From assembly GCA_951213105.1 (NCBI GenBank), contig OX578153.1:57272520-57336519 (forward strand): DNA of 64,000 nucleotides. The letters run 5' to 3'. This document shows, in pieces, positions 1 to 64,000 of this stretch. This stretch comes from Amaurobius ferox (taxonomy: Eukaryota > Arthropoda > Arachnida > Araneae > Amaurobiidae). Each line of letters opens with the position of its first letter. Positions within the stretch are counted from its first letter, which is position 1. The notes under the pieces are model-generated. The model made no database searches, was not told the DNA's origin, and was given only the letters and a program-made list of their open reading frames with translations. Both the position numbers and the translations under genes were made by a program.

Positions 1-260
1 AATAAGAATTTTTTTACTTTCTTTACAGACAAAGAGATTGGCGTGATCTAAACTCATTACACTTTTCTGTAGAAGCAACTGGAAATCCTACACATTAAAA
101 TGAATATTCTTTGGTCGCCATAGTCAATGAAAAGTGGGCGGTATGTGTGCGTGCCGATGTAATAAAATAACAATAACTTTTCCGAAACTTTATTGCGATC
201 GCTCTTTGCAAAAAGTTGATAATAAGCATTTAGAATTCTAAGCCTTTAGAATAGTCTGTT
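1..260 (+). repeat. Interspersed repeat family U, copy 1
   Basis: Shares an ordered set of phrases with 2530-2800, 8113-8470, 27510-27870 and 32430-32770. They are a 'cattagcgtgagataaactc'-like start, then 'ggtctccatagtcactg', a 'gggggcggt' run, 'aatacaataac', 'tgattacgatagctctt', and in the other copies 'ttccgacttt...acagatg'. There is no long ORF and no visible terminal repeat. The superfamily is not assigned. It may be a decayed non-autonomous element; the window start may truncate this copy. Confidence 0.55.
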
Positions 261-309
261 CGTATTCCATTGGATGAATTTATTAGGGGATAGAAAAAAT
301 TCTGCCATA

Positions 310-1235
310 TTATTGGTTTTACAAAAATGTTTCCTTGAAACATCTATTTTTCAGGGTCTGCTATAGATAGAGCTCAGATGGTGACTGATTGGGATGCAGC
401 ATAAAAATTAGAAGAATAATAGGGAGGGAGGGGGTGTCTAGGGGTTTGCACTTATGGTACATTTTTCATGCCAATTTCAAAATTTTACAGTTCATTTGTA
501 ACATCTTTTTCTCAAAATTGGCTATAGATGGAGCTTAGATAACAATTGATATGGATTTAACATAAAATTTTTGAGGAGGTAGTTTGATTCACTACAAATG
601 TTTACTTTCGGGTTCTTTCCCTTTCAGGCTCAAAATTTTCCTTGGAACATTTATTTCACAGGATTGGATATATATATATATATATTATTTGAAATATTGA
701 CCGATATAGATTCGGCATCATAATCCGGATAGGATAAAATGATACACTAAGAATTTCCACTTACGAATCGGAATATGTCACTTCCGATTTAAAAATTCAC
801 ATTTTCTTTGAAACATCTTATATCTCGTGATATGCTATTGATATAGCACAGATCATGACTGATATGCATTCAGCATCAAATTTCGGAGGAGAATGGGGGG
901 GAGGGGGGGTTCTCTTCACGATCAAATTTTCTCTTGAAATATATATTTCTCAAAATTGGTTATAGATACAGCTTAGATGATGACTGATACTAATTCAGCA
1001 TTAAATTCCAGAAGATATATGGAACCCACTAAATATTTCCACTTTCAATTGACTGATAAGTGCGAATTTCTCAGGATTGGTTATAGATAGAATTTAGTTG
1101 CTGAATGATAGGAATTCAGCAATGACTTTCAGAGGAAGTAGGGGATGGGACTCATTAAGGATTTCCAATTCTGGTTCTACAGATGCCACTTCGGATTTTC
1201 CCGAAAATTCGTATGATTGTACGAAGTAAACATGC
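310..1235 (+). repeat. Degenerate tandem repeat, ~150-170 bp unit
   Basis: Successive units repeat the phrases 'gaaacatctatttctcagg', 'ggctatagatagagcttag', 'gactgatatggattcagc' and 'cacttccggtt', about six times. Units are diverged and vary in length. A (TA)n tract interrupts one at about 670. The same unit reappears at 1960-2345. It is non-coding in all frames. Confidence 0.65.
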
Positions 1236-1958
1236 AAAAGAGAACAAAAATGTTTAATAGTTTCATCCAAACTGAAGTGTATACGCTATTTACCACCCTA
1301 TGATGGCTCTTTAGTAAATTTCATATTGATTTCATTTTTGGGAAAGATTCCCTTCAATATCCCATCCTTATCCAACAAATGTGTGGTCTTATTCTACATT
1401 TATTGAGGTTGTAGATAGAATTCAACCTATAAATATTTAATTGTTCAATTTCCATACTACACATTATATTTTTAATTATATGTGTTAAAAGTATAGGAGA
1501 GAGTTGGTTAGAATTGGGTAGCAGTGTTAAAACATATAACAATAAATTAGTTCTTCCATCTGTAAATCTTATGGTACTAAAGACTTAAAACAACTGCAGT
1601 GATACAGTTTTGTTTTTTGTAAGGAATCGGAGAAGAATGTTTGATAAAATAGTTGTGATGTTTACCTTAACTTTGATGTTTACCTTAAATACCAACAAAT
1701 CTATTATAATAAAATGTGTAACTTCCAGGTCGAACATAGCCTCATCGAAGTTGTGTGTTTTTTTTTCAATACAAGTTATATTATATACTTCTTGTGGGCC
1801 TGTTCTTTTCCATAAATTAAGTCCATTAAATGTCTCAATTGTGCTTATAAAGCTTTCAATGATGCATTCAACGAGGACTTATTTTAGAGGAGTTTTACAA
1901 ACTAAAATCAACTATTTAAATTTAATATGCGGTTTATTCTCCACTTTAAATTAAAAAA
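1236..1958. other. AT-rich stretch, nothing recognised
   Basis: Short chance frames only (for example 1354-1542 minus and 1610-1954 plus), with composition like the surrounding DNA and no recognisable motif. It separates two blocks of the same tandem repeat, so it may itself be an insertion in that array, but I see no terminal repeats. Confidence 0.4.
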
Positions 1959-1959
1959 A

Positions 1960-2345
1960 AAATTCTTGAAACATCCCTTTCTTACAAACAAGACGCGATA
2001 TTGATAGAGCTTTGAAGCTGACTGATATGAATTCGGCACCGAATTTCAGAGAAGGTAAGCAGTTCTTTAAGAATTTACACTTCTGTATCTTTCTTCACTT
2101 CCGGTTCAAAAATTTCTTTGAAACACCTATTTCTCTGGACTGACTATAGATAGAGCTTAGGTGAGGACTGATATGGGTTCAGCATTGAATTATTGAGGAG
2201 GTAAGGGTTCACTCAAGTTTTACACTTCCGGTTTTGAAGATGTCACTTTCCGTTTTTTCGAAAATTCGTGTGACTGTATGAAATAATGCAAAAGAGAATG
2301 AAAAGGCTTCATTATTTCGTCAAAAATGAAGTTTGCCACTGTATG
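1960..2345 (+). repeat. Second block of the 310-1235 tandem repeat
   Basis: About two units with the same phrases ('cttgaaacatccctttctta', 'gatagagctttgaagctgac', 'cacttccggtt', 'gaaaattcgtgtgactgtat'). The last phrase matches the right end of the first block near 1200, so the two blocks end alike. Confidence 0.55.
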
Positions 2346-2529
2346 AAGGATTCTTCAAAATTTTCTTGTTTAATTTACCTTTAAATGAGTATTTAGTTTA
2401 TAAATGATATTGTGAATGCAAAACAAATATGATTTTTTTTTCATGAATTAAGTGTGTTTTTGTGTAATATGTGTTTTTTCACCATATTCGAGTTTTAATA
2501 ATAAGTATTTTTCCATTCTTGCAAATCAT

Positions 2530-2800
2530 TTTAATATTTGATAAGCATTTTTGAACTTGCTTCATAAGTAAATAGATTGCGTGAGATCACTCATTACGTT
2601 TTAAATTTTTCATAAAAAGGGCAATGGGAAATTTCTTTTTAAAAATAGCTTCTACGGGCTTCATAGTCACTGCAAAAGGCACTACGTCTGCAGATAATAC
2701 AATGAATTCAATAGTTGGAAATTTTGATCATGATAGCTCTTCAAAATAAGTGAATGATAAAGTATATTCCACTTTTCGACAGCAGATGGCATTTGGTGTA
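2530..2800 (+). repeat. Interspersed repeat family U, copy 2
   Basis: Recognised by 'gcgtgagatcactcatta', 'ttcatagtcactgcaaaagg', 'aatacaatgaattcaatag', 'gatcatgatagctcttc' and 'acttttcgacagcagatg' in the same order as the other four copies. It abuts a family Y element on its right. Confidence 0.55.
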
Positions 2801-3260
2801 ATTTATTACTTTCCCTGCAATACACGGTAATGTATAGGGAAAGTAGTCGAAAATCGCAACTGGACTTTCCGTCGGATCTACACGTTTTGGACTCCAGGAT
2901 ACGAAAAAACTATTTTTGGCGTGATGTCTCTGTGTGTCTGTGTGTGTGTCTGTGTGTCTACCAGTGCAATGTATGTATTCAGTCTAAATCAAGTTATCCT
3001 GGTGCTGATTAGATTTTGGTACTATTCGGGATAAAAGAACTTGCCTTTTTTTTGCGAAATGGCCAGCAAAAATCCCATGTATCCATTCTAGCTAAAAAAT
3101 TAATTGACGAAATTCATAAAATTTGGTAGATAAGTCACTTGTGGGTTATTTGGGTGGGATTAGATTTTGGTAAGATTCGGAAAAAAAAAACCTGCTTTTT
3201 TATGAAATGACCAGCAAAATTCGTCAATATCTAAAATAAAAGACTACGTATGTTCGCATA

Positions 3261-4448
3261 CAGAGATGTGGGTCGTAAAAATTTTTATATTAATGAAACA
3301 TTCATTTTACGTAGAGAAGCAGACGATTCGATGGTACTGCCTTTTTCGACGAAGTTTTAAGCATGGAGTTAGAAAGTACTTTCACCTTCATGGTTTTAAG
3401 TTTTCAAATATAATAAATTATTGTAGTATTGTGTTAATTAATATCACCGCTGAATGTATCGCATTTTAGAGATGTTTAAATAAAATTGCATTGCAGTTAG
3501 AAAGTGTTTTATAATCAATTCTTTATGCATGATTGATCTTTCTTGTTATTATTACTATTAATTATTTAGTAGTGATATCAGTAGTCATTCAAGTAAGTGG
3601 TGGATTCAGGGCTTATGTTGGGCTAATTTATGTACTACAGATCTATATAATGTATTGTGTATAATGTATATGTATGTATCTGTATAATGAGTGAACAGAA
3701 GTTTTTCAGATTTATCTTTCAATATCAGCAGCAGGGTTGGCTGATTAAAACCCCCGGTCTAAACATCGTTTTTTTAAAATCATGAATTTTGGTTAAATCC
3801 CCCCCCCCTTTTTTCCCAACTCAGGTCAACAGGCATTTTTTAAACACTGTTAATATAATATTTAATACTTTACTTTTAAACCATAAGCAATTTTTATTTT
3901 TTCTAATAATATTTTTATATCACAATAAATAAAACTACTGCTTATGAGAATAAAACTTTCTAATATTTCCTTAAAGAAACAAAGCATATGAATGAAAGTT
4001 ATATATTTAATAATGTATTTCTTACACCTGTAACAAACAGTAAATTATTTATGATTCAGAATGGGTTTAGCATTATTTTTTTATTTTTCATTTATTATTT
4101 ATTTTGTGCATTCTTTTAAATTTATGATTTACATAAATATTATTTTCTTTTGTTATAAAAAAATATAATTATTTTATAACTTTTCAAAAGCAGAGGTACT
4201 CAATGAAAATATTAAATTGCAGCTGCTAACTTCAATATATATGTGCTAGAAATTTTTGTGCATAGAATATTTTTATATATTTCTAAATTTAAACCCTTTT
4301 TTACCATTTTATTTAATACATATATGACTGTAGTTTTAATGTAAGAACAAATACTTTTAAATGACACTGGAGATATTATTCTAGTTTAAATGTAATATTT
4401 AAGGATAAGTTCAAAATTTTCCTGAAAATTTTTCCACCCACATCTCTA
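3261..4448. mobile_element. hAT-like non-autonomous element nested in family Y
   Basis: The ends are inverted: left CAGAGATGTGGGTCGTAAAA, right (reverse complement) TAGAGATGTGGGTGGAAAAA. They interrupt family Y exactly where unbroken copies read through. The 8-bp flanks TTCGCATA and CTCACATG differ by three transitions and both resemble the uninterrupted sequence (CTCAAATA), as expected for an aged 8-bp target duplication. hAT elements make 8-bp duplications and usually start CAGNG. The 1.19-kb interior has no transposase and contains a Z-family segment at 3285-3545. Confidence 0.6.
3285..3545 (+). repeat. Repeat family Z, copy 1
   Basis: Matches 5985-6160 and 6180-6475: 'aatgaaacattcattttacgtagag', 'cgacgaagttttaagcat', 'ataataaattattgtagtattgtg', 'ccgctgaatgtat.gcattttagagatgttta' and 'tttatgcatgattgatctttcttgtt' follow in the same order. 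It lies just inside the left end of the hAT-like insert, so it may be part of that element, with the copies at 6 kb being relatives or internally deleted derivatives. Confidence 0.55.
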
Positions 4449-4740
4449 CTCACATGTATCAATTAAATGCTTGTTTTATACGCAAATTTTGACGATAAAA
4501 ATAATAAGACCCCCATTGACCTGAGACTCAACATTCTCGAAATATTTTAGTTTTTTCGCGTTTTTTACTACGGCGCCTAGGAAAGTATGCCCAGCTAACA
4601 AATAAAAATAAAAATTGAATTAAAAGTGCAAGTTCAGTGTTATTTTGTGCAATAAATTCAGTTTAGTAAATTATTAAAGAAATAGAGAGAAGATGAATGT
4701 AAGTTTCTAGAGAAAGACATGCACTGCCGCTCACATCAGT

Positions 4741-5180
4741 GCTTAACACTTTACAACATAGTTGAAAAGTGTTTATGATTTTGCTCATTCTGTCTGTCCG
4801 TTAGCACGATAACTGCCGTAAAAATGACTTTATCAAAATGAAATTTTAGTATGTTGTTCAGACGATTCGTGGAACTTATGGGAATATAAATGAATAATAT
4901 TACCCAATTAGTTTTGGCCTGTACCCGGGTTGAAAAAATGAAGTACATTGAACCCTAGGGGACCTAATTTTTCAAACATTTTTTAAGCGAATTTAAAATG
5001 CACAAATTGCTTCGAAAGTTTCAGGAAATATTCAAATTATCCCATAAAAAATATGATAAAAAAGGGTCCGCAAAATATGTTCGGTAGTTTTTTAAATAAA
5101 AATTAAAATAATAATTACACCCATGTTATATGAAGAGGTCACGTGACCCACTTCAAAATAAAATATGGCATCTATCTTGT
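4741..5180. other. Unassigned AT-rich DNA
   Basis: No gene. Phrases such as 'ctgtctgtccgttagcacgataactgccgtaaaaatgac' have the look of an ancient microsatellite-bearing repeat, but I find no second copy in the window. The frame at 4751-4948 (minus) has no recognisable protein features. Confidence 0.35.
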
Positions 5181-5579
5181 TGTTGTTGTTGAGATCCAGA
5201 CCGTCCGGACTACCAGAAAGGTGTAAGGTAACTGTTTGGACGGCCGGGAAGTGCCACCCAATTTAGACCGGAACCCAGTGGGGGAGGCATCCACAGGGAA
5301 CGTACCCTCCTTCGCCTACCACCAACCTCTCGGAAGGACATACGGACCCATATGTTTAACGTGATCATACTCCGCATGAACACGGCGGCAGTTGTGGCAA
5401 CGTGCAAATCCAGCGCGCAAACCACCGAGCTACCGCGTCCGAAATGTGCTAACAGCACGTGGTGTTCCCAGGTGGTCACCCACCCAAGTACTAACCGCGC
5501 CCGATGCTGCCTGACTTTGGTGATCTAACGAGAACCGGTGTTTTCAGCACGGTACGGCCGTTGATACGTCGGTACGGCC
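5181..5579 (-). mobile_element. 5S-rRNA-headed SINE, copy 1 (minus strand)
   Basis: Read on the minus strand, the 5' part (about 5455-5563) is a 5S rRNA sequence: GAAAACACCGGTTCTCGTTA, then CACCAAAGTCAGGCAGC (box A region) and GTTAGTACTTGGGTGGGTGA (box C region). Next comes a decayed tRNA-like segment, then a shared body and tail ending in (AAC)n, which appears here as 'gttgttgttgtt' at 5179-5190. The head is followed by a partial repeat of 'ggtacggcc'. Flanks CTATCTTGT/CTACCTTGT may be a worn target duplication. Its long frames are non-coding shadows. It is a retroposon and not a 5S gene, because it lacks a terminator and carries a SINE body. Confidence 0.85.
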
Positions 5580-5583
5580 TACC

Positions 5584-5880
5584 TTGTGTCAAAATCGTGG
5601 TTTTTAAAGCTCTTTTTAATTTATATTTAGTGTTGTATCCGTTTTAAAACCGCTTTATTTTTCCTTAATTTCTATGCATCTATATTTCGAAACAACGCAA
5701 TTACAATTCATTTGAGTTTAAATGATCAATGCCATCCCTGTGTCAAAATGAGGATTTTTAAAGTTCTTTTTAATTTATATTTTGTGTTGTATGAGTCCTA
5801 AAATCGCTTGCTTAATTTCTGTGCATCTACATTATGAAACAACGCAATTACAATATATTTGAGTTTACATTACAAACTTT
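5584..5880 (+). repeat. Tandem duplication, ~156 bp unit x2
   Basis: Two units start 'cttgtgtcaaaatcgtgg' (5584) and 'cctgtgtcaaaatgagg' (5740). Both contain 'ctttttaatttatatttgtgttgtat' and 'gaaacaacgcaattacaat'. The 5S-SINE sits immediately upstream, at the left edge of the first unit. Confidence 0.7.
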
Positions 5881-5979
5881 GATTATTTCTACAACGAAGC
5901 CTAATTTTCACTTATGGAGAATGTAAACACATAGAGATGTAGGATGAGTTGTATAAGAATTGCTGAATTTTTTTAGCAC

Positions 5980-6475
5980 AAAATTATTTAGCTCTTTGAG
6001 TCTGAAATGTAGATGATATGAATGAAACATTCATTGATTTTACATAGAGAATAGATGATTTTATAGCAGACTTTTTCGATAAAGTTTTAAGCATAGAGTT
6101 AAATTACGTTTACCTCCATGGTTTTAAGTTTTTGAATAAAATAAATTATTGTAGTATTGTGATGAATGAAAGGAATGGAATAAAAGTGTATGAATGAAAT
6201 ATTTACAGCTTTTACATAGAGAGCCAGGCGATTTTTATTTCAATGACGTCATTTGAATAAAGTTCATTTTTTTCGCTGAAGTTTTAAGTCTTCAAATATA
6301 ATAAATTAATGTAGTATTGTGATTAATAAATTAATGTAGTAATTGTGATAATTTTAAAAATATTACCGCTGAATGTATGGCATTTTAGAGATGTTTAATT
6401 AAAATTGCATTGCAGTTGGAAAGTGTTTCATAATCAATGCTTTATGCATGACTGATCTTTCTTGTTTTCTTCAAA
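5980..6475 (+). repeat. Repeat family Z, two degenerate tandem copies
   Basis: Copies at about 5985-6160 and 6180-6475 share 'tgaatgaaacattcattgat', 'acatagaga.agatgattt', 'gaagttttaag' and 'ataaattattgtagtattgtg'. The second also carries the 'ccgctgaatgtat' block through 'gatctttcttgtt'. They match 3285-3545 inside the hAT-like insert. No ORF. Confidence 0.6.
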
Positions 6476-6833
6476 CCAACATCAGTAAAATCAATTAAAA
6501 AAAAAGTACCTTATATACAGAATAATAGTAAAAATTTTTGGTAATAAGAATGGGATATATCAATACTTTTCAGAGACAATTTAATTTAATGGTGTTGGTC
6601 TAAGGAAATTACAATATGTTACACGATTTGATGAGTTCAGTATTTGATAATTTATTTAAATGCAATTTTATGTGTCAACATGCCACACCGTATATAAATA
6701 AATGCATTAATACGCTTTATGATTGTGCCGTGATTAATTATGTTAGTTTAATGTATGAACTTAACAAAAGTATTAGAAAATATTTAGGAGAAAATTTACT
6801 GGGACGGGGCCGTCATCTTATATATATATAGGG
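6476..6833. other. AT-rich spacer with a short chance frame
   Basis: A 71-codon frame at 6616-6831 (plus) has four cysteines but no recognisable domain, and ends in a (TA)n tract. I see no gene here. Confidence 0.3.
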
Positions 6834-7405
6834 AATTCGCTGCGGCACAGCTTTCTGGAACGAGTTTTCAGATATTTTGGTAGATATTAATTTTGCGAAA
6901 TAATTTATTATATAGTATACAACTGCCAAATATTATTGGTAATTACAGACAGTACACAAAAATATTTCAATTTTAAGTAATCTCATACTTGTAAGGACAT
7001 AGAATCCAGTCAACCGTTTCGGGCTTAACGAAGGGCTGGCTGGCTATCCATTTGACTGCTATGAAAAAAAATTACCAATAATCTGTCAATATATGAATAA
7101 AAGAAAATGAAATTTATTTTAATTCGCTGCGACACAGCCTTCTGGAACGAGCTCTTATATATTGCGTTTAATATTGGCTTAACGAAATAATTTATTATAT
7201 AGTATATAACTGCCGAATATTATTGGTATATATAGACAGTACACAAAAATATTTCAATTTTAATTTTTCGTAATCTCATACTTGTAAGGACATAGAATAC
7301 ATTCAACCGTTTCGGGCTTAACGAAGGGCTGGCTATTCATTTGACTGCTATGAAAAAAAATTACCAATAATCTGTCAATATATGAATAAAACAAAATGAA
7401 ATTTA
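6834..7405 (+). repeat. Tandem duplication, ~287 bp unit x2
   Basis: Units start 'aattcgctgcggcacagctt' (6834) and 'aattcgctgcgacacagcct' (7121). They align through 'aataatttattatatagtat', 'catacttgtaaggacatag', 'ccgtttcgggcttaacgaag' and 'ccaataatctgtcaatatat'. High similarity suggests a fairly recent duplication. No coding capacity. Confidence 0.85.
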
Positions 7406-8112
7406 GATTTGAAATAGCAGCATTAGTCTCAATATGAAATCCACACGGAAAGGCTATTTCAATTGCATGTATTTTTTCTTGATCATTTTAGCATCTGCGA
7501 AATTATAGTGGTTTAGAATGAAATCATTTACTTAAAAATTTACGTATTTGTCATATTTATTAAAAGTAAAGACTATTTCAGAGCCTCCCAAACAGTCAGA
7601 ATGCTAAACATGGATAATCGTGGACAGATGTGGACGTGTCCATATCCAGAATTATTTTCTGTTTAAAAATAGTTGTCAGGATTTTCAATTTGTTTAATTT
7701 TTTATAGGATGCACAACCGCCCCTTCGCTGGGCTTCTTTTCAAAAGTAAAGCCCCGCCCCCTTTACAATTATTAAGAACATACAGGCTTTTGCAAAAAAG
7801 TGTATGCAACCATACGAAATAGAGCTACAGCCGCGTAACTTAACATGCATGTATCGTTTGAGGAGATATGCAAATAATTAGAATTTGGAAGCAAAAAAAT
7901 CTTTGATTAAGGTTTTTGGATAACGGTATTTTTTTTTGTGTTTGGTGGTAGTTTTTACAACGAAGTCGTGATTTTGTGAGATTTGAATTATCTTACAAGT
8001 AGTATATATATTGCAAAAAATATAAAGTAAAAAATTATGGTATTTTTTTTCGCTTTTATTTTTTCTTATGGTGTGTATCAGCCACTCTCTACTATAATAT
8101 GACGACAAGAAT
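7406..8112. other. Unassigned AT-rich DNA
   Basis: Contains a short GC-rich patch (7705-7765, 'accgccccttcgctgggc', 'gccccgccccc') reminiscent of a decayed retroelement or SINE edge, but no second copy is visible. The 93-codon minus frame at 7878-8159 is lysine- and phenylalanine-rich because of A/T runs and looks non-coding. Confidence 0.35.
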
Positions 8113-8470
8113 TTAAATATTTGCAAACATTTATTCACTTTCTTCGTGGAGGAACACATTAGCGTGAGATAAACTCGTTATAAGTTTCTAGAAAAGAAGC
8201 AACGGGAAATTCCCCATATGAGACAGATCTTCGGTCTTTATAGTCACTGGAAAGAGGACAGACAGTACTTCTGAATGCTCAGATAATACAATAACCTTTA
8301 CTGTTTGGAAATTCGATTATGATAGCTCTTCGAAAAGATTAGAGATAAAGTGCGGGATTTCCGACTTTCGATAGACAGATGTCATTAGGTGGAATTTATT
8401 TTTGATTTTGTTCTTTTGGGTTGAACTTTCAACGAATTATGGTTATCAGGCTAAGTGTAGATTGAAATGC
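8113..8470 (+). repeat. Interspersed repeat family U, copy 3
   Basis: The most complete copy: 'cattagcgtgagataaactc', 'ttcggtctttatagtcactg', 'agataatacaataacc', 'gattatgatagctcttcg', 'gtgcgggatttccgactttc', 'acagatgtcattaggtg' and 'ttttgggttgaactttcaac'. It lines up end to end with 32430-32770 and 27510-27870. Confidence 0.65.
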
Positions 8471-8521
8471 ATAAACATATTGTGAATAACTAAGGAAATA
8501 TTCAAAGTGGTTAAATACATT

Positions 8522-8606
8522 ACAATATATATGCACCGACCACTCATCCTGCTGCTCGTACCCTTGGGTGAGTCGGGTGGCCTGGGTCTTCAACAATATA
8601 TATGCA
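8522..8606 (+). mobile_element. Mini hairpin retroposon 1 with target duplications
   Basis: A 57-bp insert (8536-8592) lies between perfect 14-bp repeats ACAATATATATGCA (8522-8535 and 8593-8606). It starts CCGACCACTCATCC and ends GGCCTGGGTCTTCA. It folds as an outer stem CCACTC/GGGTGG around an inner hairpin CTC-gt-ACCC-tt-GGGT-GAG. The end matches the 3' tail of the SINEs at 5181, 45,613 and 54,902. It has no Pol III box A/B and no coding capacity. Target duplications of this size are typical of LINE-mediated retroposition. Confidence 0.85.
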
Positions 8607-9594
8607 TACAACTTACAAGACCTGCTTACTTGTATGAAAGTAGAGATTTTTGTTCAACGCAGAATATTTTGTTTCATTCAGAAAAGTATTCGTCTTAAAG
8701 AAAGTGTAGATAATATTTAGATATCCTACTACAAGTATTTATCTGTTCAGTGTGAGAAGTATCTATACACCTTAATATGGGATTCTACACCGTATAACTA
8801 AACCCTCAATCTACTCTATTAAAAGCAAATTGCGTTCATATGTATGTATGCATGTATGTATGTGTCCTCCATTCCATGGTCTCTACTGGGACCCGAAGCT
8901 CGTTTTTCTTTTAAATATAACTATCGATATCGAAAGGAACTTTTGGAAATTCGAAAAATTTAATAAATGTTTTCATATTTACAAAAACCTCATTATTTAG
9001 GGTAAAATATTGGTGCCAGGGTAAAAGCTATCTCCTCAGTCAAAAATAATGTAAGAAGGTTTAAACACGACATAAACCAGATTTTTTGGTTTAAACATGA
9101 CACTGATAAATTTTGAAAAGCCTCTAAAACCGGAATTTTGAAAACGTCGTTAATTTTTTATACAGATTTTTAAAAAACGAGAAAAGCATATTTTCAAATA
9201 ATTTATCTTGTTGCTCATAATTAAAATATTTTTCGAGTTAAAAATACTTACCGCCAAAAACTATTTTTCGAGTGACGATCTTCAAAATTTTTTATTGTGA
9301 AGCCTCATTCCTTAGCTCTGGAAAACTGCAACTGTTTTCTTTGTCACTTTATTCGTTAATTTTTTTATAATTAATTATCGATTCAATAAATTTTATTTCA
9401 AAGTCTCGTACGCACAGACGTGTGGAGAAAATCTCTCTCTCTATCATTCGACTCATGTTTGGGTCATTCTCATGTTTGAATAGGATCAAGGGTGTAAACT
9501 GGATCTTTGATTGAATCCTGTCTTCTTAGGACATCTGTGCTGATTATCGCTGGGGGGGAAACGATTTCTTATTACGGGAGTTTACGATCGAGGT
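8607..9594. other. Unassigned DNA with an LTR-like relic at ~8980-9060
   Basis: At 8985-9055 the phrases 'ttatttagggtaaaat', 'gccagggtaaaagctat' and 'cctcagtcaaaaataat' match 27,055-27,115, next to the 531-bp duplicates. So 8985-10,125 and the split second copy probably belong to one older, larger repeat, possibly LTR-derived: TTTATT gives AATAAA signals on the minus strand. 8820-8870 carries a (TATG)n tract. Nothing here is coding. Confidence 0.4.
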
Positions 9595-10125
9595 GGCTTT
9601 TATATTTACTCTTGGCGGTGTTGGGAGTGGCAACGGTGGTAAAAGGGAGCGGTGGGAGCAGCCCCTTTCCTAAAATCTCCTTTTATCTATATTAGCGACT
9701 CTTGCTCTGGTTTTGATGCAATTTCAAGTTGTATTTTCTACTCTGCAATGGACCCACTTGACTTGACCACATTAAATTTCGGATCAATTTTGTTATTTTG
9801 CGACTTCGAACGCGGAAATTGCTAAAAACTAGCTGCCATATTTAATGACTCTGCTAGTTTTCTTTCAAATGTACAAACCTCAACCAGAAGAAGGAAGCTA
9901 ATTAGATTTTATTTGAGCTCAAAACGATTCTTGTCCTGAATACAGGGACATGAGAAATTACACCGAAGCCTCTGGCTTCCACCAATTGTTGCTGTCAGCT
10001 AGATTTTTCTGATCGTATAAGAAATTACTAAAATTATCTTGCATTGTCTCTCTTCTTAACGTGGTCGAGGGGTGCTTCAGACTTTTCGGGTCCTACCACA
10101 CCTTTGTACAGTTCTGGAGCTTTTT
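9595..10125 (+). repeat. 531-bp tandem duplicate, unit 1 (unoccupied target site)
   Basis: Nearly identical to the next unit (10,126-10,407 continued at 26,757-27,006), including 'tatatttactcttgg.ggtgttggg', 'ctctgcaatggacccacttg' and 'aacctcaaccagaagaagg'. In this unit 'tttcaaatGTACaaacctc' (GTAC at 9871-9874) is uninterrupted. In the second unit the retrotransposon array sits at exactly that point. It therefore records the pre-insertion sequence. Confidence 0.9.
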
Positions 10126-10407
10126 GGCTTTTATATTTACTCTTGGTGGTGTTGGGAGTGGCAACGGTGGTAAAAGGGAGCTGTGGGAGCAGCCCCCTTT
10201 CCTAAAATCTCCCTTTCATCTATATTAGCAACTCTTTCTCTGGTTTTGATGCAATTTCAAGTTGTATTTTCTACTCTGCAATGGACCCACTTGACTTGTC
10301 CACATTAAATTTCGGATCTATTTTGTTATTTTCCGACTTCGAACGCGGAAATTGCTAAAAACTAACTGCCATATTTAATGATCCTGCTAGTTTTCTTTCA
10401 AATGTAC
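10126..10407 (+). repeat. 531-bp duplicate, unit 2, left part
   Basis: Matches 9595-9874 base for base with a few substitutions and stops at GTAC (10,404-10,407), where the LTR array starts. The unit resumes after the array at 26,757. Confidence 0.9.
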
Positions 10408-11296
10408 TGTGGCGTAGTGTTAGCGTGGTTTTATAGTCACAGCCAAATAATTCTCGAGTGACTTCAATTCTTTATTTATTTACAGCAATTAGGTAATATA
10501 CAATTTAGGTTACAAAGGTATCCCAATCTGATGTGAGGCGAATAGTCCGCTGAGGTCACTCTGACGTGTTCAAGCAAATGTCCACATCAATTTCCAGTGG
10601 AAAGTCTATGAGAGGTGATTCTCTAACTAGGTTTCAAGATGAAACTGACGTAAGTCCACGATGCGGTGACGTCCTGTCACGACGATGCTAGACCCGGGTG
10701 GTCTGAATTTTAGACTAGCGGTAGTCTATATGGATCGAGTCCTACTGGGCCCTCGATCTCTCTTCCGTTCCGTCCTTAGGTCAGGAACTATCGCAGAAGG
10801 TTTCTGCTCAAAAACCAAATACAGGGCCTATGCCCGAGAAGCACTCTCTTTCCAAAAAGACGAGCTCTCTTGTCGAAGATCAGATCTTAACTGCTCTCTC
10901 AAACCCTGCTCCGGTCGCCCTCAGAAAAAGAGCCACCAGGGGACAATTTACTCTCTATTTTTCTATTGGATCTTAATATCCGTGATGTCATTTTTCTTGA
11001 GTCTCATTTGTCCGGAGACTCGTGCCAGTAAGTCTAGGGGACACTCCCCTCACGTCTGGAGCTAACGTCTACGCGATCACTCAAGGCGGTTCATGCCAGC
11101 TTAGCCTTTCTTCTTAACTGTCAATTTTCCAGACATGGTGGCGCGGGATTCGCGACGTCCATTGTTCTGGTGACCTCTGCTGTCTTTAACATTCAAAGGG
11201 TCACAGGTGTGCCTGGTCTGGAATTTCTAAGCCCCAATTCTAATTCGGGGGGATTTAATTACAGCTTCATTTGCTAAATTAATTTAATTCGGCACA
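10408..11296 (-). repeat. LTR A (3' LTR of copy 1)
   Basis: 889 bp. On the minus strand it starts TGTGCCGAATT and ends CTACGCCACA, so it has TG...CA ends. Near its minus-strand 3' end it has overlapping AATAAA signals (AATAAATAAAGAATTG) suited to polyadenylation. It differs from LTR B at about five positions by my count. The plus-strand 126-codon frame at 10,685-11,065 is antisense and is present in all three LTRs simply because they are duplicates. Confidence 0.95.
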
Positions 11297-11310
11297 ATCC
11301 CTCCCCCCTT
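11297..11310 (-). other. Polypurine tract of copy 1
   Basis: On the minus strand AAGGGGGGAGGGAT lies directly before the 3' LTR start TGTGCC. This is the expected primer site for plus-strand DNA synthesis in LTR retrotransposons. Confidence 0.85.
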
Positions 11311-11490
11311 AGGGAGATTTTGTCTAGCAGGCAAAATCTGTAAGGCAAAGGGTTAGACATGGTTCACCTGACAACATCATTGGAGGCAACAAGGATTAAA
11401 ATAAAACAAAAAAAAATTAATATATACATAACACAATTCCTACAAAAATTATAAAAATATATACAGCACAATGTAATACAGTTTTTTTTC

Positions 11491-12978
11491 TTAATCTGGC
11501 AGCATTCTGCTCAGACAGTCTGCATGTCCGATCTCCTTTCCAGCCCGGTGAATGATCTGATAGTTAAAAGGCTGTAGAGCTAGGGCCCATCTCATCAATC
11601 TAGGGTTCTGACCAGAATTGGTTTTAAGGAACACTAATGGGTTATGATCGGTTTCGATTGTGAACTTTTGACCATCAAGGTAATGTCGCAGCTTTTTTAT
11701 TGCAAAAATTATGCCTGCGCATTCCTTCTCCGTGGTTCCAAACCTTTGTTCCGTTGTCGTAAATTTCCTACTCAAATATAATATTGGGTGGTCAGTACTA
11801 TCCGCCCCCTTCTGAGCCATTATTACGCCCAGCCCTTTTAATGACGCGTCAGTTTGAAGGATAAACTCCTTAGTGAAATCGGGTGCGTATAACACAGGCT
11901 TTTCTGTCAGTTTTGTTTTAAGCTCGTTAAAAGCGCTCTCGCACTCTTCCGTCCATACTATCTCCTCCTTCCTATTCTTTCCTTTCAGTGCCCGAGTCAG
12001 AGGTTCGGCAATAATTGCGTAATTACGTATATAGCGTGCGTAATAACCACTAAGGCCTAAAAACTGCCTGATTTGGGTTTTATTTCGGGGCGTCCGAAAA
12101 TCTAACACCGCTTTAATTTTCGCCTCGGTCGGCGTCCTTTGACCGTTCCCTACCATGTGTCCTAAGTATTTAATACAACTCTGTCCAAATTTGCATTTGG
12201 CAGGTTTTATCGTTAGTTTGGCAGAAGCGATTTTCCTCAAAACAACATCCAGGTGTTTTAAATGTTCATCCCAGGTCTCTGAGAAAATGGCAACGTCGTC
12301 CAGGTATGGAACACAAAATTCCTCACAACCCTGTAACAATTGTGCCATGAACTTGGACAAACAATAGGGGGCGTTGACTAAACCGAACGGAAGCACTAAC
12401 GGTCGGTACGTTCCGAAGGTCGTGACGAACGCGGCTAACCTTTGAGCTCTAGGACTTAAGGGGATCTGCCAGTACCCCTTGGTCAGATCAATTACCGTAA
12501 TGAACTTCGCTGACGACACCTTCTCTATCCTATCATCCATGTTAGGTAGCGGATAATATTCTGTGCGAATAATTGAATTTAACCGCCTGTAATCGACACA
12601 TAATCTCGGGTCCTTCCCTGGACTTTCCACTAGGATTATGGGTGAAGTATAATCCGACTCTCCAATCTCAATGATTTTTAATTCCAGCATTCTCTTAATC
12701 TCCCGTTTCACAATATCGTTCTGTCTCGGGGACGTCCTATACGGTTTAGAGCGTACGGGTTTATTGCTTATAAGTTCAATATCGTGCTCGATTAAATGCG
12801 TTCTGCCTGGATCATTTGAAAATAGATTTTCATGCGATTTCAGTAATTTCCTCAACTCTTCAATCTGTTCTGAAGTGCACTTTTCTCGTAACGCACTGTC
12901 CGTGACGATTTCCTCGAAATCAAAAATGTTGGGATTAGCTACGGCACAGAATACTATATTCAGAAGGCTCACTCCCAT
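11491..12978 (-). CDS. pol (RT-RH part): Reverse transcriptase-RNase H, copy 1
   Basis: A 495-codon frame. RT makes retrotransposon cDNA and RNase H removes the RNA template. RT is about residues 60-270: first catalytic Asp in VIDLTKGYWQIPLSP (D164), PFGLVNAP (about 197-204) and the active site YLDD (225-228). RNase H is about 370-490: D377 in QTDAS, E417, D444 in TDHNP and D487. The frame ends at its own stop, before the LTR, with no integrase after it. The first 11 codons lie inside the inserted hAT-like element, so the ATG at 12,978 is not original; the frame was once continuous with the integrase ORF. Homology is clearly Ty3/gypsy. It differs from copy 2 by one residue (I/V at 269). Domain assignment is very secure; whether it is expressed is doubtful. 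Confidence 0.93.
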   Translation of the reverse strand: MGVSLLNIVFCAVANPNIFDFEEIVTDSALREKCTSEQIEELRKLLKSHENLFSNDPGRTHLIEHDIELISNKPVRSKPYRTSPRQNDIVKREIKRMLELKIIEIGESDYTSPIILVESPGKDPRLCVDYRRLNSIIRTEYYPLPNMDDRIEKVSSAKFITVIDLTKGYWQIPLSPRAQRLAAFVTTFGTYRPLVLPFGLVNAPYCLSKFMAQLLQGCEEFCVPYLDDVAIFSETWDEHLKHLDVVLRKIASAKLTIKPAKCKFGQSCIKYLGHMVGNGQRTPTEAKIKAVLDFRTPRNKTQIRQFLGLSGYYARYIRNYAIIAEPLTRALKGKNRKEEIVWTEECESAFNELKTKLTEKPVLYAPDFTKEFILQTDASLKGLGVIMAQKGADSTDHPILYLSRKFTTTEQRFGTTEKECAGIIFAIKKLRHYLDGQKFTIETDHNPLVFLKTNSGQNPRLMRWALALQPFNYQIIHRAGKEIGHADCLSRMLPD

Positions 12979-12990
12979 AGGATCCTATGG
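12975..12990. other. 16-bp perfect palindrome near the insert's end
   Basis: CCATAGGATCCTATGG reads the same on both strands. It is followed within 20 bp by a related inverted pair (CATGGGATGTCCCATAG). It lies 30 bp inside the hAT-like element and contains the ATG that opens the RT frame. Subterminal inverted motifs are common transposase-binding sites in DNA transposons; that role here is inferred. Confidence 0.6.
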
Positions 12991-13742
12991 CAACATTTCT
13001 AACATGGGATGTCCCATAGACACTAGCGCTAGTCAGATGGACCAACTGAAGTGCGATGCGTCTGCCAGATTTGGCGCGTTATCGCTCGCTTGGCGATTTT
13101 TTTTAAAACGGGAGGGGAACAAAATGTTGAGGACTGTACTTTTATAATTTTTGAAACTATACAAAGGATCAGGATTTAAAAATACATTAATCTGCAACAT
13201 AAATATATTCATTAGTTTAAGAATATTTAAATAAACATAGTTATATATTTAATTCAAATAATCATAAAATAGATTAAAAAATACACACATTGCATTGTCT
13301 CACTATAAAACATAATGCACAAAAAATTACAAGCTAACATACTCAAAAGACTGAAATATTATATAATACTTTCAGTCTAAAAAGTATACTAGCGTGTTGA
13401 TCGTTCTTAATTTATTCTGGGATACTGATAATAGACTTTTTTTTTTTAATATAAAAATATTCATATAGTAAATATCAAATTTACATAAATGCACTATCGA
13501 AGTTGTGGAACTCAATCATTAATTACCCGAGGGGGGGGGGAATTTTTCACCATAAGGCACTTAATAAAAATTTTACATAAATATATACACATACTATATA
13601 TCACATTCAACTAAGAAAAAGCTATCCAAATATCAATTATTTCACATTTTATAAAAATACGGAAAATATTTAACTAATTATACCACTACCTCTTAAAATT
13701 TAGTCTAATCCGGCAGTAATAACAACACAGCACTAATTTCGT

Positions 13743-13812
13743 ATGATGAACACATGTATACTTATATGAACACGTGTATACTTATGAACACGTGTATACT
13801 TATAATGAACAC
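13743..13812. repeat. 19-20 bp tandem repeat in the pol insert
   Basis: About four units of 'atgaacacgtgtatacttat', the first with 'acatg' and the last truncated. Each carries the CACGTG palindrome or a variant. The same array is at 21,463-21,532 in copy 2, so it predates the duplication. Confidence 0.8.
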
Positions 13813-13960
13813 GTATGTAGGATGGTGATAACTAAAATTATTTCAATTTTAATAAACATAAATTACATACCCTGTAACGCAACCAGTTTTCTTTTATCAA
13901 TCCATTTCTATAAAATGATCTAAACACTTAACAAATAATCCTTTTTCACGTTACGGTTAC

Positions 13961-16939
13961 TCAAACCACGCTAGTCTGTTGTTCTAAGTTTTCGCCGAGC
14001 GAAATAGGGTTATAACATTGAAAATCGGCTTGGACCCAAACCAGATCATCGCCAAGGGCTCGAATCAAACCAGACCATCGCCAAGAGCGCGCCAACCCAA
14101 TGTTTGGTCTATCTCTAATGGCCGCCGCGAAAACGAAACTATCCAGAGTGACAGGTCTGTATAGTAGTCTGTGAGCTACGGGATATGAAATATCCAACTC
14201 CGAATCCTTCGTTTCCTCTGCAACATTTTCGCTTATTAAAACATTCACGCACTCCACGCGCTGGTGATATGGTTTTAATAAATTTACGCGGTACACTTGT
14301 ACCTTTTCAGATTTCCCTGGCATCCTTACAGTGTAATTTGTCTCGGATAATTTTCTCTCAATAGTCCCGGGACCTATCCACTTAACGGCTAATTTATTCG
14401 GCCGGTGCGTCGCCAAAACCAAAACCTGATTCCCTGTCTTAAATTCTCTTTTAACGGAACCCTTATCATAATACTCCTTTCCTTTTATTTTGTTATCTGT
14501 CTCCGTTTCCGAAGCCAGCTGCTGACAATGCCTTAATCGGTTTAAAAGGTCAAATACATAATCCGTGACCACATCATCTGTTATCGGCTCACGCGCCCAC
14601 TGCTCGAACAATAGAGTCTCCGGTGTCCGAAGGTTCCTGCCGTGAACTAACTCGGAGGGACTAAATCCAGTAGATTCGTGGGTGACATTGCGTAATGCCA
14701 GCAAGACTGAGGGCAAATGTCGCTCCCATTCAGTACCGGTTTCGGCACACATTGCACGCAAAAGTCTTTTAATTGTCCGGTGAAATCTCTCGACTGGATT
14801 TGACTGGGGGTGATAAATAGAACTATGGGTGGTTTTCACTCCAAACTTTTCGAAGAACGTCGTTGTCAAGTTGCTAGTGAAATAGCTTCCATTGTCCAAT
14901 TGGACTTCCCTGGGGTACCCAATGCGGCTAAATAACAACAACAAAGCATCCGTCACGTTCTGCGAGCTTACCGTAGGTAAAGGTATAGCTTCAGGATATT
15001 TAGAGGCTATGTCAATACAAGTTAGGAGGTACCTATTATTTTTCGAAGATACCGGCAGCGGCCCTACGGTATCTATGTTTATTTTTGAAAATATTTCTGA
15101 AATCACAGGCACAAGTTTAAGTGGGGCTTTTTTCTTTTCTAATGATTTCCCCACCCGCTGACATGCATCACAAGTTTTTACCATTTCTTCGACGTTTTTA
15201 AAGCATTGAGGCCAAAAATAGTGTCTCAAAAGCTTATCCTTGGTCTTAGTAGTTCCCATGTGCGAACCAAAACCTTCATGACAAAGACTTAATATTTTTG
15301 ATCTATACTTAGTGGGAATCAACAGCTGTTTCCTAACTAATCCTCGGTGATCTGTTGATTTTCTGAACAGTAATTCGCGTTCAATTACAAATTCCGACGT
15401 TTTATTTTGCTCTACCTTTTCCCAGAGAGACTTTAAATTTGGGCATATTTTCTGTTCCTCTAAGAATTCAGTAGCGTCTACGTTTATCAATTCTTGCGTA
15501 GGGTATGGTTCAACCGGAGGTAAATCAATCGGTTCTTCTTGCCCATCTATTAATTCTTCACTTTCCGCCACATTTGCGGGTTCTGACTCAATCAATTTTA
15601 ATTTTTCATCGAAATTTCCTTTATTTCCCGTTTCCGCGCTCCCTTTTGGTTCTTCGGTTGCCTTTTTAGATTTGCTTTGACTCCTCGTAATCATAGCATT
15701 AATTCTTTGGGGGTTATCCTTATTTAAGTCGATTAATTCCTGACTTGAGTTCCCCAACAGATAGTGATTCATTTCCACTGATTTGCCTACGATGGCTGCC
15801 TTGGTTCGAATTGTTCCGAATTCAGTGCTTTCCAAAATTACACGGGCTAGCGGTAAACACATAAAATCATTTCCTAAGGGTTGCTTTACCCACACGGTCT
15901 CCCCTGTAAAATCTTCGGGTTTTACTACATTGATGGACGCAAGATCTATGCTACTTCCGCTGTCACGAAGTATAAGCGTATCTATGGAATTCACTTTCGC
16001 CCGGCTTAAATAGGGTTTAAATGAAGCATTAAAATGGTCGGTCGTCTCTAGATTATTTACAATCTCCGCGCCCCTTTTTGATTCGGTACAGTTCGTACTG
16101 ATGTGTCCGATTTTCCGGCAGAGATAGCACGTCACACTTTTCTTCCGCTCGAATTCCCTCGTTCTCCAATCGTTATTTGTTTGATTAGCACTCGACCCAT
16201 TTTTAGGCACGTTCCTATTTACTTCCACCCTTTTCCCAGCTTGGGTTTGTTCGGTTGTTTTTGGGCGGTCTACAAATTTCTTTTCGGGAGGTTTAAAAAT
16301 TTGGGGTTTCTTTATAAAACGTCTAGCAGCTTCGTAATCATCTAATTTCTTCGCTAGTTCGCTTGGTCTGTTAACTTTTCCCCAATTATCGATGAAGTGT
16401 TCTTTCACTTCGGCCGACACGCGTCTTTTTATTTGGTCCGCCACCATCAATTCTTTTAAAGATTCAAAATCCTGAACCTCTATTTCTCTTAGCCATCCTT
16501 CGAGATATGCCCGTAACTCAAAAACGAGGTCTTTCCAGAGCTCTCCTTCTCGTTTTTTATGTGTTTGGAATTTGGTCCTAAGGGTCTCTGAGTTAAGTTT
16601 AAATCTTTCCATCAGTACCGACTTAATATGTTCATAGTCATCGACTTTCTCTTCGGGCTCTCTAATTATAATTTCGGCGATCTCAATCGGAATCAAACTA
16701 AGTAATTGAGTTACCCATTCCTCCTTCTCGATTCCATTCTTACGAGCTTGACGCTCAAATAACGTCAGAAATAGAGCCATATCCGATTTTTCGGGTTCAT
16801 ATTTCTGCATTACAGATATTAAATTTCTAGGGGGTCTCGCGCTCTCACGACTCGACGAGGCCAAGCTAATTGTTTCCCCACTTTGAGCCAAACGCAACTT
16901 TTCAAGTTCGTATGCCCGTTCCTCTCTTAATTTTTCTGA
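13961..16939 (-). CDS. gag-pol (PR-INT part): Gag-protease-integrase ORF, copy 1
   Basis: An open frame of 992 codons following an in-frame TAA. Numbering from codon TTG at 16,897 (first ATG is at 16,810): a capsid with SCAN-like helices at about 30-195, a CCHC zinc knuckle CYLCRKIGHISTNC (257-270), an aspartic protease with active-site DSGSS (312-316), an acidic linker, the integrase H2C2 zinc domain (H540, H546, C576, C579) and the integrase core D609, D668 (LDNGSYF) and E703 (PVERFHR), 35 apart. A GPY/F-like module (KWIGPG, 840-844) follows. Protease is followed directly by integrase, so RT comes after. Residues 909-978 are read from the inserted DNA element and are not retroviral. It differs from copy 2 at two residues (K/R206, D/N457). 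The SCAN-like capsid fits Gmr1-like elements, the proposed source of vertebrate SCAN domains. Confidence 0.93.
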   Translation of the reverse strand, partial: SEKLREERAYELEKLRLAQSGETISLASSSRESARPPRNLISVMQKYEPEKSDMALFLTLFERQARKNGIEKEEWVTQLLSLIPIEIAEIIIREPEEKVDDYEHIKSVLMERFKLNSETLRTKFQTHKKREGELWKDLVFELRAYLEGWLREIEVQDFESLKELMVADQIKRRVSAEVKEHFIDNWGKVNRPSELAKKLDDYEAARRFIKKPQIFKPPEKKFVDRPKTTEQTQAGKRVEVNRNVPKNGSSANQTNNDWRTREFERKKSVTCYLCRKIGHISTNCTESKRGAEIVNNLETTDHFNASFKPYLSRAKVNSIDTLILRDSGSSIDLASINVVKPEDFTGETVWVKQPLGNDFMCLPLARVILESTEFGTIRTKAAIVGKSVEMNHYLLGNSSQELIDLNKDNPQRINAMITRSQSKSKKATEEPKGSAETGNKGNFDEKLKLIESEPANVAESEELIDGQEEPIDLPPVEPYPTQELINVDATEFLEEQKICPNLKSLWEKVEQNKTSEFVIERELLFRKSTDHRGLVRKQLLIPTKYRSKILSLCHEGFGSHMGTTKTKDKLLRHYFWPQCFKNVEEMVKTCDACQRVGKSLEKKKAPLKLVPVISEIFSKINIDTVGPLPVSSKNNRYLLTCIDIASKYPEAIPLPTVSSQNVTDALLLLFSRIGYPREVQLDNGSYFTSNLTTTFFEKFGVKTTHSSIYHPQSNPVERFHRTIKRLLRAMCAETGTEWERHLPSVLLALRNVTHESTGFSPSELVHGRNLRTPETLLFEQWAREPITDDVVTDYVFDLLNRLRHCQQLASETETDNKIKGKEYYDKGSVKREFKTGNQVLVLATHRPNKLAVKWIGPGTIERKLSETNYTVRMPGKSEKVQVYRVNLLKPYHQRVECVNVLISENVAEETKDSELDISYPVAHRLLYRPVTLDSFVFAAAIRDRPNIGLARSWRWSGLIRALGDDLVWVQADFQCYNPISLGENLEQQTSVV

Positions 16940-17140
16940 TTACGATTCCCTGGATTCATTTAATTGTCGTTCCTCTATAATCGTTTCTAACATGGCCTTA
17001 ACACCTGGTTCGTCAAAATCTGGACTCTCCTGAATTTTTTTCACAAGGTCAATTATTTTTTCCTCCTCTCCCAACTCTAGACCTAATTCTACAACGAGGC
17101 TTTGAAGATCCGTTTTTCTATGCCTTTTTAAAAATGCCAT
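16940..17140 (-). pseudogene. gag: Start of gag, copy 1, cut by an in-frame stop
   Basis: 66 codons beginning MAFLKRHRKTDLQSLVVELG, then TAA (16,942-16,940), after which the same frame continues as a charged helix into the capsid ORF. The ATG follows a leader of about 985 bases from the LTR. The helical, Glu/Lys-rich N-terminus resembles the start of gag in this group. Copy 2 has the same stop, so it was fixed before duplication. Readthrough is possible in principle, but no gammaretrovirus-like signal is evident, so I treat it as a disabling mutation. Confidence 0.8.
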
Positions 17141-17941
17141 TTCAAATAATTCGTGAATTCACGGGGAATCACTAACACTTTAATTAGAACAATAATCCAA
17201 TTTTTAAAACGTCCCTTTCCAAAGGTCAATACACACAGTACCTATAATTTATCCCACAATACACTAATCCCTCTTCCCTACTTAACAATAAGACTCTCAT
17301 CTGAAGAAGGGGAGAATTCCTTTCAATTGAAACTGCCTGGGGCGTGTCTAGCACGGCTTAACTATCCCCACAGCTCTAAGCCTCTAAGGATTATAACACA
17401 CAATAACACATCTATCTCCTGACTAGCAATGGTTATGCAATTTACATTAAATAAAACTATTAGTTGCAATAACACTTTACAAGATTTTATCTTGGTCATT
17501 CAATTATAATTATTCGGATACTTATGCCACAATTTAGTTAAGTTTAAATGCAACTTCCAACACTATACAATATGAATGTATGGCATTAATTTAAATTAAT
17601 GTAAGACATATATAATAACATTTTGCCAAAAAAAATAGTTTACTAAACTGGAATATTTTAAAAATTTCCTAGACCTCAAACTTGCATACTGTTTGACAGT
17701 TACGCACATACAACAATTTAATCTGGTTCTTAATTAAATTAGTTATTTTTCACAAATTACAAATTAATCTAATTCTACCAAAATTTTGTTTGCCTCCAAA
17801 AAAATGAGTCAGGCTTACCTTGTCTGAAGACCCTCGCTCTGCGTCGATGTCACTCAGCTCAATGACGATGCCGTCTCCTCTGACGTAACCTTTCACCACA
17901 GGATGACTCGCAACGGTTTCAGAAGGGATCTGGCACTCGCT
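17141..17941. other. Untranslated leader of copy 1
   Basis: AT-rich 5' leader between the primer-binding region and gag on the minus strand. No uORF of note. The plus-strand frame at 17,153-17,422 is antisense and non-coding. Packaging signals would be expected here but cannot be identified by eye. Confidence 0.5.
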
Positions 17942-18008
17942 CCTGGACGGGATGTCCTCTTAAAGTCTTGGACGGGATGTCCTCTTAACTCTTGGACGGG
18001 ATGTCCTA
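17942..18008. repeat. 22-bp minisatellite in the leader, three units (copy 1)
   Basis: Units of 'cttggacgggatgtcctctt' repeated three times; copy 2 has four (25,661-25,750). The unit-number change is the largest length difference between the two internal regions. Confidence 0.9.
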
Positions 18009-18100
18009 CAGCTCCAGTCCGCAGTAGTCCGGTCTGTTTACTTGCTTCAACTTCTTGATGAAGTGTGGGCCTGTCGTCTTTAATTTGACGATCGATTTAT

Positions 18101-18118
18101 CCAACTCAGCTGCCACCA
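18101..18118 (-). other. Putative primer-binding site, copy 1
   Basis: On the minus strand TGGTGGCAGCTGAGTTGG starts seven bases after the LTR end ...CGCCACA. It opens with TGG as a tRNA 3'-CCA complement must. The first ten bases would pair with the acceptor end of some tRNA-Leu species (from memory); the remaining bases fit poorly, so the tRNA is tentative. Confidence 0.55.
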
Positions 18119-18125
18119 AAATGGC

Positions 18126-19014
18126 TGTGGCGTAGTGGTAGCGTGGTTTTATAGTCACAGCCAAATAACTCTCGAGTGACTTCAATTCTTTATTTATTTA
18201 CAGCAATTAGGTAATATACAATTTAGGTTACAAAGGTATCCCAATCTGATGTGAGGCGAATAGTCCGCTGAGGTCACTCTGACGTGTTCAAGCAAATGTC
18301 CACATCAATTTCCAGTGGAAAGTCTATGAGAGGTGATTCTCTAACTAGGTTTCAAGATGAAACTGACGTAAGTCCACGATGCGGTGACGTCCTGTCACGA
18401 CGATGCTAGACCCGGGTGGTCTGAATTTTAGACTAGCGGTAGTCTATATGGATCGAGTCCTACTGGGCCCTCGATCTCTCTTCCGTTCCGTCCTTAGGTC
18501 AGGAACTATCGCAGAAGGTTTCTGCTCAAAAACCAAATACAGGGCCTATGCCCGAGAAGCACTCTCTTTCCAAAAAGACGAGCTCTCTTGTCGAAGATCA
18601 GATCTTAACTGCTCTCTCAAACCCTGCTCCGGTCGCCCTCAGAAAAAGAGCCACCAGGGGACAATTTACTCTCTATTTTTCTATTGGATCTTAATATCCG
18701 TGATGTCATTTTTCTTGAGTCTCATTTGTCCGGAGACTCGTGCCAGTAAGTCTAGGGGACACTCCCCTCACGTCTGGAGCTAACGTCCACGCGATCACTC
18801 AAGGCGGTTCATGCCAGCTTAGCCTTTCTTCTTAACTGTCAATTTTACAGACATGGTGGCGCGGGATTCGCGACGTCCATTGTTCTGGTGACCTCTGCTG
18901 TCTTTAACATTCAAAGGGTCACAGGTGTGCCTGGTCTGGAATTTCTAAGCCCCAATTCCAATTCGGGGGGATTTAATTACAGCTTCATTTGCTAAATTAA
19001 TTTAATTCGGCACA
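18126..19014 (-). repeat. LTR B (shared middle LTR)
   Basis: 889 bp, TG...CA on the minus strand. It serves as 5' LTR of copy 1 and 3' LTR of copy 2. There is no flanking target duplication: internal sequence lies on both sides. It shares with C several bases at which A differs (for example TTTTACAG versus TTTTCCAG), and shares with A several at which C differs, as expected for a recombinant middle LTR. Confidence 0.95.
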
Positions 19015-19028
19015 ATCCCTCCCCCCTT
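19015..19028 (-). other. Polypurine tract of copy 2
   Basis: AAGGGGGGAGGGAT on the minus strand next to LTR B, identical to copy 1. Confidence 0.85.
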
Positions 19029-19209
19029 AGGGAGATTTTGTCTAGCAGGCAAAATCTGTAAGGCAAAGGGTTAGACATGGTTCACCTGACAACATCATTG
19101 GAGGCAACAAGGATTAAAATAAAACAAAAAAAAAATTAATATATACATAACACAATTCCTACAAAAATTATAAAAATATATACAGCACAATGTAATACAG
19201 TTTTTTTTC

Positions 19210-20697
19210 TTAATCTGGCAGCATTCTGCTCAGACAGTCTGCATGTCCGATCTCCTTTCCAGCCCGGTGAATGATCTGATAGTTAAAAGGCTGTAGAGCT
19301 AGGGCCCATCTCATCAATCTAGGGTTCTGACCAGAATTGGTTTTAAGGAACACTAATGGGTTATGATCGGTTTCGATTGTGAACTTTTGACCATCAAGGT
19401 AATGTCGCAGCTTTTTTATTGCAAAAATTATGCCTGCGCATTCCTTCTCCGTGGTTCCAAACCTTTGTTCCGTTGTCGTAAATTTCCTACTCAAATATAA
19501 TATTGGGTGGTCAGTACTATCCGCCCCCTTCTGAGCCATTATTACGCCCAGCCCTTTTAATGACGCGTCAGTTTGAAGGATAAACTCCTTAGTGAAATCG
19601 GGTGCGTATAACACAGGCTTTTCTGTCAGTTTTGTTTTAAGCTCGTTAAAAGCGCTCTCGCACTCTTCCGTCCATACTATCTCCTCCTTCCTATTCTTTC
19701 CTTTCAGTGCCCGAGTCAGAGGTTCGGCAATAATTGCGTAATTACGTATATAGCGTGCGTAATAACCACTAAGGCCTAAAAACTGCCTGATTTGGGTTTT
19801 ATTTCGGGGCGTCCGAAAATCTAACACCGCTTTAATTTTCGCCTCGGTCGGCGTCCTTTGACCGTTCCCTACCATGTGTCCTAAGTATTTAACACAACTC
19901 TGTCCAAATTTGCATTTGGCAGGTTTTATCGTTAGTTTGGCAGAAGCGATTTTCCTCAAAACAACATCCAGGTGTTTTAAATGTTCATCCCAGGTCTCTG
20001 AGAAAATGGCAACGTCGTCCAGGTATGGAACACAAAATTCCTCACAACCCTGTAACAATTGTGCCATGAACTTGGACAAACAATAGGGGGCGTTGACTAA
20101 ACCGAACGGAAGCACTAACGGTCGGTACGTTCCGAAGGTCGTGACGAACGCGGCTAACCTTTGAGCTCTAGGACTTAAGGGGATCTGCCAGTACCCCTTG
20201 GTCAGATCAATTACCGTAATGAACTTCGCTGACGACACCTTCTCTATCCTATCATCCATGTTAGGTAGCGGATAATATTCTGTGCGAATAATTGAATTTA
20301 ACCGCCTGTAATCGACACATAATCTCGGGTCCTTCCCTGGACTTTCCACTAGGATTATGGGTGAAGTATAATCCGACTCTCCAATCTCAATGATTTTTAA
20401 TTCCAGCATTCTCTTAATCTCCCGTTTCACAATATCGTTCTGTCTCGGGGACGTCCTATACGGTTTAGAGCGTACGGGTTTATTGCTTATAAGTTCAATA
20501 TCGTGCTCGATTAAATGCGTTCTGCCTGGATCATTTGAAAATAGATTTTCATGCGATTTCAGTAATTTCCTCAACTCTTCAATCTGTTCTGAAGTGCACT
20601 TTTCTCGTAACGCACTGTCCGTGACGATTTCCTCGAAATCAAAAATGTTGGGATTAGCTACGGCACAGAATACTATATTCAGAAGGCTCACTCCCAT
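19210..20697 (-). CDS. pol (RT-RH part): Reverse transcriptase-RNase H, copy 2
   Basis: 495 codons, identical to the copy 1 RT-RH except V for I at residue 269. All catalytic residues are kept: D164, YLDD 225-228, and RNase H D377, E417, D444 and D487. As in copy 1, it starts on an ATG supplied by the inserted hAT-like element and is cut off from the upstream gag-PR-INT frame. It is intact as a reading frame, but there is no obvious way to make the normal Gag-Pol fusion. Confidence 0.93.
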   Translation of the reverse strand: MGVSLLNIVFCAVANPNIFDFEEIVTDSALREKCTSEQIEELRKLLKSHENLFSNDPGRTHLIEHDIELISNKPVRSKPYRTSPRQNDIVKREIKRMLELKIIEIGESDYTSPIILVESPGKDPRLCVDYRRLNSIIRTEYYPLPNMDDRIEKVSSAKFITVIDLTKGYWQIPLSPRAQRLAAFVTTFGTYRPLVLPFGLVNAPYCLSKFMAQLLQGCEEFCVPYLDDVAIFSETWDEHLKHLDVVLRKIASAKLTIKPAKCKFGQSCVKYLGHMVGNGQRTPTEAKIKAVLDFRTPRNKTQIRQFLGLSGYYARYIRNYAIIAEPLTRALKGKNRKEEIVWTEECESAFNELKTKLTEKPVLYAPDFTKEFILQTDASLKGLGVIMAQKGADSTDHPILYLSRKFTTTEQRFGTTEKECAGIIFAIKKLRHYLDGQKFTIETDHNPLVFLKTNSGQNPRLMRWALALQPFNYQIIHRAGKEIGHADCLSRMLPD

Positions 20698-21899
20698 AGG
20701 ATCCTATGGCAACATTTCTAACATGGGATGTCCCATAGACACTAGCGCTAGTCAGATGGACCAACTGAAGTGCGATGCGTCTGCCAGATTTGGCGCGTTA
20801 TCGCTCGCTTGGCGATTTTTTTTAAAACGGGAGGGGAACAAAATGTTGAGGACTGTACTTTTATAATTTTTGAAACTATACAAAGGATCAGGATTTAAAA
20901 ATACATTAATCTGCAACATAAATATATTCATTAGTTTAAGAATATTTAAATAAACATAGTTATATATTTAATTCAAATAATCATAAAATAGATTAAAAAA
21001 TACACACATTGCATTGTCTCACTATAAAACATAATGCACAAAAAATTACAAGCTAACATACTCAAAAGACTGAAATATTATATAATACTTTCAGTCTAAA
21101 AAGTATACTAGCGTGTTGATCGTTCTTAATTTATTCTGGGATACTGATAATAGACTTTTTTTTTTTAATATAAAAATATTCATATAGTAAATATCAAATT
21201 TACATAAATGCACTATCGAAGTTGTGGAACTCAATCATTAATTACCCGAGGGGGGGGGAATTTTTCACCATAAGGCACTTAATAAAAATTTTACATAAAT
21301 ATATACACATACTATATATCACATTCAACTAAGAAAAAGCTATCCAAATATCAATTATTTCACATTTTATAAAAATACGGAAAATATTTAACTAATTATA
21401 CCACTACCTCTTAAAATTTAGTCTAATCCGGCAGTAATAACAACACAGCACTAATTTCGTATGATGAACACATGTATACTTATATGAACACGTGTATACT
21501 TATGAACACGTGTATACTTATAATGAACACGTATGTAGGATGGTGATAACTAAAATTATTTCAATTTTAATAAACATAAATTACATACCCTGTAACGCAA
21601 CCAGTTTTCTTTTATCAATCCATTTCTATAAAATGATCTAAACACTTAACAAATAATCCTTTTTCACGTTACGGTTACTCAAACCACGCTAGTCTGTTGT
21701 TCTAAGTTTTCGCCGAGCGAAATAGGGTTATAACATTGAAAATCGGCTTGGACCCAAACCAGATCATCGCCAAGGGCTCGAATCAAACCAGACCATCGCC
21801 AAGAGCGCGCCAACCCAATGTTTGGTCTATCTCTAATGGCCGCCGCGAAAACGAAACTATCCAGAGTGACAGGTCTGTATAGTAGTCTGTGAGCTACGG
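20656..21899. mobile_element. hAT-like element inserted in pol, copy 2
   Basis: Element 20,664-21,891 (1228 bp) with the same inverted ends and the same AGCTACGG flanks (20,656-20,663 and 21,892-21,899) as copy 1. It is one base shorter overall, including a shorter poly-G run near 21,250. Identical position and flanks in both copies mean that insertion preceded array formation. Confidence 0.9.
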
Positions 21900-24657
21900 G
21901 ATATGAAATATCCAACTCCGAATCCTTCGTTTCCTCTGCAACATTTTCGCTTATTAAAACATTCACGCACTCCACGCGCTGGTGATATGGTTTTAATAAA
22001 TTTACGCGGTACACTTGTACCTTTTCAGATTTCCCTGGCATCCTTACAGTGTAATTTGTCTCGGATAATTTTCTCTCAATAGTCCCGGGACCTATCCACT
22101 TAACGGCTAATTTATTCGGCCGGTGCGTCGCCAAAACCAAAACCTGATTCCCTGTCTTAAATTCTCTTTTAACGGAACCCTTATCATAATACTCCTTTCC
22201 TTTTATTTTGTTATCTGTCTCCGTTTCCGAAGCCAGCTGCTGACAATGCCTTAATCGGTTTAAAAGGTCAAATACATAATCCGTGACCACATCATCTGTT
22301 ATCGGCTCACGCGCCCACTGCTCGAACAATAGAGTCTCCGGTGTCCGAAGGTTCCTGCCGTGAACTAACTCGGAGGGACTAAATCCAGTAGATTCGTGGG
22401 TGACATTGCGTAATGCCAGCAAGACTGAGGGCAAATGTCGCTCCCATTCAGTACCGGTTTCGGCACACATTGCACGCAAAAGTCTTTTAATTGTCCGGTG
22501 AAATCTCTCGACTGGATTTGACTGGGGGTGATAAATAGAACTATGGGTGGTTTTCACTCCAAACTTTTCGAAGAACGTCGTTGTCAAGTTGCTAGTGAAA
22601 TAGCTTCCATTGTCCAATTGGACTTCCCTGGGGTACCCAATGCGGCTAAATAACAACAACAAAGCATCCGTCACGTTCTGCGAGCTTACCGTAGGTAAAG
22701 GTATAGCTTCAGGATATTTAGAGGCTATGTCAATACAAGTTAGGAGGTACCTATTATTTTTCGAAGATACCGGCAGCGGCCCTACGGTATCTATGTTTAT
22801 TTTTGAAAATATTTCTGAAATCACAGGCACAAGTTTAAGTGGGGCTTTTTTCTTTTCTAATGATTTCCCCACCCGCTGACATGCATCACAAGTTTTTACC
22901 ATTTCTTCGACGTTTTTAAAGCATTGAGGCCAAAAATAGTGTCTCAAAAGCTTATCCTTGGTCTTAGTAGTTCCCATGTGCGAACCAAAACCTTCATGAC
23001 AAAGACTTAATATTTTTGATCTATACTTAGTGGGAATCAACAGCTGTTTCCTAACTAATCCTCGGTGATCTGTTGATTTTCTGAACAGTAATTCGCGTTC
23101 AATTACAAATTCCGACGTTTTATTTTGCTCTACCTTTTCCCAGAGAGACTTTAAATTTGGGCATATTTTCTGTTCCTCTAAGAATTCAGTAGCGTCTACG
23201 TTTATCAATTCTTGCGTAGGGTATGGTTCAACCGGAGGTAAATTAATCGGTTCTTCTTGCCCATCTATTAATTCTTCACTTTCCGCCACATTTGCGGGTT
23301 CTGACTCAATCAATTTTAATTTTTCATCGAAATTTCCTTTATTTCCCGTTTCCGCGCTCCCTTTTGGTTCTTCGGTTGCCTTTTTAGATTTGCTTTGACT
23401 CCTCGTAATCATAGCATTAATTCTTTGGGGGTTATCCTTATTTAAGTCGATTAATTCCTGACTTGAGTTCCCCAACAGATAGTGATTCATTTCCACTGAT
23501 TTGCCTACGATGGCTGCCTTGGTTCGAATTGTTCCGAATTCAGTGCTTTCCAAAATTACACGGGCTAGCGGTAAACACATAAAATCATTTCCTAAGGGTT
23601 GCTTTACCCACACGGTCTCCCCTGTAAAATCTTCGGGTTTTACTACATTGATGGACGCAAGATCTATGCTACTTCCGCTGTCACGAAGTATAAGCGTATC
23701 TATGGAATTCACTTTCGCCCGGCTTAAATAGGGTTTAAATGAAGCATTAAAATGGTCGGTCGTCTCTAGATTATTTACAATCTCCGCGCCCCTTTTTGAT
23801 TCGGTACAGTTCGTACTGATGTGTCCGATTTTCCGGCAGAGATAGCACGTCACACTTTTCTTCCGCTCGAATTCCCTCGTTCTCCAATCGTTATTTGTTT
23901 GATTAGCACTCGACCCATTTTTAGGCACGTTCCTATTTACTTCCACCCTTTTCCCAGCTTGGGTTTGTTCGGTTGTTTTTGGGCGGTCTACAAATTTCCT
24001 TTCGGGAGGTTTAAAAATTTGGGGTTTCTTTATAAAACGTCTAGCAGCTTCGTAATCATCTAATTTCTTCGCTAGTTCGCTTGGTCTGTTAACTTTTCCC
24101 CAATTATCGATGAAGTGTTCTTTCACTTCGGCCGACACGCGTCTTTTTATTTGGTCCGCCACCATCAATTCTTTTAAAGATTCAAAATCCTGAACCTCTA
24201 TTTCTCTTAGCCATCCTTCGAGATATGCCCGTAACTCAAAAACGAGGTCTTTCCAGAGCTCTCCTTCTCGTTTTTTATGTGTTTGGAATTTGGTCCTAAG
24301 GGTCTCTGAGTTAAGTTTAAATCTTTCCATCAGTACCGACTTAATATGTTCATAGTCATCGACTTTCTCTTCGGGCTCTCTAATTATAATTTCGGCGATC
24401 TCAATCGGAATCAAACTAAGTAATTGAGTTACCCATTCCTCCTTCTCGATTCCATTCTTACGAGCTTGACGCTCAAATAACGTCAGAAATAGAGCCATAT
24501 CCGATTTTTCGGGTTCATATTTCTGCATTACAGATATTAAATTTCTAGGGGGTCTCGCGCTCTCACGACTCGACGAGGCCAAGCTAATTGTTTCCCCACT
24601 TTGAGCCAAACGCAACTTTTCAAGTTCGTATGCCCGTTCCTCTCTTAATTTTTCTGA
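21679..24657 (-). CDS. gag-pol (PR-INT part): Gag-protease-integrase ORF, copy 2
   Basis: Same architecture as copy 1: SCAN-like capsid, CCHC knuckle, DSGSS protease, H2C2 zinc domain, integrase D609/D668/E703, GPY/F-like module, then about 70 codons read from the pol insert up to a stop at 21,679. Two residues differ from copy 1 (R for K206 and N for D457). The reading frame is otherwise unbroken, so the tandem copies have had little time to decay since duplication. Confidence 0.93.
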   Translation of the reverse strand, partial: SEKLREERAYELEKLRLAQSGETISLASSSRESARPPRNLISVMQKYEPEKSDMALFLTLFERQARKNGIEKEEWVTQLLSLIPIEIAEIIIREPEEKVDDYEHIKSVLMERFKLNSETLRTKFQTHKKREGELWKDLVFELRAYLEGWLREIEVQDFESLKELMVADQIKRRVSAEVKEHFIDNWGKVNRPSELAKKLDDYEAARRFIKKPQIFKPPERKFVDRPKTTEQTQAGKRVEVNRNVPKNGSSANQTNNDWRTREFERKKSVTCYLCRKIGHISTNCTESKRGAEIVNNLETTDHFNASFKPYLSRAKVNSIDTLILRDSGSSIDLASINVVKPEDFTGETVWVKQPLGNDFMCLPLARVILESTEFGTIRTKAAIVGKSVEMNHYLLGNSSQELIDLNKDNPQRINAMITRSQSKSKKATEEPKGSAETGNKGNFDEKLKLIESEPANVAESEELIDGQEEPINLPPVEPYPTQELINVDATEFLEEQKICPNLKSLWEKVEQNKTSEFVIERELLFRKSTDHRGLVRKQLLIPTKYRSKILSLCHEGFGSHMGTTKTKDKLLRHYFWPQCFKNVEEMVKTCDACQRVGKSLEKKKAPLKLVPVISEIFSKINIDTVGPLPVSSKNNRYLLTCIDIASKYPEAIPLPTVSSQNVTDALLLLFSRIGYPREVQLDNGSYFTSNLTTTFFEKFGVKTTHSSIYHPQSNPVERFHRTIKRLLRAMCAETGTEWERHLPSVLLALRNVTHESTGFSPSELVHGRNLRTPETLLFEQWAREPITDDVVTDYVFDLLNRLRHCQQLASETETDNKIKGKEYYDKGSVKREFKTGNQVLVLATHRPNKLAVKWIGPGTIERKLSETNYTVRMPGKSEKVQVYRVNLLKPYHQRVECVNVLISENVAEETKDSELDISYPVAHRLLYRPVTLDSFVFAAAIRDRPNIGLARSWRWSGLIRALGDDLVWVQADFQCYNPISLGENLEQQTSVV

Positions 24658-24858
24658 TTACGATTCCCTGGATTCATTTAATTGTCGTTCCTCTATAATC
24701 GTTTCTAACATGGCCTTAACACCTGGTTCGTCAAAATCTGGACTCTCCTGAATTTTTTTCACAAGGTCAATTATTTTTTCCTCCTCTCCCAACTCTAGAC
24801 CTAATTCTACAACGAGGCTTTGAAGATCCGTTTTTCTATGCCTTTTTAAAAATGCCAT
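24658..24858 (-). pseudogene. gag: Start of gag, copy 2, same in-frame stop
   Basis: 66 codons identical to copy 1, ended by the same TAA (24,660-24,658) with the frame continuing beyond it. An identical stop in both copies argues for inheritance from one already defective parent. Confidence 0.8.
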
Positions 24859-25660
24859 TTCAAATAATTCGTGAATTCACGGGGAATCACTAACACTTTA
24901 ATTAGAACAATAATCCAATTTTTAAAACGTCCCTTTCCAAAGGTCAATACACACAGTACCTATAATTTATCCCACAATACACTAATCCCTCTTCCCTACT
25001 TAACAATAAGACTCTCATCTGAAGAAGGGGAGAATTCCTTTCAATTGAAACTGCCTGGGGCGTGTCTAGCACGGCTTAACTATCCCCACAGCTCTAAGCC
25101 TCTAAGGATTATAACACACAATAACACATCTATCTCCTGACTAGCAATGGTTATGCAATTTACATTAAATAAAACTATTAGTTGCAATAACACTTTACAA
25201 GATTTTATCTTGGTCATTCAATTATAATTATTCGGATACTTATGCCACAATTTAGTTAAGTTTAAATGCAACTTCCAACACTATACAATATGAATGTATG
25301 GCATTAATTTAAATTAATGTAAGACATATATAATAACATTTTGCCAAAAAAAATAGTTTACTAAACTGGAATATTTTAAAAATTTCCTAGACCTCAAACT
25401 TGCATACTGTTTGACAGTTACGCACATACAACAATTTAATCTGGTTCTTAATTAAATTAGTTATTTTTCACAAATTACAAATTAATCTAATTCTACCAAA
25501 ATTTTGTTTGCCTCCAAAAAAATGAGTCAGGCTTACCTTGTCTGAAGACCCTCGCTCTGCGTCGATGTCACTCAGCTCAATGACGATGCCGTCTCCTCTG
25601 ACGTAACCTTTCACCACAGGATGACTCGCAACGGTTTCAGAAGGGATCTGGCACTCGCTC
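24859..25660. other. Untranslated leader of copy 2
   Basis: Matches 17,141-17,941. No coding or RNA feature recognised. Confidence 0.5.
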
Positions 25661-25750
25661 CTGGACGGGATGTCCTCTTAAAGTCTTGGACGGGATGTCC
25701 TCTTAAACTCTTGGACGGGATGTCCTCTTAACTCTTGGACGGGATGTCCT
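25661..25750. repeat. 22-bp minisatellite in the leader, four units (copy 2)
   Basis: One more 'cttggacgggatgtcctctt' unit than copy 1. Confidence 0.9.
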
Positions 25751-25843
25751 ACAGCTCCAGTCCGCAGTAGTCCGGTCTGTTTACTTGCTTCAACTTCTTG
25801 ATGAAGTGTGGGCCTGTCGTCTTTAATTTGACGATCGATTTAT

Positions 25844-25861
25844 CCAACTCAGCTGCCACCA
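25844..25861 (-). other. Putative primer-binding site, copy 2
   Basis: TGGTGGCAGCTGAGTTGG on the minus strand, seven bases from the end of LTR C; identical to copy 1. Tentative tRNA-Leu. Confidence 0.55.
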
Positions 25862-25868
25862 AAATGGC

Positions 25869-26756
25869 TGTGGCGTAGTGGTAGCGTGGTTTTATAGTCA
25901 CAGCCAAATAACTCTCGAGTGACTTCAATTCTTTATTTATTTACAGCAATTAGGTAATATACAATTTAGGTTTCAAAGGTATCCCAATCTGATGTGAGGC
26001 GAATAGTCCGCTGAGGTCACTCTGACGTGTTCAAGCAAATGTCCACATCAATTTCCAGTGGAAAGTCTATGAGAGGTGATTCTCTAACTAGGTTTCAAGA
26101 TGAAACTGACGTAAGTCCACGATGCGGTGACGTCCTGTCACGACGATGCTAGACCCGGGTGGTCTGAATTTTAGACTAGCGGTAGTCTATATGGATCGAG
26201 TCCTACTGGGCCCTCGATCTCTCTTCCGTTCCGTCCTTAGGTCAGGAACTATCGCAGAAGGTTTCTGCTCAAAAACCAAATACAGAGCCTATGCCCGAGA
26301 AGCACTCTCTTTCCAAAGAGACGAGCTCTCTTGTCGAAGATCAGATCTTATCTGCTCTCTCAAACCCTGCTCCGGTCGCCCTCAGAAAAAGAGCCACCAG
26401 GGGACAATTTACTCTCTATTTTTCTATTGGATCTTAATATCCGTGATGTCATTTTTCTTGAGTCTCATTTGTCCGGAGACTCGTGCCAGTAAGTCTAGGG
26501 GACACTCCCCTCACGTCTGGAGCTAACGTCCACGCGATCACTCAAGGCGGTTCATGCCAGCTTAGCCTTTCTTCTTAACTGTCAATTTTACAGACATGGT
26601 GGCGCGGGATTCGCGACGTCCATTGTTCTGGTGACCTCTGCTGTCTTTAACATTCAAAGGGTCACAGGTGTGCCTGGTCTGGAATTTCTAAGCCCCAATT
26701 CCAATTCGGGGGATTTAATTACAGCTTCATTTGCTGAATTAATTTAATTCGACACA
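25869..26756 (-). repeat. LTR C (5' LTR of copy 2)
   Basis: 888 bp. Its minus-strand 5' end is TGTGTCGAATT, so it keeps the TG terminus. By eye it differs from B at about six bases plus one deleted G. It is followed by GTAC, which matches the GTAC left of LTR A. Confidence 0.95.
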
Positions 26757-27150
26757 GTACAAACCTCAACCAGAAGAAGGAAGCTAATTAGATTTTATTT
26801 GAGCTCAAAACGATTCCTGTCCTGAATACAGGGACATGAGAAATTACACCGATGCCTCTGGCTTCCACCAATTGTTGCTGTCAGCTAGATTATTCTGATC
26901 GTATAAGAAATTACTTAAATTATCTTGCGTTGTCTCTCTTCTTAACGTGGTCGAGGGGTGCCTCAACCTTTTCGGGTCCTACCACGCCTTTGTACAGTTC
27001 TGGCGCTAACTGTAGAGTCACCAATGGTAATCACCAATTGAAGACATTGTTAAAAGCCCTTTATTTAGGGTAAAATAAAAGTGTCAGAGTATAAGCTGTT
27101 TCCTCAGCTAAAAATAATTTGAACTAAAAATAACACTGCCGGAACTGATG
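26757..27150 (+). repeat. 531-bp duplicate, unit 2, right part, plus adjoining LTR-like relic
   Basis: 26,757-27,006 continues the interrupted unit ('gtacaaacctcaaccagaag' to 'tttgtacagttctgg') and matches 9871-10,116. Beyond it, 27,055-27,115 matches 8985-9055. The whole block is therefore a duplicated segment of an older repeat into which the array inserted. Confidence 0.85.
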
Positions 27151-27509
27151 AATGATCTCAAGGCTCCTAAATAGTGTTGCTTACACTTGAACTTTATCAC
27201 TAGAACCATATAAAAATGACTAGATTTTAAGAATAGATTTTGTAGGTTGTTACTAACTTAGCCATTTTATGCTTAGATTTAGCCTAGGTGCTAAATGTTC
27301 TAAAATGTGGCTGGATTGCGCTTGGGCGTACTATTAGCTGCGTTACTCCCGCCATGTAAAAAATTATTTGACTTCTGTATCAGTATATCTGTTGAATAAA
27401 ATGTGACTAAAAAAGCTACTGATAAATGTCTACTTTTATTGCTTCCGTAATTGTTCACAAGAACTATCTCCAACAATATAAAGACAAGAAGTTTGTTTTA
27501 TTTCAGAAA
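27151..27509. other. Unassigned DNA
   Basis: No frame or repeat recognised. It contains 'gttgcttacacttgaac' and AT-rich spacer. Confidence 0.3.
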
Positions 27510-27870
27510 ACCTCACATTTAATAGTTTAATTTTCGGCATATATTTTCCCACTTTCCGCAAATAAATACATTAGCGTGAGATAAATTAATATGTTTATCT
27601 GAAAGAAACAACTGTGAATCAGTTTCAGTGAAAGGGAGATTCTTCGGTCTCCATAGCCACTGGGAAGGGGGCGGTGCGTCTGCGTGTCCAGTCAATACAA
27701 TAGCTTTAGCTGTTTCGGAATTCATTTACGATAGCTGACTTTCGACAGATAGAAGACATTAGGAGCACTTTATTTTTTATTTTTTTTCCCACCGGGATTG
27801 AATTTCCATCGAAACATGATTGCGTGCAGATTGAAACACTTAAACACGCTAAGAATAACTGAGAAAAGTA
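27510..27870 (+). repeat. Interspersed repeat family U, copy 4
   Basis: Contains 'acattagcgtgagataaatt', 'cttcggtctccatagccact', 'gggggcggtgcgtctgcgtg', 'caatacaatagctttagctg', 'ttacgatagctgactttcga' and 'gggattgaatttccatcgaa', in the family order. Confidence 0.65.
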
Positions 27871-27914
27871 ATTGAATATGATATACATCGCTTCGGAAAA
27901 CAAACTTTCATAAA

Positions 27915-28013
27915 TGTATGTTTAACGAGCCGGTACTTCCCGTGAACACGGCGACAGTTTGGGCAGTGGAACTCTGGTCGTCCGAGTACAATGTCCGCTT
28001 GCTGATCACTGGG
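27915..28013 (-). mobile_element. tRNA-headed SINE fragment (minus strand)
   Basis: On the minus strand it reads GAAGTGGCCCAGTGATCAGC ... CAGAGTTCCACTGCCC, then GTGTTCACGGGAAG. This is the tRNA-like head and first part of the body found complete at 28,014-28,383. It is broken where the next SINE starts. Confidence 0.6.
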
Positions 28014-28383
28014 CCACTTCTTCTTCTTCGACCCAGACTGTCCGATCTACCCGAAAGTGTAAGGCATTTGTTTGGACTGCCGATAAGTGCCACAAAATTT
28101 AGACCGAAACCCAGCGGGAGAGGCATTCCTAGGTACCGTATCCTCGTTCCCCTACCACCAATCTCCCAAATTGCTGCTCTATGTCCTCGGATGAGCCGGA
28201 CGGTCTGAACTTTCGACTACTACCAACCTCTTGAAAGGAATTGCGGACCCACATTTTTAACGTGTAACGTGATCATACTCTTAGTGAACACGGTGACAGT
28301 TTGGGCAGTAGCGGGAATCGAACTCGGGTCGTCCAAGTGTAATACCCGCACGCTACCCACTGGGTTGTTACACTACGGGCCAC
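28014..28383 (-). mobile_element. tRNA-derived SINE sharing its body with the 5S-SINE
   Basis: Minus strand. The head has box A-like GGGTAGCGTGCGGG and a good box B, CGAGTTCGATTCCC (about 28,310-28,370). Next comes the body 'gtgttcac...gatcacgtta', 'atgtgggtccg' and 'aagaggttggtagta', then 'gcctctcccgctgggtttcg' and a (GAA)n tail. From 'gtgttcatgcgg' onward the same body follows the 5S head at 54,902, so the two SINE types share body and tail. It is split by a mini retroposon at 28,166-28,216. The Pol III promoter appears intact; the copy is otherwise aged. Confidence 0.75.
28152..28230 (+). mobile_element. Mini hairpin retroposon 2, nested in the SINE
   Basis: A 51-bp insert (28,166-28,216) interrupts the SINE body. 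It is flanked by CTACCACCAATCTC and CTACTACCAACCTC, a 14-bp duplication with two differences. The core 'ttgctgctctatgtcctcgg' plus 'atgagccggacggtctgaac' matches the other mini elements, and the inner hairpin CTC...GAG is kept. It is the oldest of the set. Confidence 0.75.
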
Positions 28384-28520
28384 TTTTGTCGTCCGGGCCC
28401 CCACTCTATTGGCGCTCGTCCCCCTATGGACGGCGCTGAACTGAGGATTGAATCGGGGTCTCATGGATTGCGCTCAGGTGTACTGTCGATTACACCAGTG
28501 GTGCCCAATTGTTTTAATTG
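28384..28520 (-). mobile_element. Further tRNA-like SINE head
   Basis: On the minus strand 'ggcaccactggtgtaatcga' then 'gagaccccgattcaatcctc' resemble box A and box B of a tRNA-derived SINE. It adjoins the head of the previous SINE. No tail is recognised; it could be part of a composite SINE. Confidence 0.4.
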
Positions 28521-29158
28521 TGGCAGAGAGGTTACGAAAGAATGGTGTTTATATTTGTTTCAATACATTTGAGCTGAAATTTTGAATTTGGATTGTCACA
28601 CATTTTGCGAAATCTTATTTATTAATAGTATTTTCTTGTTTAAGAAATATTCTACATACCATTTCTAATTAAAGGAAATATTTTGGCATTTTTATTTTCG
28701 GCTATATCCCAGAGACCGGTACGGTTTTTTTTTTTATTGCGCCAAATTGGCGATAAGCGGAGTGCTATATTGTGAACTCTTTAACTCTTCATAATCATGG
28801 TAACCTTGTGAGTTGGTTACTATGGCAACTATCTAAACTTGTGTTATTCTATGCTTACTTAATTCTTAGTTGGTCTTTTAAAATTGGATGTTTAGAATTG
28901 GATGTCTAATTGGAATTTATTCTGTTGTTATTTGATAAATCTGCTGATCTTTTAAAAGTAAATAATTTGGATGAATTGGAACTTTTTCTATATTTATTTC
29001 ATTAATCTGGTACTGCTGATCTCAGAGGTGGCGTAATTTGAAGGAATTGGTACAAGTATTGGTGAAGTTTCTTTGATTTGTTTTGTGTGTGCTAAATGGC
29101 TGTGAAGAGTGAATGATATAGTATTGTTTTGTTTTATCGTTTGATAGATAGTGGTAAA
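28521..29158. other. Unassigned DNA upstream of the Merlin copy
   Basis: Possibly the 5' non-coding part of the Merlin element. I looked for inverted repeats against 30,100-30,240 and found none convincing. A poly-T run lies at 28,726-28,737. Confidence 0.3.
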
Positions 29159-30087
29159 ATGAATGTGATTAAATGGTGTATGAATCAGGGGTTGATTGCA
29201 AGTGGGTACGAATGTCCTAAATGTAAATAATCGCCTATGCGATTGTGTGAGTGAAATGATAGTACGGAAGAGTGTGATAGTTATACGTCGGTTTGCCGTG
29301 TTTTTGGAGCGAATGCGCATTATGTGAAGCGGAGTATAAGGAATGGTACGTGGTTTGAGTATTCTAGATTGAGTTTGATTGAGATTTTGAAAATGATATG
29401 GCTATGTGTGAAAAAGACTTCGCATGATTGGATGGTGGATGAGATGAATATGTGTAAAAACACGATAACGGATTGGAAGCGTTTTTGTAGGGAGGTGTGT
29501 GTGGAAGTGATTGTGAGTGAAGGTAGAATGCTTAGTGGACCTGGTAAGATTGTTGAAATTGATGAGAGCATGTTTGGCAAAAGAAAGTATAATTGGGGCA
29601 AGCAAGCGAAAGGTAATTGGGTGTTTGGAGGAATTGAAAGGGGTCTGCGAGTTGTTTTTTGAAGTAGTTGAAAACAGAAGTAAGAATGTGTTGTTGAATG
29701 TTATAATAAAATATGTTGAACCGGGGACAACAATAATATCAGACTGTTGGAAGGCGTACGATTGCCTTTCAGATGAAGGGTTCGTACACCAGTCAGTAAA
29801 TCAGTCTGACGTTTAAGGACCCGGTAACAGGGGCGCACGCAAATACTATCGAAGGAACGTGGAGTTGGATTAAACGACAGCAGCCTGATAACCGACGTTG
29901 CGTGGGATCCGATCAGTTTGATTCCTACCTGGCCGATTTCATGTGGCGTCGTTACCACACAGGAAATTATCAGGAGCTATTTAAGTCGTTTTTGGCGGCT
30001 AGAATAAAAATTTATCCTCCTGACATGATGGATCCACCTCCTGAAGAGCAAAAGAAGAGGAAATACGCCTTAAAAAATAGGGGATAA
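29159..30087 (+). pseudogene. Merlin-type (IS1016/IS1595-like) DDE transposase, broken
   Basis: Cut-and-paste transposase of the Merlin group. From ATG 29,159 it shows a CxxC zinc-finger half (YECPKC), then an in-frame TAA at 29,228 and TGA at 29,252. An open stretch with 'KRSIRNGTWFEYSRL' leads to the first catalytic Asp, in VEIDESMFGKRKYNWGKQ (about 29,555-29,610). A frameshift near 29,650 moves to the frame holding the second Asp, in ISDCWKAYDC (about 29,735-29,765). A second shift near 29,812 leads to the catalytic Glu, in AHANTIEGTWSWIK (about 29,836-29,875), and a Pro/Lys-rich end. The DDE triad is preserved in broken frames, so death is fairly recent. Family call secure; ends of the element not found. 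Confidence 0.85.
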
Positions 30088-30249
30088 GTAGAAGGTGAGA
30101 AGTGTTTTATCGAATTTCTAAGTATCGTTTTTTATCAAAATTTGGTACTTTTTGGCTAACTTGGTATCGTTTTTTAATCAAAGTTTGGTATTTCTCGGTT
30201 AACGGGGCGACAGTCAGATTTGGCCACAATGTGGCAATAGATGTGTGTG

Positions 30250-30822
30250 CAACAGTTGGTCCGTAGCAATTCGAACATGGATCCACGACCGCTTCGCGGT
30301 CTTACCTTTCCAGCTAAAAAAACACAGAATCCAGCCCCGCTGAATGTTGAAGTTCGCCCGTAACAAAATCTGTTTGTGCTATAGGTGTTCTATGGTTCAC
30401 AGAGCACAGGCTTACTTCCGCGCGGTGGACGTAACATGAAAATCACTCAATGAGCTATGGAACACCTGTTGCACAAATAGCTGTTGCTATGTGCGACCTC
30501 CGACATCCAGCGGGACTGGATTCTGTGATGTTTTTTAGCTGGCGAGCGTAGCGAGATTAGCTCGCGAAGAGGGCGTAGATCCATTTTCTAATTGCTACAT
30601 CACTATATATAAGCCACAGAGCACCCGTTGTACAAACAGTTGTTGCTACGTGGGACTTCTGACAGGCAGCGGGACCGGATTCTGTGATATCTTTTTAGCG
30701 GGTGAGCGTAGCGAGGTTAGTTCGCGAAGCGGGCGTAGATCCTTGTTCTAATTGCTACATCACTCTATGAGCCACAGAACACCCGTTGTACAAACAGCTG
30801 TTTCTACGTGCGGCCTCTGACA
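30250..30822. repeat. GC-rich palindromic and tandem repeat
   Basis: Two direct units of about 158 bp (30,452-30,610 and 30,611-30,768) and part of a third contain 'gcgagcgtagcgag', 'agctcgcgaag.gggcgtag', 'gattctgtgat' and 'aacacccgttgtacaaacag'. The left portion (30,250-30,445) is the same unit inverted ('atggatccacgaccgcttcg', 'ccagctaaaaaaacacagaa'), so the block can fold back. It is much richer in GC and CpG than its neighbours. No ORF. It could be a foldback element or the right end of the Merlin copy; unresolved. Confidence 0.7.
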
Positions 30823-31779
30823 TATACATTAAATTACGATATATACATACATATATATACACGACATATACATTACTTTAGGAACTTACATTCGTTTAAC
30901 TTCTAATTTTAGTAGATATGTCTAAATTTATCTTTTTTGATGGATACTTTTAATTACCCGGAAAATAAAATATTAACTTTCATTAAAATATATACACGAG
31001 TTTTTTTACGAAAAATCGTTATATATATATATTTTCTCTCACTCTCATATACATTGCAGAATTTGCTAGTAAATGTATACATCTGAACGCTACTTAGTGA
31101 CTATGTTAAAAATGAGTAGTAGTGTATATTCACTTAAAATGCACTTTAGCAAATGAAATCTTTAAATATATATTGTTATTAATGTATTCTAAATAAATAA
31201 TGTTCATCATAAAGATAAATTCGATGTTTAATGGGTTTAATTTCAATATTTATTTGACATCATCGTCAGTTTACCAATATGCACCATGGTAAAAACAATA
31301 TTCCTTTGCACTTACGTTTCTGCGCATTTTACTACGCAGGTTGTTTACGTTCGTGCTCATGTTCTTAAAAACATCGATCGCCGTGAGAGAATTGGAGCCA
31401 AAGAAGTCGCCAAATTAGAGACCGCACCGGTCTTTGGGATAATGCCTTATTTTCTTTATATAACTAATATTGGCGAATGTACAATAAACGTCTTTATAAA
31501 AATGTATATTTAATTATAATTTTTAACCGCTTATGTTACTTATATAGTGTTATTGGTGTGTCCTAAGTAATTAATGCTTCAATGAAATCATGCCAACAAA
31601 AAGATTAACTGAGAGATTAACAAAAGATTAACAAAAAAATGAATTAAGAGTGACTAATTGACTACACCAAGTATTGTGTCTGACACTCCATTTGAGCGCA
31701 TGTATGGAACAACGTGAACTTACTCAAAAGTTCAAACTAGATTTACTATGTAAATTGTTTTCCAAACGAGAATAAATAA
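30823..31779. other. AT-rich DNA with short chance frames
   Basis: (TA)n and ATATAC tracts, plus a 75-codon frame at 31,286-31,513 (plus) with no recognisable motif. No gene supported. Confidence 0.3.
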
Positions 31780-32429
31780 AATCTATATAAATAAAATTGA
31801 AAATCTGTTTGTGGGCATGTTTGTTTGTTTGTCTGTTTCATCATCACCGAAGAGAGGCTTAAGCGAATTGTATGAAGATTTGTGGGTGGCTGTGAAATAG
31901 CCTTACTTAAAATATGGTCCAGTTTCGAGTTTCTAGGACCAGGGGTTGTCGTAATATTAATAAGAAATGAAGCTATTAAACTCAACACATTATGCAGACG
32001 ATATTTTCTTCTTCAAATTTATTTGAAAAAAAATAATAACATCATGTTTCTAAGCAACAGAATAAAATTTAATGAGTTTATGCAGCAGACAATTTTCATT
32101 AAATCTTTTCCGATTTAAATAATTAGGAAATGTATGGAAACTATACATTGGCAACGATTTTTCAAACTCCTATAAAGTTTAGCCAATTGTTGAAAATATT
32201 TTAGTACTTTCATTTTAGCATATGTTGATCCAATTTCATAGCGTTTTTATTTTGGCATATATTGACTGAATTTCATATTTTTTATAAACTTGTTTACAAA
32301 ACGAAACTAGAATTTTAGGACAATCCCGGTCAAACCGATATTTCAAATGGTAAGCCTAACTACAGACGCTATTTTACTGTTTTTAATGTGCTGATATTTG
32401 TGCATAAGCACCCCCTCCATCAATATAAA
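31780..32429. other. Possible Helitron-like end and unassigned DNA
   Basis: 'TCTATATAAATAAAATTGAA' followed by 'tgtttgtttgtctgtttcat' (31,779-31,845) has the form of some arthropod Helitron 5' ends, and 46,971 has a similar start. There is no CTRR end, hairpin or Rep/helicase coding. The rest is AT-rich with short frames only. Confidence 0.22.
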
Positions 32430-32770
32430 GACAACACTTTAATATTTAATAAACATTTTTCCACTTTCTTCATGATCAAGCATATTAGCGTGAGATAAAC
32501 TCATTAAACGTTCATGGAAAAGAAGCGACTGGATCACTGAAAAAAGAAGACTCTTTGGTCTCCATAGTCACTGAAAAAAGGGGGCGGTGTTTTTGCGTGC
32601 CGAGATAATACAATAACCTTAACTGTTTCGAAATTTGATTACGATAGAGTGGAGAATAAAGTGCGGGATTTCCGACTTCCGACAGACACATGCCATTAAG
32701 TAAAGAAAAAGATGCCATTAGGTGCAATTTTTTTCTTTTTCTTTGGCCGGATTTTTTCATCGATGTTTGA
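32430..32770 (+). repeat. Interspersed repeat family U, copy 5
   Basis: 'catattagcgtgagataaac', 'ctttggtctccatagtcact', 'gggggcggtgtttttgcgtg', 'gataatacaataacc', 'gtgcgggatttccgacttcc' and 'acagacacatgccattaag' in the family order. Confidence 0.65.
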
Positions 32771-33025
32771 TTGTCCGGCCCACTGTGGGTTGCCTCACAC
32801 CATCAAGTGAATGTGATTTTCAGCTCACGCTGTGGAACTGTTTAGATTGACCAAAATATAAGATTTACAGACAAAAATAAAACAAGCGTTTAATATTGAA
32901 TTTTTTATTATCTTAATATGAACCTAGCGTTTATATAAAATTAATTCAAAGGCATGTAAAAATTAATTAATAGATACCAAAGCACTTGTATTAAAAAGGT
33001 AATTAAGTGGGATTTCCTGTAACGC
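32771..33025. other. Unassigned AT-rich spacer
   Basis: Nothing recognised. Confidence 0.3.
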
Positions 33026-33540
33026 AAAAACTGAAAAAAGGATAATTAGATGATTCGCTATAAAAGAAAATCAATTTTACAATTCAATATTGATTTTAAA
33101 AATATAATTTTAAGTCGATTGCAAACAAAACGAGGCAAAACATGATACAGTATTCTAAATCATCGAGCAAAACTGAAACCGTTTGATGTCATAGGAAAAA
33201 ACTGAAAAAAAGGATAATTAGATTATTTGCTATAAAAGAAAATTAAATTTTACAATTCAATATTGATTTAAAAGTATAATTTTAAGCCGATTGAAACCAA
33301 AACGAGGCAAGACATGATACAGTATTCCAAATCATCGAGCAAAATTGTAAATCGCTTGATGTCATAGAAAAAACTTAAAAATGGATAATTAGATGATTCG
33401 TTATAAAGGAAAATTAAATTTTACAATTCAACATTGATTTAAAAATATAATTTGAAGTCGGTTGTAACCAAAATGAGGCAAAACATGATACTGTATTCTA
33501 AATCATCGAACAAAATTGTAAATTGTTTGATGTCATAGGA
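33026..33540 (+). repeat. Tandem repeat, ~171 bp unit x3
   Basis: Units begin at 33,026, 33,196 and 33,367 with 'aaaaactgaaaaaaggataa'. They align through 'ttttacaattcaatattga', 'cgaggcaaaacatgatacag' and 'tgtttgatgtcatagg'. Nearest-neighbour identity is high. Unit length is in the range of satellite monomers, but only three are present. Confidence 0.85.
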
Positions 33541-33609
33541 TTGGCGTTAGCCTTGGCAGAAATTTTAAAAGACCTTTGCTAGCGGCGCCAGCGGCTAATT
33601 TCTTCTCAT

Positions 33610-34130
33610 AGCATGGAATATAGTATAGAGAAAGTTGGTATTGTTTTCACGAAAGTTTTCCAATTCGTGATTTTGATGCCAGTATATGTTTTAAGCCTTC
33701 CTGAATACGTTTTGTCCCGTCTGTCTATCTGTATCATAGCCTGTCTGCATGTCTGTGGTCGATTTTTGATGTTCACGATTTCTGATGTACGGCCACAGAT
33801 ATTAATGGATTTTTACGAAACTCTATACCCGTCTTTGTTAATAAAAAATTTAGAACTTGATAGAATTTTCATTTTTTTTTAAATTCGAGCGAAAACTTCG
33901 AAATTTATTCGAAATTTGACATTATTTAACATGACATCATAGAACAAAATTACACATAATTATGCACCCGGTCACTCAATCTGCTGCTCATACCTTAGAG
34001 TGAGTCGAATGACCTGGGTCTTCAACATAATTAGGCATAAAATGGTTTATTTACAACTCAATGATCACGAAACTTTACAGTTTCAGTCATTATTGTGACA
34101 AATAGCCGCGATACAATTTTTTTGTTCGTG
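33610..34130 (+). repeat. Repeat family V, copy 1 (mini element inside)
   Basis: Aligns with 51,290-51,715: 'gaaagttggtattgttttc.cgaaa', 'tttgatgccagtatat.ttttaag', 'gaa.acgttttg', 'tctgtctat' microsatellite, 'atattaatggatttttacgaaact', 'ttagaact.gatagaatttt', 'aactcaatgatcacgaaactttacagtttc'. Same plan as families X and Y (short palindromic start, then TCTGT-rich tract). It carries mini retroposon 3; the 51-kb copy lacks it. Confidence 0.65.
33954..34037 (+). mobile_element. Mini hairpin retroposon 3 with empty-site paralogue
   Basis: A 58-bp insert (33,967-34,024) lies between ACATAATTATGCA and ACATAATTAGGCA (13 bp, one difference). It starts CCCGGTCACTCAATC, like mini element 1, and ends GACCTGGGTCTTCA. 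The outer stem is GGTCA/TGACC with CCC/GGG across a bulged T; the inner stem is CTC...GAG. The related V copy near 51,610 ('gacataatcatgcataaaagg') has one target copy and no insert, which confirms an insertion event. Confidence 0.88.
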
Positions 34131-34232
34131 ACGTTGGGCATCTTATTTGAAGTAATGCCCAATCATTCAAGAAATATTTAGTTGTGCAATCTTTTCAAAC
34201 ACCCTGTACATTATCATCATTTTTTGGGGGAA

Positions 34233-35345
34233 CCGTACTTATTACTTCCCTTATATACATAATGTATACGGAAAGTATTGTGACGGGGTCGAAAATTCGA
34301 ATTCGAGTTTTCGACGGGAGAGCACGTTTCAAAGCATCCCTGATCACGAATCAAACATTTTTGAAGTGATGTGTGTGTGTGTGTGTGTGTGTGAAAGTAT
34401 GTGCGTATGCGTGATTGTATGTGTGTATGTAAAAGTATGTGCGTATGTGTGTGTGTGTGTGAAAGTATGTGCGTATGTGTGATTGTGTGTGTGTATGCAA
34501 AAGTATGTGCGTATGTGTGAGTGTGTGTGTGAAAATATGTGCGTATGTGTGTGTGTGTGTGTGTGTGCCAGTGAGACTTTGGAGACGATAACTGACGAAC
34601 GAATGGACCGATTCGAACCAAATTTTGTACAAAAATCACGATCCATAAACACTGGAAGCCTATTGTTTTTATACGCAATCGAATGTTCAGAACCCCCTAA
34701 ATTTTCGAATGAAATTTTGAAAAAATCGTCAAAAAATCAAAACCACTAACAAAGTTACGCAAATAGACATTTCTTATGTAATTTTTCATTAGAAAACGAT
34801 TGACATAAATTTTAGAACGCTAACATGAACCGTTCTTGAGGTATTGCACAGTTTTCAAAAAAGTTATCAAAAAGTCATATAAAACAAAAAAAAATATTTC
34901 CTATTGAGAAACATGTTCACTTTTCATATGTAATATCATGCGATAAATTGGGTAACATCATTCTAATGGATCTAGCTCGTTCCATTCATGAAAAAAGATA
35001 CTTTGAGTAATATATTCGTATTTGAACGCTAATAGTCATTTAGCTACTGTAAGAATAACTTATTTTTTCGTCCATAACGCTTGGCGAGATTTTGGCGACG
35101 AATTTGGCGGAATGTCGCCATCTTGGCGACTTTTTTAAATGTTGCCAAATTAACAAAAATCTCGCCAAATAGATAAAAATGACGCTAAATCAATGAAAAT
35201 GACGACTAATTGTCGAAAATTTAATATCTTCGAAAGAATATTAGCATCTACTATAAGAAAAACCTATTTTTTTATTGTAAAAGTAGTAAATTCATTACAT
35301 TATATAAGGAAAGTCATATGTTGTCCACATCAGATTTTTTTTCAT
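34233..35345 (+). repeat. Repeat family X, copy 1
   Basis: Starts with the palindrome TACTTCCCTTATATACAT/AATGTATACGGAAAGTA, then 'ttgtgacgggg' and the hairpin GTCGAAAA...TTTTCGAC. 'agcacgtttcaaagcatccc' and 'cacgaatcaaacatttttga' precede a long GT tract. Then come 'gacgaacgaatggaccgatt', 'aaattttgtacaaaaat', 'ttagaacgctaacatgaacc', 'cgcttggcgagattttggcg', and finally 'tataaggaaagtcatatgtt' and 'cacatcagatttttttt'. Non-coding; frames in the GT region are artefacts. Confidence 0.8.
34368..34568. repeat. GT-rich minisatellite inside family X copy 1
   Basis: About 200 bp of (GT)n and 'gtgaaagtatgtgcgtat' units. It generates open frames on several strands (His/Thr repeats) that are not genes. Confidence 0.9.
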
Positions 35346-37107
35346 AGGAAACGTGATAGATATCAAGTAATTCGAGTTCTAAACATGAAAGTAACTAAAC
35401 TTTTTATCTAGTTCTAGTGTTTTACATAAAATATCTACGCAAAAAAATTAATAGCGGTGGGTGTATTCGTTCTAAAGTTATTGCATCCACACACACGTAC
35501 AAAGAGAAAAAGGGTGAGGGTGGGGGAGAGAGAGGGAGAGAGATAAGCGTCTCTCTAAAAGTGTTCACATTAAATTCAGTCGCTTATCCAGAATATGCTT
35601 ATTTGTCAAAATCTTCGAAAAATTTCAGAAAAACTATGCTTTTTCTATACATTAGTAAGAAAAAATAGAACAAGAAATTTATGAAGAAGTCTTCATGGGG
35701 GGTGATAAGTGGTGATAAGTTAAACCATGATTAACCTCGATGTAAAATACAATATGTTCTGGGCAAGCAGCCGCCTTACTATTACATTTAGAACTCCATA
35801 TAATAAAATGAAAAAAGAAAGTAATAAATTGCTATAGTGTTATCATAATTTTGAATAAGAGTTTATTATATTGTGTGAAAACAATTATAACACACTATAA
35901 CACATAGAGTATAGGCAAAAAGGAAAAATAATATTTCCGTTCTGGAAAATTCATATAGGGCCCATATAAATTTTCATAATTCGTGTGCAATGTCAATAGT
36001 TCTTTCAGTATGCTTAAAGTAATCACTAATTGTCCATAAAATATTTTTTATCCAATTTTTTTCCGCAAGAGAAATTTGAAGACAATTCCTTAAGAAATAA
36101 ATGCTGTAATAAATCTCTAGGCGAAGTGCCCGCTACTGGTTTCCAGCTTTTATCTTCTCCCCATACATCAACGGACATAATCAAATTGCAAAACCTTTTA
36201 CGTTAATTGTGGCACTCGGACAAACATTGACCTCCTCAAAGCGAAACAAGTTGTGGGCACTGAGGATTTTCAAACTTTCTGAATTTCAATGAAGAATACT
36301 ATGTTTTACAGTGCGACTTGATTGTTCTTGTATATATTTAGCATATCTACTTGGAAAATAAATTATTTTAAACATTTACATATTTGATTTCTGACGACAT
36401 TTCTGCCCCAGCGTCTACCTAGATTTTACTTGGTAAACTTGATTTTTTTAAACTCTCGACCTACGGATTTGCTCATTATTTTGACAACGTCAAAAATGTC
36501 TTCAAATTTGAATTATGACCATTTATTAAATTTACTAGTACTTAAGCCTGTCAGAGACATGGAAACTAACTCTCTTAAGGAATTAGGTGGCAACATCTCG
36601 TAACAAGTTTGATTTTATTTAGCAGTATATGGATCTTAGCATCTAAAGTAGTCATCTTAATTGAAAATTAGCCCAGTTAGGCTTTGTCTTTCTGTCGATG
36701 CTTCAAACGTGCAAGATTTCAGTTTTCAGGCTGAAGTCTAGAGGTCATCGGGGTGCTTCTAGAAGATAGTTTGTTATTAATATTATTTATCCCTCTTGGC
36801 TTGGTCTGATTTAGACCAAGTCTACATGACCACCAGCTTCGACTTCCTCTAGACTCCAGTATCAGCATTGGATATTTCAAGATGCTTCCTTGGTAGTACC
36901 CAAGGCAGGAAAGAAGGTGCTCAGGCGTGGCAGGCCAGCCGTGGGAATAAATCCAGAATATTCCTATTGGCACAAAGTGGGAATATTCTGAATGAACAGG
37001 AAAAACTTATCGACTCCTTTTTTCTCGTCCCTGGAGGAGAAATCTAAATTTAGGCTCCGTGACTCCGACACGTGATCGGTAATTATTAGTGAACAGCCTT
37101 TTAACTA
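35346..37107. other. Unassigned DNA, no gene supported
   Basis: Includes a GA-rich patch (35,500-35,545), a hairpin CTTGGTCT-gattt-AGACCAAG at about 36,800-36,820, and a repeated 'gaatattc' near 36,957-36,987. An 84-codon minus frame at 36,719-36,973 has no recognised domain. Repeat content is likely but unmatched in the window. Confidence 0.3.
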
Positions 37108-37800
37108 CTTGGAGACTTCTAGTGGGTCTGAAAAGACATTTAAAAAAACCAATTTTCTCCTCACTACTGGAGAATCAGTAAAGACCTTTAAAAACGCCCC
37201 ATTTCTCCGTCCAGTGTGTTTAATTGACAATCCGGCTGAATCAGGGTTTTGCCTCCTGGTTTATACTATAAGTTGTGCAAATATTCAGTCTTCTAACTAA
37301 GTCACTGGGCGGCTTCTGGAGTGTCTGGAAACGCATTTCGAAAAAACCCATCTCTCTTTCTAGAAGGTCAGTAAGGACATTTCAAAACTCTTCATTTCCT
37401 TTACCTTCGGGAGTTAAAATGATAATTTGGCTCTTTAACCCCCAAGGTTCTATCTCATGGTTTATACTGTTGTGCAAATATTCCGTTTTCTAGAACAGAG
37501 GGAGGCTTCTGAAGTGTCTGGAAATACTTTTTGAAAAAGCCCATTTTCTTCCCTCTTCTGAAGGATTAAAGACTTTTCAAAACTCTCCATTTTCTCTAGC
37601 TCCATGGGTTAAATCGATAATCCGGCTTCGTTAAGTTTTGTCCCCTAGTTTACACTTAAAATTGCGAAAATATTCAGTCTTCTAGGTCACGGTGAGGCTT
37701 CTGAAGGGCCTGAAACGATTTTTTGAAAGAACCTATTTTCCCTCTCTTCTGGAGAATCAGTAGATTGTTCAAAACTCTCCATTTCTTCCAATAACAATAT
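37108..37800 (+). repeat. Tandem repeat, ~195 bp unit x4
   Basis: Units start near 37,108, 37,309, 37,501 and 37,690 with 'ggaggcttctgaagtgtctg'. They share 'ttgaaaaaaccca.tttctc', 'ctactggagaatcagtaaag', 'aaaactctccatttctcc', 'gataatccggct' and 'gttgtgcaaatattcagtct'. Divergence between units suggests age. Short frames at 37,109-37,300 and 37,275-37,493 arise from two units and are not alike as proteins. Confidence 0.8.
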
Positions 37801-39055
37801 GGCTCCATTATATTATGTTTATTAATTCTGCCTCTGCGGCTCTATTTGAACGCGTCACTGAATATATTACATCTTCATTGTGATCGAGGGAGTCAATCCC
37901 TTGGACGTAACTTTTAACTTAATCTGAAACATGATTCGTGATAGTATCAGTGGATAGCATCAAGTTCACACAGAGAGTGGATAGTATCAGGTTCAAACAG
38001 TGGATAGTTCAGGTTCAAATAGGTTCACATAGAAATCTTCGATTCAGTGAGTATCTTTAATAATTTATGACATTTTTCCTTTGTAAATCAGTAGTGTAAA
38101 ATACGTCACCTCTGCAGAAATTCTCTTGCATTTTTGAAACAAACTTTAGTATTTAAAATTTTTTAAAGTAATCTTAGTTTAGCGGCCTTTTATTATCCCG
38201 AAACTACAGCTTCTTCCTTTTAAAACAATAGAAAATGAACGACAATATTACTGAAGTTCGTTTCTAATTTTGTGATAAATGATTTCTTCAAGGTAATAAA
38301 GTAATTTTCAAGCTTTTCATACCTAAAATATGAGTTTTATATTCTTCTCTTTAATTCCATTTTTCCATACTTATTCTGTTTATTTGCCGTAACTTTTTAA
38401 GAGTCATTGCAGCCCATTCATAGGAATTGCATAATTTATTTTGCAAAAAAGTATTTGAAAATAAATTTTTTAATGAAAAAAAAGTGCAATTTTAGGTATT
38501 TAAAAAATTAAAATTTCCTTATATAAAATTGTCGAAGTCAAAATGTCCCAAAGTTTAAGAGATTTTAAAGGGAAAACCCTTCAGTAAGTTGAGCTCAAAT
38601 ATCCATATGCGTAAAGGGAAAACTCTACACCTTACCATCTCACACTGGCTTAGACATTTCTGTTCAAATTTAGGGAATCTTTGGTTCTGAGCACACTTTG
38701 GTTAAAATAATAACATAAGTTCAGCTGTGTCCTTGCCAGGGTTGTCAATACTTCGAGATACCTTATGGCTAGGTTCAGAGAAAAAAAATGGCTAGATTGG
38801 CAATTTTTTTGATTAAATTAGAATTGTGAGTTTTAATTATGAAAAAGGACTATAGGCGGCACCACCGGCACAAAAAAGTGTTGCTCCCAGTGAACTACGG
38901 TATATATAAAATCTAAGGTTATTTGTTTGTTTATTTATTTTTACTGCAACGTTTTTATATCAATATTTTTATTTCTTAATAATAATTTTATTTCTTAATA
39001 AGTTGTCATATAAGAAAGGAATAGGATGCCTATTACTTTTCTAATAATTCAATTT
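37801..39055. other. AT-rich DNA, nothing recognised
   Basis: A short local repeat near 37,938-38,030 ('gtggatagtatcaggttcaa' three times) and long AT runs. No frames above background. Confidence 0.35.
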
Positions 39056-39194
39056 TTGTATTACTTTCTTTATATACATAATGTATAAGGAAAGTATTGT
39101 GATGGGGTCGAAAATTCGAATTCGAGTTTTCGACGGGAGAGCACGTTTCAAGCATCCCTGATCACGAATCAAACATTTTTGAAGTGATGTCGGC

Positions 39195-39236
<42 letters not shown>

Positions 39237-40045
39237 GTGAGTCTGTGGAGACGATAAGTGACGAACAAATTGACCGAACGAATTGATTCGAACGAAATTT
39301 GGTACAAAAATTACAACCCGTAAACACTGGAAGCCTATTGCTTTTATACGCAATCGATAGTTCAGAACCCCCCTAAATTTTCGAGTGAAATTTTGAAAAA
39401 ATCGTCAAAAAATCAAAACCGCTAATAAAGTTACACACATAGACATTTCTTATGTAATTTTTCATTAGAAAACGATTGACATAAATTTTAGAACGCTTAC
39501 ACAAACCGTTCTCGAGATATTGCCCATTTATAAAAAAAAATAATCAAAAAGTCATATAAAAAAAAAAATTCCTATTGAGAAACATGTTCACTTTTCATAT
39601 GTAATACCATGCGATAAATCGGGTGATATCATTCTCGTGAATCTAGTTCGTTCCATTCATGAAAAAAGATAGTTTGAGCAATTATTTTGCATTTGAACGC
39701 CAATAGTCATTTTTCTGCTGTAAGCATAACTTATTTCTTCGTCTATACCGCTTGGTGAGATTTTGGCAACGAATTGGTGGAATGTCGCCAACTTGGGGAC
39801 TTTTTTAAATGTTGCTAAATTAGCGAAAAACTCGCCAAATGGATAAAAATGACGCTAAATCAATGACTACACATTGATGATGACGACATGGAAAATGACG
39901 ACTCTTTGACGAAAATTCAATATCTTGGAAAGAATATAAATAACTACTATAAAAATAATCTATTTTTTTTTACTGTAAAAATAGTAAATTCATTGCACTA
40001 TATAAGGAAAGTCATGTGCTGCCCACATCAGATTTTTTTACAGGT
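39056..40045 (+). repeat. Repeat family X, copy 2
   Basis: Left palindrome TACTTTCTTTATATACAT/AATGTATAAGGAAAGTA, hairpin GTCGAAAA/TTTTCGAC, a GT tract at 39,195-39,232, 'gtctgtggagacgataagtg', 'ttagaacgcttacacaaacc', 'cgcttggtgagattttggca', and the right end 'tataaggaaagtcatgtgct' with 'cacatcagatttttt'. It matches copy 1 end to end with a shorter GT tract. Confidence 0.85.
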
Positions 40046-40293
40046 AAAATGAAACATATTACAATGAAAATTATCAACGAAGAATAAAAATATAGAATTT
40101 GAAAGAAGAGCTACAATCATATATTTGAGGCTAAAGATGTCATACGAAACAGAATATGATGTTCATCACAGCTCTTATAATTCAATTTTAGTATTTTACA
40201 GGAAAAATACATATTACAATGAAAATCATCAATGAAGAGTAAAAATATAGACATAGGAAGAATAGTTACCATATATTTGAAGCTAAATTGTTA
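40046..40293 (+). repeat. ~150-bp tandem repeat, units left of mariner 1
   Basis: Units with 'aaatgaaacatattacaatg', 'ttatcaacgaagaataaaaa', 'gaagagctacaatcatatat' and 'gatgttcatcacagctctta' repeat at about 40,046 and 40,195. The second is interrupted by the mariner and resumes after 41,526. Confidence 0.8.
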
Positions 40294-41525
40294 TGCGAGG
40301 GACACACGGAAATTTTTGAGATACGGCTAAGTCGTACAAGTTAGACTTACCAACTCTTAGGAGTGTTCAAAGTACTCCCTTCCAAAGATTAAATGCTTCA
40401 AGCCATCCATTTCTTGGAATCGATGAAAAAATAGCCTCATCAAGCTCATCTTCGGAATGAAAACGACGCATAGGCAATTTTTTTTAGATTTGAAATAGCT
40501 AAAAGTCACACATATCGAGATCAGGAGAGTAGCGGGGATGTTCTATCACTTTGATGTTTTTTTGTTTAAGATATTCCACTGTCATTCTTGCTCAATGAGA
40601 AAATGCATTGTTATAGTAAAAGATGAGTCCCATAACATTCACTTTCTGAAAAATTTCTGGAAGACACTTAGTGGTGAAACAGGTAGCTGTAGCTGTCTTC
40701 TGTCCCTCTAGCTTTATGGCTTTGACCAGACCTGTACTGCTGAAGAACACGGCATACATTATTTTTATCATTGCTCGTTGTCTTTTCACCACTGTTGGTT
40801 TGGCGTCATCTTCAAAGACCCATACTCTACTTTTTTGACGGGTTGGAACTTCAAACAACGGTATGTACATTTCATCACCAGTTATGATTTTAGAAATAAT
40901 GCTGTGCCCACCATCATTAAGTAATTTTAGGGTTTCTTTACTGATTCTGATACGCTCCTCTTTTTGGTGTTCTGTTAAATTATGGGGGACCCAACGACAA
41001 TCTAATTTTTTCATATGCAGTTCTTCATGAATAATTTTATGTATAGTTGCGGATCCAATGCTAATTTCCTTGTGTATCATTTGGTAGGTATAGGGATTAT
41101 CATCGATTAATATTTTTCGAACTGGGACTACAGCTGACTGGGACTTTTCTGGGACTACAGCTGACAAAGGTCTTCCTGTGTGTTTTTCATCCAGGAGAGA
41201 ATTTTGATCTTTTCTAAACTCTGTAAACCATCTGAATACAGTGACACGAGATGGAGCATCATTTCCATATGCTAATTGTTGACGTTGAAGACATTCTTCT
41301 TGATATAGTCCCACTTTATAATCACTGAAGATCATAGTTCGACAATGTTCTCGCGCATTTCCATTTTCTGTTCGTTCAGAATTTATTCTACGATAGCTAA
41401 ATTGTAATTGTTGCCACAAATTATAGTCTGCGGACATAAAAGAGTTCAAATTTAAATATCCGACCATTTTTTTTCTTGTGCATATTGTCTGCCCCTGTCT
41501 CAAAAATTTCAGTGTGTCCCTCTTA
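40294..41525 (-). mobile_element. Mariner element 1, full length with TIRs
   Basis: 1232 bp. The 30-bp inverted ends agree at 26 positions (left TGCGAGGGACACAC..., right complement TAAGAGGGACACAC...; both then GAAATTTTTGAGA). It is flanked by TA at 40,292-40,293 and 41,526-41,527, the mariner target. It inserted into the second unit of the 150-bp tandem repeat. The transposase is on the minus strand and is dead. Confidence 0.9.
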
Positions 41526-41548
41526 TAGGAAAAAAACATGATGTTCAT
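40340..41548 (-). pseudogene. Mariner transposase, inactive (element 1)
   Basis: The open stretch 41,548-40,592 begins outside the element, so its first residues are fortuitous. Recognisable: a paired HTH region (about 41,440-41,130, with 'VTVFRWFTEFRKDQ' and 'LLDEKHTGRPLS'), 'RWVPHNLTEHQKEERI' and the first catalytic Asp in ITGDEMYI. The second motif, normally HDNA, reads YYNNAFSH, so the catalytic Asp is lost; a TGA follows (40,594-40,592). In the same frame after the stop comes the third motif YSPDL (about 40,510-40,530) and a worn C-terminus to about 40,340. DD34D mariner class, SETMAR-like in style. Non-functional on two counts. Confidence 0.88.
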
Positions 41549-41680
41549 TATATTTCTTATAATCCAATTTTAGTATTTTACAAGAAAAATGAAATTACAA
41601 TGAAAATTATCAAATTATCAACGCAGAGTAAAATTATTGACCAAGGAAGAAGAGCTACAATAATCCTATATGAGGCAAAT
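41526..41680 (+). repeat. ~150-bp tandem repeat, part right of mariner 1
   Basis: 'catgatgttcattatatttctt', 'ccaattttagtattttaca', 'aaatgaaattacaatgaaaa', 'gaagaagagctacaataat': the rest of the split unit plus another. Joining across the mariner restores the spacing of the left units. Confidence 0.75.
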
Positions 41681-42184
41681 TCATCAAAAGAAATTAAGCA
41701 TCATAGGTTCACACGAACATTGATCAGTGTTTCACTGGATCCCAAATGTAATCATTTTCAGTAAGAAAACAATTTTTAATTTATAGATCCATATCGAATG
41801 ATTATATGATATTTATCATATCTAATTTCATGTAATTACAAAGCTTATATAATGAAAAAACAACGTTTATGTGAGAAAATTACAACGTTTATAGACATGC
41901 CTGTAAGGAAAAATAATTTTTGATGATTTTAGCTGTTCTTAGAATAATTTTAGGCACTGAATTAAAAAATCACAAAATAAATTATGTATCACAAAATTGA
42001 CAACAAACTTTATGTTTACAAACTTTTTTTACAAACTTGATTTCTATTATATACTAGCTATAATGCAATTTACTTATTGTGATTACAGCACTCAATTTGA
42101 GTTAATTGTAAAGAGAATTTATCATTAAACAAATTTGAATATATATAGTGGATTAAGAATTTGTAAACACGATATTTACCGTTA
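41681..42184. other. AT-rich spacer
   Basis: Nothing recognised. Confidence 0.3.
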
Positions 42185-43205
42185 GGTGCCTACATGCCTC
42201 ATTAAATGAAGTAGAATCAGATGAAAAAACCAACAGTGATGATTGCTATTTCTACGCTTATGTGACGTTAGGGGCTGTAACTTTAAAAACAAGAAAGTTA
42301 ATTTGTACCTAAATCTTCCAGTAGCTTTACATGATTCAGAAATTCCTGTCCCTCTTTTAAAAGAAACATTAGAATATTCGCCGGCTAATTCTTATCCAGA
42401 CAGTGTTGGTGAGGATTTTAAGTGTAACAATTTGTCAGTTCTAAAACATCTACTTATTTGTATAGAAGCAGAGGACAGAAGTGTACTTCATACTTTTCAC
42501 AGGATGGTGACTTTGTTTACTTCAGTGATATTAGTGGATTGATGCACAAGTTTGGTGTTGATTATAAAGCTGATGAATTGAAGCTGTTTTTTATTGACTC
42601 GTCTAAAAGAAGCCTTGAAGCTGTTCTGGGAACAAATATGCCTCTGTACCTGTTGGTCATTTTGTACATCTCTAAGAAAACTATGGAAGTCTGGGATCAG
42701 TCTTCGCACATATAAAACACAATGATCATGACTGGATGATTTGTGGAGACTGTAAAATATTGTATATGCTTCTTAATTATCAGGGTGGTTAAACCATGTC
42801 TTAAGTTTCCTTCGTGAGTGGGGCAGTTGAGCAAAATGTAAATACGGGGAGTAAAAAAACACTAGCCACTAAGGGAATTTCTTGAATTTGACAGCAAAAA
42901 CATTTTTCACAAAAACTAGTACAAGGAAAATTCTTTTACCACTCCTTCACATAAAACTGGGTTTTATGAAATAGTTTTTAAAGATATTGTTAAAAAGTGG
43001 TAATTGGATTTTGCATAGGCTTTAAAAACCTATACAAAAAATTCTCTAGCTTATCAGGGAGCCTAGCTGAAAGAAAGTATTTTCATCAGAACAGACATAA
43101 GAAACTACATGTTCGATGAAAACTTTCCACTTGTAATGAACAAAGTTGAAAAGGAAGCTTTGATTACCCTAAAAGATGTCATTATTAATGAGCATTATAA
43201 ATGAG
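42185..43205 (+). pseudogene. Decayed ORF of an uncharacterised repeat-associated protein
   Basis: Frames at 42,243-42,542 and 42,458-42,715 overlap out of phase. They carry 'VALHDSEIPVPLLKETLEYS', 'GLMHKFGVDYKADELKLFFI' and 'DSSKRSLEAVLGTNMPLYLL', then, after a frameshift, 'HNDHDWMICGDCKILYMLL' (42,715-42,771) and 'LREFLEFDSKNIFH' (about 42,865-42,905). Traces continue to about 43,200. From memory the ordered motifs resemble a large, unnamed protein family that recurs in arthropod genomes and looks transposon-borne. I cannot name it. Many stops and shifts: not functional. Confidence 0.5.
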
Positions 43206-43261
43206 CACCCCAAAAAACGATGAAAAGTATAAATTAAAAGAAAAACGCATTATTAAAAAAA

Positions 43262-43372
43262 AGTTTTCACAAACTTAAATTTTGCAGGCCTATGATAATT
43301 AATACAGTTAGTAGTACACAAACTTAAATTTTACCGGCCTGTGGTAATTAATACAGTTAGTAGTACACAAAC
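43262..43372 (+). repeat. 48-bp direct duplication
   Basis: 'acaaacttaaattttgcagg...gttagtagtac' is followed directly by 'acaaacttaaattttaccgg...gttagtagtac' and a third start 'acaaactcac'. Low divergence. Confidence 0.85.
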
Positions 43373-44244
43373 TCACTATTTGAGATGGTTAAATAGTCAA
43401 CCTTGCTCTTTCTATCCGTAAAGTTCGTCCAAGTATTGGCAATATTACCTTACAGCAGAATAGGTGTTTTATATTGCAATTCACATTACCAGCAGATTGT
43501 ATGGCAATGTTACTCAAAAAGTGAAAATGAATTTTATTTAAACAGATTGCTAATTGTTAGATTAAAATAATTTTGATATAGGAATATTTATTTTATTATT
43601 TCTGAAAGTTATTTTAATGTACAATAAATAATTAAAAATTAATTGTTAAATATTTCAGTAAATATTGAGAAGACATGTATATATTTTGGTAAATTACAAT
43701 ATAATCTAGTGCATAAAATTTTTTCTGTGGTCTTCAGTCTTCATCTTAGACCACTTCACTAAAGTTCAAATTTCCCACTGACAATATTTTATACAACTCT
43801 AATAGATGGACAGAGTGGAGTTTCATAGCTTTCCCGGCATTAAAAGAATAGAGTTTAAATTGTATTTTTAAAAAAATATTAATTTCAGTGGCATTTTAAA
43901 TCAGTTTCGAACAAAACCACTTCAATCAAATTTTATGAAACCTTACATCCATGCATTGTTCATAGCACAAAAGCACTACTATAATATAAAAATAAAAAAC
44001 CTCAAAGCAAATTTCCGACAAAAAAGTAAAAGACCTTGTTATGGGCGGGGTTTAATTACAGGTGTGTCCTGATTTATTAAAAATTTTATTTTACATTAAT
44101 GTGGTTTTCTTTTTCTTCGGGAACTAAGAAGTGCAAGATAATAATAAAGCATGATATTCAAGTAATTCCAGACAAGAAAAACTGTTTGACACTATTTTAA
44201 CAGTAATATTTTATATTTTTCAAAAGTTTTTGCTTTACAGTGGA
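43373..44244. other. AT-rich DNA, nothing recognised
   Basis: No frame above background and no repeat matched. Confidence 0.35.
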
Positions 44245-44345
44245 TACCTACATTGCACAGACGGCGCACACACACACACATGTTCTACTCAATTCCAATG
44301 CTTTCCCTATACATTATTTACCGTGTTTAGTAGGGAAAGTAATAA
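44245..44345 (-). repeat. Repeat family Y fragment, minus strand
   Basis: On the minus strand 'ttactttccctactaaacac', 'tatagggaaagcattggaat', a (TG)n tract and 'ctgtgcaatgta' give the left end of family Y, truncated after the microsatellite. Confidence 0.65.
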
Positions 44346-44664
44346 TTTATATTGCCACAAATCAGCCAAATGATTATAGTTTATTGGTGTTAACGAGTTG
44401 TTGCTAATAATTGTTGACAAGAAATAAACTTTTAAAGATTTCTTTAAAAAAATATCAAGAAATATTTTAAAAGAAAAACTTCCGAGCAAAAGCTGATGAA
44501 ATGTTATGTTTTTTTTTATCCTGATGGGGATATGATTAAAGTGCAATTGTACGTAAACCAAATATGGAATATCAATATATGAAAAAATTCTTGTGCAGCT
44601 TCACACTGTAGTTATAATGTTTATACAGAACAGATTCATAGAAAATATTATAGCATTGTTTTTT
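44346..44664. other. Unassigned AT-rich DNA
   Basis: The minus frame at 44,307-44,561 (84 codons) is hydrophobic and partly covers repeat Y; not a gene. Confidence 0.35.
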
Positions 44665-45422
44665 TATTACTTTCCCTGCAATACATGGTAATGTATAGGA
44701 AAAGTATTGGAATTATGCCGAAGATCGCAACTCGAATTTTTGACGGAGCTGCACGTTTCGAGACTTCTAGAATACGAAAAAACAAAAACTATTTTTAGCG
44801 CGACGTCTGTGTGTCTGTCTGTCTGTGCAATGTATGTATCCCCTCTAACTAAAAATCTAATAGACCGAATTTCATAAAATTTGGTATGAAAGTCACTTGG
44901 GTGAGACCCTGGTGCTGATTAGTTTTTAGTAGGATTCGTAAAGACAAAACCTGCCTGTTTTTGCGAAATGGCCCGTAAAAATTACCTTTATCCAATCTAG
45001 CTGAAAAACTAATGGACCGAATTTAATAAAATTTGGTAGATAAGTCGCTTGTGGGTTACCCTGGTGCTGATTAGATTTTGGTACGATACGGATAAAAATA
45101 ACCTGCTTTTTTTGCAAAATGGCCGGCAAAAATTGTCAAAATCTAAAATAAAAACTACGTATGCTTAAATATATCCATTAAATGCTTGTTTTATACGTAA
45201 TTTTTAACGAAGAAAAGAATAAGACCAATCCCATTACACTAGGACTGGCCGTTCTCGAGATATTTTAGTTTTTTCTTATCTTCTGTACGCCGCATTTGAA
45301 AATAAGTCCAGTTACCAAATGAGAACGAGAATTGAATTAAAAGTGAATTAAATTTAATTTAAATAAAGAGAATGTGGATATAAGTCTGCAGGGAAAGTCA
45401 TGTGCTGCGCATATCAGATTTT
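44665..45422 (+). repeat. Repeat family Y, copy 2 (complete)
   Basis: Left palindrome ACTTTCCCTGCAATACATGG/TATAGGAAAAGTA; hairpin from 'gccgaagatcgcaactcgaa' and 'tttttgacgg'; 'tctgtctgtctgtgcaatg'; two 'ggtgctgattag' blocks; 'aaatggcc.g.aaaaat'; 'gttctcgagatattttagtt'; right end 'gcagggaaagtcatgtgctg' and 'gcatatcagatttttt'. It abuts the next Y copy head to tail. Confidence 0.8.
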
Positions 45423-46680
45423 TTACCCTACAATACATGGTAATGTATAGTGAGTGTTGGTATCATGTCGGTATTATGTATAAGTATTGGTATCATGTCG
45501 AAAATCGCAACTCGAATTTTCGACGAATCTACATGTTTTGGGACCTCTAGAATATTGTGTGTGTCTGGACCTCTAGAATACTGTGTGTCTCTGGACCTCT
45601 AGAATACTGTGTTGTTGTTGAGACCCAGACCGTCCGACCTACCAGAAAGGTGTAAGGCAACTGTTTGGACGACCGGGAAGTGCCACCCAATTTAGACCAG
45701 AACCCAGTGGGCGAGGCATCCACAGGGACCGTACCCTTCTTTCCCTACCACCAACCTCTCGGAAGGACTTACGGACCCACATGTTTAACGTGATCGTACT
45801 CCGCATGAACACGGCGGCCGTTGTGGCAGAGTGCAAATCCAGCGTGCAAACCACCGGGTGCCAACAGCACGCGGTGTTCCCAGGTGGTCACCCACCCAGG
45901 TACTAACCGCTTCCGATGCTGCTTGACTTCGGTGATCTAACGAGAACCAGTGTTTTCAGCACGGAAGGACCGTTGGCTCTCTAGAATACTGTGTGTGTCT
46001 GGACCTCTAGAATACTGTGTATGTCTATCTGTGCAGTGTGTCCACTCTAACTCAACTAATGGACTAAATTTTATAAATTTTATAGGTAAGCTACATGTGG
46101 GTTACCTTGGTGCTGATTAGATTTTGGTATGATTCGGCATAAAAGAATCTACCTTTTTTGTGAAATGTCCCGCAAAAATCATATGTATAGTCTCTAGCTA
46201 AGAAACTAATTGACCAATTTCACAAAGTTGGATAGATACGTAACTTGCGGGTTACCATGGTGCTGATTAGATTTCGGTACAATTCGGGAAAAAAACCTTT
46301 CTTTTTGCGAAATGGCCGGTAAAAGTCGTCAAAATCCAAAATAAAATATTACGTGTTCTCAAGTGCATAGAATAAATGGTTGTTTTATACTTAATTTTTG
46401 ACGATGTGAAGAATAAGACCAACGATATTACTCTAGAGCTAGCCGGTCTCGAGATATTTTAGTTTTTTTTTTTGCATTTTTTCTATACCCCGTTTTGAGA
46501 ATACGTCCAGGTATCAAATAAAAACGAAAATGGACATTAAAGTGCAAATTCAGTGCCATTTCAAATCATTATGCGTGTTATTTTGTGCAATTCAATTCAA
46601 TTTAAAGAAATATTAAAGAAATAAAGTGAAAATTAATTTGATTCTTTAGGGAAAGGCATGTGCTGGCCACATCAGATTTA
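45423..46680 (+). repeat. Repeat family Y, copy 3, split by a 5S-SINE
   Basis: Starts 'ccctacaatacatggtaatg' immediately after copy 2 and ends 'gggaaaggcatgtgctggcc' with 'acatcagattta'. A local repeat, 'ctggacctctagaatactgt', occurs three times before the SINE and again after it. The SINE at 45,613-45,977 sits in that array. Confidence 0.8.
45597..45994 (-). mobile_element. 5S-rRNA-headed SINE, copy 2 (minus strand)
   Basis: SINE 45,613-45,977, flanked by the perfect 16-bp duplication CTCTAGAATACTGTGT (45,597-45,612 and 45,979-45,994). The host DNA has local copies of that phrase, so only its placement at both SINE edges counts. Minus strand: 5S head starting GCCAACGG, box A-like GAAGTCAAGCAGC, box C-like AGTACCTGGGTGGGTGAC, then a body lacking most of the tRNA-like piece ('cggtggtttgcacgctgg'), 'gtgttcatgcggagtacgat' and an (AAC)n tail. 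Young copy. Confidence 0.9.
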
Positions 46681-46689
46681 TTCTATTCA

Positions 46690-46965
46690 TTAAATAAATA
46701 AATAAAGGCTTCCGTTTTTCGTCAAAGCATTTTGGGAACATGTGCTAGTGAAAATAAATAATCAGTGAGTTAGTTCTTGCGCATTCTATTCTATAAGCGT
46801 CCTTAATGCCGAAAGTTAATTTCTCAAGTCCTCGGTTAAGCTGTGTAGTTGATTAAAACAAAGATTGTTTGCTCAAGATGGCATTTCTGATGATTACAGT
46901 TCAAGGGAGGGTATTAACGGTATCAGCTTTTTGCGGATTAATTGACATACAGTGAGTATTATTTT
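46690..46965 (+). repeat. Repeat family W, copy 1
   Basis: 'gggaacatgtgctagtgaaa', 'ccttaatgccgaaagttaat', 'cggttaagctgtgtagttga', 'tcaagatggcatttctgatg' and 'gggtattaacggtatcag' recur at 48,540-48,775 and, more diverged, at 50,940-51,110. Confidence 0.65.
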
Positions 46966-47464
46966 GTTTTATCTATAATAATAAAGGAAGATATGTGTTT
47001 GTGTCTGTATGCAAGGCCTGACGAATGAAGGGGCGTCTGCCCTGGTCCCCACATCAAAGGATCCCCCATTTTAAACGCAACATTAAAGATTACTTTCTGA
47101 AAAAACATTTATACCATCAAAATTGATTGTGGTGGACCCAGCGGATAGATTTATTTTGTTTTGAAGATATATAGGGATTACCGTACTAATTCGCCCTCCT
47201 GGTTATGATGGGAAAGCCATTAAAATATGTAGAAACCTTCGTATACCTTTTTCTACAATACAACTATGTTGTTAAAAATATTTTCGTTTATTTCAGATAT
47301 GTCGAGAGTTCCAGGAAGGCCCCAGTCAGGCTACGTCGGGTTCTGTCTTTATGCATGTTTGTTTGTTGTATTTGTAGCAGAAAATCTATGTACGGTCATG
47401 AACTTTGCTACGGGGGAACTTGGTTTTCCAATATCAAACACCTTATTCAGATTATTTTTTATTC
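46966..47464. other. Possible Helitron-like start and unassigned DNA
   Basis: 'TCTATAATAATAAAGGAAGA' then 'tgtgtttgtgtctgtatgca' (46,971-47,012) resembles a Helitron 5' end; no matching 3' end found. Frames at 47,205-47,471 and 47,266-47,487 overlap out of phase and contain Cys runs (VCCICSRKSMYG), but no domain is recognised. Confidence 0.22.
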
Positions 47465-47670
47465 AAATTAGCTTTTTTAGTTATTAAATTTTGAAGCGCC
47501 ATTTTGAACGATTTTCGGACAAATTGGTTTCTTAGCGATTGAAAATATTACAGCACAGTTTCCATCGTAAACTCATCGGAAAGATTGGAGAACTTTCTTT
47601 CAAAACAAGCTTTGAGAGAATCCGTTCTACCAATAGACAAGTTATAGGGAACGCAGTGAAACCTTTGCAG
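47465..47670 (+). repeat. Repeat with second copy at 50,640-50,835
   Basis: 'ttttgaagcgccattttgaa', 'caaattggtttcttagcgat', 'cacagtttccatcgtaaact' and 'agctttgagagaatccgttc' align with 'gttgcaacgccatgttttcg', 'caaattggttccttagcgaa' and 'agcttgtaacggaattcgtg'. Both lie between W copies, so W and this segment may be parts of one larger element. Confidence 0.6.
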
Positions 47671-48099
47671 TGATTGACAACACGCCTGTTAAATTAACTG
47701 AAGTGTGACTCAACTCGACTTTTCTCATGTCAGAATCAATTTTGAGATAGTTTGTGACTTTTGTTTTTGTTTTTGTAAATTTAGCAAGAATAAATTTGAA
47801 AAATCTCTATCGTTGGTCCAAATGTTCATAAATATAGCATGTTACCCTTCATTTTAAAGGACTTGAAAAATTCTTTCAATTGATACCAAGATTGATAATG
47901 TACTCCCTCGAAGGGGTAACATCCTCCCTCCTCTACGGGGGGCGGGGGGGCTAATAACAGAACTTGTACCGTAGCTATTTTTTCACTGCACTGATCAAAA
48001 GTATTACATTTTCTGATTATTGAGCCCTAAATAACCTTTTTTATGCGTAATTATGCCAAACGCAGTCCTATGCTGCTAAGAAAATATGAAATTTAGAAT
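47671..48099. other. Unassigned DNA
   Basis: A poly-G patch at 47,936-47,950; no gene or matched repeat. Confidence 0.3.
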
Positions 48100-48380
48100 A
48101 AATTTCGAAGTTGTCACTCGAATTTAAAAAATATTGTATCTACTATACTTTTTCATTATCAAGCCGAAGAAAAACTCCAATAATATTTGTAGCAGCTATT
48201 GTGTGCACAAGAAATCCGCAACAGACAGACAGACAGAGGGAAAGACATCACGCTAAAATAGCCAAAACGTGTGCAGGAGGTCTTAAAACATATATTGGCA
48301 GCAAAATCTCGAAATCGAAAATTTTCGCGAAAGCAATACTTTCTCAAAACTACGTATGAGAAACAGGGAAAGTAAAAATC
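48100..48380 (-). repeat. Repeat family V fragment, minus strand
   Basis: On the minus strand the order is a short 'ctttccctgtttctcat' start, 'gaaagtattgctttcgcgaaa', 'ttttcgatttcgagattttg', 'tatgttttaagacctcctgc' and a 'ctgtctgtctgt' tract, as in 51,290-51,430. Confidence 0.6.
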
Positions 48381-48539
48381 TTAGACGGTAAATATATTTT
48401 TTAATTAAAAATGTTGATATTATGTATTGTGTTTACAATGTATTTATAATAAGAACAAAAATATCTATAGAATTTAGTAAATATATGAATAATTAATAAC
48501 ATACATGTTGAACTCTCAGGCATCGAATGTCATTAAAAC

Positions 48540-48775
48540 CAAACATTTCGGAAACATATGCTTGTGAAATAAATATACTGAAAGGATTGCTACATATTTT
48601 ATTCTATATATAAGAGTCCTTAATGCCGAAAGTTAATTTCGCAAGTTCATGGTTAAGCTGCGTAGTTGATTAAAACAAAGAATGTTTACTCAAGATGATA
48701 TTTTGGATGGGTTTTTTTCGAATGAAGGGTATTAACGGTTGTAATTGACATATAGTCAGTAATATTATATTCTGT
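48540..48775 (+). repeat. Repeat family W, copy 2
   Basis: 'tcggaaacatatgcttgtga', 'ccttaatgccgaaagttaat', 'tggttaagctgcgtagttga', 'actcaagatgatattttgga' and 'gggtattaacggttg': same order as copy 1. Confidence 0.65.
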
Positions 48776-49089
48776 TATAATTTTTGTGTTTTAAGAAACA
48801 GTTTGTTAATATGTAGAGAATACTAAAACATAAAATGTATATAGTATTTCGTTTTACAATTTCTTTATATTTTACCTAGTCTGCATATCTGTGCTTGTCG
48901 TCTATAGCGGAAATTTGAAACTTGGGACAGCGATGAAATTCTGTACAGAGGTAATTTAAGTCATCCGTCAGTATACGGTTCGGCGAGAAGATTTTTTCTT
49001 TTATATAAAATTCAAATTACAAGTAGTTTTTAAATTACAAATTTTTAAAATCGAAAATAGCCCCTTTTCCGTCATTTCTTCAAAGGTGC
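48776..49089. other. Unassigned AT-rich DNA
   Basis: 'ctgcatatctgtgcttgtcg' may be a worn X/V-type start; nothing firm. Confidence 0.25.
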
Positions 49090-49330
49090 AGCTTCGGAGG
49101 TTTCCTGCTCTACCTAAACTATCCCCGTGTATACGTAGAGAACGATCACGTTTAATTCATTGGTTTGTAAGTCTTTCCGAGAGGTTGATGGTAGGGGAAG
49201 GTGGGTACGGTCCTGTATATGGCGTCCCTCTGGGATACGGTATAAATTGTGTGTCCCCACAGTCCAGATACTTTACACCTTCGGGTAAGTCAGACTGTCT
49301 GGATCGAAAGAAAACAAGAAAGCTGCAGCC
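49090..49330 (+). mobile_element. SINE body-and-tail copy, head lost
   Basis: Plus strand: 'gagaacgatcacgtttaatt', 'tttccgagaggttgatggta', 'ggggaaggtgggtacggtcc', 'ctgggatacggtataaattg' and 'tcgggtaagtcagactgtct' follow the order of the SINE body and tail at 55,090-55,284. No 5S or tRNA head is recognisable. A diverged, 5'-truncated copy. Confidence 0.65.
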
Positions 49331-49427
49331 AGTGTTTCTATCCTGGGGAGGGAGTGATTATTCGCCCCCCCCCTGTGACATTTTATATTAACTTAGTTAA
49401 TATTAATGCGACAAAATTTATATATAT

Positions 49428-50345
49428 TACTTTCCTTATATACATAGTATAATGTATAAGGAAAGTATTGTGACGGGGTCGAAAATTCGAATTTGAGTCT
49501 TCGACGGGAGAGCACGTTTCAAGCATTTCTGATCACGAATCGAACATTTTTGAGGTGATGTCTGTGTGTGTGTGTGTCAGTGAGTCTATGGAGACGATGT
49601 CTCACGAAAGAATAGTGCGAATCGAATAAAATTTGGAACAAAAATAACAATCCATGATTACTGGAAGCCCATTGCTTTCAAACACAATCGAATGTTTAGA
49701 TTCCCCCTAAATTTTCGAGTGAAATTTTGAAAAAATCATCAAAAAATCAAAACTTTTAATAAAGTTACGCAAATAGACATTTCTTATGTAATTATTCGTT
49801 TGAAAACGATTGACACAAATTTTAGAACACTAGCATGAACCATTTTTGGAGATATTGCACATTTTTTAATTAAATTTATAAAAAAATCCTATAAATTAAA
49901 AAAAAATGTTAACTGTTGAGAAACATGTTCACTTTTCATATCATGCGATAAATTTGGCGACATCATTCTCGTGGATCTAGCGCGTTCCATTCATGAGAAA
50001 ATATACTTAGTAATATGCTTGTATTTGAACGTCAATAGTCATTTATCTACTATACGAATAACTTATTTCTCCATCCATAACGCTTGGCGAGATTTTTGCG
50101 ACGAATTTGGCGGAATGTCGCCAACTTGGCGACTTTTTTAAATCTTGCCAAATTAACGGAAATTTCGCCAAATGGATAAAAATGACTCTAAATCAATGAA
50201 ATGACGACTCATTGACGAAAATTCAGTATCTTAGAAAGAATATAGGTATCTACTATAAGAATAATCTATTTTTTTTACTGTAAAAGTAGTAAATTCATTG
50301 CATTATATAAGGAGAATCTTGTGTTGCCCACATCATATTTTTTAT
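49428..50345 (+). repeat. Repeat family X, copy 3
   Basis: Left palindrome ACTTTCCTTATATACATAG/TATAATGTATAAGGAAAGTA, hairpin GTCGAAAA...GTCTTCGAC (one mismatch), short GT tract (49,562-49,577), 'gtctatggagacgatgtctc', 'ttagaacactagcatgaacc', 'cgcttggcgagatttttgcg' and right end 'tataaggagaatcttgtgtt' with 'cacatcatatttttta'. Confidence 0.8.
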
Positions 50346-50639
50346 ATAGGGAAATAGAAAATTTGCCCCCCGTAAGGTGTCTCTCCCCCCCCCTCCCTGC
50401 CAAAATGTCCTGAAAGGTGCCTGGCTGCAGCTCTAAGCCGCAAGGCGAGTGGTCCAGCTTGGGATGTGGCAAGCTGCAAACGATATCCTGTGTTCTCATT
50501 CGAGACGGGCAATCAAGAACATTCAGTCTAGATATGGCCTGCAATGAATATTGCGATTTCTCTAAATTTCCAAATTTAAAAAAAAATTTCCAATTTCCTC
50601 GAAAGTAAACAGTTGATCGAAATTTTTTATTTAATTCAG
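50346..50639. other. GC-richer unassigned segment
   Basis: 'gcctggctgcagctctaagc', 'cgcaaggcgagtggtccagc' and C-runs stand out from the AT-rich surroundings. Frames on both strands at 50,275-50,608 mirror each other and show no domain. Possibly a decayed retroelement piece. Confidence 0.3.
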
Positions 50640-51110
50640 ATTTGTTTTTTTAATTATTTAATGTTGCAACGCCATGTTTTCGCGATTTTTGTCCAAATTG
50701 GTTCCTTAGCGAATGATAATATTATCGCAGAGTTTCCATTTTAACAGCATCGAAAAGAGCAAAGAATTATCTTTGAAAAAAGCTTGTAACGGAATTCGTG
50801 CTATTACTAGGAAGGTTATGGAAAACGCACATTCGTACGTGCAGTGGGTAACTACTAAAATTGAAGGAATTAATGCAATTATTGAATTAAACCCCGAGCA
50901 AAGAAGGGTACATTTTCTAGTTAATAATAAACTTTAATAAGTATGCTTTTTCCTGTGACCTTATCGACCTTAATGTCGAAATTTAATTTTGTGAATCTCG
51001 CTTAAGCTGAGAGTTTAATGAAAAAACAAAAATGTTTAATGATGGTTTTTAAGACGGTTATGGTTCAAGAGGAGGTGTTAACGGTATCATGGACTATACA
51101 ATTACAGTGA
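50640..51110 (+). repeat. Repeat pair: partner of 47,465 plus family W copy 3
   Basis: 50,640-50,835 matches 47,465-47,670; 50,940-51,110 matches family W ('ccttaatgtcgaaatttaat', 'cgcttaagctgagagtttaa', 'ggtgttaacggtatcatgga'). A 74-codon frame at 50,713-50,937 spans the join and is not conserved in the other copy. Confidence 0.55.
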
Positions 51111-51289
51111 CCCCTGCCATGAGACGGGTATAAAGAAATTGAAAGCATCAATGTCTGAGAATATACAATATACACTTTTTTATTATAAATAGTAATGTAC
51201 AGGAACATATTATAATAAGGTGAAATTTGGAATCCGAACTTTTAAAGAAATTGTATATTGTGGCACTCAAGAAAATGAATAAAATTTTT

Positions 51290-51715
51290 ACTTCCTTATA
51301 AGTAGTATCGAGGAAGTATTGTTTTCGCGAAAATATTTGATTTCGAGATTTTGATGCCAATATATTTTTTAAGACCTCCTGAACGCGTTTTGACTATTTT
51401 TGGTGTGATGTCCGTTTGTATATCTGTCTGTGGTCTATGTTTTGTGTATATGATGGCGGCCACATATATTAATTATACGAAACTTTATGTCCCGCTTTGT
51501 TATAAAAAAAATCTAGAACCAGGTAGAATTTTTTTTAATTCGATTGAAAACTTCGAAATTTATTTGAAATTTTATATTTTTTTAACATGGCAGAATACTA
51601 CAAAATATGACATAATCATGCATAAAAGGTTTATTTATGGCTCAAGGATCACGAGACTTTATAGTTTCTATCATTGTTGTGAAATATAACCCCAATGAAA
51701 TTTTTTTTGTTCATG
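51290..51715 (+). repeat. Repeat family V, copy 2 (empty site for mini element 3)
   Basis: Short palindromic start 'acttccttataagtagtatcgaggaagta', then 'ttgttttcgcgaaaatattt', 'gattttgatgccaatatatt', 'gtgatgtccgtttgtatat', 'ggcggccacatatattaatt', 'ctcaaggatcacgagacttt'. At about 51,609-51,624 it has a single 'acataatcatgca', where copy 1 holds the mini retroposon. Confidence 0.7.
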
Positions 51716-53139
51716 GTGTCATTAGCCCCCTCGGGGAGCAAGTGATCCGCTCCCCGGGGTACATTGTCAAGCATATTATTAATCGATAGATTTTATCAAG
51801 CCCTTTAGAGTGAAGGGTAACACGCTATAATTGTAATAATTTAGACTCTTCATACCGATTTTTCAAAAATTTTCTTATAAAATTTTAAAGAAAAAGCTAC
51901 TAAAGCTGTTTTCAGTTCTAGTTAGTCAAACAAAGAAATGGAACTGTTCTTGTTTTCGGATATGACCGACGAATGTTGACTGAAAAGGAAATAAAAGACT
52001 TGGCAGACCTAAATACATTAATTAAATGCATGATTTCTATGTAAATGAACTAAATGACCCAAATTGCCAGCTGTACAGATGTTTCGATTATCAAAATTTC
52101 GGCAATGTAGCATCATTTCAAAATGTGCGGAGTCGCCAAATTAAAAGGAAATGGTTATAAAACGCCAAATTCTATGTAATTTATATAATAATTGCTTAGC
52201 GTGTTTTGACTTTACAGACTTTTTATAAGCGATGATTTTAAAGACTGAATCTTTGCACACGTATAGACCTTACCTTAGGAACGTAATCTTATCTGAAGCG
52301 GATTTTCGTTTTATGCCGAGAAGCGTAGATAATGCTTCCTTTGTGTAATACCGACCACAGAATAGAATCTAACGAAGTCAGATTTTCTATATTTCTCTCT
52401 GGAAGCCAACATAGGAGGAGGGTTAAAAGTCATTTCAGATCCTCCAGAAGTTCCCCAGTAATTCAGAAGGCTGAAACTTTTCACGCTTATAGGACTGACT
52501 ATGAGGCAAACCCTAACTGAACAAATTTTCGATTCAAACGATGCTAAGTGAAATTGTTAAACAAAATAAAGCCAATATAATAAATAAATAATTTTTCAAG
52601 AGTTAATGTCCCTGTCTTTGACGGGCTTGTATGCTAATTTTAAAGAAATATCCATTTCATCGGCCATCTTGTATGACAAACTGTATAGAAAGGAAATAAC
52701 AATGAATTTTGCCCACCTTAAATATTTTCATAATTATTGAAATGTTGCAAAATATTTTTGAATTTTTTCATTTAAAATTCTTGCCGGCCCAGGGGGTGAG
52801 AGGTTTAAGGGAAGCGTTTCCTCTTGCTCTCTGGACTGCCGGGTTGTCAGTTCGCTTCCGATCTGCGGATGTGGATGATGTGGTGTCCATTAAGCTCGTA
52901 GTGAGTTCCGCACCCTCTGGTGCGTCGGAATAACGTCATATGACCGCAAAATGGTTCAAGATCCGATCACTAAAAATGGACGAATAATGGAATGATCAAG
53001 TGACAGGCCATAAAAAAGAATTAAAGTTATTTTTGTTGCATTAATATTTTCACTGAGAACATTTTATTGCCTTTCAACTTACCTTTTATCGTACATTCCA
53101 TTATTTTACTCCATATTTTAATAAATCATATTTAAGGAT
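51716..53139. other. Unassigned DNA
   Basis: A GC-rich patch at 52,785-52,930 ('gccggcccagggggtgagag', 'ctggactgccgggttgtcag', 'ttcgcttccgatctgcgg') looks like a worn tRNA-type SINE, but boxes A and B cannot be placed with confidence. Short frames (52,332-52,520; 52,709-52,933) show no domain. No gene supported. Confidence 0.35.
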
Positions 53140-53450
53140 TTATTACATTTCAGGTCCCAGGCAGTCTCCATAATGTCCTCATCAAAATTGTTAACGAATT
53201 CGGAAGGATATTCCGTTCTTCTGCTTCCAGAAAATGGGACGATTATCAGATCCACAAAGATCCTAGGAGAGCAGAGGTAAACAAAGATCCATTTAAAGGG
53301 AGCCCCGACGTCGTTATTTATTTATCGTCGATTCACCAAAAGTGTGACGTCCCAAGACGCAGAAGATGAATGGGTCTAATCAGTTATTTTCTATTGTGTT
53401 CCATGGGGAAGTCTTGGATGCTTTTGATGACAGTATGTAAGATTGCCTCC
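53140..53450 (+). repeat. Exon-like repeat R300, outlying copy
   Basis: Preceded by a good splice-acceptor-like stretch ('ttaaggatttattacatttcag'). Contains 'cttctgcttccagaaaatgg', 'acgattatcagatccacaaa', 'gagcagaggtaaacaaagat', 'gttatttatttatcgtcgat' and 'ttggatgcttttgatgacag', all found in the tandem units at 55,640-58,130. One frame stays open for about 70 codons from the acceptor. Whether it is an exon or an old repeat is unresolved. Confidence 0.5.
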
Positions 53451-53476
53451 GTAATTTTGGCTTTATTAAATATGTG

Positions 53477-53479
<3 letters not shown>

Positions 53480-53516
<37 letters not shown>
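53480..53516. repeat. (AT)n microsatellite
   Basis: Uninterrupted AT dinucleotides. Confidence 0.95.
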
Positions 53517-53520
<4 letters not shown>

Positions 53521-53755
53521 TATTCCTTAACAACAATCGATAAAACATATTCTAAAGTAATATTCCATATATTTATTAAACTTATCATTCCGTCAGGTTT
53601 GTTATTATTTATATTGGATAAATTAGATCAAAATCGTCTGCAAGAGAATTAGTTAAAACACGTAAGATGTAGACATTTTATATAACTTGCAGTCCTGAAA
53701 TATTTTGAGTATACAGTACTATTAGTACTATTCTGACCTATCTTTGTTCTTAATT
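53517..53755. other. Spacer between microsatellites
   Basis: AT-rich, nothing recognised. Confidence 0.3.
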
Positions 53756-53769
53756 ATATATATATATAT

Positions 53770-53832
<63 letters not shown>
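53756..53832. repeat. Compound (TA)n(TC)n(TA)n microsatellite
   Basis: (TA) then (TC) then (TA) tracts; the minus frame across it (Ile/Tyr and Arg/Glu repeats) is an artefact. Confidence 0.95.
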
Positions 53833-53835
<3 letters not shown>

Positions 53836-54407
53836 CAATTACTGTAACACAATTTTCAGTAATGCACACAGAGTCCGCATTAACGAAACATGCATGACCC
53901 TTGATAACGTACATGGTTTCGGAAATGCTTTTCACTTTATTCAATTTATTCAATTTCAATTTTATTTTGGGGAGCCAGAAAAAGCCTAGCTCATCGTGCA
54001 AAACAATGTTTCTGTTTTGCAACTTTTCATCTTACACACACTTCTTGCATTTGCATCATGTATGTTTATTTAGGAAACAAGGGGATTAGTACCTTAAGTA
54101 CCTGCATTACATATATCATTTGCAAAAATACTTTCATCTAAATGTGTAGTTGCAAAATTTTTTTACACATGTAACAATTTTTTTACACATGTAATTTTAC
54201 CACATGTAATTCTTATTCCATTCCTTAACTTATATATAGAACAAGGAAAATGATATTTTATACCAATTTAGTACCTATTTTATTTATAATGTTTACTTAT
54301 CATGTTCTTTTTAAAATATTCAACAGATTGTCGTATTGTCTTTTTGATGTCACATTTACATTTCAGTCTATTTTCTTTTCACTTTTGCAATGACCAGAAT
54401 ATTTTTA
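53833..54407. other. AT-rich DNA, nothing recognised
   Basis: Contains a short repeat 'tttttttacacatgtaa' at 54,158-54,210 (two to three copies). Confidence 0.35.
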
Positions 54408-54790
54408 GTTTCCCTGCAATACATGGAAATACATAAGGAAAGTATTGGAATCACGTCGAAATTCGCAACTCGAGTTTTCGACGGATCCACACGTTTTGGG
54501 ACCTTTGGACCACGAAAAACAATTTTTAACGTGACGTCTGGGTATGTGTCTGTGTATTTATGAGTCTGTGTGTTTGTGAGTCTGTGTGTCTGTGCAGAGT
54601 TTGCATCAATTCTATCTTAAAAACTAATTGACCAAATTTCATAAACTTTTATTTTAACTTAAGTTTAACCTGGTGCTGATTGAATTTTGGTACGATTCGG
54701 GATAAAAAAAAGCCCTTTTCTTTTGCGAAATGGCCCCTCAAAAATTGAGTCTGCAGGGAAAGTCATGTGCTGCGCACATCAGATTTTTAT
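54408..54790 (+). repeat. Repeat family Y, copy 4, internally deleted
   Basis: Left palindrome 'tttccctgcaatacatgg' and 'aaggaaagtattggaatc', hairpin 'gtcgaaattcgcaactcgag' with 'ttttcgacgg', a 'gtgtctgtgtgtttgtgag' tract, 'ggtgctgattgaattttgg' and 'gaaatggcccctcaaaaatt'. It then jumps straight to the right end 'ctgcagggaaagtcatgtgc' and 'cacatcagattttt'. The central half of the family is missing. Confidence 0.75.
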
Positions 54791-54888
54791 ATTTATACTA
54801 AATTTATGCAGTTTTTATTAATAGTGATTTATCAGGGGTTGCTGATGGGAGGAGTTCTTTTTGACAATCTTGAGTGAAAAGTTTACAT

Positions 54889-55297
54889 CATTTCGCTTCA
54901 GCCAACGGCCCTACCGTGCTGAAAACACCGGTTCTTGTTAGATCACCGAAGTCAAGCAGCCTCGGGCGCGGTTAGTACTTGGGTGGGTGACCACCTGGGA
55001 CCACCGCATGGTGCTGGCACATTTCGGACGCGGTAGCTCGGTGGTTTGCGCGCTGGATTTGCACGCTGCCACAACTGCCGCCGTGTTCATGCGGAGTACG
55101 ATCACGTTAAACATGTGGGTCCGTAAGTCCTTCCGAGAGGTTGGTGGTAGGGGAAGGAGGGTACGGTCCCTGTGGATGCCTCCCCCACTGGGTTCCAGTC
55201 TAAATTGGGTGGCACTTCCCGGCCGTCCAAACGGTTACCTTACACTTTTCTGGTAGGTCGGACGGCCTGGGTCTCAACAACAACCATTTCGCTTCAG
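54889..55297 (+). mobile_element. 5S-rRNA-headed SINE, copy 3 (plus strand, youngest)
   Basis: SINE 54,902-55,284, between perfect 13-bp duplications CATTTCGCTTCAG (54,889-54,901 and 55,285-55,297). The head (to about 55,017) is 5S rRNA: CCAACGGCC, GAAAACACCGGTTCTTGTTA, ATCACCGAAGTCAAGCAGC and GGTTAGTACTTGGGTGGGTG, so the internal Pol III control region is kept. Next is a tRNA-like piece (GGTAGCTCGGTGGTTTGCGC, box A-like), then body, tail hairpin GGCCGTCC/GGACGGCC and (CAA)n. The plus frame at 54,987-55,256 is not a protein. The head is clearly retroposed, not an rRNA gene. Confidence 0.93.
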
Positions 55298-55639
55298 TTA
55301 GGAAGAGAAAGGCATGTAAATGCGTGTTAGATATACGGGCTATGATATGAGTGCAACGCAGAACAGTTTTATCTGCGTTTGTTGTTAGTTGTTGCTACTG
55401 GACTGTGCTAGCCAAAACGCCACCACTAAAAGAGGGAGAGCTGCCGAAGCTAACTAGTGCGTACAAACGGTATTCTTTTTAAAATGATGCCAACGATTAA
55501 TGAAATTTCAATGTAAGTGGCCTAGAAGAATATTGTAACAGGGTTCTGCAGATTGTAAAGGCAGTTCTGGTTTGGAATCTACTTTAAACTATAGACCTCG
55601 ATCAATTTTGCCGTTATTTAAAAATGACGAAATTAACAA
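55298..55639. other. Unassigned DNA
   Basis: Nothing recognised beyond 'gaggtgtaacagggttctgc'-like low-copy sequence. Confidence 0.25.
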
Positions 55640-55853
55640 ATAAGCTCATAATGTTTTCACAAAATTACTTTTAAAATCAAGGGGATAGTTGGTTCTTTTC
55701 CCACCAGAAGATAGAACGCTTATCAGCGTCACATTTGCTCCAGAGTCAGGTAAACAAAGATATATTTAAATGAAGCTCCTAAAGTCATTATTTATTTATC
55801 GCCGGTTCAATAAAAATTGTAACATCCTGTGGAACCGATAATAATTTGTTATA
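55640..55853 (+). repeat. R300 tandem unit left of mariner 2
   Basis: 'cccaccagaagatagaacgc', 'tatttaaatgaagctcctaa', 'gtcattatttatttatcgcc', 'aacatcctgtggaaccgata' align with the units at 57,188-58,130. The mariner interrupts at 'aataatttgtTA'. Confidence 0.8.
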
Positions 55854-57185
55854 CGAGGCTCGTCCACAAAGTAAGTTTCCCTGGGTTCGTTTAGTGAAAA
55901 GAAACACAATTTCATGGAAATATTTATTGCAACAGATACAGCAAGTGTTCAGCTATTTTTCAACATATACGCCATCGGAATTCATACATTTGTCATACCG
56001 TGGGACCAACTTTTGAATACCCGTGTCGTAGAAGTCTGCCGCCTGGGATTTGAACCACTGTGTGATAACCATCTCCGCTTCTCTGTCATTCTCAAAACGC
56101 TGACCGGACAGGTATTTCTTGAGGTGTAGGAAAAGATGGAAATCACTGGGAGTGAGGTCCGGACTGTAGGGTGGATGATTAAACACCTCCCAGCTGAACT
56201 CCTGCAAGAGACTTGATGTCCGTCGAGCAGTGTGCGGCCCAGCTTAATCGTGCAGGAAGACAATACCGGCACTAAGCATCCCGCGCCGCTTGTTCTGAAT
56301 GGCCCGTCGCAATTTCTGCAGCGTTTCGTAGTAACGCTCAGCATTCACCGTCTCACCTCTGGTCAGGAATTCAACGTGAAGAACGCCCCGTCTGTCCCAG
56401 AACACCGTGCGCATCACTTTCCGCGCCGACAACGTCTGCTTGAATTTCGTCCTACAGGGAGATCCACTGTGACGCCAATGCATTGACTGCAGCTTTGTTT
56501 CTGGGGTAATGTGTGCAATCCACGTTTCATCACCTGTGATGATCCGGTCCAGAAAATGGTCGCCGTCATCATGGTACCGCTGCAGAAATGTCACTGCTGA
56601 CCCCATGCGCTTTGTTTTGCGTTCTGGTGTCAGTTGCTTCAGCACCCACCTGGCACACAATTACGTGAATAACAGGTGCTCCGTGACAATTTCGTGCAAC
56701 AAGAAGCGGGAAATCTGCGGGAAATGACTGCCGAGTTTCGTAATTGTGAAGCGACGATTCTCCATAATGCGTTCCCGCACAAGCTCCACAAGGTCGTCTG
56801 TAATGATGGATGGCCTCCCACTGCGCTTCTCATCCTGCACACTTTGTCGACCTGCTGAAAATTCAGTGCACCAGAGACACACCATCTGCTTGCTCATGAC
56901 GTTAGGCCCATAGACCCGGCACAGCTGACGATGAATTTCGATCGGCGCTATGCTCTGTGCATTCAAAAATTTTATCACTGACCGCACTTCACAGTCGGCG
57001 GGAGCGGGAATAAGAGCCTTCATCTTCAACAGCTGCAACGATGCTACTGTGACAACGCGGGAAGTACCGTTAGTGCATGCGCCATGCTACGCCATTGCTG
57101 TATCACGTACGCGTAGTCGTTTCGCGCAACATAAGGTTTGCTAGCTGTGGGACGAGTGGGAAACTTACTTTGTGGATGCGCCCCG
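55854..57185 (-). mobile_element. Mariner element 2, full length with TIRs
   Basis: 1332 bp. The 28-bp ends differ at three bases (left CGAGGCTCGTCCACAAAGTA..., right complement CGGGGCGCATCCACAAAGTA..., both then AGTTTCCC). Flanked by TA at 55,852-55,853 and 57,186-57,187. Inserted in an R300 unit: flanking 'aataatttgt' and 'ttcaattatttctattg' are contiguous in other units. Confidence 0.93.
55953..57038 (-). pseudogene. Mariner transposase, two in-frame stops (element 2)
   Basis: One continuous frame of 362 codons. The N-terminus has a paired HTH region ('EVRSVIKFLNAQSIAPIEIH', 'KQMVCLWCTEFSAGRQSV', 'RSGRPSIITDDLVELV'). TAA at 56,663-56,661 falls in the normally basic stretch before 'LCARWVLKQLTPE'. 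First catalytic Asp: IITGDETWI. The second Asp motif LHD is followed at once by TAA (56,243-56,241), where a conserved Asn codon is normal. Third Asp: PPYSPDLTPSDFHLF. C-terminus ends YDKCMNSDGVYVEK. All three Asp are present, with no frameshift: a recently inactivated DD34D mariner of the SETMAR-like group. Confidence 0.93.
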
Positions 57186-57187
57186 TA

Positions 57188-58130
57188 TTCAATTATTTCT
57201 ATTGTATTCTTCAGAGAATGTTTTCTATATTTTGGACAACAATATGAAAGATTTCATCAACAATTAGGACTTTTATAATTGTTTCATTTCTATTAGAAGA
57301 TAGAACTACTATCAGAGCCACAGAAGCTCCACACAGCAAACATACATTTAAGTGAATGTTCATATATTTAAGTAATGAAGTTCCTAAAGTCATTTATTTA
57401 TCGCCGATTCTTCTAACATATAACGTCCTGCGGGGTTCATGATAACTGGTAGTAATCAATTATTTTAAATTCACGAAAGTCTTGGAAACTTTTGACGGCA
57501 GTATGGATGATTTCATCAACAGTTAGGACATTTTTATTTGGTTATTTTTCTACCAGAAAACAGAACGATTATTATCAGAGTCACAGAAGCTCCACAGAGT
57601 CCAACAAGTAAAGCTCTATTTAAATGAAGCTTCCAAAGTCATTATTTATTTATCGCCGAATCATCTAAAATGCAACATCCCGCGGGGATGATGATAAATT
57701 GTAGTGATCAATTATTTCTATTGTCTCGGCTACTTTTGATGACAATATAAAAGATTTCATCAATTATGATTTTATATCTAGAATAAAATGGCGGTTATAT
57801 GTTGATCTTTGATACTTTTGACGACAATATGGAAGATTTCATCAATTATTATTACGTTTTTATTTTGTTATTTTTCTATCAGAAGATAGAACGATTATTA
57901 TCAGAGCCACAGAAGCTCCACAGAGTTCAGCAAGAAAAGCTCTATTTAAGTGAAGCTCTCAAAGCCATTATTTATTTATCGCCGATTCATCTAAAATGCA
58001 ACGTCCCGCGGGGCCGATGATAAATGGTAGTAATCAATTATTTCTATTGTCTCGGTTACTTTTGACGACAATATAAAATATTTCATTGGCAATTATGATT
58101 TTATATCTAGAAAAAAAATGGCGGTTGTAT
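57188..58130 (+). repeat. R300 tandem array, three to four units
   Basis: Units of about 300 bp repeat 'caattatttctattgtctcg', 'cttttgacgacaatatgaaa', 'gatttcatcaa', 'tctatcagaagatagaacg', 'attatcagagccacagaagc', 'tccacagagt.cagcaag', 'cattatttatttatcgccga' and 'ccgcggggccgatgataaat'. The last two add 'atctagaa.aaaatggcggt'. Diverged homologue at 53,140-53,450. Short open stretches of about 50-70 codons per unit differ between units, so coding is unlikely now. Confidence 0.85.
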
Positions 58131-58309
58131 GTTGTTCATTATGACTATGGCGTAAATTTGTGTAAAAATAAAATGCACTATCGCAATATACTTTTAGTAT
58201 AATGTATAGCGAAAGTATTGTGACGGGGTTGAAATTTCGGATTCTGGTTTTCGACAGAAGAGCACGCTTTGGGCATCTCTGAACTCGAATTGAATGTTTT
58301 TGAGGGGAT

Positions 58310-58650
58310 GTCTGTGTGTGTGTGTATGGCTCTCTCTCATTCTGTGTGTGTCTGTGTTTGTTGTTAGTGTGTGTGTGTGTGTGTGTTTGTTATTAGTGTG
58401 AGTGTGTGTTAGTATGCGTGTGTGTGTTAGTGTGCGTGTGTGTGTTAGTGTGTGTGTGTGTGTTAGTGTGTGTGTGTTAGTGTGTGTGTGTTAGTATGTG
58501 TGCGTTAGTGTGTGTGTGTTAGTGTGTGTGTATGTGTGTTAATGTGCGTGTGTGAGTGTAAATGTACGTGTGTGTGTTGATGTGCGTGTGTGTGTGTTAA
58601 TGTGCGTGTGTGTGTGTTAGTGTGTGTGTGTGTATGCATGTTATTGTATG
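58310..58650. repeat. (GT)n/TTAGTGTGTG minisatellite in family X copy 4
   Basis: Units such as 'gtgtgtgtgttagtgtgcgt' for about 340 bp, at the same place where the other X copies carry their GT tract. Confidence 0.95.
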
Positions 58651-59372
58651 CGTGTGTCCATGAATCTGTGGAAGCGATATCTTATGAATGAATAGAGCCT
58701 TTCGAAAATTATTGGGCACAATTATTTCAATTAGTAAATGCTGGAACCCTGCTGATTTTAAATATGATCGAATGTTTGGAAGATCCCCTCCACCCCAAAA
58801 TTTTCTAATGAATTTTTGAAAATAATATCATTAAAAATTAGGACCTTTAATAATGTTTCATAAATAAACATTTTACACACAATTTATTATCAGAAAACAA
58901 AAGATACTCACTTTAGATCGCTGATATGAACCGTTCTCAAGATATAGCACGTTTTCAGATAAATGTATCGAAAATATTACATAAAATTAAAATAAGTAGT
59001 AAGTATCCTTAAATAATCTGACTCGAGCAATAAATCTGGAGAAATATTACCAGATAGGCATTTTTTTGAAAATATTGCCAAATTGACTAAAAGGTTGACA
59101 AATTAGCAAAAATGACGCTCAACTAAGGAAAATGATGCTAAAATGTATGAAGATTAAGTGTTTTCTAATGCTTCAAATTGTTGAACATATCGACTATATT
59201 ACTTAGCTGATGAGCGTATTATTTCTAATTGTCATGTTAGATTTGCATAAAATATAAGTTAATTCGATACTTTCAAATAGTTTTATACATTGTTATGCCG
59301 AAATGTGCCAAATATTAATATGCAATTCAATGTTAAAAACTTTGTGTCACAGGTTTTACACATTATTTGTAC

Positions 59373-59467
59373 ACATTATTTGTTTGCCCCTTCCCGGCCG
59401 TCCAACTAGTTACTCTAAGTCCTCTGGACGAGTCGGACGGTCTGGGTCTTCAACATTATTTGTTTGC
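59373..59467 (+). mobile_element. Mini hairpin retroposon 4 with perfect target duplications
   Basis: A 65-bp insert (59,388-59,452) between perfect 15-bp repeats ACATTATTTGTTTGC (59,373-59,387 and 59,453-59,467). It starts CCCTTCCCGGCCGTCC and ends GGACGGTCTGGGTCTTCA. Outer stem CCGTCC/GGACGG, extended by G-T, G-C and CCC/GGG across a bulged T; inner hairpin ACTC-taa-GTCC-tct-GGAC-GAGT. The start coincides with that of element 5. No Pol III boxes. Confidence 0.92.
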
Positions 59468-59528
59468 TGTGAAAGGTGTGAAATTATTGCATTATGTAGG
59501 GAATGTCATGTGCTGCACACATCATATA

Positions 59529-59930
59529 TATATATATATATTTCTTTTTATATGAATGATTATACTTTAGATATCTTCTTACATAATAAAGGAAAATGTC
59601 AGTATGTGTGCAGTCTACAGCGGGAAATCTAAGCGTCGCATGGCTATGAAAGTTAGTAGACAGGTACTTCAGGACCCGAATAGATGCACTTTGGCGTTAT
59701 TTTTAAATTTTGAATTAGTTTTTTATTTTATGCTGTTGCCCAATTTGCAACGATTGTTGGAGATATTGACACAAATCGATTTCTTCGTTCTAAAATACAG
59801 GGTCAAGTTACATCGTTGTGACTACCGCCTACTTTTGATGTCAACAGCGCGCAGTCAAAGAAAAAAGGCACGTGTCGAGAGTTGGCTTGGTAGGTATATA
59901 AGGTGTGGTGTATTCTGAAAACATATCATT
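59529..59930. other. Spacer; left part of a Tc1-like relic possible
   Basis: Overlapping frames without domains. 'ggtaggtatataaggtgtgg' (59,889-59,908) is a TATA-like box some 45 bp upstream of the Tc1-like ATG, as expected if this is the element's 5' region. No TIR found. Confidence 0.35.
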
Positions 59931-59940
59931 CATTGCTGTC

Positions 59941-60310
59941 ATGGCTAAAAGGAGCGATTTAGCAGATTTGGAAAGAGGAATGATTATCGGGTTTGCTAAG
60001 GGTTTCGGAAATATTGCCAAGAGTGGTAGTATTTCCAAAACGGCGCAGTTTGGGAACTCTTTGCTTGGTGTTGCGATTAAAGTGTATCGTCAATGGAGAA
60101 ATGGCACTATTGCGAATAAGCAACGTGGCAACTACGCTCTATTGATGGGAGAAAGGTGACGTCGCGGAAGGCCAGAAAGTATACTAAGCCAGAGAGCCTT
60201 CTTTCAAATCAGACGCCAAACGTTGTTTTATCGCCAGCGTGATAGGCGAAGGAGCGCTCCTCTCTCAAGGTTACTATAGCAGCCACATCAAGAGAAAGGA
60301 CTCTCGCAAT
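59941..60310 (+). pseudogene. Tc1-like transposase N-terminal fragment
   Basis: Begins MAKRSDLADLERGMIIGFAKG, the usual opening of Tc1-type transposases, whose first helix-turn-helix binds the element's ends. The second helix region ('VAIKVYRQWRNG') is visible. A stop follows at 60,157, and afterwards the basic 'RRRGRP'-type linker is legible only out of frame, to about 60,310. No DDE domain remains. Family call rests on this short stretch. Confidence 0.5.
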
Positions 60311-60328
60311 TTGGTTAACTTTTTCCTT

Positions 60329-60519
60329 ATATGACTTACAATTTAGCAATATAGACATACGTTTTAAATGGATTATCTCTTAGATTGGAATTAAATTAAT
60401 TCAATATTGATTAGATTAAAAAAGCCGATATATAACTTGCAATTAAGCAATATAGACACTTTTTAAATGCATTATCTCTTAGATTAGAATAAATTAATTC
60501 AGTATTGACTCAATTAAAG
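60329..60519 (+). repeat. Tandem duplication, ~100 bp unit x2
   Basis: Units 'atgacttacaatttagcaat...' (60,329) and 'tataacttgcaattaagcaa...' (60,429) share 'aatatagaca', 'ttttaaatg.attatctctt' and 'aaattaattca.tattga'. Confidence 0.8.
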
Positions 60520-61139
60520 AATCATTTTATTATTTTTTAACGCTATTGTATACATGGAGTTCACGGATAATCACGACATTTTCGGACGGTCTGGGTCTTC
60601 AACTTAAAGACATCATGAACACATTTCGAACATTTTGGGAAATATTTCCATCAGTGTGTGTGTGTATCTGTGGGGTGTGAATGCACGTATCACTACGGCA
60701 ACTTATATGTAGATGCATTCTATAGAAAATTAGAAACAGGTAGAATATTTTGTAATAAAAGGGGATTAAAACATTATTCGAAATTAGAGGTTTTAAATTA
60801 GAGAGAGTACGTACAGCCACGAAATTCTATATGTAGCTGCATTCTGAAAAAATTAGAATTTGGTAGATCATCATGTAATTAACGTGATTAGAATACGTGT
60901 GAAAGGGAGGGAGGGAGACACAGAGAGAGAGAGAGAAAGAGTGTGTGTGTGTGTGTCAAAATATAGTACGATCAAAATATAGTGTGGTAACTGGGTGCAA
61001 AAAAATCTGAATGAATGATGGAGAGCGCCAAATACTTCGGATTTCATTAATTTAATGCATTAAAGACTTCGCATTTACTTTCAAGTTATAACTGAATAAT
61101 GCGTTAAAGTTATAACTCTAAGGCAATGGATTGATTTTT
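60520..61139. other. Unassigned DNA with a SINE-tail scrap
   Basis: 'ttttcggacggtctgggtct' and 'tcaac' at 60,580-60,603 match the 3' end of the mini elements, without flanking duplications. 60,905-60,955 is a GA/GT tract. No gene. Confidence 0.45.
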
Positions 61140-61640
61140 ACTTTCATATATATAGGTGAAAATTTGAATTCCAGTTTTTGTTGGGAGAGCACGTTTCAAG
61201 CAACCTTGGCCACGAATCAGGCGTTTTTAAAGTCATGCATGTATGTGTTTGATGTGTGTGCGTGCGAGTGTGTGTGTGTGTGCATGCGAGTGTGTGTGTG
61301 CATATGTGAGTGCGTGAGTGTGCATGTGTGAGTGCGTGAGTGTGCATGTGTGAGTGCGTGAGTGTGCATGTGTGAGTGCGTGAGTGTGCATGTGTGAGTG
61401 CGCATGTGTGAGTGCGTGAGTGTGCATGTGTGAGTGCGTGAGTGTGCATGTGTGAGCGCGTGTGTGTGTCAGTGAATCTGTGGAGACGATATCTCACGAA
61501 CGAATGAAGCGATTCGAACGAAATTTGGTACAAAATTACAATTAGGAAAAACCGGAAACCTGTTGCTTAATGTTAGAACATGTATTAGCAAAATAAGATT
61601 TCTTTTAGCAAAATGCTAAAAAAAAACTAACATACAGCAA
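61140..61640 (+). repeat. Repeat family X, copy 5, partial
   Basis: 'gtgaaaatttgaattccagt', 'gggagagcacgtttcaagca', 'cacgaatcaggcgtttttaa', GT minisatellite, 'gaatctgtggagacgatatc', 'acgaacgaatgaagcgattc', 'aaatttggtacaaaattaca'. The right half is missing. Confidence 0.7.
61255..61465. repeat. 22-bp GT-rich minisatellite in family X copy 5
   Basis: Units 'gtgagtgcgtgagtgtgcat' plus 'gt' repeated about eight times. Long minus-strand frames here (His/Thr repeats) are artefacts. Confidence 0.95.
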
Positions 61641-61714
61641 AGTATGTTTGGAGAAATGCCTTACCCGTTCTCATAGCGTAGCGTCACTTCATAGCTAACC
61701 GCATCTATTTTGAC

Positions 61715-61809
61715 ACAGCTGCTATGTGCTCTTTCCCGGCCGTGCAAATAGTTGCTCAAATCCTCAGGATGAGTCGGACGGTCTGGGCCCTCAACAGCTG
61801 CTATGTGCT
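61715..61809 (+). mobile_element. Mini hairpin retroposon 5 with perfect target duplications
   Basis: A 63-bp insert (61,731-61,793) between perfect 16-bp repeats ACAGCTGCTATGTGCT (61,715-61,730 and 61,794-61,809). It starts CTTTCCCGGCCGTGC, ends GGACGGTCTGGGCCCTCA. Outer stem as in element 4 with one mismatch. The inner stem is ATCC-tca-GGAT, where element 4 has GTCC-tct-GGAC: a compensated change at the closing pair. A hAT element lies immediately to the right and duplicated part of this target. Confidence 0.92.
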
Positions 61810-63996
61810 AACCAGAGATCGAGATAGAATTTTTCCAGAAGAGTAAAAATCCCCCCTGACTTGATGTGAAGGAGTATTTTGCTTTCCAAAGGAGTAATTT
61901 GAAGCAAATGTACAATTATCCTCAAATTTCCAGGTATTTATTAAATTTATTGTATTTTGTATAAATAAATTACAGAGTTATCGCCCAACAGGATATAAAT
62001 TTCTGACTTTTTTACGCTGAAAAAAAAAATAAGATTTAAGAAATGCACTATACTCTTTATTTGTGTTAATAAGTAAAATACATTGTATATCTGATAGCAA
62101 TAGTAATATACCTTATAAGATTTATGAAATGAGTTTTAAAATGTTTACTAAATTTTGGACTTTTGAGATCACATTTTATTAATTTCCTGTCCATTTTCCA
62201 AGTAGAGTGCCAATCTTGAATTATAAATTCGTCAAAGTATAATTAACAATGTTTTTTTCATAAAAATAACTAATTATATAATTCATGATGAAATATCTTA
62301 AAATTGTTACCTTATCTTTGGCTTAGTTTCTCCATTTGGCTGTAAACAAAGAAGGGGAAAAGAAAATGAAAAACTTATTAAGTAAAATAATTTTTATTTT
62401 TTCCTTTTATCCTTTTAAAATTCCAAGCTTTTTTGCTTTTGGCTCTTCCATAAATGAAGAGCTTTCTCAAGATTAAATTTACAAACAACATGTCCATTGT
62501 TTTCACAAAAGTTTGGATCCAGTTAAAACATCCAAATTTTTCTCACCCAGTCTGCTTCGTTTTTCAGTTCTGATTCTATTTTGTGTTCAAAATCCTCTCT
62601 TGCACCCAGCTGTTGAAAGAGGAATAACCAATGCTATTTGAGCAAGTACTGAAAATCCAGGGTACATTGGCATATCATCTACTGTGGAGGATAAAATCAA
62701 TTTGCAGAACTCATGTAATTTCATGCTAGGATTTCTTCAATATAAAGACTGCATTTGAAAAAATTATTCTCGTGATTCATTCTCTGTTACACCTAATTAT
62801 TGTTATGAAATGCATACTCTTGTTTATTAATTATTTCCGTCTAAATTTAACATTCGCCGAATTCTAATTTACTTTTGATTCTAAAACTTGTTCTTAAATT
62901 TTATTCCAAAATGATAACGCGCCAATTCTGTAATTCGGCTTCTCGGACCCACCTGCCTTGCCTGTGCTTCACGGAAAAACACAACGCAAGAAATAGTGCG
63001 CCGTCACTGTTAGATCACGACCACGTAACGAGTCTTTTGGGAGAAAGGTGTTAGTTCAAGGTTTCACCCTAATTCCACAATTTTGAAAGGTCACCTGGGA
63101 TGTTATGATAGCGGCCTACTTCTCATGTCTTGGCTATCTGAAATTTTCTTAACCAGCGACCCGTTACAGTATGTATTAGAAGTGCAAGAATTATAATGCT
63201 TTATTAATTTATTTATAGAGTCCAATCTAGAAATATTTAAAGACATTGAACAGCTAGGATTTAAAATCTGATCAAAATCAAGAAGTAAATGTATCTTCTT
63301 TAAATTGAATCTATCTTTCAAGTTTTCTACTAAATGATCTAAACATTTTATTTTAGCATTTTCAAATTATTTTTTATAATTTTCACAAACTGATAATGTG
63401 ATATCCTTAAAATAATTAATTGTTTTGTGGACGTTAGAAATTCGGATAAGTGCTTGCCAGGTTTTGATCCCTTTTTCATAATTTCTAGCCGATTTATTGT
63501 TAAAAACAATTAATTTATAACCGTGGAAAAATCAATGTCATTACTTTAGAAGATTCGTCTAACACGATAAACTATTTGAAGTACATCTATCTTTTAAGAT
63601 GGAGAGTACCGCAACAAAACCATAATCAGTGCAATGATTTATAACAAGCTTGACCCTTTGTCTGTAGCATTGCATGAATATTTTTTCTCAAAGATATCAG
63701 TTAATGCTATCACCAATGCATCATAACTTATATGGCAAGCATCAACAGCACGGCCAAGAGAGAGCCAAGAACAGCAGCAATCTCTTTTAAGCGAATGGAA
63801 GGTTCCTGCAATATTTCTTGAATTGAATTCTTATTTTCAAGCCAAATCTGTTTAATTTGCGATTGTAAAAGAGGATTATTTTCTTGACAAAATCGGTGGT
63901 ATAAAAATACGCATTACTTAATTCATAGAGCGTGTTTGCTTATTTTATAGGGTGAAATATGTGTATAGAGGCGTTATCTCGATCTCTGGTGCTAAC
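61805..63996 (-). mobile_element. Complete hAT element with 8-bp target duplication
   Basis: Element 61,813-63,988 (2176 bp). Its perfect 14-bp inverted ends are CAGAGATCGAGATA...TATCTCGATCTCTG. It is flanked by the exact 8-bp duplication GTGCTAAC (61,805-61,812 and 63,989-63,996). CAGAG ends plus 8 bp are diagnostic of hAT. Interior: a decayed transposase on the minus strand. Confidence 0.95.
62380..63940 (-). pseudogene. hAT transposase remnant (ZNF862-like type)
   Basis: Minus strand, many stops and shifts. Legible: 'SIRLKEIAAV' (near 63,800), then 'VDACHISYDALVIALTDIFE' (about 63,690-63,750 in a shifted frame); 'DRFNLKKIHLLLDFDQILNP' near 63,260-63,320; and the C-terminal dimerisation region 'YPGFSVLAQIALVIPLSTAG' followed by 'CKRGF' and 'QNRI' (about 62,570-62,680). 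That motif order matches hAT proteins related to the zinc-finger protein 862 group. The N-terminal BED/zinc-finger part is not visible. Non-functional. Confidence 0.75.
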
Positions 63997-64000
63997 TATT

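Follow-up and report, generated by a model that had tools for sequence, protein, structure and literature searches.

The 64-kb window (the whole stretch of DNA analysed here, 64,000 nucleotides) contains five short inserts, the mini-elements e1 to e5, and direct reading together with a target site duplication (TSD) finder places each of them between 13-16-bp direct repeats. The type C element e1 (8536-8592, plus strand; 57 nt, stem CCACTC/GGGTGG) is matched by the covariance model at 56.5 bits and lies between perfect 14-bp copies of ACAATATATATGCA (8522-8535 and 8593-8606). The second type C element, e3 (33967-34024, plus strand; 58 nt), is also matched by the model and has a 13-bp TSD with one mismatch (ACATAATTATGCA/ACATAATTAGGCA; 33954-33966 and 34025-34037). 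Type B is represented by e4 (59388-59452, plus strand; 65 nt, 74.1 bits), with the perfect 15-bp TSD ACATTATTTGTTTGC at 59373-59387 and 59453-59467, and by e5 (61731-61793, plus strand; 63 nt, also matched by the model), with the perfect 16-bp TSD ACAGCTGCTATGTGCT at 61715-61730 and 61794-61809. The type A element e2 (28166-28216, plus strand; 51 nt), which has at least 49 matches in the genome, carries a 14-bp TSD with two mismatches (CTACCACCAATCTC/CTACTACCAACCTC; 28152-28165 and 28217-28230) and is nested in an old minus-strand 5S-type SINE. It thereby provides a built-in empty site, as three SINEs of the window (at 5.2, 45.6, and 54.9 kb) are unbroken at the position where e2 sits. This re-reading agrees with the first-pass annotation, which had reported five inserts between direct repeats, three of them (e1, e4, and e5) perfect. 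A 22-nt fragment of the hairpin module (60582-60603, plus strand), a perfect match to the e4 3′ end plus "AC", has no clear TSD at its site and is perhaps an extreme 5′ truncation.

The three 5S-headed SINEs of the window terminate in the same hairpin module, which had gone unremarked before. In the plus-strand copy (54901-55284) an S-type hairpin occupies the ~60 nt that precede (AAC)n (55215-55275), and the minus-strand copies at 5182-5563 and 45611-45977 carry S-type hairpin tails at 5190-5247 and 45619-45676, respectively. Tail copies also accompany the older SINE body split by e2 (28030-28308, minus strand; hairpin 28030-28082) and an old, diverged SINE body (49110-49312, plus strand; hairpin 49256-49305). 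The inserts themselves consist of the tail only: neither Rfam at gathering scores nor ARAGORN lists a Pol III-type head in any of the five, the only Rfam matches in the window are the three 5S SINE heads, and ARAGORN (bacterial setting) lists no tRNA gene there. The defined 5′ end prompted consideration of an HDV-like or hammerhead ribozyme, which was rejected; Rfam at gathering scores lists none in the window, and such a reading is also at odds with the covarying fold, which is one long hairpin.

Compensating changes in the stem, proposed earlier from the five copies, were evaluated in 46 copies against 500 shuffles, and three of the five covariation measures lie above every shuffle: paired cells (91.0% versus 83.0% in shuffles), cells with two-sided change (84 versus 25.5 ± 4.8), and the covariation score (0.381 versus 0.237), each reached in 0/500. 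The number of pairs with two-sided change (8 versus 6.6; 99/500 shuffles) and of further pair types (24 versus 23.4; 221/500) is not above chance in the same copies. Control structures shifted by 1-3 columns pair at only 25-45%. Since individual copies fold with unremarkable energies (z = -0.42, +0.41, -1.41, -2.13, and -0.71 for e1 to e5 in order), the fold rests on covariation. The inner hairpin of type B has a TCT loop, and CGAG runs from the end of its stem into the flank.

The inserts belong to a very large family in the 3.56-Gb genome of the same species, in which an exact 24-mer of the type B 3′ end is found 11,459 times and its reversed control not once; searches of viral contigs and prokaryote genomes, each with one exact pattern, gave no match. 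A 3′-anchored sample of 60 sites, picked by their last 24 bases only and representing one 3′ variant (type B) in the first 19 Mb of one chromosome, comprises 56 independent sites, 48 of which are flanked by a clean target duplication of variable length, usually 13-16 bp; at 38 of these it is perfect. At 18 of the 48 clean sites the insert is exactly 59 nt long; 35 fall within 57-67 nt, nine are shorter, and four are longer. No SINE or LINE body running into the hairpin is recognisable in the 60 sites (L092 cannot be judged). When 84 inserts are pooled, a few segmental duplicates included, 28 of the 5′ ends lie at -1 relative to the first C of the stem, 9 at 0, 13 at +3/+4, and 4 beyond +7; the distribution falls off sharply between +4 and +7 nt above the stem. 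The bases upstream of the duplication are C at -1 (35/48), A at -2 (33/48), T at -3 (31/48), and T at -4 (27/48), and the target consensus is (T)TAC/ACA. A TSD score of at least 10 is reached by 44 of 63 tails in which no SINE body was recognised, a set that contains a few SINE tails missed by the SINE flag as well as stacked copies, versus 10 of 400 random positions. We also noticed mixed stacks, in which different mini-elements and SINEs occur together.

The ~60-nt mini-element is a discrete retroposon and not a random truncation, and the peak at 59 nt and the clustering of 5′ ends at the hairpin base uphold the first-pass annotation on this point. Random 5′ truncation of SINEs or LINEs would account for the 3′ end common to mini-elements, SINEs, and LINEs and for the nine clean inserts shorter than 57 nt, and genuine 5′-truncated SINEs do exist (e.g., L044:3428-3529); against it stand the sharp upper edge of the 5′ ends, the peak of 18 of 48 lengths at exactly 59 nt, and the loop of the SINE-type tails, which is unlike that of types A-D. 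As the main source of the inserts it is ruled out by the 3′-anchored length distribution of the 3′ variant sampled, and we consider it very improbable. A continuous spread of lengths up to SINE size, named earlier as the mark of simple truncation, was looked for in one 3′ variant and did not appear there. Still less credible, to the point of being negligible, is a MITE, that is, the remnant of a DNA transposon with a hairpin-forming sequence, which would fit the short size and the hairpin shape, while the duplications and the 5′ ends vary, some copies are 5′-truncated, and the 3′ end belongs to a LINE or SINE tail. Neither a fixed short TSD nor terminal inverted repeats shared with a transposase element were seen.

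Candidate partners were sought among the 150 best-scoring endonuclease matches of 12,003 LINE candidates, 34 of which share one score. All ten 3′ ends read from those 34 copies (L108, L114-L122) end in the hairpin. L108 and L114 are each matched by the covariance model at 9.8e-15. This young LINE, with an ORF of up to 1189 aa, has the same terminal fold as the mini-elements (type E tail), and is a candidate for the partner with a same-folding 3′ end that the earlier proposal had called for. Its junction is readable in one copy (L108/L123), where a 13-bp TSD, ACATATTTTCTGA, follows GAATAC by eye; the young LINE, judged from that one copy, and the mini-elements thus have the same target and a similar duplication length. 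A LINE reverse transcriptase (RT) had been named as the likely mover, and a LINE with this kind of hairpin, target, and duplication length is in line with it. The RT of the young LINE (PF00078) matches a spider protein named R1DM (45% identity over 78%), and the other nearest named proteins are spider R1DM or R1, with some listed as jockey or BS; by its nearest named matches, rather than by a tree, it appears closest to proteins named R1. A second LINE (L124/L125) has the S-type hairpin in both copies read and ends in two successive hairpins, a degenerate A-like one lying just inside its end; two SINE families, 5S-headed and tRNA-headed, end in the S-type hairpin as well. The hairpin is absent from the stretches read of ten other LINE copies (L109-L113, L126, L128-L131), several of which may miss the element end, the stretch of L131 being beyond the expected position of its 3′ end.

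We consider it probable that the inserts are stand-alone copies of a LINE 3′-terminal hairpin, inserted by LINE machinery. The first-pass annotation had described an element that moves on its own; the discrete ~60-nt retroposon stands, but it is a detached LINE 3′ tail shared with SINEs, and it should be non-autonomous, requiring LINE enzymes. The exact 61-nt tail of the young LINE occurs in 254 copies, and 187 of them, a lower bound for bodies, retain 21 nt of LINE body; the 67 "bodiless" exact tails include mutated bodies. Of seven bodiless tails read, five are tail-only with a TSD, one is a LINE with a mutation in its body, and one is ambiguous. Five sites thus carry the exact tail of the young LINE, no body, and a TSD, and tail-only insertions can therefore arise from a LINE tail.

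These copies start near the same two 5′ positions as the other mini-elements, as would be expected if all were by-products of longer LINE or SINE transcripts, with the enzyme stopping at the base of the held hairpin and no independent short RNA. S-type tail-only copies beside SINEs (L046:8389, L039:9740) point the same way. However, such stops are a minority for the young LINE, no more than 67 of the 254 exact copies of its tail lacking the exact body, whereas a LINE body is present in 0/60 type B sites (Fisher p = 5e-29, setting a hand-read type B sample against an exact-match LINE count), and a single shared stop rate cannot explain both. We regard abortive reverse transcription as the only source as rather unlikely. 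The same difference makes a short template of its own the probable source of type B. Among the 150 best of the 12,003 candidates, however, none was found to terminate in a hairpin of type A, B, C, or D, so type B could also arise as a by-product of some unseen LINE in which early stops are extremely frequent.

If the inserts are indeed LINE tails inserted by LINE machinery, the LINE endonuclease would nick the target at (T)TAC/ACA, and the RT would recognise the tail hairpin, prime at its 3′ end, and copy a hairpin RNA of ~59-66 nt; joining of the second strand would then produce the duplication, usually of 13-16 bp. A LINE protein of R1-like kind would do this work on a short RNA template with its 5′ end at the hairpin base (1 nt inside the stem, or 3-4 nt above), and at least one lineage, type B, would now use its own short RNA instead of LINE transcripts. 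Such RNA may be cut or trimmed from LINE RNA, or processed from read-through transcripts of the copies. A bolder version, which we put forward tentatively and which falls somewhat short of probable, is that the ~60-nt LINE tail has evolved into a separate lineage, the smallest retroposon known, its own short RNA being copied by several LINEs, with repeated insertion at the same site leading to mixed mini-element/SINE stacks and an exchangeable pool of tails giving LINEs new 3′ ends.

The mini-elements are well below the usual size of copy-and-paste elements. They would be a natural experiment isolating the minimal template of a LINE RT, with all RNA requirements in ~60 nt; the many stem variants would offer a ready-made structure-function series, and the narrow target a clean assay. 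The mixed stacks and the two-hairpin LINE would help to show how tails may pass between LINEs and SINEs, and an abundant insertion class could be overlooked where annotation pipelines apply a length floor.

By title or abstract opening, in a body of literature that included little from subscription journals, no tail-only retroposon of ~60 nt was found. SINEs with LINE-derived tails (stringent pairs) are likewise non-autonomous, have TSDs, and share a 3′ hairpin with a partner LINE. Here the tail is shared with a LINE for the S-type (SINEs and L124/L125) and for type E (young LINE and exact-tail mini-elements), and TSDs of the target-primed reverse transcription type are present (48/56), whereas a tRNA, 7SL, or 5S head with an internal Pol III promoter is absent by Rfam gathering scores and ARAGORN; the mini-element has neither head nor body, being the tail alone at 59-66 nt. 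Among stringent-type LINEs, the protein of zebrafish ZfL2-1/ZfL2-2 is reported to recognise a terminal stem-loop (PMC4176376), and the maize/sorghum L1 lineage shows compensatory stem changes with a conserved loop UCU and flank CGAG (PMC3747384), comparable to the TCT loop and CGAG of the type B inner hairpin. The same terminal stem-loop is found on coding LINEs here (10/10 for the young LINE, 2/2 for the second), and the tail hairpin would be recognised by a LINE protein. In contrast to those systems, the RT of the young LINE is nearest to R1-named proteins, and the hairpin not only sits within LINEs and SINEs but has also been inserted by itself very many times. Copies of LINEs truncated at the 5′ end likewise retain the 3′ end, with target duplication by target-primed reverse transcription; PMC3747384 reports truncated members of 100-1,000 bp with varying break points, whereas mini-element 5′ ends cluster at the hairpin base (peaks at -1/0 and +3/+4, 4/84 beyond +7), with lengths mostly of 57-67 nt. 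The R2 and R2/R1 hybrid non-autonomous elements with internal deletions also depend on a LINE 3′ end for mobilisation (PMC3414825); derived, by the title of that paper, from full-length elements through internal deletion, they would keep a 5′ part, whereas the mini-element has none.

The five inserts of the window (e1, 8536-8592; e2, 28166-28216; e3, 33967-34024; e4, 59388-59452; e5, 61731-61793) are each bounded by direct repeats of 13-16 bp, perfect in three of the five, as the first-pass annotation had proposed and as both a reading of the sequence and a TSD finder bear out. They comprise three sequence types on one common fold, lettered by us as C (e1 and e3), A (e2), and B (e4 and e5). 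Three SINEs of the window have a 5S rRNA head by Rfam match (5447-5565, 45859-45977, and 54901-55019), and their final ~60 nt form another version of the hairpin, the S-type, with 77-79% identity to e4. The insert e2 is nested in an older minus-strand copy of such a SINE, and the full SINE copies of the window are uninterrupted at its target, thus providing an internal empty site for e2. The e2 locus exists in three copies (28166-28230, and C22:57185233 and C22:57242556, handled as L002 and L003), 100% identical over 65 nt and ~57-58 kb apart, which is a recent segmental duplication. We also noticed a 22-nt exact match to the element 3′ end at 60582-60603, without a clear duplication. The window further contains a tandem LTR retrotransposon (10407-28000, minus strand; repeat at 10407, 18125, and 25868, 99% identity), in which gag-like, protease, and integrase regions, named by eye, precede a separate RT ORF in an unusual order, and ORFs at 40592-41569, 55953-57086, and 29255-30087 that resemble, by eye, mariner and IS1595/Merlin-type transposases.

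The fold combines three stems (CCC/GGG, 6 bp, and 4 bp) with an inner hairpin; most type A copies have one C-A mismatch within the 6-bp stem. At column pair 24-41 all of CG, UA, GC, and AU are seen. Three measures (how many cells pair, how many cells changed on both sides, and the score for covariation) exceeded all 500 shuffles, a comparison that kinship between sequences can win without any structure. Two others, the counts of pairs changed on both sides and of distinct pair types, stayed within the range of the shuffles. A control that slid the structure and preserved kinship gave a clear result.

The type B 3′-end 24-mer occurs exactly 11,459 times in the genome (reversed control, 0), and the first 60 sites listed, taken irrespective of upstream sequence, served as the main sample, reduced to 56 by removal of four segmental duplicates. 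A clean duplication is present at 48 of these 56 sites (perfect at 38) and missing at L065, L071, L072, L074, L078, L092, L095, and L101. Insert lengths are concentrated at 57 (two), 58 (four), 59 (18), 60 (two), 62, 63 (four), 64 (three), and 67 nt, with a short end of 28, 34, 36, 39 (two), 42, 48, 52, and 53 nt, where some values are distorted by chance matches adjoining the duplication (L048, L088), and a long end of 80, 82, 84, and 93 nt. Two of these four longest (L067, L096) have a nearer duplication copy that gives 64 nt by eye, L052 is internally rearranged, and L079 has ~20 additional 5′ bases. Among 84 pooled inserts (the main sample and other clean copies, without the stacks L022 and L023 and with duplicates retained), 28 start 1 nt inside the stem, nine at its first base, and 13 at 3-4 nt above it.

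When the upstream flanks of all 60 sites were compared among themselves and against the SINEs and two LINEs, none showed a recognizable SINE or LINE body running into the hairpin (0/60, 95% upper bound ~5%), with L092, a 5′-truncated tail behind unexplained upstream sequence, not permitting a judgment. Four copies are inserted inside SINE tails (L081, L083, L085, L107), one has a SINE tail directly upstream (L091), four have other tail-only hairpins upstream (L052, L078, L082, L086), and L087 has a 20-nt flank match to a LINE in the opposite direction. L048, L054, and L063 share a flanking repeat, yet each has its own perfect duplication.

A LINE ending in the same kind of hairpin was found through an endonuclease domain search, in which 34 of the best 150 of 12,003 candidates had an identical score, with ORFs up to 1189 aa. 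In one of them, L108, the stop codon is followed by a ~576-nt spacer and then CCCGGCCACACATTAAACTGCCGTAAGCCCTAGGGTTGGCTGTGTGGTCTGGGCCTTCGACA, and nine further members of the 34 match its 3′ end. The covariance model gives this tail 61.1 bits; the tail was outside the training set, which did include a few tail-only copies of the same type. The 5′ end of L108 is truncated within an ORF that, by eye, has CCHC-like knuckles, and its duplication, ACATATTTTCTGA after GAATAC, is like those of the tail-only copies in target and length (one copy, read by eye; an exact-match search gave no output). The RT of this young LINE belongs to PF00078, its best named relatives being spider proteins.

The 61-nt tail of the young LINE occurs exactly 254 times, in 187 cases with 21 nt of body. 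Comparing two lists by hand, we found 29 of the first 100 listed tails without exact body, and seven of these were read: five (L134-L138) are tail-only with duplications by eye, L132 is a LINE with a mutated body, and L133 is ambiguous. The tail of the LINE can therefore insert alone, at a minority rate. The five start at CCGG plus 0-2 extra bases, or at CTCTCCCGG plus one extra base, near both type B 5′ ends. Bodiless copies are thus a minority in the young LINE, whereas the type B sample is without any body. For the birth and INDEPENDENCE of tail-only copies, a short RNA template, at times from LINE RNA and now self-sustaining in type B, would be the simplest explanation; a live rival is an unseen type B LINE whose extreme stop rate yields the type B copies. 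We consider it probable that LINE-tail hairpins are discrete retroposons, with type B made from its own short RNA, and hold back from a firmer statement in view of two neutral measures of covariation and the ambiguity of L092.

These elements are abundant. The e2 query gave at least 49 matches (40 of 1479 candidates scored), and 19 random 10-kb stretches (190 kb) contain 10 tail-only copies, including two S-type, which extrapolates to ~188,000 in the whole 3.56-Gb genome (95% Poisson range 90,000-345,000). Across these stretches and the window, 30 hairpins, including SINE tails, score E<=1 with the covariance model. The target upstream of the duplication is (T)TAC; duplications start with ACA, as imposed by the 24-mer in the main sample, and those of separately selected e2-type copies mostly with AC, often ACA. 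The same sites were hit repeatedly: the L022 stack has seven copies of several types and a tRNA-headed SINE, with variants of ACATGCTGAGTYC between them, and the L046 stack has a hairpin copy, a truncated 5S SINE, and a further copy, with variants of ACACTTATAATATC between them. The ten-copy ladder of hairpin plus target duplication at L023:1852-2557 (72-bp unit) could be a later tandem duplication. By eye, stacks are present at 8 of the 25 loci L004-L028, a sample biased by its selection with e2, and in 2 of 19 random stretches. With ~2.2 million TTACAC sites expected genome-wide and the site retained after each insertion, part of this repeated hitting may reflect saturation of a short target.

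A second LINE family (L124, L125) has two hairpins in tandem at its end, a degenerate A-like one and then an S-type one, followed by (AAC)n. Given the S-type hairpin and (AAC)n, the SINE tail probably came from this family, which looks as if it gained its new tail through an adjacent insertion, possibly a tail switch. No such terminal hairpin was seen in ten other LINE copies (L109-L113, L126, L128-L131), several of which may end outside the stretch read; for L131 the stretch read lies past the position at which, going by the young LINE, its end would be expected. Four of L109-L113 have partial covariance-model matches of 3.6-9.8 bits. The 3′ ends of L110, L111, and L113 contain a short stretch like CCGTATACCTTCGGGTGGGTCGG that is similar to the inner hairpin (8-10 bits) and may be distantly related to the tail. 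A tRNA-headed SINE (L029:6640-6929) and the 5S-headed SINE at 54901-55284 of the window have body and tail in common, which indicates a head exchange.

Our literature search met no report of an element of ~60 nt that consists of a tail with no head. Nine SINEs described for the German cockroach all have a tRNA promoter (PMC9191728), LINE and SINE tail hairpins with compensatory changes are established for a maize and sorghum lineage (PMC3747384), and LINE proteins are known to recognize the stem-loop in the case of zebrafish ZfL2-1 and ZfL2-2 (PMC4176376).
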